Positions 1-64,000 of a stretch of 64,000 nucleotides of DNA are shown here, in pieces. The notes under the pieces are model-generated. The model saw only the letters and a program-made list of their open reading frames with translations. It ran no database searches and was not told the DNA's origin. How positions within the stretch are numbered: the stretch's first letter is position 1; every line of letters starts with the position of its first letter. The translations under genes and the position numbers were made by a program. This DNA is from Dentipellis sp. KUC8613 (taxonomy: Eukaryota; Basidiomycota; Agaricomycetes; Russulales; Hericiaceae), in assembly GCA_002286715.1 (NCBI GenBank), contig NSJX01000006.1, positions 372,001-436,000 of the forward strand. Reading direction: 5' to 3'.

Positions 1-1318
1 CGCTGCCGGTGAGTTGAAGAGCGGCGAGGGCTTGACGTGGTGTGTGCGTGGTAAAGATCGACAAGGGACTTCGCTGCGAAGACGTGCAGCAGCGGCAGCA
101 TAGGGTGTAAGAACCGCCATTCTTTGTGACCTATAAGCGAGTACGCGCAAGTCGTCCATATCACGAGGCCAAGCAACAGCTTCGGCGAGCTGGGGACTTG
201 TGGGCCAAGGGGACGGAAGGTGCGCCAGAGTCCATGCAGAACGAAAGGTAGCGCGGTACCGGATAAGATTGGCAACGCTTGCGTGAGGTAGTAGTGCCAC
301 GGTGCGGACCCGTAGAAGAGAGACACGGGCGAAGCGTTGGTGAGGAGGAACGAAAGGGGCGTAAGTGTTGGGCGATGATAGTAGAAGCTATCGAGAGCAA
401 ATAGCGTGAAGAGTGTGCAGGCGCTATGAGGGTGGACACGGGAAGTTAGAGTCGAACAATAGCGTAGTCAAGTTAGAGGCGCTGACCCGACAAGGAGCGC
501 GTCCATTACAAAACTAGCTATCGCTCCGTGGTGTGATTGTAGACGCCATAGCAGCGCGGATATGGCGAGGACCCATATTATAACGTTCGTGGTTCTAACA
601 ACGCAGGCGAGGGCTGCGAAGACCAATAACTTTCTCAGTTGCGTTCTAGAGCGGCATATGTTAGTGACACCCAAATGGAGTATCATACTGTGGGTCAATA
701 CCTGTTGACAATAGATTCAGCCGACCACGGGTAGTAGCTCAAAGCAATAATCGTGAGTGTCGTCTCCAGAGAGTTGGAGAGCGACCGAGACAACGAGAGC
801 GCGTTGAAGAGCGACGTCAACGACAAGAAGTACTGTAGAAGTTCCTGTTAGTAGCCGCATGCTTGAATATAGAACCGATGCGACTCACAGCAGTCAACAC
901 ATATCGCTCGCCCAGGACTTTCCGCGTCAGCTCAGACAGCCAGATATCCGTACCCGCCGCCAGAACGCCATGCAGCACCTTTGGCGCTAGTACCTGTCCC
1001 GCAAATCCACCAAGGAAGCGGGTGAGCTAAGTCATTTCAAGATGACTACGAAGAGCACGCACACACCAGCAGTTCAGTGTCGTCCAAGTGCAGCACCTTC
1101 AATACCCAATAAACGGGAACATTCAGCGCAGGATACACGATGCTCCGAATTGGCCGTTCGGAGAGCCATTCCCAAGTAAGATGACCGTATCCAAAGACAA
1201 TCGCGTGTGCGGGTTCCAAGGCTTGGAAGTACTCGTCTGGCTGGAAGAACGTGCGCGTGCATACGGCTATTAGGACACGGAGGACGACAGCAATGATGAC
1301 GAGGCATGCGGAGGCCAT
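1..1318 (-). CDS. GPI10: GPI mannosyltransferase 3 (PIG-B/Gpi10), 5' part, runs off left edge
   Basis: Adds the third mannose to the GPI-anchor precursor in the ER membrane (GT22 family). Five exons are visible: 1318-1067, 1026-889, 844-702, 645-487 and 423 to the window edge, with GT-AG junctions that keep frame. The N-terminus has a hydrophobic segment followed by TRTFFQPDEYFQALEPAH, the luminal Asp-Glu motif of GT22 enzymes. Later exons carry SLSRSLSNSLET, CVVRTTNVIIW, LDSFYYHRPTLTPLSF, FYGSAPWHYYLTQALP and GHKEWRFLHP, all typical of PIG-B. The C-terminal part lies outside the window. Identification is from recalled family motifs. The start at 1318 is the first Met before the signal-anchor-like segment. 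Confidence 0.93.
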
Positions 1319-2209
1319 GGCATTCCGTATCTAGGACAGGTGGTCAAATGCAAGGATCTTACAGAGTAGAATTCGGCATGAAAGAGGTAAGCACGCGTCT
1401 AGGCTGTAGGGAAGGGGATCTCTGTGCAAGGTAAGAGGATAGACTGTCAGTGGGACAGCGCGACCACCGTCGCGGAGACCAACGCGACGCGGTACCGTGG
1501 GAATTCTGCTACTGAGCTCCTTCAAGCTCCGGCTTTCAAGCTCTTTCAGACCTCGAGGCCTCGAGGGCCATGGTCCTCATTTCTGTGCAGGACACAGGGT
1601 AACATCCACATATTCTGACGTCCCAACGCAAACCGTCTCTAACATTTTGACCATCATTATTTGATTATTATCGAATGATAGGCAGGAATTCAGGCGGCAC
1701 TCGAGAACATGCCATCCATGACCGTTACAAGCCATCATACGGACAGTGAGCTTCGATGGCTAGTACAGCGCCATGGGGCGATGCAGAGAAAGCGTATTAC
1801 GCAGTGAACAATGGACTGAGGAAGTCGAAGTGGTGGGAAAGGAAGACGACGAGTGCCTGACGTTCGAGAACATGGCCGCCCGATACGGCGCTTCTCGCTC
1901 AGGGTCGGGCGGTGTCAATCAAATGAATCCGAGACTCGAAGAGCGGATCTAAGCGAGGAGGGAGATAAGGACCCCTTCCGTCCGAGGCCTCGCGGAGAGA
2001 AGCAGAGGGAAACGTCTGCGGCTGCCGCGCAGAGAAAGGATGACAGCTAGGTCAGAACGTGATGCCGACAGACGTGGTAAACACGAGGGCTATATTTTCC
2101 CATGGCGGTCAAGCCGCCTCCACGGACGACGTAGAAGCAGTGATCGAAGCATCTGGACGGGTATGCCGATAATAGAGAGAAGGCGAGGAAAGCGCGGGCG
2201 TTTCTGAGC
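1319..2209. other. Intergenic, nothing recognised
   Basis: Upstream of the minus-strand GPI10 gene. Only short open frames on both strands, without recognisable motifs or splice-consistent extensions. The right end abuts the duplicated flank of the ZF-A gene. Confidence 0.5.
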
Positions 2210-2992
2210 AGAAGAAAACGTGGATCAGAGCCGCAGCTGTGCACAAGCGATAGACGGAGATATTGCAGACAAATTGAACCTTACCTTCCTTTGTCTTTTG
2301 TCGGAGAAGCCCGAGAAATAAGCACGAGGCGCTGACGCAAGTCGCGCGGCGCGTCTGGATACCGAGCTTGCTGCAGAAAGACGTCGATCGTTCGTCCGCG
2401 GCACGATCGGTATCATGCCACTCGCTGAAACGCTGGTAAAGACCGGGGAGGGTACGATGTTGAGATGATTGTCCGGAAGCAAATTGCACGTAAATGAATT
2501 CATTTCGAGAACAAAGGGTGCCCCGTGGGTTAGGGTTCCGGGGCTTTACGAGCGCACAAACGAGAACAAAGGCCACTTCCCGCCATGAAAGGACGACGAC
2601 GCCGGAAATGACATACCCTCCTCGGGCGCGAGACCCTCTATCTACCTGTGAAGTTTGGGCCACTCAGGTCCACGCGGAGAGGGGAGGTGAGCACATTTTT
2701 CCGTCCGCGCGCGGCATTCTCTCCGGGCGGTCCACGCCCCGCTGGACGCACACGTTGTCGCCTACCCCAGATCACAAAGACAGCCAACTTACAGGACCCA
2801 CATATGCAAGTATAGGAAGGTGAGTCTTCCTGATGCTGTGAAGCGCCGGTCCCGCGCACAATGGCGTATGAAAGGGAGCACCAGTGGTCAAAGTCCCCGA
2901 CCGCGCTGTGATTGTCCACATCGTGATTATAGCCCGGGGGTCCTGAAACGGTGTGAGGTGCGTATCCTCGTGGGACCAGCTGAGCAAAGACC

Positions 2993-2999
2993 TTATAAG
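2993..2999 (+). promoter_or_regulatory. TATA-like box of ZF-A
   Basis: TTATAAG lies about 100 bases before the ZF-A start codon. The same box occurs at the same spacing before ZF-B (24400-24406) and ZF-C (33246-33253), and all three follow a shared CGTATCC-type block by 20-30 bases. Conservation between paralogs is the support. Confidence 0.6.
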
Positions 3000-3099
3000 C
3001 CGGGGCCTCCCAACGCTTTGCGCCATCAGTCCTTCCCGACGCCCCCTACATTAGCTTGAGCCACACTCATCGACTCACCATCGACTCACCATCGACACC

Positions 3100-4632
3100 A
3101 TGAACTACTCCTCGCATTCCACTGCCACTCCCGCTTTCGTCAACACCAAACGTGTTGACTCGTCCTCGTTGACGCCCGCCCAACGCGACGCCCGCGCTTT
3201 CGCCATACTGCAAGCTCAGGTCGTCAGAAGTCGTCCTGTCGACACGCATGTAAGAAACCATGGAGGGGTTGACTATCAGACCGACACGGTGCGTACTGTC
3301 CCAGTCAGTTAATAGACACGTAGCTCATCCTCTTCTTCGTCGCAGAATTTCCAGCGTGACTTGGGGGAGGCGATGAGCGTGGACTGTACGCAATGGTTCA
3401 CGGCGTACACCACCCAGACCCCCGGCGACAACAAGCGTCTCGGCGGCCACACTTACGAACAACTTGATACCTTCAGTCACCAGACATACAACGTGAGTCC
3501 ATCGTCCTCATCTCATCGCACGAAACTGACTTTCCGCGACGCACAGGCTCAGGGCATGCTTCATCCCCAGCAGCCACCCCTCCCAGCCGTCCCCTTCCCC
3601 ACCCTCACCCCCGACCCCGCACCCTGGTACCCCCCGGGGTACATCGTCGCCCGCCCGTCGCCGGGCATCGCGCAACCCCGCCCAAGGGTCGCTGCTCGGC
3701 GCCATTGGCAGGCGGCCACCTTTGTCGCGCCGCCCCCAACCGCGGCCGGGTATGCTCTGCCGACGCGCAGTTCGGGCGCCGCGCTCTATGCGTCGAGCCA
3801 GGCGTCGACGCCATTACTCACCCGCTCGCCGGCGAGCGCGTCGCCCGCGTCGACGAATCTCTCGACGCCGACCAATGAGCTGCCCTTCAATATCGTGCCA
3901 GCGCGGGAGGAGCCGTCGCCCGAGCCCTTCTCCATCGAACCGTGGCAGGTGTCGACGGAGAGCTCGCTCGCGGCCTGGAACGGCGGGCCTGTCGCGCCGC
4001 CCACAGCAGAGCCATGGTATGCCTGGTTATCCTCAATGGACTTCTCGACGCTGCCTCTTGAGCCGACAAGGCCGAGGAAGCGGGCGTGGGCAGAGTTCGA
4101 TGAGGACCAGGGTGCAAGCAGCGGCGCCGACGAGACTCGGTCCAAGCGACCGAAAAGCTATGTAAGCTACGAAGGGGGGACCAGCGCCTTCGAGTATCCC
4201 GACGCCGGGATGCCGATGCAGGAGGCGACAATGGTCCCTCACCAGGAATCAGTAAAATCTTGGGGATCGGACATCGAGGAAGGTGTCCCCGACGCCGATG
4301 CTCAAGAGGGTTTCACCGATTTCGAGCAAGGGTCGCTTTGGCAGCCTATTGCCTCGGTATCGGGGGCCCACGGGGAGGTCTTCCGCTGGCAGTGCCCTGT
4401 TCCGATGTGCACGAAGGACTTCGCGCGAGTGGAGGATTGCAGCAGGCACTTCAAGGGTATCGCGCACAGGCCCATCACCAACCCGCCGACCTGCTACGGC
4501 TGCAACACCGTCTTCACACGCAAGGACGCCTTGAAGCGGCATTTGGCCTCGCCTCCGGACCCGACCTGTACCAACATACCTCCACCCCGGGAGGACGAGG
4601 AGGAGGGTGAACAGGCGGTGAACCAGGTGTGA
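3100..4632 (+). CDS. ZF-A: C2H2-type zinc-finger protein, paralog 1 of 3
   Basis: Three exons, 3100-3288, 3346-3492 and 3547-4632, give 473 residues. The second intron (54 nt) would also read in frame, but its GTGAGT/CACAG ends and its conservation in ZF-C argue for splicing. The N-terminus has a block shared with ZF-C (DARAFA, SRPV, THVRNHGGVDYQ), followed by a Pro/Ser-rich low-complexity middle. A basic patch RPRKRAW and RSKRPK looks like a bipartite nuclear signal. Two fingers sit at the C-terminus: residues 395-420 (Cys-x4-Cys, His-x5-His) and 428-452 (Cys-x2-Cys, His-x8-Cys). Probably a DNA-binding regulator (inference); no named family recognised. It heads the plus-strand unit ZF-A, TM-1, TM-2. 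Confidence 0.85.
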
Positions 4633-5450
4633 GAGGTCGGCGGAGTCGAAGGAGGGTAGTTGGGCGAGCGCGCTGAGGTCGGGATAGGTGGTCAGAGCGT
4701 CCGCCGTCGACGCGCAGCAGAAGTCGGCGGTACCAGCGCAGACGTCGGCGCTGGTGAGGACAAAGAACGCGCGTACTGATTTTCTTTCTCTTTTTCTCTC
4801 CTTTTCTATTTTTTCCGTCTCTTCTCTATGTCATCATCTCTCCTCGTGTACTCGTCTTATCGATCCCATCATCCGCGTTTCCGTGCGGCGCTAGACTCTA
4901 CATATATGTCACTATACTCTCTCGAGCATTCTACCTGGACTTTATACGGACTTACTCTGTAGAGCTACATACAATGTACCCTGCAATACATCGTGTATCT
5001 GATCTTCTATGTCTTCGTCTTCGTAACCGTTCTCGGCGTGATTGAAAAGTGCAGTGCTGAAAGCCGTGCAAGGGAGCTGACTTGCCCTTGAAGTCGTGTA
5101 AGGCCAGCAAGGCGTAGCGGAACGATCATGAGCTTCGGACGCAAAACTTAGTCGGGGCGGACAATGAACGGAAAGGCGTAATCAAGATTGCCGCCGCGGC
5201 GCGGAGATCTTTTCGTCTTCAATTCCCCGGGATCTTCCCTGAAATACGAACGCCTTCGCCAGCTAGACCCATGCTAAGCTTTGGCGAACGAGGCTCAATT
5301 TCCATCTACATACATCCCTGGTCACTGCATACGATATGACGATGGCAATGCTCAGACGCGCAATTAATCAGTATCACCATTCCTCCTGTACACACAGAGC
5401 GAATATAGCCAGACAGTTCACTCGTGCGCCGGGCCTGTGATCTAGGCTGT

Positions 5451-5468
5451 TTAGCTTTGCAAAGCTAA
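5451..5468. repeat. 18-bp perfect palindrome
   Basis: TTAGCTTTGCAAAGCTAA is its own reverse complement over all 18 bases, in a gene-free region. It could bind a dimeric regulator or be chance; no second copy was noticed. Confidence 0.7.
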
Positions 5469-6450
5469 CTTATGATATCTTCTGATGTTTTTGTTCCATC
5501 GGACTTCACACGTTTGGCGTGTCTTCTGCCGTCTCCGAGATGACGGAACGTGTTCCGTCGGTGTCGCCTTGCGAGCTTGCTTGACGGACACGCGCAGCCT
5601 CAGCCGTCGTGTTTAGGTGTATCTGGGTTCCGAGTAATGACTGCGAGAAGTGGTCCTGGCTCGGGTTGATGGTGTCGGCGTGTGAAAGAATATGAACGTC
5701 AAACGTGACACAGGATCAAGTCTTCGAGGCAATATAAATCCGTCGGTGAGGGGATCACCACCCACGAACTCAATGTATATCTAACACCGGCGGAAGATAA
5801 ATTGAAGGAACACGGGAAGCACGTACCGGGCTCTGCGCCTGTTTCAGTCTCTCTTCTTTCTATATGGTTCTCCGTGGTGTAAATTACGCCCTGGTGCAGC
5901 TTGTCTCCACATAGATCAGTCTTCTCTATGGAGCTGGGAGCCCCTTCTCCGTGACATTACACTGACGTACATCTGGGAGACATCATCGAGAACTGACTGC
6001 GATGATTGCAGCTTTTACATCCTTTCGTGCGAACGACCGTGGGATGTCATCTACCACACAAGTTAGTCTAGAAAATTTCGTGTAAGTGCCTTCTCCTTCT
6101 CGATGATAGAAATGCCCGGGAACGATGAAACTCACAAGACATCAGAAGGGTGTGTGGACAAGACGACTGGGAAGTACATATGAACGACGCGGTCACTCCA
6201 GAGGAGCCTGGAGGCAGTATTGAGCGACTTGTAGGGAAGGTCGTTCTCACGCGCTGATGGAGGTGGCGCTGCTGCTCTCCTGGTTCCATTCCCCTCCATC
6301 CCTTCCCATCGAGTTTACTCGACTGCCCTTCAGCAACCATTATCTCCCCACTGAAAGACACTATCCTGACGACATTCTCCAGGGAAACGTTTGCAGATCG
6401 ACAATGGCAAGCTCGGACCTCGTTACATCGTGCTACCTGATGCCGTTAAC

Positions 6451-6501
6451 AGGGCGTTGGTAGTCGCGGGGCGTTGGTAGTCGCAGGGCGTTGGTAGTAG
6501 C
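6451..6501. repeat. Short tandem repeat, three 17-bp units
   Basis: Three consecutive units of 17 bases with core GGGCGTTGGTAGTCGC. The copies differ only at the first base and, in the last copy, at one base near the end. Minisatellite-like and non-coding as far as can be seen. Confidence 0.85.
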
Positions 6502-7203
6502 ACTGCGTTGCCTGTGTTCGTGGCTTTCCATCCTCTCCAGGACAAGCTATCTCTATTACGGTCGGTTGCATTTATGAGAACAAGCTCTGACGGTTTCAGA
6601 GACTGCTCCGTTCTCCGAAGCCGGGAGGACACGCCGCTCTGGATCCATTGCATTTGCGAGCTTACAGTAATCCAGGCGCCACGATATAGTGCCTATGAGG
6701 CCAGCCTTTCCACGCACTCAATACAATCTTGATTTGGCTGATGCTGCTACACTCCTGGAGCCAATTCTATTCTTACGACACTTCTGTTCAGAAGCGCATC
6801 TGATCCATCACCTCCGTACGGTCCTCTGTCGTCTGCGTCCATTGACGGTGAAATGACTATCTCCTCAAACACGGACACGGTTACAATCGCTACTCCGTCT
6901 GGCTTTATAACTGACCCTCAGTCGGTACAGCACCGAGCCCAGCTACCGCGCCTCTCCCTCCCTTTTCGAAGAGGAGAGCATTGCCTCCCGCACTGATTTT
7001 GTTTCCCCTGCTCTCTCGAGCATCATCTTCCGACACCCTCTGCTCTATCTTTAGTTGACCTGATAGAATCCGAAGCTAGGCTCCTTTTTGCACCCAATCA
7101 AACTACCAACGCTGCGGCGTGAGTACTGCTTGGCTATCGGCTTGAATGCAGTTATGTTGATTGTTTAAACCAGCCACGAATTTTGGTTTCAACCCAGTCA
7201 GTA

Positions 7204-8015
7204 ATGTCCGACAGCAATACGCGTTCCTTGTATGGACGTGAGTCATACTCCTTGAACGCGCGCTTTTAGATTACTTTTCTTACTTCATGCGCGTAGGTGC
7301 AGCTACATTTACTCCAGAAGGCGTCTGCGTTTCGCCGACGAGCCTGGCCGTTATCACTGTATCATGCTGCATCCTTTGGATTATCACACTCATCATAGTA
7401 TACTTGGTTCAAGAAGGAAGAATAACCAAGATCAGGCAAAGAGGTATAGGTGGGTGTATAATTGGTTCCCTGAGTCGCGAGGCGGCTAGATTCTCACTTC
7501 GAGCAGAGCCCTTCGTAATGCCACCACCTAGCGTTGCACTACCGCGTGTCCCGGAGAAAACGATGAGCCCTTCTCACTACCCTCCTGGACCCGGCACAAG
7601 CTCCAGCTCAAATTCGCATCGGGCAACAATCGCCACAAGTTCTCGCACAGGGCGTACAACTCGCTCTTCACGGGTGCCAGAAATTAGGGCTCCTGCAAGT
7701 CCTACAGCTTCCTCAGCATATATCGCCCGCGAAGCATTACCATCACCGTTCAATGCCCTCGGGCAAACGCTATATACGAGCGCACGGTCATCCGTTGCGT
7801 TGCAGTCATCGAATCTGCACGGATATTCGGAAAGCGTGAAGGATGAATCCTTTGACGTGTCCTCACGGAAGTCGTTACCACTGCCGTCAATTCAGCGAAG
7901 TGTAAGTGCTACCATGTGGACGATCGCTTGGAAGATGTCTGACGCAGCAGTGCTCTAGGATACTAGAACTTCGGGAAGGAGAACTCGGATGTCTATGCCG
8001 CGCAACCTGCTATAA
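7204..8015 (+). CDS. TM-1: single-pass membrane protein, divergent paralog
   Basis: Model of 211 residues: exons 7204-7237, 7297-7443, 7504-7901, 7959-8015. The ectodomain is only about 27 residues, followed by one hydrophobic segment (about residues 28-49) and the basic stretch ITKIRQR. The intron after that stretch is in phase 1, as in all seven paralogs. The cytosolic tail is Ser/Pro-rich but lacks the IPSDL motif and has no clear PPxY. No cleavable signal peptide, so the helix probably acts as an N-out anchor (inference). Only TM-1 and TM-2 carry an additional upstream phase-1 intron, so they form a subgroup. The first and last exons are the least certain parts. Function unknown. Confidence 0.6.
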
Positions 8016-8565
8016 TCAGCGACACGACGGTTGTAGAGTTGATTGCCAGAAGTTAATATCAGTTGTCAGTGTCCATCCGTGGTGACGTCTTCAATTTTCT
8101 GTGAAATATGCTGTCTGCCGTTGCACGTCCAAGGGCATGAGGTACGGTCGCCGCATGGGAAAACAAAGGGTACTCACGCGGCAAACTCTCAACTGCGTTG
8201 GCCGTTCTTTAAAGGATACAGACATGGACGGAAATGGCACGCAAAGCCATTTGACAGATGCACCAGCGAATCGCTGATGGTGCGCCGTTGTGGCATACGC
8301 AGACAGGCTGCCTTCTCTACGTCAGACGGCAGTGATGGCCAAGTCGATCGCGTCTCCATGATGAGTATAAAACACCAACTAACCATCTATCTTCGAGGAG
8401 GATCCGAGTTCTGATAACAGTGTGCATAGTCGCCGATATCTCTGCAACCCTCAACCCCCACCGTCGTGTATGCATCTCGACTCGGCCGCCCTTTCTCCCT
8501 GCCCCGCTGCCATTCGTTATACATCCTCCACACTCCTTGATTGACCTCTCAGGCTTCTGCATGTC
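8016..8565. other. Spacer between TM-1 and TM-2
   Basis: No gene supported. An open frame at 8043-8414 is best read as non-coding, because its most conserved piece (8236-8273) recurs upstream of other TM genes regardless of reading frame. A TATA-like GTATAAAAC lies near 8365. Confidence 0.5.
8236..8273 (+). promoter_or_regulatory. Shared upstream element of TM genes (TM-2 copy)
   Basis: Contains GACAGATGCACCAGCGAAT about 300 bases before TM-2. Related sequences lie before TM-7 (30123-30162), TM-6 (28259-28285), TM-3 (18991-19024), and with only the core kept before TM-4 (21231-21254) and TM-5 (26654-26679). The core CAGATG is an E-box type hexamer. A regulatory role is inferred from conservation. 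Confidence 0.55.
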
Positions 8566-9599
8566 ATGGCAGGGTTTGGCCCTCTGCCATCTTCACTTCT
8601 TACAGATCCAAGTGCGCCTTCCGGTCCTACATTATATGGTGCGTCCCTTCTGGTATGACTTCACTGTGTAATAGCCGTCTAATTTTGTTATAAACTCTAG
8701 CTATCGCTTCGTCAGACAACGTCGTCCCTCCTGATTCCCAGCCCGCAACGTCCGGCGGAGGACTTTACGTCTCTTTGGAGGTGATCATCGCCGTTATCGC
8801 GGCCGGTGGTGTAGCCTTCGTCGGCTTCCTGGTGATATTATTCCTCTATATTCGTAGCGCAAGAAGAATGCGGAAAATGGGTGCGCCTCTCCACGTGCTT
8901 GCAGACACGTCTGACAAAATTCTTATCGACGAATTTTCAGCAGCTCGTGTCTCACACACCGAGAATGCTCTCACATCTTTGCCAAAGCGCCCGGACAAGC
9001 GGCCCCCACCCATGGACCTAGTATCTCTGCACGCTGCTGGCTCCTACAGTCCCGTTCCCATTGAATCCCCGCGGCCAAACTCCATGCGCGCCGGCTCTCC
9101 GACACCCTCATCCAACATCTTGCCTCCTTCCCCAGAGCCCCATTCACCACGCTCAGCACACACTCATTCAATTTTCACTGCACAATCCTCTCACGGGACA
9201 CATTCGACCTTCGTCAGCGCGAGGTCAGCCCCAACGGCCGCACCAGAGGCTCAGCTCCGCTGGTCAGCGATTCCAAGCGATCTGCAAACTTTAGCGGAGC
9301 CGAGCCAAAGCCGATCGGCCTCTGTCAACACCAGACGACGCGGACACCGTGGCCCTCCAACGACTGAAAACCCGTCGCGGCCTCTCCCTGAGAGGCCGTC
9401 AAGACCGATGTCACAAAGGCAGCTGCAGCGGATGACGGGTAGCGAGTGGTCGGAGCTGCCATCACCACCCCCGCCTTACAATGGCAACGAGGCAACCGAG
9501 CCTATGCCCGATGATTTGCCACGGAAGATTGTGGACCCTACAGTGGCAGATGAACCAGAGACGGAGGCGGAAGCGGGAAATGTGGATGAGGTACTGTGA
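8566..9599 (+). CDS. TM-2: single-pass membrane protein with PPPY motif
   Basis: Exons 8566-8638, 8701-8880 and 8941-9599 give 303 residues. The 60-nt intron after the juxtamembrane stretch (ARRMRKM) would also read through in frame; it is placed by analogy with the paralogs, where splicing is required. Ectodomain about 49 residues, helix about 50-76, then a long Ser/Pro-rich cytosolic tail. The tail has AQLRWSAIPSDLQTLAE (IPSDL at 9270-9284), an Arg/Ser stretch, and PSPPPPYNG (PPPPY at 9465-9479), a canonical WW-domain ligand. The C-terminus is acidic, which is unlike the other copies. Second gene after ZF-A; converges on HEM2. Confidence 0.82.
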
Positions 9600-10203
9600 T
9601 TAAATTACAGTACCTGGGCAGGAGGGCAGCTCCGTCTGCCACCGTTTGGACAGATATACTCACGGACCGTGTGTACGAGGGCTTGTTGCAGACGCTGTTT
9701 GTTTCAATCGGGATGCCATGGGACCCTGTTGGGCTGGATCTGATACGCCGTTCCTTTAACCTGGGCTTGGACCTTGCGCGGTGCGCTGCTTTTCTCTTCC
9801 TTCTTTTAGATGAATCTGCCAGTTGCACTATCATTGCATGCTGCGCAGGAGACGAGTATCGAGTACGATACGTTTTTTGGAAGCTCCTATAGCTAGCTAT
9901 ACTCGGTCTTGGTACAGTTCATCACTCCCCATTCCACTGCCTCTCGCTAGGACTTCTGATGGACACCATGCTGCTACGTGTTGTATCAGATACACATCAC
10001 AACATCGCATTGGATACTTCCCTCTTGCGTACGACGTTCCGACATAGGAAACTGCCGGTATAGAGTGGTGTATACTTAGCTGAAATACTCTCACATTGTA
10101 CTATCATACATGCTTCGCTGTCCTGTCGCTATCGCCTTTTCACACCGAGCACCGTCTCCAGAGCTCGCCGGCCACCCACAGCCTATTAGCTACGCCCACC
10201 TCA
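9600..10203. other. Convergent spacer between TM-2 and HEM2
   Basis: Holds the 3' flanks of two convergent genes. Near 9670-9760 the sequence GTGTACGAG and its surroundings resemble the 3' flank of TM-7, suggesting that 3' flanks were copied with the genes. No gene seen. Confidence 0.5.
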
Positions 10204-12144
<1,941 letters not shown>

Positions 12145-14923
12145 TCAATATCCCCGCCTAAGCCGCTCGTTCTCCTCCCGCAGGCGCTGATTCTCCTCTC
12201 TGAGCTCCCGCAGATCGCCCAGGTACTCGTCCATGGCGGCCCGCATCTCCTGGCGCCACGAGCGGCCCATGTGCAGGAGATCCAAATGCAACCCAACCAT
12301 CTCCGCCTTCGTCTCCTGCCTAAAGTCGATCATGGCATCCCGGATGATGGCGTGTAAAAGGCCTTGGGCACCCCCTTGAGGGCCCGGCGAGCCATGCGAC
12401 ACACTGTTGCGTAGTGGCGAAGCTGCCCATGCGGCACCCGAGACTCGGCGAGGTGTGACCTGCATGGACATCGACTTGCGATGTTTGTCGTCGACCTTCG
12501 CCTTCAGCTTCACATCCACCTCGTCTACTTCATCTTCCTCTTCGAGCTCCTCCAGATGGCCTTCATCATGCTCCTCGTCCTCTCCAGCCGCGAAGTCGAC
12601 CTTCTTCCCGTCCTCGCGCTCCTTCCCCTTCCCAGCATCGATCCACTTCTGCACCTCTGGCGTACTCAAGCCAAGCAAACCCTTCCCCTTCTTCCGCGGC
12701 TTATCACTATCCATGAGCGGGAATGGTGCCGCCTCTTTGATGAGCGAGGGCTCCGTCAGATCAGGCGACGGCGTCCGAACACTTTGCGAGCTTCCACCTC
12801 GAGACGCCTGCGCCCTGCCGTTCTCCGGCAAGCGGGGCAGGGGAGGTGCAGGCGAGCTTGTCCGCGCGACGGACGTGCGCGACGTCGATGCTCCGGAAAG
12901 AGTGCGCTGACGGCTCGATGTAGAGCTCATCGTGCGCGTGCTCGCCGTGGCACTCCCGCTGGAGGTCGTCCGCGAGATGGAGGATGTTGTCCGGGTACGC
13001 ACGGGAGGCGCAATGACAGCTGAGATGGTGCCAAGCCCAGAATCCGTGCGCGAAGTCGCTGAAATTGTACGAGTCCGCGGCGGGAGAGTAGATGTCGGGC
13101 TCTTCGCGGTGAGGCTAGACGGGCTCTTCGGTGCGGAAATCGTGCGAATGCGTGGACTCAAGTGAGGAGACAACGCACGGCTAGCACTAGCTTTGCCGGG
13201 GCTTCGAGTGGTTGCGGATAAAGTCCTTTCACGAGGGGGCATGGGGAGGAGTTTGCTTGCGTCGTCCGCATTTGCGGAGGCACCGGCGGTGGTGGAGGTC
13301 TTCGTAGCTGTCTTTGTGCGAGACAACGTAGTCCGTGACGAAGGCGGTCGCGAAAGGGGTGATTTCGCGGGCGGAGGCGGGACTGTGCCTTCTTCATCCT
13401 TCTCTGACTGCTTATTTGCAGACATTCGGCTTCTTAGGCTGGCAGTCCGCGTGCGGCGCGCGGGGAGCAGACCATCTTCCTTTTTCCCTGCATAGAGACA
13501 TCTCAGCAAGCGTTTCGTCGGAAAGTAGCTCACGTGCGTACCTGAATCGTCACCTGTAGCAGCCGTTTCGCTTGTCTTCTTGAGAGGAGGCTTCTTGTTC
13601 ATCGTCGAAGTGGAGGAAGTCAAGCGCTTTCTTGCAGGTGGGTCTACCTTGGGTGTTCCGAGAGATGATACCCTGGCTTTCGTTATAGCAACAGTTGGGG
13701 TGGCCTTGCTAGGCGGCGACAACAAACTGTCCATCTTCGAACTTTTGCTATCCGGGGTGGGCCCGGCCACCGAAGCCCGCATAGAAGGTCTTCGCGGTGT
13801 ATTCACATCTTGCGGTGTGAGTGGTTTGCCGCCGGCAAAAGACCTCATGGTAGTGTCAATCTTCGCTTTTTTCTAGACGGATATCAGTCTTTAAGTCAGG
13901 AGCAGATTCATGGACAGCGCTCACAGTAATCGCGAGGCTTTCTACTCTATATCCGTGCTCACCAATATCGATGGTCTTCGGTGGCTCAACATTTCGCAGG
14001 GTCTGCACCAAGAGCTTGCCGGTCTCTGTGCCAACATACAGGGTGGCCCCGTCCGCAGAAAACACTAAAGAAGTAACTGGTACTTTATAGCTGAAGGATC
14101 GTATACGTCTATCAAGCATAATCAGCCTCCATCCTCGTAACAGCGAGTTTATATGGCAAACGCACCCTTGCTGTTTATCAAGATCCACAAGGCCCACATA
14201 TCCCCCACTACATGCGACTGCCAGCAGCGTCTTGCTATAAGGGCTACAAGCAATAGCAACAATATCCCCCGTAGCAGCTTCCCCCATGGGGATCATGCGC
14301 ACAGGCGCGGCCGGGCGCGTAACATCGTACACCACAAGTTGCTTTCCGATGCCCAAAAACAGGCGGATGCGCGAATGTGGATGCAGCACGCAGGCTGAGA
14401 TACGCTGTCCGTCCTCAATCGGCAGACCGCGCAGCACCGTGTGCGATCCGAGCGACAGATTATGCACGAGCACGGCGCCTGCGGACGCGGTGACAAGAAG
14501 CGTGCCGTCGTTGGACAGAGATAGGGCCGATAGCGGGCCCGTATCGGGCGCGCCGGCAGGGGGCGCGATGGTCTGCACGACCTTCGACGTCGCGCTCTGC
14601 GACGCCGAATGTTCAAGGATGTGGACGTTGCTGCCAGCAGCGAAGATGAGCGTGCCTTTATCCTTCGCCAGCAGGCTGGCGATGGGCTCGTCCGCACTGT
14701 CTGCGGGCGTATGTACATGCACGGTCTTGATGAGCTCCCCGAGGGCGTCGTAGCGAGTGATGGTGTGCGAGGATGCTATGTACAGCGATGCGCCATCGGG
14801 GGACCAGGTGCTGGTGGTAGGTGGGGATGTGAGTTCGGAAGTTGGCGGGAGAGAAGAGGGCCCGCGACGGAGGGTGGAGGGGTCGATGAGGGTGAGATGG
14901 CCAGTCGTGGAGACGGCCAACAT
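12145..14923 (-). CDS. NEDD1: NEDD1/GCP-WD-like gamma-tubulin complex targeting factor
   Basis: Three exons, 14923-13925, 13872-13542 and 13487-12145, give 890 residues. The first joins an N-terminal WD40 half (repeat-like pieces such as STWSPDGASLYIAS, SALSLSNDGTLLVTAS, SLVFSADGATLYVGT) to a long Ser/Thr/Arg-rich disordered middle through a 52-nt phase-0 intron. The C-terminus is helical: IIRDAMIDFRQETKAEMVG, then a coiled coil ending in REENQRLREENERL. WD40 plus this C-terminal helix is the architecture of NEDD1, which attaches the gamma-tubulin ring complex to spindle poles and microtubules. The link is by architecture and the C-terminal motif; a search against metazoan NEDD1 would settle it. 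Confidence 0.75.
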
Positions 14924-15224
14924 TGTCGTTGATTTTTCGTCGTCGTTTGGGACGACGTCGAGGAAGGGGAAGGCAAGAGACTGGTTCGATCGCTGTTGGA
15001 ATTTCGGAATTCGAACTTGACGCGTACCTAGAACGCGTCCATCACGTGACTGTCTTGTTCCTTATTGTCGCCCCTTTCGAGCCTCGTCTCCTTGCTTGGT
15101 GGACATCCAGAGCAGTCATATATTGAGCGAAACAAGTGCAAACGAGTCGAACAGGAAGAAATACACGTAGGATAGCGACGATATAATAAAACAATACGGA
15201 GAGAAACCAGTAACACGCCTAAGC

Positions 15225-17296
15225 TTACTCTCTGTCATCTGCTTTCGCAACCTGTTGCCTCTTCCGAGACCCACCGCTGCGACAGATAAAAAAAATCAGC
15301 ACACGAAAAAGAGGGACGATAAACAAGAACTCACACTTCCATGTCCAAGCCTCTCTTCCTACCACTCTTCGCTTCGTCCAAGAACTTGTCCACCCCGAAC
15401 ACATCTGATGTGTCCTTCTCGAACTGCACAGGGCCTTCCCTGACCTCCTGATCCCTTGCGCCTTCAAACCCAGCTGGCGCCTGACCGAGCCCAAACCGAT
15501 CGTTGTCCAACGCGGCCGTGATACCCTCCTCGGTACCGCCACCATAGCTCTCGTCGTTACCAGCTTCAATGTTGCCTCTTGCCTTGTAGATAGCAGCAGC
15601 AGCGGTGGAGCCATGGAACAAAGGCTTGTCGTAGAGCCCATACGACTCATCGTCCCCAAAGTTGCCCGACAGCGACTCCTGGTTGAACAGCCGCGAGTCC
15701 AGCATGGACTCCTTCGACATCGTAGGCTTCGCGAGACCGAGCGCGATCTTCTCCGAGATATCGCGGTTCTGCTGCCGAGCGAGCATCTTGGCGCGCTGCT
15801 CCGTGCCCATGTTCGACATGCGCATTTCGCGTTCGCGCTCACGACGCTTCTCCGCACGCATCTCGTCGCGGACCTTGGCTGCTTCCTCCTCTTCGTCCTC
15901 AGAACCAGACTCCGAGCCACTGCCGCTCTCACTGCCATACGCCGCGAGCGAAGACTTCATCGCAGCGCCACCTTCTGCAGAGGGCCGTGGCGCGATACCG
16001 GCACGCTCCTCGCGGGCGCGCTGAGCCAGCAAGCGCAGGTTCTCCTCCTTCTGTGCCTTCTCCTTTTGTGCGAGCTTCTGCTGCATGAGTGCACGTTGCC
16101 GAACTTCCTCGCGTGAATGCCTATCAGCGATGAAAAGAGCTTCGGAGAACTTGGCGAAGTTGTCGTTGATAGTGACCTGTCATCCAAGAACCATGAGTTT
16201 AGGAGGTTGATGAGTTGGATAAAAACGCACATCTTGCAAGCCGCGACCGTCTGCTGCCAAACGCTTATCCAGAGGAATAGTGAAACCCTTGTTGTTCTTC
16301 CAGTTAGAGATACACGGCGGAATCATCCACTCCTTCTGCTCCTGCGCAGTCGCCTTTCGCGGTGGACTCCTGAGCACAGGCGGGGGCGGACTCGGCGGGC
16401 CCCTCGGGATCTTCTTGTGCTTGAAGCGTGGCGGCTCGAGAGGATCCTCCACAACCTCGGTCATCTTGATAATCCTCTGCTGCATCCCATTGCTGCCATT
16501 CTGCTGCCCGGGTGTGTAGCGGATGAACGACGTCTTGCCCTGGCTATCGGGCACGTTTTTCGGCTGTGCGGCCTTGATCTTGCCATTCACCAGCTTCTCG
16601 AGTGCCGCGCGTGTTTTCTCGGTTGTCGCCTGCACCTCTTCCTCAGAGGGCCGCTCCATCTCTCGCGCGCTGTCGTCGAGGTCTTTGCGGTTGTGCAGGG
16701 GAACGAGGTCTTTGAACTGCGACTGAACGATCTTGCCGTGACGTTGGCCCTGCTGGGCAATAGCATCGTAGCGAACGTTGCCTTCGCTATCGACTTGGAG
16801 AGCAAGGGTGTTCCCAGACGAGGCCTATGATTGGTGAGTCCCACTAGCCGCCGCGTCAAGGTTTGGAAACGCACCTTTTTACGGCCCATATCCAAAGGAT
16901 ACTGCGCGACATGGCATTCAGGGTAAGCACCACCATCACCTTGAGAACTGTTCAATACACAATTATTAGAAGCACAAAAGGTGACGCACCGTAGTCCTCT
17001 TGTGATGTCGGCTTCCATCCTCTACGTTGTCCGTACGCAGGAGCAGGTGTCCGAAGAACGACCGACTGGGAAGTCGACGGGGCCGCCTGAGGTTGCTGGT
17101 AATCGTCCTCCTCTTCCGATACTGCTGGGGCATGAATGGGCGCGGGGAGCGCTCTGAATGATGATCAGTATTTGGACCTTCTAAGCAACAGAGAGTTCCG
17201 GTGTGTCACTCGTCCAGCCGCTTTGTGAGGCAGACAAACGAGACCACAAAACTCGTAGTAGGCAGATACTCACGCGGCAAGAGCTGTGGCCATCAT
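15225..17296 (-). CDS. PRP45: SNW-domain splicing factor Prp45/SKIP
   Basis: Component of the activated spliceosome (NineTeen-associated), also a transcription co-regulator in animals. Six exons: 17296-17274, 17153-16990, 16939-16875, 16824-16231, 16176-15335, 15276-15225, total 579 residues. Diagnostic pieces are YGQRRGWKPTSQEDYGDGG, AYPECHVAQYPLDMGRKK, TSFIRYTPGQQNGS, KNNKGFTIPLDKRLAADGRG and the Glu/Arg-rich EEVRQRALMQQKLAQ helix. The first exon encodes only MMATALAA and is chosen from the Met and a clean GTGAGT donor. About 300 bases before the NEDD1-like gene in the same orientation. Confidence 0.96.
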
Positions 17297-17805
17297 CTTG
17301 TTGGGCCTGAATATATGAATAAAGAGGAAAGGAGAGATGGACGGTGAGCACCACCGTTGTACAAGTTCAAGCCGACGGCGCCAGTCTCGCTCTCCTCAGC
17401 TATCGCTGACTAAGCCGTCTTTGCAGTGGCTGTGCTTTACGCCTGTTGCGGCCTCCACTCCCAATCGTTTTACCCACTCTCGTGTGCTATAGCATATGTC
17501 AAGTCGAATTCTCTAGTCGTGTCGACTGTACAGATCTGTTAGCTTTTGGTGCAGAAATGCTAAGCATATTTATGACAGATTTTAACGGCCCGACTGTCCA
17601 GACTCGGATTATGCGGGCACTACCTCCCGACTGCGAACCTGCATTCCCTTACGAGCGACGGTCATTTCGATTTCCAAAGATGTTGGTTCTGGCGCGCCGG
17701 CTCACTAGGTCGTAGGCCATCAGGAGATGATGTCTTCGCAGAGTTTGATGACACCGTCTTTTGGTGATTCAGACGATGAGTGGACTCTTCAATATATCTC
17801 CATGT
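17297..17805. other. Spacer between PRP45 and TM-3
   Basis: PRP45 promoter side and the 3' flank of TM-3. No motif-bearing frame. It is the junction between the conserved core and the right-hand accessory block. Confidence 0.5.
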
Positions 17806-18743
17806 TTAGATCCTCGATTGCCCACCTACGGCTGTTTCGATCTTCTGCAAAGAATTACTGCGCACGGGTTCCGCCAGTACATTGGTACTATAGGCCGGAG
17901 GAGGCGTTGATGGATGTGGCCAGTCGCTTCCCGTCGCGGGAGGTGATTGCCACGACGGCATCGGTTCCGAGTGGTCTGGCAGATGCTGCGTATGCATCGC
18001 AGGTGGGCTGTTGATGTGCCGCTGACTGTTACTGCGAGACATTGACCGGCCGGCCTCCGTTATGGTATGCAGATCGCTCGGTATATCCGACAGACGAAGC
18101 TGGGCCTCCGGAGTGAGAGAGAGGCTGGATAGGGCTCTCATGGAGGTTGCGTGTCTGCTCGTTGGGTATGCTCCAGGCGACTGGGGCTCTGGAGATGGTA
18201 GCGAGATATCGAAGGGAGGGGAAGAACCCGGGTTGCCGGAAGCAGTAAATGCTTCGACATTCACGGCTATCGAATCCATCAACGAAGGGCTTGGTGAGAT
18301 ACATAAATTAGGCACGCACCTCTTTGCCGCATTCGAGATCTGCGACGACCGTAGACAATTATAATTGCTAACAAGCAGGATAAGGCCAGTCCTCCGACTA
18401 TAGAAAGCGCAACTAACACCCCCGTGGATATGTGGCTCCCCCCGGCGGATGTTGGAGTATGGGAGGCTTCTGTCTGGGATGTCGGTGACTGAGAGACGAG
18501 AGGAAGTGTCGATGAGAGCACTGTGGGATATGCTTGAGATTTTGGAGGAGATACTGAAGGTGACACTGCGCGCGAAGATGCTGTAGTAGTGGTGGAGACA
18601 GGGGTCGCGAGAGTCGGAGGCCCAAATGGAGGTGCAAAGTGTGACCAGAATGGTGGGGGCGTGAAACCAAGGGCGGAATGAGGCCAGGCAGAGCCCAAGG
18701 CTAAGGATGTAGAGGCTAGCATCGAGGCAGAGGTGGAACTCAT
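17806..18743 (-). CDS. TM-3: single-pass membrane protein with PPAY motif
   Basis: Two exons, 18743-18320 and 18266-17806, 294 residues. A Ser/Thr/Pro-rich ectodomain of about 108 residues precedes one helix (about 109-131) and the basic stretch YGRRRSRMRQR. A 53-nt phase-1 intron follows. The tail carries EAQLRLSDIPSDLHTITEA (IPSDL at 18070-18084), SMSRSNSQR, and TPPPAYSTN (PPPAY at 17890-17904), and ends in LQKIETAVGGQSRI. Many Ser/Thr in the ectodomain suggest O-mannosylation (inference). No clear signal peptide. Last gene of the ZF-B unit and closest to TM-4 in its tail. Confidence 0.83.
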
Positions 18744-19858
18744 ATTGCATCACAGAATGTGAAAGTTGGTGCGTGAGTGTATCGATACAATCGGCAGGAC
18801 GGATGGATCGTGTCAGGTACATGGACAAGATGCAAGACACCAAGTCGCCACAAGAGACTCGCTGTTATATGGCAGTCTGAAAAACGTCTAGTTTGAAGCT
18901 TCATGTCCGTGAAGGCCGATGTTCCAAGTTTTGAATGTGCTGTGGGAACTGTACACTGCCCACCGTTCGATTGGACATGTTTGCAATTGACTGGCAGATG
19001 CATCTGTCGAACGACTTTGCGCGTTCTGTTCGCGCAAAGATCCGAGCTGAATTCGCACCTGATTGTCCATGTACTCGAGCAAGTTGTTTTCAGTTTTTTC
19101 GTGTACCAGCCACTCACAGATTCAGAGCGACCTGGGCATGTGTAGATGAGCACCGATAACAAAAATCAATTTTTGACAGTGAAAGTAGAAATCGGCTGGA
19201 GTGCCGAGCAGCATTAGCTGAAACAAGGTTGCGTGGAAAGGCCAGATTGAAAGATGCGTACCATAGCATCACAGAACATGTCATGGATTTGATGGATCGC
19301 AGGGCATTGTGTTTGACCTTCTGAGGAAAAGCGCTAACTGAAACGGTTAATACATGTTCTATAGCCGCTGGCAGCGGAGGCCAGGATTCGGCGAACGCTA
19401 GGCAAGAGTTAGTTTCAAGAGTTTCAAGTTGGAGACGATGACTGGGATTGCCTCCGGCCACGCTAGCCTCGTGTTAGCTGTCCTCGGAGTCGATATCCAC
19501 AGTGGTCATATACCTCGTCATTTGGACAGCGCATGGCCCTGAATTATTAGCTTTTTTGAACGACTCGAAATCGGGAGCACAAGAGAAATTAATGATATAT
19601 ACCAATTGACCATTCCCTCGATTTTGGATTTGAGCCAGGGCGTAACGACATGACACAACAAAAGGGAAGGAAGAAAAAGCTTCATAAGACACTTGTCCGA
19701 AGAATGCAGAAGGAAAAGATAGCAAGAGATAGATGTCCTCGATCGTAGATCATCCTTGATATACGTACCTATCGTCCATGCGGACACCACGTTGCACTGA
19801 CTTGTGGCAGTGCCCCGAAATACCACTGCATGCATTCACCTCGTCGGGACTGAGTCCA
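18744..19858. other. Spacer between TM-3 and TM-4
   Basis: Contains the TM-3 upstream element (18991-19024) and the TM-4 3' flank. Several short frames on both strands were inspected and none shows the helix, IPSDL or PPxY features of the neighbours. No additional paralog is supported. Confidence 0.5.
18991..19024 (-). promoter_or_regulatory. Shared upstream element of TM genes (TM-3 copy)
   Basis: On the minus strand reads AAAGTCGTTCGACAGATGC followed by ATCTGCCAG, about 250-280 bases before TM-3. Matches the TM-2 and TM-7 copies in both the CGCAAAGTC part and the CAGATG core. Confidence 0.5.
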
Positions 19859-20978
19859 TTAGGATTGCGTGATGCCCTGTTCGGTGTCCTGTCTAACCTC
19901 ATCGGACTCAGAATTCCGTGTCCCAGAGATAGAAAACGGATTTACCTCCGAATAGTCCGCTGCGCTGCCTCCACGTTGAAGTCCTTCATTGTTCGCCCGC
20001 AGCTTTTTCTTCTTTCTGTGCGGGATCGGAGAAGGGGATGACTTCTGTCCAATGACATCGTAGGCCGGAGGCGATGTTGAAGGAAGCGAACAGCTGCTTT
20101 CGGTTGTGCGCTGCGAATCCGGCCCTGTCAGGCCTAGCAAGGGTTGTGGCTGGACTCCGGGCAGACTATCAGTTCGGCGTCGACTGTTGTTGCGAGAAAT
20201 AGTTTGGCCTGTCTCCGTGATGGTGTGCAGATCGCTTGGTATGTCCGACAAACACAGCTGAGCTTCCGAGTTGAGCGAGAGCCCAGTTACGGCCTTCATA
20301 GATGTTGTATGCACATGTGCAGAACGTACTACCGGCGAGGGGTGCTCTGGAGAGGGTGGCGAGATGTCGAAAAAAGTGTCCGGCTCGCAAGCTGGACCAA
20401 AGTGAAGGGAAGCGGCTGGGCTATCGGAAATGGTAAATGGTGTGACATCTTGGACGGCTAAGATCTTTGATGAGGGTCTTGGTGAGACGTGCGAATGCAC
20501 AAGAGCACGCACCTCTTTGCCGCATTTGTCTTCTGCGATGGCGATGAGCGTAGAACATTGCAGTTGCCAGCAAGACAGAAAAGACCAATCCTCCGGCTAC
20601 GGCAATGCCTGCTATAGCTCCTTTGGATATGTGAGCCCTACCGACAGATGTTGGAGTTTGGGAGGCCTGAGTCTGAGATGCCAGAGGCTGGGAGGCAAGA
20701 GGAGAGGTCCGAGACGTTGAGTGCCGAGATACTGGAAGGGTGGAGACTGGAGCATGAGACACATGATTAGAAGAGACTGAGGTTGTGGATGTGGGTGCAT
20801 GGTGCACTGGGGTAGATGCTGTGAAAGTGGCCGGAGAGGGAGTATGGGAGGCAGAGATATGGGAAACTGAGGTATGGTCTGTAACCCGACCGGCCGATAT
20901 CGCCCTCAAGGCTGTGAAAACTGCTTTCGAGATAGGAGTGAGCAAAATGTCGCATGAAATATTGAAAGATGAACTCAA
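19859..20978 (-). CDS. TM-4: single-pass membrane protein with PPAY motif
   Basis: Exons 20978-20513 and 20457-19859, 354 residues. Ser/Thr/Pro/His-rich ectodomain of about 120 residues, one helix (about 121-143), then HRHRRRQMRQR and the family phase-1 intron. The tail shows EAQLCLSDIPSDLHTITET (IPSDL at 20228-20242), ISRNNSRRR, and STSPPAYDV (PPAY at 20060-20071). It extends further than the other tails, through a polybasic HRKKKKLR stretch and an acidic end. Tail sequence is closest to TM-3, its downstream neighbour in the ZF-B unit. Confidence 0.83.
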
Positions 20979-22014
20979 CCGGGATGCGAATCTGTCATGG
21001 ACAGCGGAGATAGCAAAGATATAGAACGAATGAGAAGAGTCCTACACACCATGAAGGGTATGCCAGACACGAAGTTATACGTGGATTATTCTTGCTGTTA
21101 TATCAGCCCAATTCCTTCTTGGAAATGCACAGGTGGAACTGATGCACATCAAGGAGACACGAAGATGACCAAATTCGATGGCCGTGCAGCGTCTGGACAT
21201 TATAATCGCGGATCGTTAGTGGATGTAGAAGCGCATCTGTTGGACGCCTTGGCGTTCCGATTATACGGAAAACCTAAAACGACAGTGAGTGTTGTACGCC
21301 ATGTGCTGTTCAAGTTTGAGTCCTTAGAATTGCTAATGTGAACGGCCCCAGCCCGTCGAAAACGGCATCTATACATATTCATGAATACTGGCAATCAATA
21401 TCAGCTATTGACAACTGACTCACCCTAGTTCCGGGATCTGAACAGCATCAGCTGAATCAACGCTGAACCGGACGTCTGGAAGGCCGAATATATACAAAGC
21501 TATCGTATCATCATGTTTGTCTTTGAGCTTGCTTCGATGGATCCGGAACATTGAGTCGGTCTGACTCCCGAGACTAGAACATCGACCGGAACAGTCACTG
21601 ACAGCATTCGTCCTTGTGAATCGGTAGCTGATTGGAACAGAAGCCATCGAAGGCCGCAAAATGCGCGCGACGCAGCGGGGCCTACAAACACTGTATCAGC
21701 GCCTGCATCAGGTAACACTGGCAGGATGTCACGGAATCAGACCTCGCTGCTGAAGGTTGTCAAGCTGTGAAGCGTGAAGCTAGAGGTTGTCGTTGACTTT
21801 GGAAAGGAGTCTTCGGCGAGAGCAGGACACCATCATATGTGCATGGCCGTTGAGAACATTGAACATTCGTTCAGGTGGTGGCAGCGGCCGTCAACAGGAC
21901 CGGTTGCTGGTACGCGTACATACATTCATGATTGAGCCTTCGTCGTCGAGCTGGCATAGAAAAAGAGCCTCAAGTTGGTACGTACATGTACAGACGCCTC
22001 ATGCAGATCGGAGG
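20979..22014. other. Spacer between TM-4 and the ZF-B flank
   Basis: Upstream region of TM-4, including a core CAGATG element copy at 21231-21254. No gene supported on either strand. Confidence 0.5.
21231..21254 (-). promoter_or_regulatory. Shared upstream element of TM genes (TM-4 copy, core only)
   Basis: Minus-strand CCAACAGATGCGC about 260 bases before TM-4. Only the centre of the element seen before TM-2, TM-3, TM-6 and TM-7 is retained. Confidence 0.4.
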
Positions 22015-22632
22015 CAAAATGATCTCGGCGCTGTTGCGGCAATCTTGATCAAATTCTCTTCCGTTCATTGTCCGCCTCAACTAGTTTTGCGTCCGTTCCG
22101 AGGGCCTCACTTGTTCCGTCAAAGCTCGCGGCCATTCGCGATCTCAAAGACGACATGTAGCCTTACTCTTTCACTCCCTTCGACGTCACGTTTTGCTGGG
22201 ACATCGACGCTGCTACGGAAGACCAGAGACGCGATGGATTGGGCATAGAGGTACATTGTAAGTCTGTAAAGTCCAGGAAGATTGTTCGAGAGAGTATAGT
22301 GACATATCCAGGAATATAGCGCCGCACGGAAACGCGGATGATGGTATCGATAAGAAGAGGACACGAGGAGAGATGATGACAGAGAAGAGATGGAGAAAAT
22401 AGAAAAAGAGAAAGCGGAAACAGAGAGGAAATTTTTCAAAGGTGCGCCATGCTTCGCACTCACCAGCACCGACTTGACACTGACACCGCCGACTTCTACG
22501 TTGATGATGGACATCACCCAACTACCTTCCACACCCTCTCACTCTTGTTCGGTGACGATCTTCCGTCATACCCGCAAGCTCCCCCGCGCGAATGGATCGC
22601 CTCGTTGAGCGTGTCACGAACGATTCAGTCGT

Positions 22633-24290
22633 TCATTTCTGGTTCTTCTTGAGGCAAGTTTGCTCGTGCCTTCTTACGGCGTCTTTGCGGACGAATTTCT
22701 TCTCGCAGACCGTGCAGGACAGCTTCTGCGCATTGGGGTCATGCTCACTCCGCCAGTGCCTCTTGAAGCTGGTCTGGTGCTTGTATACCTTGCCGCAGTC
22801 TGGACACAGTAACACTGTCGCCTCTCCCCTCCTCTTGGACCCCGATTCCGAAGCAAGCGGCCGTGTACTCGACCCTCGCCCGAAATCAGTGGACCCCTCT
22901 CGGGCATCGCAGTCGGGAACATATTCCCCGACAGGGAGACCCCGAGATTTCACTGTTGAACGGTGAGGGACCATTGCCGCCTCTTGCATCGGTATCCCGG
23001 CAGAGGAATACCCTACGGCGCAGGACCCCTCTTCATAGCTCTGATAGCATCTTGGTCGCTTGGAGCGATTGGCGCCGGCGCTCCCATTCGCAGCCTGCTC
23101 GTTGTCGTCGTCGGACGTCAGCTTCCTCTTCCTTGGCCTCGACTGGCCAGAAGGCGGCGGGGTCGGGGAAGGCGGGGAAGATATTTGCGCCGTGCTTTGG
23201 CCGGGCGCGCCATCCCAGCTGGCAGGAGAACTCTCAGTTGGCGGATGCCACTGATAAACATGGAGTGTGTCCGCATCGACACAGCCGGGGCTTTGCAAAG
23301 AGCCGAAGCTCGCCTTCGCGCTCTCTGGTGTCGCGAGAATCCCCACACCGGTCGATGTGCTGTCGATGGAAACCGAGCGGGTGAGCTCTGGCAATGACAC
23401 TTGGCTCGACCTGCGGGACATCACATTCAGGTCTGTGTAATGCCGAGCATTCGCAGGCGGCCCCTGCAGATGCTGTGGCATATACATCCTCGTGTTGGTG
23501 TAGGCGTGAATAGGCGCAGCATTGATGTGCGGCGGGAGCAGACCCTGCCCTTGATACTGAGGCGCACTCCTCCTGGCCGACGGCACGACACCATGTGGCA
23601 ACTGACTTCTTTGTTGTTGCCATCCCTGCAAAGCACGCCAGTTGTTGTGGGCGATGATGGATGGTTGACGGGCCGCGATGAACCCCGGTTGGTAGGAGTA
23701 TTGTGGTGGCGGGTAGGGCGGAGGAGGGTAAAAGGGCAGCCGTTGTGGCGTCGGGCTCGCGGGCATCCACGGAGTCTGTGGACATCGCAAGGTCAGTTTC
23801 GCTCAATGAGGTGAGAATGCCTAGCTAACATCTATGTGAGATGGCCCTTGTTGAGAGAGATGCCCCTGGGCCACAGGAGTATGGTAGCCAACGGGTGGCA
23901 CATATGCCATGCCACTGGGAGACGTGCTGTTGGTGGCGAGCGCGCCGGTCTGTGTGGTATGATGCGATATGCTCCACTGCTCGTCAACGCTCCATGGTGT
24001 AAGGCTCGAGAGCTGCATCATTTCTTGTTGGAAGAGCTGCCGCGAAGAATTGGCTCAGTTACGCCACAGTGAGCCACTCGCAATGACAATATCCGCACCA
24101 TGTCGGTCATGTAATCATAGCCTACATTGTTGCTAATATGCATGTCGACAGGACTACAATCAACGGGCTGAGGCCCTGGTGTGCCAGAAATGTCGGCGCC
24201 GTGCTGAGAGGGCGGCAGCGAAGACGGCGACGACGAGGCAACGCGAGTAATGTTGACTAAAGCCGGAGTGGAATGTGAGTATTGAGTCAT
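22633..24290 (-). CDS. ZF-B: C2H2 zinc-finger protein, paralog 2 of 3
   Basis: Exons 24290-24099, 24036-23830 and 23775-22633 give 513 residues. The same three-exon plan as ZF-A, with the second exon starting LFQQEMM where ZF-A has NFQRDLG. Pro/Gln/Tyr-rich middle, basic RPRKRKL and RSKRPR, then two fingers: CPDCGKVYKHQTSFKRH (a classical Cys-x2-Cys, His-x4-His) and CTVCEKKFVRKDAVRRH with a terminal Cys. The first finger has classical spacing, whereas ZF-A and ZF-C have Cys-x4-Cys and His-x5-His, so DNA recognition may differ. The SSAGIPMQEAAMVPH block is shared with the other two. Heads the unit with TM-4 and TM-3. Confidence 0.83.
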
Positions 24291-24399
24291 GATGAGGGTG
24301 TTGTAGAAGGGAGGATCGACGATGTCTGTGGTTCAAGCTAAGGGGGGATGTGGTGGAAGGTAGGGTGTCGATGAAAGGAGCAAAGCGCGGAGGCACAGG

Positions 24400-24406
24400 C
24401 TTATAA
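24400..24406 (-). promoter_or_regulatory. TATA-like box of ZF-B
   Basis: Minus-strand TTATAAG about 110 bases before the start codon, in the same position as in the two paralogs, preceded by a CGTATCCC block. Confidence 0.55.
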
Positions 24407-24930
24407 TGGCCTTTTGTGTGCAAAACTCGCACGGGATACGTACCCTCACCTTCGAAGGGACCGGGATACGATACCACGACAGCAATGTAATGGCTGACCT
24501 CGAGTTGGCCCCTGGCGTAGAATATTGGTGCTCCCTCTGATACAGCTTATTGTCCATGGGCAGGTGCTCGGCAGTTCACAATAAATCCCGGCCTCACCTT
24601 CCTGTACTCATCGTAACGAAGACACAGATCGCAGATTCTAGCACCATCCACCATTTGCAATGGGAGATATGATACAGAGAAACCAGTCTATCTAGCAAGA
24701 CCTGGTCAGTGTCGGAAGGAGCAGGTCATGTTTGGAGGTTGTGCACCCACCATTGCCTCCCCTATGGATCCCATGAGTTCAAACTTGTAGGGTAGGCAAT
24801 TGCTTTCATGGATGCGAAGGGGACTGTATTTTGGTTTCTCTTTACCGCCTTCGCAGCAGTTAATGGCTTTTGGACCTTTGGACTTGTAGGAAGGGAAGCC
24901 GGAGGGCCTCTGAACCTTCGGAACCATAAC

Positions 24931-25518
24931 CCACGGCAGGTGCCGGCTGCATGGAACTAAAAGATCATATGCTTGTACGGTCTTTTACTTCCGGCTCTGC
25001 CGTCTTCTCGAGCTCTCAACAGTCTCCCTCGATTCTCCTTTAGATTTTTCAGTCAATTGTACTCTACTACCCCTTCACGATGTACGTAGTCTGCCAACCT
25101 TCAAAGATTTCGGGGGGAACGACAACTCTGTGCGTATGGTGAAGAGACAGGTATGGTACGGTAAAAATTACAACATACACTATAAATCTGCGTAAACTGC
25201 GAATAATGTCGTGCGACAGGTACGGCTAGCATGAGACTACGATGAAGGTCCAAAATGTCTAATGCGAATCTTCATCGGCATCGTCAATACCACTATACCA
25301 CCAATTTTTTGTCTCTCGCATTGTCCTCGATACTCCCGACGCACCTGGTACATCGCACTTGAGTACAATCTTCGTTGCCTCGCGCCTGCCGGTCCTCGCC
25401 GGATACTACCCCTTGCAATCTTGACGCTTCCCTCAACAGACCTCAGATATGTGCCTCGCCAGTCCTCTTCCCGGCGACCGCAGGTGGATCCGCCAGGAAG
25501 TGTATCCTTGTGCATCAT
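24931..25518. other. Spacer between ZF-B and TM-5
   Basis: 3' flank of TM-5 and the far upstream side of ZF-B. A piece near 25480-25500 with GGATCCACCTGCGG (minus-strand sense) resembles the 3' flank of TM-6, pointing to duplication of flanks. No gene seen. Confidence 0.5.
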
Positions 25519-26428
25519 CTAAGCCCTCCACCGTTCGCCTGCAGCAGCTTCGATCCTCTGCGCGGCGTCGTCGGGCATCGGTTCTAGCATCCCATTGACA
25601 TCGTCAGGTGGGGACTGTACCGGCAGATGCGACCAATCGCTTCCTGTCGTCTGCTGCGACTGCCTCTGCGATGTCGTTCGTGATGCCCAGTGGGGAAGGT
25701 GATATGGTGGGATTATGAGCGAACTGTGCGACTGATATCGACTGTTGCTGCGAGACGTCGATCGACTCAAGCTCGTCCCTGTGATGGTCTGCAGGTCGCT
25801 CGGGATTGCCGATATCAGGAAGTGGCTCTCCGAGTTATATGAGATGCCAGACATCGTGCTCATGGAGGTCGACTGTGTGCGCTCAGAGTGCGCCTTCGAT
25901 GAACGGGACTCTGTGGAACGTGGCAGAATGCCGGAAGAAGGCGTCGGCGAGTCGGCTGCACCTGGGCGAATGACGGGGTTGTAAGACATGACGGATACTG
26001 CGATGCAGAGGAAACAATCGTGAGGACCATTTCAATGATAGACGCAATTGCAGATAGGTACCTCGATGCTGCTTCTGTGTTCTGTAACGAACGTAGAATA
26101 TCACAATTCCCATCAACCCAATCAAGGCCCCTACTGCGGCGACAGCAATTATCATCCTAGAAGATCTATGTTGTCCACCAGTAGACGTCGGAGTCTCAGA
26201 GGCTGGAGGGGTCAAGGTAGTTGTCAAGCCAGCAAAGGACAGAGGTGTCGAACTAACAGGCGGTAGAGGAGTTAGATTGACGGAGGATAGAGGAACCGAT
26301 CCGACAGAAGGCAGATCAGTCGGCATGTCTGCAACCAACAGAGAGCCAGTTGGAGGGTCGCCAAATGCGCCCGTCGACCCACCGGCAATCCCTGCGCCTG
26401 TTGGAGTGACATCGGGTGAATTGGACAT
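25519..26428 (-). CDS. TM-5: single-pass membrane protein, PPxY lost
   Basis: Exons 26428-26062 and 25997-25519, 281 residues. The start is the Met of MSNSPDVTPTGAG, aligned with MPALSDVFPT of TM-6; an in-frame upstream Met is less likely because that part lies beyond where TM-6 and TM-5 proteins align. Ectodomain about 91 residues, helix about 92-114, then YRTQKQHR and the phase-1 intron. The tail has SAIPSDLQTITGT (IPSDL at 25792-25806) and SRSTSRSNSR. Where relatives have PPAYD this copy reads SPPDDVNG (about 25595-25615), so the aromatic residue of the PY motif is gone. Ends in RIEAAAGERWRA. Sister of TM-6, including promoter and 3' flank. Confidence 0.82.
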
Positions 26429-27179
26429 GACCAATATACGCCAGTGGGACCTTGGAAGGCTCAGTGATTTAGCAAGACTGCAGACGCAGCAACGAGAGAA
26501 AAGGGCGCAGCGATACAGGAGTCCTATGCACTCTGTTCGCACCATTCGAACCCTCTTTATAGATACAGAGTAGTTCCATACTTGTCAATAGGTAGTGCTC
26601 CGAGTCGGCAAATCAGACTTGAGGATCCGATGCGACGACTGTGCAGTGTCTAAGCGGTTGTCATCTGTCAAACAGTCGCATCGTGGCACAGGTCTTTGCT
26701 CTCGCACTGTACGTGGGCGATTTCTCCGTGTACTGGCGAGGAGGGGAAATGTGCAATATCGGGAGTTTTGGCGGTTGAAAAAACTTGCCGCTCAGCCAGT
26801 GGCTCAGCCCGCCACGGAGCAATCCACAAGACAACCGGCTTCTCAACTATAGGGATGCGCCGAACACGTTCGGATGTATCTGGTGCGCGATGATCCTGAA
26901 AGAGGAGCAAGAAGAAGAACCAAAGATCGTGCAGTCTCCAAAAATTGTCTCAACCTGAAACAAGCACTCACGTTGACTGCTCCAGCTTCCCAAAACGTGG
27001 GCGCCAAGTACGCGACTGCTGATTTGATCCTTCCGGAACGAATCCAACAAAGTCGTATGGCAGTTTGACATGTCCCTTGCCAGACTTCGTAGATACGCCC
27101 CGCAACCCCCGCCCCGGCCAATACCAGTGGATCCGCCAACGTCTAAATCATCGTGCGCCCCATCCTTCAAGCGCCAGCT
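26429..27179. other. Spacer between TM-5 and TM-6
   Basis: TM-5 promoter region: a block near 26612-26645 aligns with 28183-28220 upstream of TM-6, and a TATA-like ATCTATAAAG lies near 26558-26567. The 3' flank of TM-6 fills the rest. No gene. Confidence 0.5.
26654..26679 (-). promoter_or_regulatory. Shared upstream element of TM genes (TM-5 copy, core only)
   Basis: Minus-strand TTTGACAGATGACAACCGC about 240 bases before TM-5. The CAGATG core is kept while the flanks are diverged. Confidence 0.4.
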
Positions 27180-28052
27180 TCATCGTCCGCCTGCCGGTGC
27201 TACGATCTTCCACACCGATTTGTCCGATGCTGATTCGTCTATCCCATGACCATCGTATGCCGGAGGCCGCATTTGCAGATACGACCAACCGCTTCCCGTC
27301 CCCCGCAGCAACTGCGTCTGTGATGTCGTTCGTAACGGCCAATCAGGAAGGGGATGTTGTGGAATTCTGGATGGACTGTGCGTTCGATGCCGACTGTTAC
27401 TGCGAGACGTCGACGGTGTTCCTGTTATGGTCTGCAGATCGCTCGGGATCGCCGACATCATGAGTCGAGTCTCCGAATTGTATGAGACACCAGACATCGT
27501 GCTCATGGTGGTCGTTTGTGTACGTATTGAGTACGCTTTTGATGTATGGGTTTCCGAGGTATGCGGTAGAATGTCGGAGGAAGGCGTCGGAGAGTCGCCC
27601 ACACCCGGCCGAACGACGGAACTGGGAGTCGTAGATTCTATAGTGTGTAGGGCAATCGAAGCCAACGGTCAGCGTGTTTTCGGCGATAAATTCGAATGCG
27701 GATACGCACCTTCCCGCCGCTTTTGTGCTCTGTGACGAATGCAATATACAGTGATTCCCACTAGGCTAATGAAGCTCGAAATTCCTACAACGAGGACGGC
27801 AATTATCACCCTGGTGGATAATTGTGACCCGCCGGTAGGTACGGGAGTTTGAGAGGAAAGAGGAGAGCCTGTAGGAGGGAAGGCGGTTGTCGAAGCCGCA
27901 GAGGGCAGAGCCGGCCCGTTTGTATTAGCGGCGCTTACGACCAGCAGAGAGCCAGTTATAGAAGCAGGAAAGAGCACTGAAGAGTCTATCACCGTCCCAC
28001 TGACTCCTGAGGTCATCGGAAGAGTAGGAAAGACATCGGACAGCGCGGGCAT
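27180..28052 (-). CDS. TM-6: single-pass membrane protein with PPAY motif
   Basis: Exons 28052-27710 and 27637-27180, 266 residues. Ectodomain about 81 residues rich in Ser/Thr/Pro, helix about 82-105, then RHRAQKRRE and the phase-1 intron. The tail includes PTPSSDILP, ETRLMMSAIPSDLQTITGT (IPSDL at 27435-27449), STSRSNSR and MRPPAYDGHG (PPAY at 27255-27266), ending WKIVAPAGGR. Shortest ectodomain in the right-hand block. TM-5 and TM-6 are the closest pair and probably a recent tandem duplication. Confidence 0.83.
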
Positions 28053-28846
28053 GGCCAACGTATGCTGGTGGGAGGTTTGTAAGGCGCAAAGATGCAGGCG
28101 TACTGTGCTTTTCGTGAACACCGTTTGGACGCCCCTTATAGATGCAAAGCAGGAGTTCTATACTCGTCAAGAGGCCACGTTCAGCATGATCAACCTTGAA
28201 GATCCGATGTAACGAGTGTGCCTTGGCTATATATTCTTCAGTTGCACAGAGTATCAGCATTCGCCAGTGCATCTGCCGGTTCGAGAGGTTTGAAGGCTGT
28301 TTCTGGCCCATGAAAGCATGCCCGTGTAAACAGCATCTGAACTGCCGAGTAAGTGTTGTTGGTCCCCATATACTGATCGCACTTCACGTACCTTAGATGT
28401 TCCACGCCGTTTCCCCTTATGCAAGCCTCTTTCCTCTCTTGTCAGTCCGACGCATACGAGCGTCAAAAAAGGGTTCTTCGCGTGTGCTTTGGACGTATCT
28501 GTATAGCTGAGACAATTGAAACTCGTATGGGTATTTTCCACGTGAAGGAGAAGCGAAAGGAAGGAAGGATGATAATACGTGTGCCCTTCCTCATCTTCCT
28601 CTACGTTGACCAGGTTGAGACCACCAACTCCCCTTAATCCGATACCATCAGAACCAGGCCAACAGAATCCGGTGGCGATCTGATAGATCGCCTTCCAATT
28701 CTCGTACACACGCACCGCCAGACCCTGTCTTGATGGCAAATCCTCATCGCCACCATGAAAATCACCACATCGCATCCCATCGGCGTCTACACTCCGGTCT
28801 TCTACTGTTTGCCTACTGCTGCTTCGATTTTGCTTGAGATCGCGGG
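28053..28846. other. Spacer between TM-6 and TM-7
   Basis: TM-6 promoter region (TATA-like CTATAAGG near 28136-28143; upstream element 28259-28285) and the TM-7 3' flank. The latter includes 28802-28846, an in-frame continuation of TM-7 beyond its stop, described in the findings. The long minus-strand frame 28254-29429 is a shadow. Confidence 0.5.
28259..28285 (-). promoter_or_regulatory. Shared upstream element of TM genes (TM-6 copy)
   Basis: Minus-strand CGGCAGATGCACTGGCGAAT about 210-230 bases before TM-6; nearly identical to the TM-2 copy in the GCAGATGCAC and GCGAAT parts. Confidence 0.5.
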
Positions 28847-29967
28847 TCACTGAGCAGGGGATTGTGCCATCCCTGTGCGGCTGTAAGGCGGGAGCGACCC
28901 CGGCACAAGCGTACACTCGCTGTCCGTCGTCCTCTGTGACAACCTCTGCGATCTGGGCGACGGCGGTCGTCCTGATAAGGGGCGCGCCAGGCGTCCAGGT
29001 AGACTGCGAGTCTCGAAACGACCATAATTGCCAAAAAGCGACGGGTTTGTATCTGCTGCAGCCGACGAAGTGCCGGACATCGCCGCTGAACGAAGTAGGG
29101 TTTCCCAGGGGGCGGAAGGGCCATAGGCCACACCCGTGAAGGCTGGAGCAATATGCCCTGAGTAAGCCTGCACGGAATGGGGCTCCGAAGAGGATGGTGG
29201 TGCGTCGGGGACATCGGCTGGCAAATTGTCTGAATACACGTTGGGGGACGAGTTCGGACTGTAGGAAGCGACGGCCACTGAAGTGCGTGCGGCTGAGCGA
29301 ATTTGATGAGTGTTTTATCAAAGGATAGCATGAATGCAAGCTGACACATACCCCGTTGCTGCACTTCTCTCCTACGACGAATGTAGAAGATCGATATGGC
29401 CAGCCAACCGATGACGACCACAGTCCCAATTATAATCATACCAATCAATTCCCCTGAGGAAAGACCAAGCCTAGGAGTAGACGCCGGAGGTTGGGAAGTT
29501 TGGGCAGCTGAGATAGTCCTGGTAGGAAAGGCTGAGATAGTCCAAGGCCCTATGGCTGAGGCGGGAGAAGGGAGAGAAGAGAAAGAAGAAGCAGTAGTAG
29601 TAGTAGGGGCAGACGACGGAGAGGAGAGTACTGGAAAGTATGTTACAACAGAAGTTATAACAGATACCACAGGAGTAGGAGGTGTGTCGCCAAAGATTAT
29701 TGAATCAGGGCTATGTGTATCAGAGGGTGTTGAAGAGGGGGGGCCCGGAAGAGAGGTTGCGGAAGGAGAAGTCGGCAAGAGGGACGACTGCAAAATGGTT
29801 TCTGAATCTACGGCCGTACCCGTCGAAATAGATGCGGAGATTGACTCCATTGGAGGGAGGGACCGAACTGTAGCTAACGAGCGTCTTAATGCATAATGAG
29901 CGGGAGGAGTGGCGGAGGCAGACACCATCGGAGCAGAGGTGCTTGCGTCACGGTTGTTGCTGGCCAC
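28847..29967 (-). CDS. TM-7: single-pass membrane protein, longest ectodomain, early stop
   Basis: Exons 29967-29352 and 29277-28847, 348 residues. Ectodomain about 173 residues, dominated by Ser/Thr/Pro; helix about 174-196; then RRRREVQQR and the phase-1 intron (about 74 nt). The tail lacks a recognisable IPSDL motif but keeps GSLPPYSRTG (LPPY at 28883-28894), in the position of the PPxY of relatives. The frame stops at 28847-28849; the next codons read PAISSKIEAAVGKQ before a second stop at 28802-28804, which matches the C-terminal end of TM-3 and TM-5. The stop therefore looks like a recent nonsense change removing the last 14 family residues. First TM gene after ZF-C. Confidence 0.8.
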
Positions 29968-31084
29968 GAAGATATAGGCGAACTATGTGCGCTGCTGTCA
30001 GAACTCAGCTGGCCCTCCAAGATATTTAGATGCAGTCTTATACCTACAAGAACGTCCCATTTCGCGCGGCCAACGGGGAGGGAGGTATACTGTCCCCATA
30101 TCGCGTCGTATTGATTCATCACCGTCAATTCGCCAGCACATCTGTCAGATGACTTTGCGTGCCTTTGTTGCCCGTGCGGGGATCCTTGAAACAGTACATG
30201 CAGCGGCCAAGCTAGTATCCGTCTTTCCGTGAGAGGTTTGCTACCTTCCCATTGCTGACCGCGTTTCAAGCCCTGAACGTGTTGTCATGGCAGCCTGGAG
30301 ATATGCAGCAAACAACTTCACCGAGTAAACATCAGTCAGTCGGCAACATGCTCTGAGACTCACTGGATGGTTTGAGACGCATTGGTGTATATGGAAGCTC
30401 GATCCTCACTCCGGAATTTCCATTATCCGAGTCTGATACGTAGCACCGTTCAGCGTTTCAACTACTCGCACAACTTGTCTGTGATAGCACTCACATGTCG
30501 CTCGCAGGGAATCCCTCGCGTGTTCCGAATCTCGGTGCAGGATCCAACGCGTACGAAGCCGAGTGGGTCACAGCGGTTTCCTCCATGTCCTGTGGAAACG
30601 GTCCAGGAAAGTTTCGAAAGTCAAGGAGTCCAGCACGATGGTCTTGATTGACCTTGCTATGATTCAGATGTCCCGCCGTGGCGAACTCGAACTCGGAGTC
30701 AGCGCCAGCTATGAGCTATCGAGACTCGAGTAACCGTAGCGTGGCTCAGGCTTGCTGCTGTAGATGAATGTGTGAATGCGTCGCTCAGAGGTGCAGCCAA
30801 ATGTGATACTCACTAGTGTCAACACTGCAGAGAGCCATGTGTTAGTATTCTCAATAGAGCAGAGCGGTAGTCCTCATGCATGCTGCTGGTCTGGGGATGA
30901 TACCCTCGATGTTACGGTCGACTGGCGAGAACTAGCTTCCTTTCAGACTCCCAATTATCCTTTACTCGACTCTGAACATGCTTGGAACGTGGCATATTAT
31001 CAAGGCGGGCGCGAGCACAAGATGTAGCTGGAGAAGAGGTTCGTATTACGGGGAAGACTCCGCTAGTGGAGAGTTGGGACGAAC
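29968..31084. other. Spacer between TM-7 and the ZF-C flank
   Basis: TM-7 upstream region with a good copy of the shared element (30123-30162). Short frames at 30382-31027 carry no motif. No gene supported. Confidence 0.5.
30123..30162 (-). promoter_or_regulatory. Shared upstream element of TM genes (TM-7 copy)
   Basis: Minus-strand GGCACGCAAAGTCATCTGAC followed by AGATGTGCTGGCGAAT, about 160-195 bases before TM-7. With the TM-2 copy it matches over almost 40 bases. Confidence 0.55.
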
Positions 31085-31616
31085 TTGAAAAGATCTCCGC
31101 GCCGCGGCGGTCTCTGTCACGCTCTTCCGTTCATTGTCCGCCCTGACTGTTTTGTCTCCGAACCTCACACTCGTTCCGCTGGTTTGCTGACCTTACACGA
31201 CATCAAGAGTGTCCAGCTTCCTTATGAACCGTGCTGCACTTTGCAGACGCCGACAGCACGCGGTTACGAAGACGAAGACAGTGAGCATGAGATACTGGTC
31301 GCGATGCACTGCAGAGTACACTGTACACTACAAAGTAAGTCCGTGTAAATTGGGGGAACATAGTGACATATGCATATGTAGAGTCTAGCGCCGCACAGCA
31401 ACGCGAACGATGGGATCGATAAGATGGGTACACGAGGAGAGATGACGACATAGAGAGGAGACGGAAAACATAGAAAAGGAGAGAAAAGAGAGAAAAAATA
31501 GTACGTGCGTTCTTTATCCTCTTCAGCACCGACGTCTACTCTGGTGCCGCCGACTCCTGCTACGCGTCGACGGCCGACCAGCCACCCAACCACCTTCCTT
31601 CGACTCTGCCGACCTC

Positions 31617-33155
31617 TCACACCCCACCCTCCACCCCTTCACCCTCGTCCCCGCCCTCTTCGGGCTCCCTGCGCGGAGGCACGGAGGTGCAGGTCGGGTC
31701 TAGAGACGACTCCACGTGCCGCTTCAAGGCGTCCTTGCGCGTGAAGACCTTGTTACAGCCGTAGCACGCTGGCGGGTTGGTGACGGGCCTGTGCGCCATA
31801 CCCTTGAAGTGCCGGTTCCAATCCTCGACCCGCGCGAATGTCTGCGTGCACTCCCCAATTGGGCACAACCAATAGGTCTTCTCCCCCTGCGCCCCCGATC
31901 CCGAGGCAATAGGCCGCCAAAGCGACCCTTGCTCGAAATTGGTAAAATTCTCTCGGGCGTCACTGTCGGGAACACCTTCCCCGACGTCATGAACCCGAGA
32001 GTTTATCAGTTGACAGTGAGGGACCGTTGCGTCCCCTTGTGTCGGCATCCCGACGTCGGGATACTCGACGACGCTGGTCCCTGCTTCGTAGTCTATATCG
32101 ATTCTCGGTCGCTTGGGCCGAGAATCGGTGGTGCTGCCGCTTGCACCCTGGTCTTCATCGACCTCCTCCCACGCCCGCTTCTTCGGCCTCACTGGCTCAG
32201 GGGGCGACATGAAGAACGCCGGGAACAACGAGGCATACCATGGCTCCGCCGCGACCGACGCGACGGGCCTCCCGTTCCAGGCGGCGAGCGAGTTCTCCGT
32301 CGACACCTGCCACGGTTCGATGGAGAAAGGCTCGGGCGACGGTTCCTCCCGCGCCGGCGCGACGTTGAAGAGCGCCTCGTTGGTCGGCGTCAGGAGCTTT
32401 GTCGACCCAGGCGACGCGCTCGCTGGCGAGCGGGTGAGCAGCGCCGTCGACGCCTGGCTCGACGCATAGGCGGCCGCGCCTGAGCTGCGCGTCGGCATGG
32501 CGCGCCCGGCGGTGGTTGAGGGAGGCGCGACCAAGGTGGCCGCCTGCCAGTGGTGCTGAGTAGCAGCCCTTGGGCAGGGGTGCGCGATGCCCAGTGGCGG
32601 GCAGGCGGCGATGTACCCCGGCGGGTACCAGGGCGCGGGGGTGGGGGTGGGGAAGGGGGTGGAAGGGAGGGGTGGCTGCAGAAACTGATGCATGCCCTGC
32701 GCCTGTGCGTTGCGGAAAGTCAGTCTCGCGCGATGATACGAGGACGATAGACTCACGTTGTATGCCTGGTGACCTGCGCTGAAGGTATCGACTTGTTCAT
32801 ACCCGTGGCCACCGAAGAGCTTGCTGTCGCCGGGGAGCGCGCCAGTCTGGGTGGCATCGAGCGGGTACCACTGAGTCGGGTCGCCGCTCATCGCCTCCCT
32901 CAGGTCACGTTGGAAGTTCTGCGACGAAGAAGAGGATGAGCTACGTGTCTATCAACTGACTGGGACAGTACGCACCGTGTCGCTTTGATAGTCAACCCCT
33001 CCATGGTTTCTTACATGCGTGTTGACAGGACGACTCTCGACGAGCTGGGCTCGCAGGGTAGCGAAGGCGCGGGCGTCGCGTTCGGCGGGCGACAGGTTGG
33101 CACGTTTGACGTTGCCGAACACGGGAGCGGGAGAGGAACGCAAGTACTGGTTCAT
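31617..33155 (-). CDS. ZF-C: C2H2-type zinc-finger protein, paralog 3 of 3
   Basis: Exons 33155-32976, 32918-32757 and 32702-31617, 475 residues. Clearly the closest relative of ZF-A: shared DARAFATL, SRPVNTHVRNHGGVDYQ, RKRAW-like RPKKRAWEEVDEDQGAS and RPKRPR patches, FEQGSLWRPIASGSGA, then fingers WLCPIGECTQTFARVED (Cys-x4-Cys, His-x5-His) and CYGCNKVFTRKDALKRH with a downstream Cys. Differences from ZF-A concentrate in the middle and in the linker before the fingers. Heads the unit with TM-7, TM-6 and TM-5. Confidence 0.85.
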
Positions 33156-33245
33156 GGTAAGTCGGCGGTGAGTCGATGAGTGTAGCTCAAGCTGATGTGG
33201 GGGGTGTCTAGAGAGAGACTGAGGACGGAGAGCGCAGAGGCCCGA

Positions 33246-33253
33246 CTTATAAG
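33246..33253 (-). promoter_or_regulatory. TATA-like box of ZF-C
   Basis: CTTATAAG about 95 bases before the start codon, conserved in position with ZF-A and ZF-B. Confidence 0.58.
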
Positions 33254-34000
33254 GGCTTGCTCAGTCCGGGCCACGAGGATACGCTCCTTTCCTCCTTTCA
33301 AGCCTTTCAAGCCGTGATAAGCACGAGGACAATCGCAACGCGGAAGGGGGCCAATAGCCTTTGGCTTCTTGCGCTCCCTTTCATCGCCATTGTACGCGGG
33401 ACCGGCGGATCACAGCATCGGGACGACTCATCTTCCTATACTTGCACATGTTTATCTTAGACGCTGGCTGGCTTTGTGATCCGGGGTAGGCCACAACGTG
33501 TGCGTGCAGTAGGGCGTGGTCCGCCGGGGGAGCCTGCCGCGCGCAGACGGGAAAATGTGCTCACCACTCCCTCCCTCGTGGACCCCAACAGCTCAAACTT
33601 TACAAATAGATAGAGGCTTTCGCGCGCAAGGAGGGCATGTCTTTTTCCGCGTCGTTGTCCTTTCATGGCGGAAGGCAGCCTTTGTTCTCGTTTGTGCGTT
33701 TGTAGAGCACCGGAACCCTAACCACGAGGCATCCTTTGTTCGAAATGAATTCATTATTTAATTTGCTTCCGTCGGAGGATCGTCTCAACCTCGGACTTGA
33801 CCGTCCTTTCAGCGAGTGGCACGATCCCGATCGCGTCGTGCTGTGGACGGACGATCGAGATTCGGTATCCAAGCGCGCTGCTGTCGTCAGGTCTGTCCCC
33901 GCGCCGACGACGACGAAGGACTGAGGCAAGATTCAATCTGCTGCAATCTCCGTCTGGACTCTGCCACCCGGCGCGCGCGCGCAGCAGTCTCAGTGGCTCT

Positions 34001-34566
34001 GATCACATGCACTGCCGCAGCTGCACAAAAAATAGGCTGATCCCATTTTGTCATTGACAATCGCTACAGATGTAAAAGACTCCAGAGTAGGCTATAGGCT
34101 ACTAGCACAAAGGACCGTATACGTAGAGGGAAACACGGTGGCTCCCCGGACGAGACGTAAGATAATACTTATCACAATGAGAACGAGAGGGAAGACGGAT
34201 TCTGGATGCATAACGAAAGAAAGACTGCTAGTGGATGTGTGGGATGGATGTGTGGTACGAGCCAGCGAAACAGTCGAACGAAGGGCTAGGGTAGATGAAT
34301 GGTGAATGAGGGATGGCTGATGACTATGATGCATGGGGGTAGATGGGTAGATGCTACAGTGGGAACCGAGAACCGAGAACCGAGGACTGAGACGAAGTGG
34401 AATGAAGTCAAGTCGGGAAGAGTCGAGTGAAGAGAGGCCGGAATAATTATACAGTCGAGTGCGGCGATAAGGATACGGGCGAATGTGCGGTGTAGGGTAG
34501 AGGTCGAAGGTGAAGACAGACGTTCCGGCGTGAAGGGCATAGACATCTGAAAGGACGGGCTAGAAA
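34001..34566. other. Spacer between the array and the arrestin gene
   Basis: 3' flank of the alpha-arrestin gene and the edge of the duplicated block. It has a small tandem GAACCGA repeat near 34364-34384. No gene. Confidence 0.5.
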
Positions 34567-36263
34567 TCAAGAAGACGGGACTGGAGTGGCAGCGTCCAAG
34601 TCGGCGAGGTCAGCGTCATCGAACGACGCGTTCTTCGGGTCCCTCGCAGCCTGCTCCGCCTCGAGCGTAAGCGATGACGACGACCCCGCAGGCGTGTACA
34701 CCGGGAGCGGCACCGACTCGTCGACCTTCCTGTCGCCATTCGCATGGAACAGCTGCGAGTACGCAGGCAGCTCGGGGACGCTGTACTGCGAGGACGTCGT
34801 CGATGCGCCAGACTCCGAGCGCTGGTGCTGCTGGCCGACGGGGACGGGTGCCGGGCGCGTGCGCACAAAGTCCAGAGGGAGCGAGAATATCAGCTTCTCA
34901 AGGATAGGCTCGGCGCCCGCGCTCGGCTCGTACGCGCACGAGACGGCGACGCGCAGAGTGTGCTTGACGCCGAAAAACGGACTCTGCGAGGTCGGGCGGA
35001 TGTTGTGCGCGCCGGCCCACGAGCGGCCCTCGGCCTTCTCGGTCTCGTCCTCCGCGCGCGGCGTGCCGGCAGAGACGAACGGGACGGAGGTGGTCATGGT
35101 GTACCACGAGGTGGGGTCGACAGCGGAGTCGGATGCGAAGGTGAGGCCATCGCCGGTGAGGCGGTAGGCAGCGACGAGGTCGGGCGGGAGAAGCGAGAAA
35201 GTGCGGCTGGTAGCGGCGCTGGGCGTGAAGGCGGACGACATGAGGCCGAGGTCGAAGAGTGCTTGGATGGGGTGGGGGTTGCGGAGGGGCTCGTTCGGCG
35301 GCTGATGGCGATCCTTGGGAAGAGGATAGCGAGAGGTGTATTTTGATCCGGAGGCCCTGTTCGCAAGGTGAGTAACAGAGCGACGATGCTATAGAAGATA
35401 GCACGTACCGGTACTTCTCTGTCTGCTCAACCTCGACAGAAAAGTCGGTGATTTGGAGCCTGCCTTCAAGCTGCGCTTGCTCCGGCGCGCGGAAGCGCAG
35501 CGAGAAGTCGAACGAGTCCTTCTCCACGGCGATGTGCTCAGGAATCGAGACCACAGTCTGGATCTTGGACAGGACGTCGAGCGGGATGGCATTCGGATCG
35601 CGACTCGCGGGATCCGCGTCCTCGGGGTGTGCGGCGACGGAGTAATTAACAGAAGGATATGTAGACAGGTCGGAGGCGGCCATGCTCGGGAGCGCGCCGA
35701 AGCGGTTCAACGTGATCTCGCACAGGGGTGCATGGACCACGCGCGTCTTGCTGTAGAATGGCGAGCAGAGAGCAGCGAGCCACGATCCTGACGAGCTCTC
35801 CGGATCTGAAGGAACGAAGTTGGCGATAGCGTGCAGCGAATAGCGTGTGCCGGGCGGGCTCTGCTTGCAGTCGCCAAACGTGTCGGACGCGGGCAGCCAG
35901 CCGGGGATGCGGAGGTTGAAGAGGACGTTGTACGTGCAGGGCGCGTCGGACTCCTCGAGTCCATCTTCGTTGCTCAGCTCGAGAGGCTCGTTCGGCGCGA
36001 GCTCCTGAGAAATGGAGCAGAGGCGTACGGCAGAGTATCCTGTGCTCGGGCTGACAAGTTCGGACTGGCCCTCGAAGGTGATGACTAGCGACTGGAGTAG
36101 GAGGCGGACCGCACGGCGGCGCTCAAAGAGAGTAGCGGGAGAGCTCAGCGAGATGGAGACATGGCCGGACAACGAATACGCAGATCTTGTGCGTACATGA
36201 GAGACTGAGGAAAGATGAATATGAGATGAAAGGGACTTACGACGCGTCTGGGCCACCGTACAT
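34567..36263 (-). CDS. Alpha-arrestin-like adaptor with two LPxY motifs
   Basis: Exons 36263-36241, 36185-35409 and 35356-34567 give 529 residues. The first exon is MYGGPDAS; the second starts SAYSLSGHVSISLSSPATLF, an arrestin N-domain opening. Arrestin-like pieces include YNVLFNLRIPGWLPASDTFG, TRYSLHAIANFVP and, in the C-domain, VKHTLRVAVSCAYEPSAG. The tail carries ELPAYSQLF (34759-34770) and PLPVYTPAG (34696-34707), the LPxY form of PY motifs that in yeast arrestin-related adaptors recruit the Rsp5 ubiquitin ligase to membrane cargo. Family assignment rests on the fold-typical strands and PY motifs. Transcribed toward the array. Confidence 0.75.
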
Positions 36264-36966
36264 ATCTAGAGTAGAGGAAAGAGGAAAGATTTCTATAGAG
36301 ATGGCCATCGTGCAGGACAAAAAGTAAGAAACGAGCGCACACAGACTGGGGGCGGGCGCAGTACGGAAGAAATGCAAGAGGCAGGACGTATATTATATAG
36401 ATGGAGTCAGGGGGAACGATCGAAAGGAGAACAAAAGGAAAAGGAGCACAAAGGGTAGCAAGGCCGTCAAAGCCGGGTTCTGGTGGGCCTTGCACCTGGC
36501 CGGGGTGAGATCTGGCATATCGCAGCGTGCTCAGAATAGTCGTCCTTTTGTTCGTCGGTTGTCCTCCAACACGCGCTCCTTTTGTTTTGCCTTTTCTGGC
36601 ACAACACCTCCCCGCATCGCTGACTAAGCATCGCGTTAGTGGCTGCAACACAATGCAACTCCCCTCTTCAGAGGCCTCAGATGATCCATGTCTTCTGGCT
36701 TCCCAGATATTGTGCCCTGACCACCATGGTTACCCGTCTGATCCAATTTCGACGTCCACCAGCGTCCACTATTGTCATACAGTGAGCTGTCGTCATATGT
36801 GGCTCAAGAAGTCATTCTGCAACAACGGTTGGCCAAGGCACTAACACCGAGGTCTCGCCTGCAAGCACGAGTTGTCTCATCAGGAGCATCTCGATCGCGC
36901 ACAAAGAGATTACATCCGAGCACCACGCGCCAAGGGTTTTGATCCAAAGAAAATATACAGGTGAGT
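36264..36966. other. Spacer between the arrestin gene and BRX1
   Basis: Arrestin promoter region and BRX1 3' flank; overlapping short frames only, nothing recognised. Confidence 0.5.
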
Positions 36967-38131
36967 CTAGGCGAACACCTTCGCCACGGCGAGCTCGTCC
37001 TCCGGGAGCACGCGCAGATCCTTGCGCTGTATCCGCTCCTTCTCTGCGTATTTGCGCTCCTTGTACTTCGTGCCCTTCTCCTTGCGTATCGCCGAACGCA
37101 CCGCGGTAGGCGAGATGAATTCTGTGTAACAAGCCAGCGCGGCGTCAGACATTGTTCAGCCGTATGTTTCGTAAGTGAGATACGTACCTGGATTCGAGAA
37201 TACCGTTGCACCACCGAAAGCACCCTCGAAGATGCGGATGGGCGTGAGCACGAAGCGCGGGCCGATTTCCACCAGAGATGTTTGCGGTGGGCCATTCGGT
37301 TGGAGAGGATCCTTCTCCACAATCTAGAACAGTGGTGATGATGACGGTGAGCAGCCGCGCGACAGTGCTTTTACAGTGTAAATACGCACCTGGAAGTTTC
37401 GGAACCATATTTTGTCATCGAGCAGCGAGAACGTGAGCACATGGTCGATAAACGGCTTCGCTTTCCTCGCCTGCGGCGGCACGCCGAAGATCTACACCCC
37501 AGCCGCATCAGCACCCGCCCCCTCCATCCCACATGCATCCAGAGCGGCACGCACCTGGGTAAACACCTCCTTGGTCAGCCTCCCCCACTCCGTCTGGTCA
37601 AACGCCGCATCGAAGCTCAAGATGCCACGGCTGCCCTTGAGGCAGTTGCCCGTCATCTTGAGCTCGTCCATCGTGTGTACGTTCTGGACGTGCAGCTTGA
37701 TGCTCGGCCCGTTCGGCGTCTTCGCCGCCCACAGGTACAGGTCCTCGTGCCGCCGCGCCTCGAAGTACAGCGTGTTGTTGCAGTTGTGCAGATCCGCGAG
37801 CTCTGGCAGCAGGTTCAGGTGGTTCTTCGAGTCCAGCTTCGCGTCTGCCCGTGCGCCGCGTGAGCACAGATTTCCTCCAGCCGCAACTTCTCCAGGACGC
37901 ACCTTTTTTGACGTGGGGCAGCAGGGCCTCCAGGTCGTTCATGAGGTGCCGCATGCGGTGCGTGACACCCCGCGACGAGAGCAGCAGCACCCGCTGCTTG
38001 TTTTTCTTCTTTTTCAGCACGGGCGCGCCCTCGCCCTCGTCCATGTCTACATCCTCCGCCTTGCGCTTCCCTTTTCCTTTCGCTTCCGCGGTCAGCGCAT
38101 TCGCCTTTTGAGCCTTGAGCACAGATGCCAT
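36967..38131 (-). CDS. BRX1: Ribosome biogenesis protein BRX1 (Brix domain)
   Basis: Nucleolar factor for 60S assembly. Five exons: 38131-37903, 37844-37555, 37491-37390, 37323-37188 and 37121-36967, total 303 residues, near the usual length. Brix signatures are NKQRVLLLSSRGVTHRMRHL, LNLLPELADLHNCNNTLYFE, ARRHEDLYLW, KLHVQNVHTMDELKMTGNCL, KGSRGILSFDAAFD, IFGVPPQARKAKPFIDHV, DDKIWFRNFQ, and EIGPRFVLTPIRIFEGAFGG. An acidic/basic N-terminus (KGKGKRKAEDVDMDEGEG) is normal for the family. Start is the first Met of this frame. Confidence 0.96.
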
Positions 38132-38750
38132 GTGTGGTGCGCCCTAGGGGATGTGAGTGTGGTGTAGTGAGCGAGCGCGAACGCGAGTATGTCTTCGCGA
38201 GGACGCTGCAAGCGCCTGAGATCGCACTTTTCGCTGACGTAAACGCCGGGTACAGTATGGGCGGCCCGGGCGGCCCGGAGCCAGTCATCTCGCTCATGAC
38301 GAGTTCCCAGTCGCGTTGTCGGGCATGATATCCATTCAATACTGCGCAGTATTTACGGCTAGCGTATGGACACGATATATAAGTATGCATGGAAGCTTCG
38401 AGTAACAGGCTGCAAGATACGGGCATTGGATATGACTTATGCATGTGGGGTGGGGGAGGGGCCGGAGCTGGAGTGGGGGCGAGGACGGGGGAAGTGGGTG
38501 AGGGTAGGGGGGAGGGGGAAGCGTGAGGGGGGGATTGCTGGAGGTTGATAATGTACCGAGCCGGACATGCTATTTGACTTAGAGGAGAGGCTATAAGTAA
38601 GCGTAGAGGAGCAACAAAGAGACAGATGAGAAGCGAACTAAGAGAATAATGTCTGCGGGCCGACGATGAGAGCAAGAAGAGATGATATTCGAAAGACGAA
38701 AAGAACCGGTTGGTGGGATGTGATGTGGACCGTTTGGCTGCTTGCAAAGA
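38132..38750. other. Spacer with strongly G-rich plus strand
   Basis: Between the KH gene (3' end) and BRX1 (5' end), both on minus. Positions 38447-38534 are very G-rich on the plus strand with many runs of four or more G. No gene. Confidence 0.6.
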
Positions 38751-40207
38751 TTATGCTCCGCCGGTAGTCTGCTGCGCGCGGAGCTGCTTCTGTTTCTCCT
38801 GCTCGAGACGCTGATGAACAGTCATCGTGAGCACCGCGGGACCGACATCAGTATGAAAGAGACATACGTGATACAGCAGTTGCACAGCCATCTGAATGTT
38901 GGCTGGCGCCCCAGTAATGACAACCAGCCGCTCGCCCTCGCCCCCCGCGGGGGCGCCGTTCACACCGACGCTGGTAGCACCGGGCTCCATGATCTTGATC
39001 TGGCTTGCACTCATATGCCTGATCTCGTTGATCTTGCTGCCGCCCTTGCCAATGATGCACCCGACGAGGTCGTTCGGGATGTAAATCTGCTGCGTCTGCA
39101 GCTGCTGCGGCGGGTTAGGATTTCCCGGAGCCGGGGGCGCGCCCTGCTGCATGTATGGGTTCGAGTACCCCGGGACGTAAGAGGACCCGACGTAAGCCGG
39201 GCGCCTGCTCGAGGGGCGGTACGACGAGTTAGCGCTCGCGTGCGAAGGCATGCGCTCCTGCGCTTCGATGAGGATGTTGCCGATGTAGTACGTGGCGATG
39301 TGGATAGCATCGGCGACGCCTGCGACGCTGAGCACGCGCTGAGCAAGGATGAGAAGAGCCGTCCGTGAGGGGCAGAATGGGAGGGTAGGTGGGGAAGGGC
39401 GTACCTCCGTCGACCCGGGGAGCATGCCCTCACTGGCGTTGAGCCGGGCCCCGCTCGCATCCTGAATCTCCTTGATCTTGGAGCCCTGCTTACCGATGAC
39501 CGAGCCCATGCGCGAGTTCGGAATCATGAACTTGATAGTGACTGCGCGGCTGCCCGGCACAGAGGGGACATCGAAGGGCTCGTCGTTGATACGGCGGACG
39601 ATGAGCCCGAACGCCTGCGAACGGACGGGGTGAGCGGGAGGCGGGGCGGAACACCGCGGGAACGCACCTTGGAGACGGCATCGAGGGGCCCGCTGACGTT
39701 AAGGATGCGCTCGGGGTTGCCTGGGATGCTCTCGGAGACCATGACCCGCGCGCCGCTCTTCTCCCGGATCTCGTTGACATGGGTGCCGGCCTTTCCGATG
39801 ATGATGGACGCGTCCTGGGTGACGATGAGGCAGCGCATGTGTATGTGGGCAGAGGGCGGGGGTGGGGCACCGCTGGCGGAGGGGGGCGCGGAGGTGGAGG
39901 CCGCACCGTCGGCGGCAGCCTCGGGCATGGGCTTGACGTCCTGCTTGGCTGAGTCGGGGGCAGGCTTTGTGTCGTCGTCGGGGTCGGCGGGATGTGGAGG
40001 AGCAGCAGAATCGGTCATGGTTACGTCATTCATCATGGGCGGAGGAGGAAGACCAGTCGCGGACTCGTGCTGGGCCTGAGCAGTGGTGGGTGCCGTTGAG
40101 TCATCCGAGTGCGTCGTAGCGCCGGTGTTGGCACGCTTGTGGTGTTTTTCGTGTTCACTGTCAGACGGCGACCGGGACCGCTTGCGGTTGGAATCGGACT
40201 CTGGCAT
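38751..40207 (-). CDS. Three-KH-domain RNA-binding protein (Rnc1/PBP2/PCBP-like)
   Basis: Exons 40207-39668, 39614-39405, 39338-38868 and 38810-38751 give 426 residues. An in-frame Met at 40249 would add 14; MPESDSNRKRSRSPSDSE was preferred as the start. An acidic, Pro/Ala-rich N-terminus is followed by KH1 (about 124-180, IIIGKAGTHVNEI), KH2 (about 203-275, SVIGKQGSKIKEI) and KH3 (about 334-407, CIIGKGGSKINEI). All three GxxG loops are intact, so nucleic-acid binding is expected. The layout matches fission yeast Rnc1 and budding yeast Pbp2, mRNA-binding regulators; which is the true ortholog cannot be told here. A 5'UTR intron with a GTACGT donor may lie near 40400. Confidence 0.9.
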
Positions 40208-40624
40208 CGTCGGTTTCAGTTCACGGCTCTTTTTTTTAGCACTAAACACGGGTGGCCTTGTGGGAAAGGAAAGGACACGGGAGGGGAGGAGGTGGGAGCG
40301 CGGGCGCAGAGTCAGATGATGAGGAGGTCTGCAGTAGGGCAGTGGGTGTTGGTGAGGGGAGTGCGATGGGGTGCGGATGGCGACCGACGCGATGAGAGAC
40401 GTACCTTGAACGACGAGGACGACGGACGCGACGAGCTAGACGACGGCGAGGACAGCGGTGGAGGCACAGACTACGGAGATGGATGCTGATCCAATGTATA
40501 ACTCCCCTTTCTCCCAACATCCGCTATATTTACAGCCTAAATACGCGTAAATATACACCGCCTTCCTTATAAGGCTATTCTCGGCTCAACACCAAGTTGA
40601 ATCGGTGTCATCGATATCCTCCCT
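40208..40624. other. Spacer upstream of the KH gene
   Basis: Promoter/5'UTR side of the KH gene and the 3' flank of the deaminase gene; nothing else seen. Confidence 0.5.
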
Positions 40625-42884
40625 TCAGTCCCGGACAGCGCCGCTGTTGCCGTTTGCTACACCGTTGCTTGCGCCCAGAGCAACAATCTCATCCACAAAT
40701 CTGGCCCATTGTGCCTCCCATTGACCCAGCGCATGTTCCTTCTCCGACGGACTCAGTCTCGAGTACTACTCCGCGCGTCATGATCAGCCACAGGGCCTAC
40801 CTCCGAGAGAGATAGCTCATACCTGAATGCTATCACGGGATATTTCAGCCAGTGTGATGAGCCCCGTTATCTCGCTCGCTACGATGACCTGGAAGAAGTC
40901 GTATGATAATCCCATGTTACCGAACACGGAGGGATCGTCCGAGCTCAATGCGATGGGTATCCCTTGATTCAAGACAATCGGAAGGTGATGTGTAGGCATG
41001 GATGATGTCAATCGCTGCCCGGCCCTTCTGCATAAGCTCGTCATCAGAGATCAAAGAGCACACTTACGAGGATTTCGTTTCTGTTTTTCCATGTAAGCGC
41101 TTGTGTGTAAAAAAACACCTGGCCGAGCGGACGTACGAAATGGGGCAGATCTCAATGAGGATGTCCTGCTCGCGGCATATCTCCATAAGCTTGGGGTGCT
41201 TTACGATAGAGTAGCTGCGACTTGTCAGCTATGGCGTGCCCTATGGCCGAACGTACACGTACCCGTGTCCGATGCGCTTCGTGCCCAGCAGAATCGCATC
41301 ATACAAATTGTTGTCAGCTTTGCCACCGTCGCTGATCGTCTCCCCCGCATGTAATATCAGCGGGAGGTCTAGGCCTAGGTCTTTGACCCGCTGCTTGAAC
41401 TTGAGGAGCTGCGGAATATAATCCGTTAGGGGATTGTTGACGTTTTCATCCCCAACCAGGTCAAACCCTGCCAAAGAAGACCGTCAGACCCCGCAACGCC
41501 GCGGAGATACACACGCGACTGACCTGCGATGATATGAGGAAACTCTTGTTTCAGGGCTATGCAGTCGTCTAAGTACCACTCCAGCTCCTCTGGTGTGATT
41601 ACTCGCACAGTGGTATAGATCATCTGACGTAGATGTGAGCAAAATAGATATGGAGCGAAAAGAAGAGCCCCACCTTTGCGCCGACGAATTCGCCTTCCCG
41701 GCCCTGCGCCTTCAAGTCCTGCTTGACTTCGTTCATCACGCGCTCAAAGTCGACCACCCATTCGCGGTGTGGCACGTTGAGGTTTCCGTCCGCGTCATAC
41801 CTCAGCCTGTAGGGTACCAGCCCAGTTTAGCCACAGCTTGACATTATCTTTGAAGAACACGGACTTGTGGAAGAATGGTATCCGGGCTTCAATGTATGAG
41901 ATTCCATCTGCGATCGATGACAGGAAGAATTCGCGCATGTATTCTACGAACACGGGGCGGTAACGATTGATGCCCTGTTCATCATACCGGTTTAGTAGTA
42001 ATCGGAGATATCAACTTTAGACTTTACCGCGGATATTTGGAATGTCTGCAAAAACTTTCGCCATATCTAAAACTCTACGGATCAATACTTGCGGCCAAGG
42101 GAAGGAGTAAACACCAACCTTATAAACAGTATTATGGGTCCCGTATGCCTGTGCGGGATGTATCATCATCGAATCGACGACCCATTTATCAAATCCCTCA
42201 GGGCCACCTAACGCAGGGCTAAAGCCTGCCCTTGCCTTAGCCAGCGACACCCAGGTGCCGGGGGTATAGTCAGCGTTCGTCACGCTGAGGGTGCTCGCGG
42301 GATGCCCGTCCGGAAGAGGCGAAAACTCTGGTACAGTGTCAATTATGTTCGAGTCGGTCAGCATGACTTGCGTGCGGACGTGCAGGCGATCGGGGTGCTG
42401 GTAGGCTAGCTTTAGAAGATGCCTCACGTCGACCGTCGCGTCGAGATGGGCGTGGAGGAGCGCGCCCTTGGGCATCTGGTCTGCTGGTCAGGCATAACAG
42501 ACTAACACAGAAGTAAAATTGTGAGTAACCTTGGATATAATCTTGAACAGCTCCGTTGTTTCGATCAGCTGTTTAGCTGCATACATTCGATTTGTACATT
42601 TTTCTTCCCCTCAAGTAAATATAGCACCGACCTGTCAGAAACTCCATACCCGGGAAAGGATGGACGATGTTCTCATGCTGGACACTCCACACCGACTTGT
42701 CTTCCTCGTCACGAATGGCCCTGACAATCTTGTCTGCGAGCTTCTCCTTCTCGGTCAGGTTAGCAAGCCGCTTGTTCTCCCTGCGCAGATGCCGATCTTC
42801 CTGCATCAGCGCAGCGCGAGCCGCGTAGTGGTCATGCAGGGCCGTTTCATGCGACATCTTCGTTCGTGGGCCGATCGAAGTCAA
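40625..42884 (-). CDS. Adenosine deaminase-like hydrolase (ADGF/CECR1 type)
   Basis: Metal-dependent amidohydrolase expected to deaminate adenosine-type substrates. Twelve exons give 555 residues (546 if the second Met, MSHETAL, is used): 42884-42632, 42576-42530, 42475-42119, 42066-42028, 41974-41865, 41806-41674, 41623-41524, 41467-41263, 41214-41137, 41080-41068, 41014-40823, 40765-40625. The tenth is a 13-nt exon. Motifs: MPKGALLHAHLDA (metal His), NVPHREWVVDFERV, FVGAKMIYTTVRVITPEELE, GFDLVGDEN, LILHAGET, GTKRIGHGYSIVKHPKLME, ICPISNEILRLTSSMP and IALSSDDPSVFGN. No signal peptide, so probably cytosolic, unlike secreted animal ADGFs. Confidence 0.9.
41068..41080 (-). other. 13-nt microexon of the deaminase gene
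   Basis: AAACGAAATCCTC, flanked by an acceptor (AAACAG) and a donor (GTAAGT). It supplies NEIL between CPIS and RLTSSMP, a segment invariant in the family, and both frames close only if it is included. Confidence 0.88.
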
Positions 42885-43413
42885 TCGCTCGTGTGACAGC
42901 GGTTTGCAGGGTATACAAAAACGCCGCTATCTCCAGAGATGCGCAGCGTCGAAGCTGGGACCTAGCTAGCGACTGTTCAGTGGGTGGTTCGGGAGAGAAA
43001 CAGTATTCGGAGTCATAATCTCGATATTGGGAGCGATTTCCTATTCACGGCCCGGCGAGCGTACGCGTGAGCGCTGGTCCGACATGCATCCATGCGGGCG
43101 TTTGATTGGAGCGGCGACCTCGAAAGCTAAAGCGAAGCAGGCGGGGATCAAAACGAATACTGACCACAAGTCCGTTCTATAAGTGCAGCACAATGAATGC
43201 GAAAATAAGAGCTTGACGATACAGTCCTTGCACGACAGTCGGTTTGGAGGAATTTGACAGACCCACGGGCTTGCGAGTCCGAGCCGCTCGCGTGCGCAGG
43301 CGAAGCGTGACGAGCGCAAAAGACGCGTCTCGCACGTGTTGGCGCGTTCCTTCCCTTCACCCACCACTACCTCGTCCTCGTCCTTTACGTCCAGGTCTAA
43401 TCTCCTTCTCTAT
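42885..43413. other. Divergent promoter region, deaminase / monopolin-like gene
   Basis: About 530 bases between two divergently transcribed genes. No further gene. Confidence 0.55.
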
Positions 43414-45184
43414 ATGTCTGACATTGACGAGATTGGTGCGTATATCGCAAGACTTTCTGTCTCTTCACGCTCATCTAATCTCGAAGACGCGTGCCTCAAC
43501 AGAGGGCTTCGATCCCACCACCCCACACAAACCCGTGTCGAAGAAGCGCAAGGCTGCCGATAGCAATGGTGCGGTAGCTGGGCCCTCCAAACCCGCGTCC
43601 AAAGCGAACGGGAACAAGCGCAAGAATGCGCAACCATCGCCTGAGACACTGCCTGGGACGGAGGGGGAGGACCACGAGGATCAGTCCGAGCATTCAGTCG
43701 AGGAGGCAGACGCCCCTGTAAGAGCCATCGGGCCCCCAACCAAGAGTAAAGCGAAGAAGCCACCTTCGAAGCCGGTCACGAACGGGAAGGCGCCGCCGAA
43801 GAGCAAGGCAAAGCCGAAGGCGGACCCACCACCGCCGGCTGCGAAACCAGCGTCTGCGCAGAGGAGTGACACGATGGCGAATACGGAGGAGGAGGCTATG
43901 GAAGTAGAGCTGCAGCCGGGCACGATACGGGCGACGGCTGATCTGCCTCCCATTCCCAAGAAGAATCTCGGGAATCGCAAAGATCCAGCACCGCCAGCGC
44001 GGGCGAAGGAGAGCGGGCCGACGCAGAGGGAGGTGGAGCGGCTGAAGAAGCAGCTTCAAGACGTACGTTTCTGTATTCATTGAAGAAGCTCTGCCACTCA
44101 TTATTCTGCGCTTAGGTCATGTCCCAGCGAGACTCGTTAGCGAAACAGGTTAATGAATGGGTGACCTTACGCGAAACGGAACCGGAGTTGAATCTTGAGC
44201 TTGAGAGGGCGCAGAGTCAAGCGACGGTCACTGGTTCGCCCTTCACTCCAGTCCAGAGATGTTCCAAAATTTGACAATTGCGTTGTGCAGCCAAGGACCA
44301 GCTGATAAAAGAGCTCACAGACCACACGGGCGTAGAGTCTATGTTTGACTCGAGTCGGAACTCTCACCTTCGATTCCTGACACAAGAACAGGCAGACGAA
44401 TCGAAAGTAACCGTTGAGCGAGAAGTTGAGCGACTGCGGGGAATTATCAAGGAGAAGGACGGTGTCATCGCTCAGAAGGACGCGAAGATCCACCACGCCG
44501 AGCAGGCTCGTAAGTCATAAATTTCTGAAATAGCTGATGCATGATTTGACTCTAGACGCGTTTCCCAGTCGCCGAGAAAGCCATGGAGCTAAAGCTTGAG
44601 ATCAAGCGGTGTGAAGACCTCCAGACTAAACTCTCGCGCGATCCTCCGCCATCAGGATTGCGCGGGCGGGCAGCACCCGGGGCCGCGCACAACGATCCAA
44701 AGAATGGCTCCGCCATCTCGTTGTACGAGGACATGACGAACTTGCTCATCACCAACATGCGATTCGAGAAATCTGACTTTCCGGATTTCGACAATGAGAT
44801 TTTCCAGTGCATGTTTACGCACAATGAGACCAAAGCCAGTGAGTACCCCAAACGTCCCAAGCCTTAAGGACTATATGCTGACCATCGACTACGCGCCCAG
44901 GCCTCAGTTTCACGCTGCAGCGGCTCTGGTCACTTCGCGATCCAGAGAATCCCCCACCGCGCATCAAATCCAAAGACCAGCTCGCGGTGACGATGAAGTA
45001 CACACCACTGAATCTGGAGTCGGAGAGCCCAGATTTCAGAGAGAAGATAGAATTCCTCAACGACGTGTTTACATTCGCAGGCGAGCAGGTGGACGTTTTC
45101 TTCAACTCTATGCGGGAATACCTTGGCAACATAAAGAAAGAAGGCGAGAACGAGCCGATAGTCGTGGATGACGACGACGATTAG
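43414..45184 (+). CDS. CSM1: Csm1/Pcs1-like monopolin subunit
   Basis: Six exons, 43414-43435, 43503-44062, 44116-44233, 44291-44509, 44569-44838 and 44901-45184, total 490 residues. MSDIDEI is joined to EGFDPTTPHKPVSKKRK through a 67-nt intron. A Lys/Pro-rich disordered N-terminus is followed by coiled coil (REVERLKKQLQDVMSQRDSL through EREVERLRGIIKEKDGVIAQ) and a globular C-terminus: LYEDMTNLLITNMRFEK, EIFQCMFTHNETKASLSFTL, EKIEFLNDVFTFAGEQVDVF, then an acidic tail VVDDDDD. Coiled coil plus this C-terminal pattern fits the Csm1/Pcs1 family, which clamps kinetochore microtubule sites and works at rDNA. Assignment is by architecture and C-terminal pattern. Confidence 0.72.
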
Positions 45185-45318
45185 CCTGGGACTCGGAACG
45201 GGACTTATTTGTGGCCGAATGTTGTATGTGACTGACGTCTGCTCTATCTCTTGCTCTGTGTGCTGTACATTATTCCCTCTATCGTACTATACCTGACACA
45301 TAGCCCGCCCAGCCACTT

Positions 45319-47833
45319 TTACTGTATAATATCTTTGCTGCCTTCCTGATCCCCCGACGATACCTTGATACCTGTAGCATCCCATATTTTGATCGCTTGC
45401 TCGTCTGCGCTGAGGACGGCCTTTTTGATCGCCAAAGTCACGTATCCTCCTTCGACATCCGCGCCTCCTAGATCTGCACCGGCCTTGACAAGGATCGCAA
45501 CGACATTTTCGTGCCGCTGGCGGGCAGCCTGGACAGAGACTACGTCAATTCAAGACAACGAGGTTTGAGGATAGGACGAACATAGTAGAGGGCTGTGTGT
45601 CCAAGAGTATCGCGCAAGTGAACCAAAGCACCCGCCGCGAGCAACGACCTGACACACTTGACGCTCCCATTCAGCGCAGCCACATGCAGCGGTGCCCTCC
45701 CAGACGCGGGATTGATGCAGTTCACGAGGTCGCCCGTGACGTACTGATACTGCTGCGCCTCGACCTGCTCCCTGCCCGACGTCAAGCACAGCGACAGCGC
45801 CTCCACATCATCCGCCGCAGCCGCAAGGTGTATGAGGAAGGACAGAAGCGCCCCCTCCGTAGACGCCGCCTCCGCCGCAGTCCACGGCGCCGACGCAGCC
45901 GCGTCCTTCGCAGACGCGTCCACCAGCTCCGAGGACACGACGATCTTGGGCGTGCTGGGCGTGACGAAGGCCGAGAGGTTGACAATGCGCGCGAGCAGGT
46001 GCTCGACGCTCTGCAGGTCGCTTTCGACGGGACTGTGCCGCGCCTCGAGGCCCGACGGTCGCGTAAGCTCGCCGCGCAGGGGCATCCCGATGAGGCTGCG
46101 GACTTCGGCCGGGCTCAGTTCTGGTTTTGACAGCAGGTATCCGAGTTTCGCGAGGGCGCTCTGCCGAGATTAGACCTCGTTAGGTCGGGTGATCGATGGG
46201 GTTTCGATTGGACGAGACGTGACTGACCTCGGGAGTCATGTCCCCACCTGATACTATGCCGGCTTGAAGCAGCGTTCGTCCTGTCTCGTATGCATCTGAA
46301 ACGGATCCCTTTGCGCACTGGCTGATGGCTACGATGACCACACCGCTGTCGCAGGCTTCCCGTAGTGTATCCATCAGGTCCTTGCGTTGGGGCGCATTGC
46401 CTGCGCCGAAGGTCTCGAGGACAACCCCGCGAATAGGAGGTGTAAGGAAGGCTCGAATGGTGGCCGCCGTTATGCCGGGAAAAAGGCGAAGAGTAGCTGT
46501 ACACTGTCCTCAGACGCGAGTCATCGCAGATGGAATTTGAACTGACCAACATGCGGGCTCATTTCTAACAGGACGTCAGTACAAACTATAAACTGAAGGG
46601 ATCAGCTATGCACGGACCTTTATGAGCTCTAAATCGTCTGAGAGTAGTCGGCCTGATGACATCGTTCCAATTGACAACGATGTCAATCCCGACTGTGGAG
46701 TCTTTAGTGACATCCAAGGACAAGGTATCGGGTCATTGCATACCGTTGACCAGTGGTGCGAAATTAGGGCTAGTAAAAGCGTTGAAGTCATGAGAGGACA
46801 CTTTCGACACCCTATTACCCCTGTATAGCGTATGATTGAAGAAAAGACAACATTCTTTGGCAAACGGAAGTCAACGGACGGTCAGCTTGGGACTTCTGTG
46901 GCGCGCTGACACACCTGGTATGATATAGAGGCCGGCGATGGTGAGAGCACCCAGGAAATTATCTACGGCATCGTTTCTCAGCTGAGAAAGAGGGATCTGG
47001 GCGCCTGTGAGGATCTGTTTGCAGACATACATGATTGCCGCCATAACAAGAAAAAATAGAGCCCTACCACAGTTTTTCCTAAATCTTCGAGAAGAAAGCT
47101 CAGGGCACTGGATGTGTACGCCATGGTATCTGTACCATGCAGAACCACGAAGGCATCGTACAGGGAATAATTTAGCTCTATCTCAGTCGCAATGCGGATC
47201 CAGTCTAAGCTGAAGAGACGGGGTTGAGCGGCCATCCTCGAAGGAAGGACTGAATTTGATTACCGTCGATATCAATATTGCTGCTGTCCAATAGCGGATT
47301 CCACTAGTGACTCCTCTCATTGAATGCTTTATGGACCTGATGGGTGGAGTTCCATTTACCTCTAGTACTGCATATCGTATACGTTTTCCACCACCTCCAG
47401 GTGCGGCAGTTCGCGGTGTGACTAGGGCAGGGACATGTGCTTCATACAGATCATCAGAGATTTTTGTGCAGTGCGGTTGCTTCTGCAGCAGATGCTGATC
47501 AGGCAGCGGAAGCCCAGACGGAACGCCTATGGGATGAGATGACCGAACACGGAGTGTTGACAGCAATCCCGAGGATGCAGCGAATCTCCCAGCCGTGGGA
47601 CTAGACCGCCCGCTTTCGGGATTGCTGCTCCATTGCCGAAAGCCCTCGACCGAGGCAGAGTGGGAGAACAGCGAGTCTTGAAGTGGATCGTGAAAGCGAG
47701 CTTGACTGCGAAGCGTTTCTGTGAGGAAGTAAGGCTCTGGCACGTAGCCCTGCTGGCCCACCAGCATCCCTATGGTCCCGCCGGTGTATATGACGAGCAC
47801 CTTGGACTCGTCGGATGGCAGGACCAGTTCCAT
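45319..47833 (-). CDS. Cytosolic L-asparaginase with C-terminal ankyrin repeats
   Basis: Hydrolyses asparagine to aspartate and ammonia. Ten exons (47833-47360, 47303-47264, 47204-47068, 47014-46915, 46854-46744, 46701-46618, 46564-46547, 46496-46228, 46160-45582, 45528-45319) give 673 residues. Catalytic pieces: VLVIYTGGTIGM (nucleophile Thr region), LHGTDTMAYTSSALSFLLE, ILTGAQIPLSQLRNDAVDN, CCLFFNHTLYRGNRVSKVSS, and GVVLETFGAGNAP. The C-terminal third carries ankyrin units (SGRAPLHVAALNGSVKCVRSLL, DTLGHTALYYAARQRHENVV), the layout of animal ASPG. Exon seven is only 18 nt. Divergent from TRP5 with a Gcn4-type site between them. Confidence 0.93.
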
Positions 47834-48097
47834 TGTAGGCGCTGGGATAAATCGACAGGTACGGCGGATGTTTCAGGGGGATCAAAAAACAGCTGGCACA
47901 GCGGAAAGTGAGCCCAAAACGCACCCAGCACAAGCGCGGGCAGGAAGAGTTGAACTCGTAGTGGAGTAAGAAAGATAAACACGTGGTTATCTATTTTAAG
48001 CGATCTTGAGTCACAGTCCTCCTCGGAAATCTGCCTGGCTGCGATATAAATTAGCTGACTCGACGGGTGCTGGCATATCCCCCACCGCTCCCCCATC
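47834..48097. promoter_or_regulatory. Bidirectional promoter, asparaginase / TRP5
   Basis: A 264-bp divergent spacer. It holds TGAGTCA (48007-48013), the exact palindromic Gcn4/CPC1 site, a TGACTC half-type site (48056-48061) and a TATA-like ATATAAATT (48044-48052). TRP5 is a classic target of general amino acid control in yeast; that the site drives both genes here is inference. Confidence 0.6.
48007..48013. promoter_or_regulatory. Gcn4/CPC1-type site TGAGTCA
   Basis: Perfect palindromic bZIP site 85-91 bases before the TRP5 start codon. Confidence 0.6.
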
Positions 48098-50807
48098 ATG
48101 AACGCACTGAAGGAAGTCTTCGCCAAAAAGGCAGCGGAGGTTCGCAATTATGTCGTTTTCTTGGTTATATGGCGATTCATGAAGTTTGCAGGGCGCACCT
48201 GCGATCGTCACTTTCGTGACCGCAGGCTTCCCCACAGTCAAGGACACCGTGCCTATCCTCCTTGCTATGCAAGAGGGAGGCGCTGATATTATAGAACTTG
48301 GTGTTCCATTCTCGGACCCCATGGCCGATGGCCCGGCCATTCAGGAGACCAATAACGTGCGCCTGCCCACACCTCTTTCTGCATCGACGGCACATATAAC
48401 TGCGTACATCTAGATTGCTGTCCAGAACAATGTTGACTATGCTACATGCTTGGGCATGCTCAGGGAGGCACGGTCGAAAGGCCTGACTGCACCCGTCCTT
48501 CTCATGGGTGCGTTCACAGTCGTGTGTGCTAATTCCGATGCGGTCCTCATTACACCCTGCAGGATATTACAACCCCCTCCTCGCGTACGGAGAGGATAAC
48601 GCGATTCACGATGCATTTGAGGCTGGCGCTAATGGCTTCATCGTCGTTGATCTTCCACCGGAGGAGGCAGTAGCTTTCCGTGGAAAGTGCACCAAAGCAA
48701 AGTACGTTTCCTCATCTGCATCGGCGGGGACACTTGCCTGACGCTGCGCCGTAGCGTCTCTTACGTCCCACTCATCGCCCCTTCCACCACCCTTCACCGC
48801 ATCAAGTTCCTCGCCTCGATCGCCGACACGTTTATCTACGTCGTGTCGAAGGTACGAACCTTACCCGTGGTATGCTGCATGTCGTCCCATTCACTGACCA
48901 CCATGCCCGACAGATGGGTACCACGGGATCTTCGGATAAGGTGGGAATGAACCAAGCTCTTCCCGACATCATCGCTCGTGTGAAGGAGTTCGCCAACGTG
49001 CCCCTCGCCGTCGGGTTTGGTGTGTCAAACCGTGAGCACGTCGACACGGTTGCAGACGCCGGCGCAGAGGGCGTTGTCATTGGCAGCCGGCTCGTGTCGG
49101 TCATCAAGCAGGCACCCCCGGACAAGGTCGCTGAGTATGTCGAGGAATACTGTCGCAAGCTCAGCCTCAAGGGCCAGCCGATCAAGAAACGCACTGCGAG
49201 CGTCACGCCGAGACACGCTACTCCCACGACAGACGCGACTCGCGATGAACCGAAGTTGACGACTGAACTTCCTGCGAGGTTTGGCCAGTTCGGTGGACAG
49301 TATGTTCCTGAAGCGCTCTGGGACTGCTTGGTCGAACTTGAGGACGCCCATAAATCTGCGATGGCCGATCCCGAGTTCTGGAAAGAGTGGAAGAGCCTCT
49401 ATGGCTACATGAACCGGCCTTCAAACCTTTACTTTGCGGAAAAGCTGACAGAGCACGCGAAGGGTGCTAAGATCTGGCTTAAGCGGGAGGATCTGTAAGT
49501 GTATAGCAAATGGCTCGGGCGACGTCTGACAGGATATCGCGACAATAGTAACCACACCGGATCGCACAAAATTAACAACGCAATTGGCCAGGTCAGTATT
49601 CTTGACCTCGATGCTACCATAGCGCTGATGTCCCGGTAGATTTTGCTCGCGAAAAGGCTGAAGAAGCACCGAATCATCGCTGAAACCGGTGCCGGCCAGC
49701 ATGGTGTTGCGACCGCTACGGTCTGCGCTCGCTTCGGGATGGAGTGTGTCATTTATATGGGTGCGGAGGATGTCCGACGCCAAGCTCTCAATGTCTTCCG
49801 GATAGAGATGCTTGGAGCAAAGGTATCTGTGGTTTTGCATTCACTAGCGGCACCTAATAACAATATCGGAAGGTCATCCCTGTCCACTCAGGCTCGCGAA
49901 CGCTGAAGGACGCCGTCAATGAGGCGATGCGCGACTGGGTAACGAATCTCTCCACCACTCATTACCTCGTGGGTTCCGCAATTGGCCCCCACCCATTCCC
50001 CACCATGGTCCGGGACTTCCAGCGTGTTATCGGGCAGGAGATCAAGCAACAGCTGCAGGAGGAAGCGGGTAAGCTTCCCGACGCGGTCGTTGCCTGTGTC
50101 GGCGGCGGTAGCAATGCTATCGGCACCTTCTACGATTTCATCCCCGACAAGAGCGTGCGGCTCATCGGTGTCGAGGCTGGTGGAGAAGGTAGGCTTGATA
50201 TCTTTTACCGGAGATAGTTGAGACTGAACGCCGAGCGTAGGTATTGACGGAGACAGACATAGCGCCACGCTCTCGAAGGGTCAACCGGGAGTCTTGCATG
50301 GTGTCAGGACATACGTTTTGCAATCGCCCGTCGGACAGATTATCGAGACACATTCTATCAGTGCCGGCCTGGATTACCCAGGTGTCGGTCCTGAGCATGC
50401 CTGGTTGAAGGACTCCGGAAGGGCTGAGTACGTCGTCGCGACGGACGAGGAGGCTCTGAGAGGCTTCCGCATGCTCACCCAGATGGAGGGCATTATTCCT
50501 GGTAGGCTGAATCACCCTTTATGCTTGAATAGTAGGTGCTAACTTCAAATCTATCCAGCGCTTGAATCCTCGCACGCAATTTGGGAAGGCGTCCGGCTCG
50601 CGAAGACACTCCCGGCGGACAAGGATATCGTCATCGTGAGTGCTCTCCCGCTCAAATATAAAACTCATCTCACCTGCATAATCGCAGTGTTTGTCTGGAC
50701 GTGGTGACAAGGACGTTGAGCAGATCTCTCAGCTCCTTCCTGGCAAGTGGGCAGACATCCTTGACTGGCACGTGTCAGCGCCCAATGAGGGACATACACA
50801 AGCATAA
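48098..50807 (+). CDS. TRP5: Tryptophan synthase, fused alpha-beta
   Basis: Catalyses the last two steps of tryptophan synthesis, from indole-glycerol phosphate and serine. Twelve exons give 705 residues, the usual fungal size. Alpha part: [36 protein letters not shown] with catalytic Glu 49 and Asp 60, [36 protein letters not shown]. After a short linker the beta part begins [20 protein letters not shown], then [20 protein letters not shown] with the PLP Lys near 380, [27 protein letters not shown] and [14 protein letters not shown], ending [13 protein letters not shown]. Exons: 48098-48139, 48192-48356, 48414-48507, 48563-48701, 48755-48851, 48914-49494, 49549-49591, 49640-49822, 49873-50188, 50241-50501, 50559-50635, 50688-50807. 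Confidence 0.97.
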
Positions 50808-51117
50808 TAGATGTAAAACCTCTTTTCGGGGATTTGTAGCAATATATAGCCGCCGTGAGGCATTGGTGTATTCGTGGTCAGAGGTGTGGAACGTTTGCTG
50901 AGATGCGTCCCTGTCGAAGGCTCGAGGTGGGTGACTTCGTGACAGTGACATGAATGTCACGTGTTATGTCCGTGACATTATTGTGCCGAGGTCACGGGTG
51001 ACTCGGATCGGGTTGCTCTGACTTTGAGATCGAGATCTACATACACACCCTCTGCACTTCTTTCATCAAAATTTACCGTCCAAACACGCCTCAAGCATAA
51101 CCTACACGGCCATAAGG
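50808..51117. promoter_or_regulatory. Upstream region of GCD7 with dense TGAC/GTCA motifs
   Basis: Within 50932-51005 there are at least seven TGAC or GTCA tetramers. They include the inverted repeat GTGACATGAATGTCAC (50946-50961), a CACGTG E-box (50959-50964) and TGACTC (51000-51005). Such density suggests a bZIP/bHLH-bound promoter; this is inference. Confidence 0.5.
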
Positions 51118-52558
51118 ATGGCCACCGACTTGTACAATCCGGCCAGCCAACGTGCGGTCGAAGCTTTAGCAGCGAAATTGAGGAGGCGGTGAGTTCTGTC
51201 TTTCATAACCCTATGTCCGCCCCGTGCTGAAAGATTAATCTACAGGCAAGTGCTCGGTTCAAGAACAGCAGCACTAGAGACCGTCGTGGTGTTGCGACAG
51301 GTGATCTCGAAAGCGCGATTTACGAACATCGAGCAGCTCGTCGGAATCATCCGAAGCGTAGGACGGAAGCTCGTGGAGGCTCAGCCGAAAGGTGTCAATC
51401 ATTGCTGCACGCACCTTCCTGTACAGACGTATCTCATCAGAATAATCAGAGCACGCCGTCGGGAACACTGTACGCAAACTGCTGCATCTGCTGCGAGAAG
51501 AATACCACAATGCAACCAAGCGATCGGCGTCAACATCCCCTGGTGGATTCTCGATCGCGAAATTCGTGCTACAGGGACAACCAAAGAAGCACGCTGCTGG
51601 GCCGAAGGCGGAGTCGTCGTTGGTCCTGAGAGAGGACGATCCGGATGACCCGGATTCCTTTGCGAGAACGTTGAAGCCGGTGCTCATGGAGGCAATCCAA
51701 GATGTTCTTGACGAGCTGGAAACAGTCTATGACAACATCTCGAAAAGTGCAAAAGACCATATCCATTCTGAGTGAGTCGACCTATCCATCATAACCTTGA
51801 ATTCGTCTCATGGTTTGGATTGTAGCGAAATTATCTTGACCATCGGCCAGTCACATACCGTCGACGCATTCCTGAAATCCGCTGCACATTACCGCAATTA
51901 CACCGTCATCATCGCCGAGAGTGGCCCTTCGTGAGTACATCTAGCTCGATCCTCGACTCTCTCCCAACTTCATTTGAACGCAGTTACGGAGGGCACGACA
52001 TGGCAAATTCGCTATCCTCAGCCGGCATCTCCACATTCCTCGTCCCCGATTCTTCCATCTACGCCCTCATGTCCCGCGTCAACAAATTGATCCTCGGCGC
52101 CCACGCCATCCTCGCAAACGGCGGCATGTTCGCCGTCACTGGCTCCCTCCTAGCCGCAACCGCTGCCCACGCACACAGTACGCCGGTCGTCGTGTGCGCC
52201 GGGCAGTTCAAGCTCACGCCATTATGGAATCTGTATCACGAGTATGCCGCGCTCGATTTTGCCGACCCGAGTAGTGTTTTGGGCTTTGAGGAGGGTGACC
52301 TGGTGGACAAGGTGGATGTACTGAATCCTTACTACGACTATGTTCAGCCTGAACTAGTCGATGTGTATATCACAAACGAGTAAGTGAAGTCCTTGTGTTT
52401 TTCCAGCACCGATCCTAACCTATGATTTATAGTGGTGACCATCCGCCATCATCAGTGTATAGGTAATTAAGCGGTCTTTATACCATGTAGACCTCCACTG
52501 ACCATGTATCGTATCCAGGCTCATCAAAGAGTCGTACGGCGACGAGGACAAATTGTAG
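51118..52558 (+). CDS. GCD7: Translation initiation factor eIF2B subunit beta
   Basis: Regulatory subunit of the guanine exchange factor for eIF2. Seven exons (51118-51188, 51246-51391, 51450-51771, 51826-51930, 51984-52379, 52433-52462, 52519-52558) give 369 residues. Family pieces: GSRTAALETVVVLRQVISKA, EHAVGNTVRKLLHLLREEYH, EIILTIGQSHTVDAFLKSAA, YTVIIAESGPSYGGHDMANS, VNKLILGAHAILANGGMFAV, TPVVVCAGQFKLTPLWN and LVDVYITN. This is the shared eIF2B alpha/beta/delta fold. Just downstream of TRP5 in the same direction. Confidence 0.95.
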
Positions 52559-52682
52559 ATGTTTACGAGATCCTTTTAGATTATCTATATCCATCCTACT
52601 GTAGCGATATGTATCAACAGTTGTTGTCACGTCGGACTCAATGAAGTCGAGGTCCGAATATCCTGGACGCGAGAGCGTGTGT

Positions 52683-55514
52683 TTACGAGCTCTTGGAACT
52701 CATGATCTCGAAGAAGGCTTCCTGCGGAAGATCGACGGTCCCAACCCGCTTCATCTTGCGCTTGGCTTCCTTCTGATTTTCTAGGTGCTTCATCTTCCGC
52801 TCGTAGTGACCTATCGATGTCAGACAAGTCAGAAACAGGACGAGTCATGATGCGCAGGCCTACTCACCTCCGTAAAGTCCTGCGGTAACATCGGCACGAA
52901 GGGCAGAAAGAGTCTTTCGCGCGACAACTTTCTTGCCTACTGCAGCTTGAATTGGTACCTCAAATAGTTGCCGCGGGATGACTTTGTCTGTAAGAGAAAG
53001 CAGTCAAGACAGGGAATAGTGCAACGTCATGAAGCAACACGCACGAAGCTTGTTGACCCAAACTTTGCCGATGTCCTGCTCCGCATCCCGATGGACGATC
53101 AGCGCTAAGGCGTCCACGGGTTTGTTATTCAGAAGGAAGATCATCTTCGCGAGATTGCCTGGCTTGTAGCCCGCATCCTCGTAGCTGGATCGCTATCAGA
53201 CATGAATCCAATAAATAAGACTTGGGTGCACCTACTCAAAGCTGGCATAGCCAGAGCTCCGGCTCTTCAGCTTGTCGAAGAAATCGGTGACAATCTCGCT
53301 CAAGGGCATCACGCAGGTCAGGATGACGCGTGCGGACGTTTCAGTCGCGCTGGTGGCGTCTAGGTAGCTGTGGTCCAGCTCTTCCGCGCGATGTGAGAAG
53401 CAGAGGTCCATGATCTCGCCGAGGTAGTCTTTGTAGACGGGTCAAAAATGAGAGTCAAAACGATATCGAGCAGCCGTCCTTCCTCACCTTCAGGGACGAT
53501 GATCGTCGCTTTGACCACAGGCTCCTGCACTTCCTTCACCTTTTCCCTGACATCACCCACATCCGGGAAGTCGGTCGGGTTGCTGACCATAGCTATGCGA
53601 TCCTTATATATGACTTTAACGGCGACTCAGCATGGAACCAACACCGCAGCCAAAGGATCTTACCCTTATATGGTACCGTAGGTGCAGTGATGATAACATT
53701 GGCGTCATACTCGTCCTCTAAGCGCTGCCGGAAGACATCCATGTGCAATGTTCCGAGGAACCCTAGCCGGCAACCCTGGCCCAGCGCGGTAGAAGATTCC
53801 CGCTGAATAGTTATGCTGCGATCCGTGAGACTGAGCTATCAGATGACATTAGTATGCCACATATTTATGACGTTTGAGCTGTAATCACTCGTTTAATGGA
53901 TTCCTCCAGCTTGAGAAAATCGTTGCTATCCACGGGAAAGATCCCGGCATAAACCTGGAACGAAGTTTGGCGAGTAGGTTCACGCTACAATTAACTAGAT
54001 TTACCATAGCCTTTGCGGGTTGGAAACCGGGCATAGGTTCGACAGGCACGCCAGCCCGATGAAGCGTGTCGCCAATGTGGGCTGCGATGCCGAGGACGGA
54101 TGAGACTAACTACATATTCGAGGGAATGGAACTTACCTTCAGAAGACTGCTTCATATTGCAAGCAATATACCCAACCTGACCTGCAAGTAATTGCCCAGT
54201 AGAGACTTCCTCGGGATACATGATCCCCACGTCCGTGACGTCGTACTTCTTTTTTGTATAGCAAGAAGCAATCTTGTCCCCTGGTTAGGTTCAGAATAAA
54301 CCACGAACAACAGGTCGATGGGTACAACTCGAGCTCACCTTTGCGCAGAACACCGTCCTGGATACTTACCAAGGAAATAACGCCTCGATACCGATCATAT
54401 CTGCGAGGGCTTGAATGAATGCACGTTGTGAACACAGGCAAGGCACTGACGATGAATCAAACAGATATGCCTTGAGCTTCTCCGAAGGTGAGCCCGGCGG
54501 CGGAGGTATTCGCTCAACAATGGCCTTGAGGACTGCGTCAACATTCGCACCCGTTTTTGCCGAAATAGCAATAACATCCTCGGGATTGATCCCGAAGGTA
54601 GACTGCATCTGAGCCGTTATTCGCTCAGGCTGAGCGGCAGGTAGGTCGATCTTCGACAATTCTGTGAGTAATCTGTACTCACGCGGACGGCAGTTTCATA
54701 CCTTATTCAAGACAGGAATAATCTTCAGACCGCGCTCCCTGGCTGTATGGAACACCGAGAGGGACTGGGCTTGGACGCCCTGCGTAGCATCAACGAGGAG
54801 GAGGGCGCCCTGGCAGGCTGCCATTGACCGAGACACTTCCCAAGAGAAGTCTACGTGACCCTGTATAGGGGGTCAATATGAAACGGTCGAGACCTGCTTA
54901 ACCCTCCAGCTCACGGGTGTATCAATTAAGTTCAGCAGGTATGTGAGTCCCTCGAATTTGTGAACCATGCTCGCAGTCTGTGCCTTCACTACAAGGCTGT
55001 CAAGACCAAGGTAAGCCAGTTCTCTCGAGGAAAACTCACCTGTAATCCCCCGCTCACGCTCAACCTTTAACTTGTCCAAGACCTGCTTGTTGGCTCCATT
55101 TAATGTAGTACTGATTGTACCCGTAAGCTGTGTCTTGTAAATCAGATACATTCCATTCTAGACACTACTGTCACTTGCCTCCAATAGCCTGTCCGCCAAA
55201 GTCGACTTCCCATGGTCTGCATGCTAAGCGTAAGTCCCTCACGTGTGTCGAGTCCAATGACTGCGTACCTATGTGCGCAATAATGGAGAAATTTCTGCAC
55301 ATAATGTCAGCGAATCCCGGCAATTAGTTGAGAGGTAGACACACCGTATCACATCGCAGGGGAAGTCCTCCATCCGCAAGGCTGCCTTGCCTGCCTTCCC
55401 CTCTGCAGCATTACGCGCGGTGGTGGATGCATGCCGGGAGAACGTGTACACGACTGCTCGCGGTTGTCCTTGTAGGATGACGCTTAGGCAAGCCCTACGC
55501 CATGCGGGCAGCAT
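52683..55514 (-). CDS. GUF1: Mitochondrial elongation factor 4 GTPase (GUF1/LepA)
   Basis: Ribosome back-translocase of mitochondria. The N-terminus ([17 protein letters not shown], then [14 protein letters not shown]) is an Arg/Ser/Ala-rich presequence. G-domain elements: [20 protein letters not shown] (P-loop), [52 protein letters not shown] and [20 protein letters not shown]. Later exons include [40 protein letters not shown] and the C-terminus [20 protein letters not shown] ending SSKSS. Many short introns; one at 55128-55178 uses a GC-AG pair. The start was chosen at the presequence Met; an upstream in-frame Met is possible. Confidence 0.93.
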
Positions 55515-55720
55515 AAGTATGTCTGTTCTGCAGACGTTGCGACGAGGTGGAGGAGACAAATTGAGTCCAAGACGCGACACGAAGTCACGCGTACTCGCGT
55601 CGAGCCGGCGTCTGACCACAAGCTGCAACTTCGTTTACACCTCCATCACGCCTGTCGCCCATCCTGCGTCACTGGTCCCCGAAAACGCGCCAATCCTTCA
55701 TAAGACCGAACTGAAAGAAA
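55515..55720. promoter_or_regulatory. Divergent promoter GUF1 / CWF18
   Basis: About 200 bp between two head-to-head genes; no distinct site recognised. Confidence 0.45.
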
Positions 55721-56346
55721 ATGTCGTTGGCGGAAGCATCAGAAGCGCGTAAGGCGCGTCTCGTTGCTCTGAGGAAGAAGAGAGCTGGCGAATCTGAGGG
55801 CGAACCCAGGTACGAGGCAGTTGGACTATATAGACGGCAGCGTTAGCTCACCTTCTGCAGCACTGAGTCACCAGAACCTATTCTTGTGACAAGGAACTTT
55901 GACCCCGCCACGAGAACGATCCGCAAACGTGATGCGGAGGACGAGATTGAAGACACGGTTGAGAAGGATGTGGAGGGATTGGCAGCGCAAATCATTGCCG
56001 AGGACGAAGAAAGGCGGGCTCAGGACCTCGTTCGTGCCTTTGTGTCTTCATGCTCTGCCGTTGCTGATCATAAACTTAGGACCTCTTTAACATAGCCCCA
56101 AAGCGTCCTAACTGGGACCTAAAGCGAGAAATGGAGAAAAAACTCGCTAAACTTGACAGGCAGACACAGCAGGCCATTCATACGCTGATTCGTGAGTTTT
56201 GTCTTGGGGTTCATATGTGCGGTAGCTGAATCTCGTCCATAGGCCAACGGCTAGCAGCACAGAAGGGTCAGTCTGACGACCTGGTCGGCGCCATGCAATC
56301 CCAGGCAGGCCCCGTTGACGACCCCATGTCGGATGACGAAGACTAA
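55721..56346 (+). CDS. CWF18: Spliceosome-associated coiled-coil protein (Cwf18/CCDC12)
   Basis: Small component of the activated spliceosome. Exons 55721-55809, 55861-56029, 56080-56191 and 56243-56346 give 157 residues. Pattern: MSLAEASEARKARLVALRKK, ILVTRNFDPATRTIRKRDAE, then DTVEKDVEGLAAQIIAEDEE and DLFNIAPKRPNWDLKREMEK, KLDRQTQQAIHTLIRQRLAA with an acidic end. NIAPKRPNWDLKR is the signature of the CCDC12 family. The splice into DLFNIAP uses TTAG just before GAC. Second splicing factor in the window beside PRP45, not linked to it. Confidence 0.93.
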
Positions 56347-56894
56347 CTTCGGACCGGTTGTAATATTTATGGATTCTTACCTTCATTGTATCCCTAGTAA
56401 TTCACCTCTTGCTCTGTGCCATACGGGATATGGATGCTGATGCTGCATTTATGCGTTCAAGGTACGTCGTCACTGTTGGGCGATCCTTTATGGTGAGGAC
56501 CTCGATGCACAACCTCTGCCTTTCTGCAGAACTGCATGCCCTACCCTTTTCTCTCTGCTTACTTTCGAGAATGAGGAATACGCGTACGGTTGTTCAATCA
56601 GATCGCATTTTGCAGCCGATCACAGACCCACATTGGGCCCTTCCAGTGAGATCGCCATAAACTCGGGAGGGTTCGAGCCCGTCACCAGCTTCATCTTTCC
56701 TGTCTTCCATGGAAGCTGTCGATCATATTTCCTTTCTACTTTCCCACAGTACAATATTCTACGCAAACTGCGACATGCCAGCTCATCAAAGAGACGTCCA
56801 CTCCGTCTTACAGTTCGTGCATTCCCTTTTGCCCACGAATTCAACACCTAATGAGGTGATGCGTCAGGTGCTTTGCCCGCCTATAAATGATCAA
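56347..56894. other. Spacer, possibly decayed kinase C-terminus
   Basis: No intact gene. On the minus strand 56620-56847 there is an open frame (RLFDELACRSLRRILY) that could be residual C-terminal kinase sequence, but stops interrupt it. Confidence 0.35.
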
Positions 56895-57290
56895 TCAGGC
56901 CATGCTCCGTCTACAGGAGAGAAGACTTACTGTGGAACGTATGATGTGCTGCTGGAAGTGCCCTCCATCCACGGCAAAATCATAATAGAACAGGATGCCA
57001 CCCCCATCCTTGATCATGATATTCTCGTCATTGATATCGCCATGCACTATCCCGGCTTCGGTATACAAAGCGCCAAGACCTGATGAAAGAAAGTCAGGTT
57101 CTGCATGACTAGTCAAGTGTTCTTGTGGCGACCTACCCCCCATGGCATCACAGATAGCCGCAACGAACTCCTTGCTGGACCGGAATTCCTTCAGAGGGCG
57201 TCCTTCCGCGGGCCGTACGGGTCTGCTTGCCGACATCTACGGTGGTCAAGTCAATATCTTCGCGTTGGGTGCATGGCAAGCATGCGGTAA
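56895..57290 (-). pseudogene. FunK1-like fungal protein kinase remnant
   Basis: Minus-strand pieces resemble the catalytic half of fungal FunK1-type kinases: EGRPLKEFRSSKEFVAAICD, a 57-base intron, then ALYTEAGIVHGDINDENIMI and GGGILFYYDFAVDG. In active members the first motif is His-Arg-Asp; here it reads His-Gly-Asp, and the Mg-binding loop is Tyr-Asp-Phe-Ala. The N-terminal half is not found as an open continuation (57530-57810 holds a possible scrap), and no C-terminal lobe follows. Most likely a pseudogene or an inactive relic; a highly diverged gene is the alternative. Confidence 0.5.
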
Positions 57291-57900
57291 TGCATAAGAT
57301 GTGATCATACTGACCTTTCTTTCTTTTATAGCCATAGATCAATTCGCGCGACGCGACTTTGAGTTAGTAGCGTAAGGTGAGGTTCGCTATATGAGGTAGG
57401 ATTGGGAGCGAGAGGAGTTGCGCCGCGGCCTGCAGCCTTTTATTGTAGCGTTCTACGTTGAACTGACGGCCACACGAAGATCGGCTGGCCCGATACGGCC
57501 TGCTACTGGATCAAAGAACAATAGCATCGTTTCAAGAAGAACAGGACGACAATGGGCTCTGGTCCACTTTACGGTCTTTGATCATAACAATTTCCTTGAC
57601 ACGCATTGTGGCCATGCCACAGCGTGCACTTAGTACGTCAATTCCCCATGTAGATAGGGTGCCTTCTAAACTGTTTATCCAGCGTTCATTGTCATCAAAG
57701 CGCAAGTGCCCAAGTATATTGATATCGTGCGAGGTGATATCCCCTCGTGACACAAAATTTCCCTGGGTGTCCAATGTCGATTTTGAGTTTACTGAAGGGC
57801 TTCTCACTTCTTAGGATCTTCTCGTTCAATGAAGTACCAATCACCCGAGACCAACATACTCGATGCATATTATGACCAAAGTCTATGTATGGATTCTACC
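57291..57900. other. Spacer between the kinase remnant and the WOPR gene
   Basis: Contains a minus-strand frame (57532-57807) that may be a piece of the kinase N-terminal half (MRVKEIVMIKDRKV). No complete gene. Confidence 0.35.
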
Positions 57901-58871
57901 CTACAAGATGGGACGTGAATTCAACATCTGAATCATGCGCTGGTCTTCTGCAGATCTCGGATCGTGGCCTCTTCTGCCCCCAGGAGAATCCTGCTGGGAA
58001 GACGCGATCGCTGTGTACAAAGATGGCAAACCCGAGCTCGGCGCCCCCGCACGTGTAACGTGTCCCATCGAAGAGCCCGACCTGGGCGGTGGCGACAGCG
58101 ATCTCGGGATAGTAGCGCTCGGGCTCCGCGAACTGTCTGCATCCGAGTTCCTCGACCTCGCCTTCCCGCTCCTGTACATTCCTGCTGGCACCGTCACGCC
58201 CCGTAGACTCGTCTCCTGGTCGATGGTGGGTATGCACGGCAAGTCGGCATACGTGAAGTAGGCGGTCAAGTGCCATTTGCGCGGCTTGGTATTGGGTTGG
58301 CCCAGCACCCAGGCCGAATACGCCTGTTTGACGAGACCGGTAGGATGCTGCTCGCTCCTGTCATAATGTGAGAGGGCGGGAGAGGTCGCCCCACTGCGGG
58401 ATATGCCGTCCACAAATCTGAAATTCCCTGTAGAGCTGCGTCGCCCCTATCAGCTCAACCATCGCAAGAGGCCAGGCGGTGCGCGACGTACCGAGGAGGG
58501 GTCTCGTTGGGTGATCTCTCATCTGACGGCAGCTTTTCGTCGTAGAAAAGATACGGCTAAGCCATGGCGAGCGTCAGCCACCTTGCCCGCGCAACGTCGA
58601 GCACACGGCCTACCTCGCGCATGCGGGACTGGCTCCAGACACGACCATCCGTCCACCTCTTTAGTCCAAGATCATCCTCACTCTCCTCCCAGACGAATAT
58701 GGCGCCGGAGCGGATAAACATAGACCGCTCAACCTCGTTCAGGCGGCGCTCCACCGGCCTGAGTATTCCCTGACGGACGGCCTCGAAGACGGTATGGGCA
58801 TCTCGGACGTCGCGGACGTGGAGGCGAGGATGGGTAGGCCGTTGCATGTCTTGGGCAGGGGCGTAGAACAT
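57901..58871 (-). CDS. WOPR-domain (Gti1/Pac2 family) transcription regulator
   Basis: Three exons, 58871-58614, 58556-58492 and 58435-57901, total 285 residues. First WOPR half: RPTHPRLHVRDVRDAHTVFE, AVRQGILRPVERRLNEVERS, FIRSGAIFVWEESEDDLGLK, RWTDGRVWSQSRMRE, then PYLFYDEKLPSDER. The second half resumes after a linker: TGLVKQAYSAWV, RKWHLTAYFTYADLPCIPTI and VTVPAGMYRSGKARSR. This two-block layout is diagnostic. Family members (Wor1, Ryp1, Gti1, Pac2) control morphological and nutritional switches; which role applies here is unknown. The protein is short after the domain, with a Ser/Pro/Arg-rich tail. Confidence 0.88.
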
Positions 58872-60320
58872 GGGTGGAGCCGTGGGCTATCACACCCCGC
58901 CTTTTTATACTTGCAAAAAAATTGCCAGAGCTTGAGAAACCTCGTGAGACGGTTTTGCTATTGAATTAGCAACGTTGACGGCGAGCTCAAAAGAGATAAG
59001 GTGTGGTGAACCAGTGAGATCGTCCGCGAGAAGGGTCGTACGGTATTTGGGTATGACGAAGGAGGCATACCCGGTCCAGGAGGAAACCGCGAGAGTAAAA
59101 CAAAGTTTGTTCTCATCGAGGATTCGGGCACCATCCCGCAGGAGCGTCGACCACGTTGCGAAGCATCCCCGGGAAAATAAGCACGGGCGCTCAGCGTCGA
59201 GGTGGGTATCGAATGATGGCATAGCGGGAGCAAAAGACGATCGCGCGTTGGACGAGGTCGACAACGTGCCGGAAGAAGATGGATCGGGATCGTCTTTCTT
59301 CTCATCCCGCGGAGACGTCCTCTCTCTTCACCCTCGACTCTCTACTCATCTCCCAGGAGAAGCTCCCAAAATATGGGAAGCCCCATGTCTATTCGTGCCT
59401 CGCTGGGAACCATCGCTCGCGACTCTTTTCTTTCATTCCCACCGAAGACGCAACCTGCAGTTTCTCCGCACGGGAATCAAAGTTTGTGTCAATCTCCTCA
59501 AGGGCCCAATTAACCAGGGGAGGTGTGCTATATTTACGTCGAAGAGTCTACGGTGCGAGGTACGTGCAATTGCCTAGCAAGGATCGGCGTTGTTGATCTA
59601 CCAAAGCGCTGCGACAGGGTACCCTCGTGTCTAGATCTTCGCCGGCTGCATGAGAATCGACCACAGGCCCATGGATGTCGCCGTGTGAGCTGCGCAGTAT
59701 CTTCGCCTTTTCTGCTGACGAGCCCATCGTAGAATCGACATACCAGTCTGCATGGGAGAATAGCAGATCTAAATGAAGGTTCGTCATCACATGGATGTCG
59801 TACGGCATACTCCAGTTAACACCCTGCCGGAACAACGGAGAATCGAGACGGCTGGGAGGTCCATTCTCGGTGCGTCGATGGAATTAACGTGGGCCATTCA
59901 ACTCAGCGGGGCTTTGGTACGTGATTGACTGTATTGACGTCGTTTTTCACACCCGGTTCATCGAGAACAGGCTATGAAGGGAGGAAGACAGACAGCGTTA
60001 CCTTGTATAGGCAGACGTTCAGGCACATTAGTACGGCTATGTAGTTCCCAATAGCCAGAAGCTTCCGGATTACTCTCCTTCTCGGAGAGCTAGACCGGGT
60101 ATTTGCAATAGTTGCAGGGGCAGTTCCTCGAGAGACCCGGGAGCTTGAGCTGTATGGGGGTTTTGGTGGGTCGAGGAGTGTTTGAAGAGAAGCAGGATGA
60201 ATGGACGAAAAAGGATGACTAGGAACGAAATGCCACGTTGGCAAGAAGTTCCGTCAATTGAGTGACCCGTCCCATCATGGGAATCTCTTGCCAAACACTT
60301 GAGGCGGCTAATTGCCTATT
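58872..60320. other. Unassigned 1.4 kb, possible minus-strand membrane gene
   Basis: No gene can be supported with confidence. On the minus strand 59972-60244 encodes a Pro/Ser-rich stretch, SSSPRRRVIRKL and a hydrophobic LAIGNYIAVLMCLNVCLY that looks like a type II anchor, but it lacks an ATG. Further minus-strand frames at 59548-59835 (FRQGVNWSMPYDIHVMTNLH) and 58905-59264 look protein-like but match nothing recalled. A split or decayed gene is possible. Confidence 0.3.
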
Positions 60321-61695
60321 ATGGAATCCAATAAATTGAATAAACGCCCGACCGCTCTTGCCACCAGTCCACACCATTCGCAAGCTCCTTTTCCTGTAAA
60401 TCCTCCCTGGTCTCCAGCGTCTTTTACAATGTCTCCGGAAGGCGACCCGGCACCTAAGCGTATCCCATCGCTGGTCCAGTTATGTCAGAAAGGTGTGTGC
60501 GGTCCCCACTGCTTCAGTAGCAGCAACTTACGCTGTATCTCCCCTGCCAATCAGTGGTATCCGCGCACGTCGATTGTGGGTCGCAACAGCATTCCTACCG
60601 CCGCAGTCACTGACAGCCAGCTCTCACAGTGATTCAGAGTATCGGCGACGCGTCTTTTGAATTGGTCCGACCCGTTTTGCAGTACTGTTCAATAGAAACA
60701 CTTCTCCGGATTGAAGAGAACAGCCCGGTATGCTCCAATTCGCTCACGCACAGTAATCGCACTCACGAGAACCCTTCCGAAGCACATTGAGGAGGACACG
60801 AATGGTATGTTACACATTCTATTATCTCCGTGGACCTACTCACAAATCTGTCAATTACGTAAAGAGCTATGGAAGGCCCAATGTATTCGCGCTTATCCTC
60901 TCGCAACCGAGCAACATATTGCGGGGGCAGAGGAGCCCCCATCGTCTTGGAAAGAGGTGTATTTCGTGCGTCTTGTGCTACGTGTCGCATCCCCTGTTAT
61001 TGATTGCCCTACAGCTATTACGCGACCAAGAGGCGAAACGTTTCGAGGCCGTGGGATCCCGCATCCGGAACCAGCGCTTAGAAGCCGAAATAAAGAAGAA
61101 GGAAAGAGAGATCAAACTGACAGACAGGATACCACCCGCGAAGAGAGCACGAGGATGTAAGCAGCTATCTATCCCCTGTGTCGTACTTCGACTCAAGCAC
61201 ATCGTCGCAGGGAATGGGCCTACACAGCCGAAGTCGCTATTCCAAAAGACGAGATCGGAGGCTTCAAAGATCCAGAAGACTATGTTTGGACCACAAATGC
61301 GTCCGGGCATGATCACTGCCAAATCCTATGTCGTCAAGAACACTGTCAGTGCTAAGCCGCCGCCTCCCCCTATAACAGCGTCGACGACGTCAAACCCTCG
61401 TGTTGTCGTCAGACCCGTGGAATATCGACGACCTATCATGTCTAAACCTGCTCCAACCGTGGCATCATCTCCACCGGCGACTCGACCGTCGAAGGAGATC
61501 GAAAATGTCTCCAAGCCTGACCTGATAGCTTCGTCTACTGCTTCTCCTGCTGTGTTGCCACCGTCTCCCAGCGCTCGCCCACGCCCCTCCGCAGCAAAGA
61601 AGCCCGGAGCCTCTTCGCTTTTCATGCCCAAGCACCGCCAGCACTCCCAGTTGCCAGCTCGGCCAGTCCCCTCCCGTGGCACCCGGGCGGCATAA
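60321..61695 (+). CDS. ELA1: Elongin A-like (RNA polymerase II SIII subunit A)
   Basis: Six exons, 60321-60492, 60630-60727, 60783-60804, 60865-60965, 61015-61156 and 61211-61695, give 339 residues (303 from the second Met, MSPEGDP). The elongin A block is at about 40-150: RIPSLVQLCQK, SIGDASFELVRPVLQYCSIE, TLLRIEENSPHIEEDTNELW, KAQCIRAYPLA, SSWKEVYFLLRDQEAKRFEA. It includes the BC-box and F-box-like region that binds elongin C. A Lys/Arg-rich helix and a Pro/Ser-rich tail with KIQKTMFGPQM follow. In yeast Ela1 forms part of the E3 ligase that ubiquitinates stalled RNA polymerase II. Confidence 0.9.
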
Positions 61696-62379
61696 GCCCC
61701 CCGTCGCATTCCATCGCATCGCATCGATCGCCTCAGCATTTCCCATCGTCATATACTGCGCATATTTATCGCCTCTCGGCATTGTCGGCACCTTGTTGTA
61801 CTTCTGTATCCTCGCGCTCTCCCGTGCTTCGCATATTGTTGTGGGCATCTTCCTTCGCTATATTCTGGACTTGTACTATACATCCTTTCACCATACATTT
61901 CAGCAGCATCTTGCACACGGATTATCATACCAGTTCTGTATTTGGGGGAATTTTAATGGCCTTTTAGAACCCATCGCCCATTGACTGCGGACGTGGCACT
62001 GTGAAACTCTTCCCAAGCAGGTATGGACTCGCTCCAAAGCAGCAAACTACTGCCCCCGCGACGGACTTTCTGACTGACCATGCATCATGTTCGAAGGTGT
62101 GATCATAAGAAGAGTGGATCACATGGAGCTCCGTATATACCGTACAATTTAAAAACGACTGACTATTCCTTGATAGAATTGCTAATGTAACAACAGTCTA
62201 CATGCAAACGTGATAATGTGAGAAAGCAAAACGTGACGGTAGATGAGGATGGGATGCAAGAATGTATGTGGATGAGTCGAATGATGAAGGAGACGCCCAA
62301 AATCCAACATGAAACCACGCGAGCAGCTGTCCAAATGGGAAGCACAGCGGCAGGCCGAGGATAAAGCCCAAGCGCGCGC
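61696..62379. other. Convergent spacer ELA1 / GID7-like
   Basis: 3' flanks of two convergent genes. A hydrophobic plus-strand frame at 61676-61984 overlaps the ELA1 stop and has no splice or motif support. Confidence 0.5.
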
Positions 62380-64000
62380 TCATATCTGGGCGCCTCGCGA
62401 CCCTGGGCCGTCAAGCGCACTATCGTCCCAAGGCTCCCTCCGCTTGCCTTTGCCTTTCCCACTGGGCTCGGGTTCGCTCTCCAATAGCATCCCGTCTGCT
62501 GCGCGGGATGACGAGGCCTGCCTGGACACAGCAGCCGGGGTCGGCTCCCAGATGCGGATGGTGAAGTCATCGGAACAGGACGCGAACATCCGCTTGTTCC
62601 TCGGGTTCCACGCGACGGAATTCACACTGCCGCTTCCATGGCCCGAGAGCACGTCGAGCAGGATACCGCGGTCGCGGTGCCAAACATACACGTTTCCGTC
62701 TGCATCCAGGCAAGGCGTGTGCGCACGGATTGGATGGCGGGACGCGGCGAGAAGAAGACAAAGGCGGTCAGTCAGATTTGCGCGGGAGGCACGTTGGCTT
62801 GGCGGGCGAGACGACGCACCTTCGCTCCCGCTCACCACGAAATTACCGTCGACGCCACCGAAGCAGCTTCGGATGATGTGCCGACCTTGGCGCTGGCCCG
62901 TGTACTTACGTGCCATCCGCCCCGTCGAGATGTCCCATAAATGGACCTCCTGCAACAGAGTGCGGCGATGAGAATGAGGCATGGAATCAATCGCGGGACT
63001 CTCACATCTGGTGCGTGGTTAATGAGAGCGTACTGAGAATCGTCCGAGATCTTGACACTTGTTAGCTGGCCTTCCAACACGACAGTTCTGATACGTAAAA
63101 GTAGAAAGGGTCATCAATCATCCGCACCCAGAGGCGCTCCATGGCGGGCAGCGGGCGCGCAGAGGAGAAGAAACGTACACTTCGGGTTGCTTCGTTGCCA
63201 GATCGTACACAATCATGAGATACTCTGTGCTCCGCGACGCATTCGAATTCGCATGCGTGTTATTCCTGCTGCCGCCGACAGGTGGCGTAGCCGTGTCTCC
63301 TCTTCCCGAAGGTGCTGGATGTTGACTAGACGGGCCCGTCGCAGACTCGCCCACGGCGACCAGACGTGTGAAGTCTGGCGTGACGGCAAGATCTGTTATC
63401 CGAATTCCCGTGATGCCCCAGGAGTCGCGCTGCTTCCCGTCAGAGCCCTAGGAAGTGAGACACGCATGGCACGAGTAAGAACGTGTTCTGCCATGTGAAG
63501 AATAAGGGAAACTGGAAACGCACCCATAAGATGATCTTGCGGTCTTGAGAGCCGGAGATAAACCCCGAACCGTCGGGAACCCATGCAAGCGCTGAAACTG
63601 TCTCCGTGTGCGCGTCGAGCGTTCGAATGCAAATTCCAGTCTAAAGCAGTGATAGTCAATCAGGCGTCGAAACCCTAATACCTCTGCTGTCGCACCTGGG
63701 TATTCCACATGTTGATGTACTGGTCAGACGAGGACAGCAATATTGAATCATCTAATGACCACGCCAGACACCCCACAGGGTACTGGTGCTCCTTCAGAAC
63801 CTGTTCTCGCCTATATTCCCGGGTCGTGGGTTCCGCGTCAGTCTATTGGCATTCCACGCTGTCAGTACCGTTCGTATGGAAGGACCCAGGAGATCCCGGG
63901 AGCGGATATGAAAGGCAGAAGCATGCTCACCTGGACCGCCCAAATGATCACCGTCTTATCCTTACTCGCACTCGCCAGTCGCCGTCCACTGTGACTCCAC
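62380..64000 (-). CDS. GID7: GID7/WDR26 WD40 subunit of the CTLH/GID ubiquitin ligase, 3' part
   Basis: Runs off the right edge, so the N-terminal LisH/CTLH part is missing. Visible WD40 pieces from upstream to stop: [188 protein letters not shown] and [20 protein letters not shown] plus IWHR/VWHR and GHGSGSVN are characteristic of WDR26/Gid7. The WD part is followed by a charged tail [12 protein letters not shown]. Confidence 0.9.

Follow-up and report, generated by a model that had tools for sequence, protein, structure and literature searches.

The window that we have analyzed, a 64,000-nt stretch of DNA from Dentipellis sp. KUC8613, contains three zinc-finger (ZF) genes and seven membrane-protein (TM) genes, interleaved around three housekeeping genes:

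3100..4632 (+): ZF-A, two-finger protein, 473 aa; spliced model, exons 3100-3288, 3346-3492, 3547-4632
7204..8015 (+): TM-1, single-pass membrane protein of a separate family, 212 aa; last exon inferred
8566..9599 (+): TM-2, 303 aa, PY motif PPPY; spliced model
10204..16824 (-): core with HEM2 (ALAD), a WD40-type gene ("NEDD1") and PRP45 (SKIP/SNW); from Pfam, outer limits approximate
17806..18743 (-): TM-3, 294 aa, PY motif PPAY; spliced model
19859..20955 (-): TM-4, PY motif PPAY; spliced model, first exon (20955-20922) tentative
22633..24290 (-): ZF-B, 513 aa; spliced model, exons 24290-24099, 24036-23830, 23775-22633
25519..26428 (-): TM-5, 281 aa, without PY motif, tandem sister of TM-6; spliced model
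27180..28052 (-): TM-6, 266 aa, PY motif PPAY; spliced model
28847..29928 (-): TM-7, 340 aa, LPPY motif, most divergent member; spliced model
31617..33155 (-): ZF-C, 475 aa; spliced model, exons 33155-32976, 32918-32757, 32702-31617

In transcription order, these genes are ZF-A, TM-1, TM-2 on the (+) strand, and ZF-C, TM-7, TM-6, TM-5, then ZF-B, TM-4, TM-3 on the (-) strand. A preliminary description had placed the ten ZF and TM genes in this order, on these strands and at these coordinates, and we confirm it: the spliced models are open frames at those places, except that the start of TM-4 and the end of TM-1 are inferred. The models also bear out that each unit has a ZF gene first, followed by two or three TM genes on the same strand. 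This rule is satisfied by 4 of the 120 placements of three ZF genes among ten slots; the alternating order by itself is weak evidence for more than chance. The clustering of ZF and TM genes is real: it goes beyond chance because strong matches of both families are confined to this locus. The 9.9 kb to the left of the window contain no match below E 0.1. Judging by titles and the beginnings of abstracts, we have found no publication about this locus.

The inferred ends of TM-4 and TM-1, together with database models of ZF-A (P0001, DENSPDRAFT_597631) and TM-2 which are shorter than ours, might suggest an artefact of gene models or assembly. This is extremely improbable: independent database models agree over the full length with ZF-B (P0004, DENSPDRAFT_597922) and TM-6 (P0007), TM-5 is contained in P0005, which has a longer N-terminus (all three compared by eye), and orthologues are found in D. 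fragilis. The two arms of an inverted repeat differ by about 20%, too much for a misassembled duplicate.

Of the core genes, HEM2 (ALAD) and PRP45 (SKIP/SNW) are well above the Pfam cut-off. The middle gene has just WD40-type matches, one of ten barely above the cut-off (ANAPC4_WD40, 23.2 against 22.9 bits), so "NEDD1" is only the name given by the earlier reader. The idea of two paralogous families is not confirmed. Six of the TM genes (TM-2 to TM-7) form one family, to which TM-1 is not detectably related: the best BLASTP match has E 0.67, and a single hhalign comparison gives a probability of 9% (E 0.0037) for 29 columns over the helix. They do have a common architecture, a short N-terminus, one helix, basic residues and a phase-1 intron just behind. 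Each of the seven proteins has one hydrophobic segment, with basic residues commoner behind the helix than before it. In the AlphaFold model of the TM-3 orthologue (alignment of four sequences), only the helix is confident. No Pfam family is found above the cut-off in TM-2, TM-3, TM-6, TM-7, P0003, P0005, P0006, P0007 or TM-8, the proteins scanned. The same scans give no match to domains of fungal wall sensors of the Wsc or Mid2 type.

A PY motif is found in five of the six TM-2-type tails (TM-2, TM-3, TM-4, TM-6 and TM-7) and in the D. fragilis TM-3, but not in TM-5, TM-1 or the TM-1 paralogue TM-8 (by eye for TM-8). The D. fragilis TM-2 model ends before the position of the motif. According to PMC5578492, yeast Rcr1/Rcr2 and animal Commissureless/PRRG4 are short single-pass proteins with PPxY or LPxY motifs, poorly conserved outside the motif. 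The TM proteins are similar: a single helix, an L/PPxY in the predicted cytosolic tail and low conservation outside the motif. The Pfam scans give no sequence homology to Rcr1/Rcr2. The TM proteins also differ in having no Pfam match, a long Ser/Thr/Pro-rich N-terminus, one motif at a fixed place and six copies within a single cluster.

ZF-C is 68% identical to ZF-A in amino acids. The zf-C2H2 scan (PF00096, cut-off 25.2 bits) took in ZF-A and ZF-B: ZF-B is above the cut-off (35.5 bits), and the best finger of ZF-A is under it (22.1 bits). ZF-B has 33 sequence matches to structures, among them the two-finger DNA-binding proteins tramtrack (2drp) and ADR1 (2adr). The AlphaFold model of ZF-B (alignment of two sequences) is confident only in the two fingers, with residues 452-513 modelled as two beta-beta-alpha units, as in tramtrack and ADR1. 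The differences are that the rest of the ZF protein has no known domain and that ZF-A is under the Pfam cut-off. The ZF proteins are putative C2H2 transcription factors, with DNA binding predicted from these matches. The three genes also have in common a 3' flank:

4719..4961 (+): conserved 3' flank of ZF-A, common to ZF-B (22252-22497) and ZF-C; from sequence match

The ZF-A and ZF-B copies are 79% identical (E 1e-50), and a genome search with 4640-5270 gives four matches, all in the 3' flanks of the three ZF genes. The ZF-A copy shows no fold signal for an RNA structure (z 0.06), and no Rfam family reaches the gathering score in the window.

At the sensitivity used, the 34-Mb genome has no TM-2-type gene and no full-length ZF relative outside the locus. 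Four finger-only ZF relatives are found elsewhere, with no TM match within their loci of about 3.2 kb. Three weak matches to the TM family (C2, C80 and C107, E 1e-5 to 0.07) contain stops; compared with the ZF proteins, TM-2 to TM-7 and the D. fragilis TM-1/TM-2 proteins, their short loci give no TM match at E 0.01. ZF and TM genes are also neighbours at a second locus, separated from the cluster by 173 kb: an intact TM-1 paralogue (TM-8) is followed on its strand, after 1.8 kb, by a ZF relic. The order here is TM then ZF. Local growth alone explains this linkage beyond one place less well. This locus also has 78 bp from the 5' flank of ZF-C. A TM-1 query did not find TM-8, nor a TM-8 query TM-1; divergent copies at other places in the genome can thus go undetected. 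Protein searches also miss existing relatives: a ZF-C query did not return ZF-B, and another search did not return TM-3 itself.

In D. fragilis, the first part of EVG20_g6666 (P0003) matches TM-1 with 85% identity over 195 aa, and the second part of this protein is the TM-2 orthologue; the TM-3 orthologue is EVG20_g6664 (P0006, 69%). All are on one 22-kb contig (22,086 bases), on which one gene (g6665) lies between EVG20_g6664 and EVG20_g6666. In the TM tree, the D. fragilis proteins group with TM-2 (100/99) and with TM-3 (87/91), and TM-3 and TM-4 form a clade (97/99), so the split between TM-2 and TM-3 is older than the species split. No ZF protein has been found among the predicted proteins of D. 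fragilis; this absence is weak, because the same search also missed ZF-B, which the database contains. No relatives of the ZF and TM genes outside the genus were found at the sensitivity used.

ZF-A and ZF-C are part of a large inverted repeat:

2384..5265 (+): left arm of the 2.9-kb inverted repeat, ZF-A with both flanks; from alignment with the right arm
31025..33858 (-): right arm, ZF-C with both flanks; from alignment with the left arm
3229..3347 (+), against 33035-32917: conversion-like tract, end of exon 1 and intron 1; from mismatch-penalty scan

The arms are 77% identical over 2953 columns (80.6% over 2773 paired columns). They contain the ZF genes with flanks of about 0.7 and 0.6 kb, and no TM genes. 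On both sides of ZF-A, identity just outside the repeat is 0.56 and 0.43, against about 0.80 inside. A set of 30 random pairs has a mean of 0.463, somewhat high because at least one overlapping pair is among them (maximum 1.0). A mobile-element origin was discarded: the ZF-A flanks match other ZF copies only, and the 78-bp piece at the second locus is the sole further trace. Synonymous divergence between ZF-A and ZF-C (dS 0.37) is far below that of TM-2 against TM-5, TM-6 and TM-7 (1.6-3.2, near saturation). A duplication of whole units is therefore unsupported, unless gene conversion has acted on the ZF genes.

Conversion could in fact make ZF-A and ZF-C look young and hide an older duplication, in which case whole ZF-TM units would have been arrayed in tandem long ago. 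The conversion-like tract fits this: at a mismatch penalty of 10, the arms differ there at 4 of 119 columns, and none of 1000 permutations does as well, against 1 and 2 of 1000 when the penalty is 6 and 15. The longest identical run between the arms is not significant by itself (149 of 1000). The two units on the right point the same way, the pairs TM-3/4 and TM-5/6 each fall within one unit, as such a history would allow, and TM-8 with its ZF relic is a second pair. Nevertheless, we consider an old array unlikely. Exons and flanks of the two arms are about equally similar (identity 0.71-0.82; introns 0.98 and 0.89), as a single event would leave them, and the similarity ends before TM-1; the second pair has the opposite order.

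Upstream of several TM genes we have detected a 19-nt element:

8242..8260 (+): CAAAGNCRTYYGACAGATG upstream of TM-2, zero mismatches
19001..19019 (-): CAAAGNCRTYYGACAGATG upstream of TM-3, zero mismatches
30139..30157 (-): CAAAGNCRTYYGACAGATG upstream of TM-7, zero mismatches
21234..21252 (-): degenerate CAAAGNCRTYYGACAGATG upstream of TM-4, two mismatches, a level also reached at 12 other places
28259..28277 (-): neighbouring half only (GGCAGATGCACTGGCGAAT) upstream of TM-6; from sequence comparison

These three exact matches are the only ones in the genome. With two mismatches there are 13 further matches, the TM-4 copy among them; a reversed control pattern has 7 in total. The 9-mers common to the upstream regions are about as many as in shuffled regions (10 six-of-seven words, against 3, 3, 7 and 8 in four shuffles, one of which has a seven-of-seven word), so it is the longer match that supports the element.

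The preliminary description suggested a functional module. In a true module, the ZF proteins would bind this element and thereby govern expression of the TM genes behind it, and units would be kept together because their parts cooperate. We regard this as a tentative possibility. A ZF gene stands first in every run, and ZF/TM linkage does recur at the second locus. But the element is clear in just three or four of the six TM-2-type genes and is not found at TM-1, and paralogues have promoters in common by descent. The ZF and TM duplications differ in age, TM-8 is intact beside a ZF relic which follows it instead of preceding it, and the four finger-only relatives have no TM match alongside. 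That no ZF protein is reported for D. fragilis adds a weak argument.

Another suggestion was regulated surface variation. On this reading, the TM proteins would be a switchable set of variable surface proteins, whose region the inverted repeat would flip or exchange. The N-terminal part does vary from 51 to 160 residues among TM-2 to TM-7, and the repeat has its conversion-like tract, but the repeat arms carry ZF genes, not TM genes. Moreover, dN is lower than dS in all 15 TM pairs. The two orthologue pairs give no consistent excess of change in the N-terminal part over the tail, with 34/51 against 115/155 in TM-2, slightly for the idea, and 73/107 against 101/157 in TM-3, slightly against it. 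There is no clear support, and we consider this explanation very unlikely.

In our opinion, with a probability of about 0.5, the cluster is restricted to the genus, evolves fast and has grown by local duplication; control of its TM genes by the ZF proteins is possible. Duplication on both sides of the core would have built it, and ZF-A would have given rise to ZF-C (or the reverse) by inverted copying of a 2.9-kb piece without TM genes; short tracts may still pass between the arms. We propose that ZF and TM genes adjoin mainly because they occupy the same duplication-prone stretch, and we infer that there is no obligate functional link between them. The cluster looks more like the result of repeated local duplication than a proven regulatory module. 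The ZF products would be nuclear proteins that bind DNA through two fingers and have a long disordered part. In TM-2 to TM-7, an N-terminus rich in Ser/Thr/Pro would face the outside and a disordered tail would lie within the cell, where the PY motif most likely binds the WW domains of a Nedd4/Rsp5-type ubiquitin ligase. Such binding would allow these proteins to act, as we propose, as membrane anchors or adaptors that control the turnover of other surface proteins.

Lineage-specific tandem gene families occur in fungi. This cluster resembles them in its local copies, unequal ages and fast divergence; it differs in that unrelated families are interleaved and a relic of the same pairing is found elsewhere. 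The PY motif in TM-2-type tails, the 19-nt element and the conserved ZF 3' flank are new. The locus might hold a young, self-contained circuit of one genus: two-finger proteins acting through the element would control PY-motif adaptors for ubiquitin-dependent turnover of surface proteins, while the inverted repeat would homogenise the regulator copies and could flip the core. Such a circuit is speculative and improbable. Genus-limited genes are common in fungal genomes, but a testable role is seldom proposed for them. This cluster offers ten candidates that can be approached through the PY motif, the inverted repeat, the conserved 3' flank and an upstream element specific to the locus. If the ZF and TM genes are functionally linked, a regulator and its targets would have arisen together within one genus.

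The cluster is real, and the preliminary description had read its gene order correctly from raw sequence. All ten zinc-finger (ZF) and single-pass membrane-protein (TM) genes were given spliced models, which follow the order ZF-A, TM-1, TM-2 on the plus strand and, read from the right, ZF-C, TM-7, TM-6, TM-5, ZF-B, TM-4, TM-3 on the minus strand. Three core genes lie between the two groups, all on the minus strand: HEM2, a WD40-type gene (NEDD1 was the name given to it in that description) and PRP45. Frames at 34567-36265 (minus strand), adjoining ZF-C, resemble by eye an arrestin-type adaptor with PY-like motifs; the part scanned, 34567-35388, has no Pfam match. A KH-domain protein is found at 38751-39698.

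The ZF-A, ZF-B and ZF-C proteins have 473, 513 and 475 amino acids. ZF-A and ZF-C are 68% identical, and each shares 39–40% with ZF-B. In the structure model of ZF-B the two fingers are ordered and the remainder is disordered; sequence matches to known structures show a resemblance of its fingers to two-finger DNA-binding domains. The genome searched has 34,145,342 bases in 171 contigs, 1,050,357 of them in C128, the contig of the cluster. The last exon of ZF-A has eight matches in it. Three are the ZF genes, four lie elsewhere and cover the fingers only, and one is a broken piece on C128. Beyond these, whole ZF-B gives just weak finger matches elsewhere.

Two paralogous families had been proposed, which does not hold for the TM genes: TM-2 to TM-7 form one family (22–49% identity), and TM-1 stands apart by sequence. 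None of the TM proteins scanned reaches the Pfam cut-off. With TM-5, TM-2, TM-3 and TM-7 as the queries of this family, strong genome matches are confined to the window, with weak matches containing stops on contigs C2, C80 and C107; TM-1, searched separately, finds nothing but itself at E 0.1. Among 5.8 billion proteins, a TM-2 query yields a single D. fragilis protein besides the short model of TM-2, and nothing more. The sole return for ZF-C, among the matches listed, is a short ZF-A model, in a search which missed ZF-B, present in the same database according to a joined-query search. The latter finds at least four proteins, three from C128 and one from D. fragilis, and is also incomplete: TM-3 itself is absent from its matches. 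Since these searches miss existing relatives, the apparent restriction of both families to the genus reads as none found outside it, at the sensitivity of the searches made.

The preliminary description also suggested that whole units had been duplicated together. ZF-A and ZF-C lie in an inverted repeat, 2384-5265 versus 33858-31025 (77% over 2953 columns), each arm of which contains one ZF gene and no TM gene. Identity is fairly even within the arms (5' flank 0.80, exons 0.71–0.82, 3' flank 0.81) and is 0.56 and 0.43 immediately outside. By a simple counting method, dS is 0.37 for ZF-A/ZF-C and 1.0–1.1 for ZF-B versus either; TM values, which are near saturation, are 0.81 for TM-5/TM-6, 1.32 for TM-3/TM-4 and 1.3–3.2 for the remaining pairs. 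Therefore, unless conversion overwrote an older divergence, the ZF-A/ZF-C duplication took no TM genes along, and co-duplication of whole units is not supported. Intron 1 of ZF-A and ZF-C is 0.98 identical (56/57) and intron 2 is 0.89 (54 columns), versus about 80% in exons. A 119-column tract around intron 1 (3229-3347 versus 32917-33035) has four mismatches, unusual by permutation at three of four settings. This tract may reflect gene conversion, or else selection on the stretch or a functional intron.

Non-coding sequence is also conserved. Blocks in the 3' flank are shared by all three ZF genes:

4719-4961 and 5136-5213: ZF-A 3' flank
22252-22497 and 22017-22095: ZF-B 3' flank
31360-31496: ZF-C 3' flank

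ZF-A and ZF-B are 79% identical here over 253 columns, a better agreement than at their synonymous sites, 55% of which differ. Over the complete 3' flank ZF-A is nearer to ZF-B (0.70) than ZF-C is (0.59); the 5' flank of ZF-A and ZF-B reaches merely 0.52. What is conserved is the sequence rather than a strong fold, because the ZF-A copy folds no better than shuffles. Upstream of TM-2, TM-3 and TM-7 we find CAAAGNCRTYYGACAGATG, and these are its three exact matches genome-wide; there are none at one mismatch and 13 at two, one of them at TM-4. TM-6 has a neighbouring half, and in the alignment TM-5 shows only a degenerate stretch. As paralogues, the TM promoters share ancestry; what is notable is that the element was kept while its surroundings diverged.

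D. fragilis has related TM proteins. EVG20_g6666 corresponds to fused TM-1 and TM-2 orthologues (85% to TM-1 over 195 amino acids, 166/226 paired residues with TM-2), and EVG20_g6664 is the TM-3 orthologue (69%); both are on one contig of 22,086 bases. In the tree they group with TM-2 (100/99) and with TM-3 (87/91, within a TM-3/TM-4 clade of 97/99). The TM-2/TM-3 split therefore predates the species split, and the TM genes were already neighbours then. A single gene number, g6665, separates the two orthologues, whereas in KUC8613 the three core genes lie there: either the gene model is a fused one or the order differs. Among the matches listed in a limited search of predicted proteins, no ZF protein or TM-5/TM-6 orthologue was found for D. 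fragilis.

The broken ZF piece on C128 led to a second locus (L079, C128:576600-586500), 173 kb from the cluster:

C128:578168-578824 (L079:1569-2225): TM-8, an intact TM-1 paralogue with an uninterrupted 199 amino acid frame
C128:580614-582104 (L079:4015-5505): ZF relic with stops, same strand, 1.8 kb downstream of TM-8

TM-8 has an intron at the TM-1 position and a TM-1-like tail. Aligned with TM-1 it scores 144, compared with a mean of 41.6 for shuffled sequences (z 13.4), and a BLAST search of this stretch gives E 4e-5. The relic retains its parts in the correct order. A block resembling a promoter (78 columns, 73%) comes first, followed by a 25-base piece of exon 1 (88%), then the inner motif, which is 41% identical to ZF-A (E 8e-8), and last a finger part that matches weakly (32%, E 0.085). 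By eye, the likely frame meets a stop after six codons, and another stop lies within the inner motif. The rest of the stretch from 569.6 to 592.5 kb gives no match to either kind of gene, ZF or TM, at E below 0.05. A protein kinase domain fragment, recognized by eye, lies behind the relic (L079:6322-6720, minus strand).

A single hydrophobic segment is present in every protein from TM-1 to TM-7, with basic residues more numerous behind it than before it, which suggests N outside and C inside. One L/PPxY motif is present in five of the six TM-2-type tails (TM-2 to TM-7) and in the D. fragilis TM-3 tail. Such motifs of yeast Rcr1 and Commissureless/PRRG4 bind Rsp5/Nedd4-type ligases with WW domains, and both kinds of protein alter the levels of other cell-surface proteins, with some effects independent of the ligase (PMC5578492). 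The likeliest mode of action is that TM-2-type tails would bind such a ligase; no homology to these proteins was found. The idea of ZF regulators and TM surface proteins as one functional module is possible. One new finding favours it: the pair at L079, with the TM gene first and then the ZF, supports linkage of the two kinds of gene. Several points speak against the module, among them intact TM-8 beside a dead ZF, which argues against strict dependence. ZF proteins may possibly control the TM genes.
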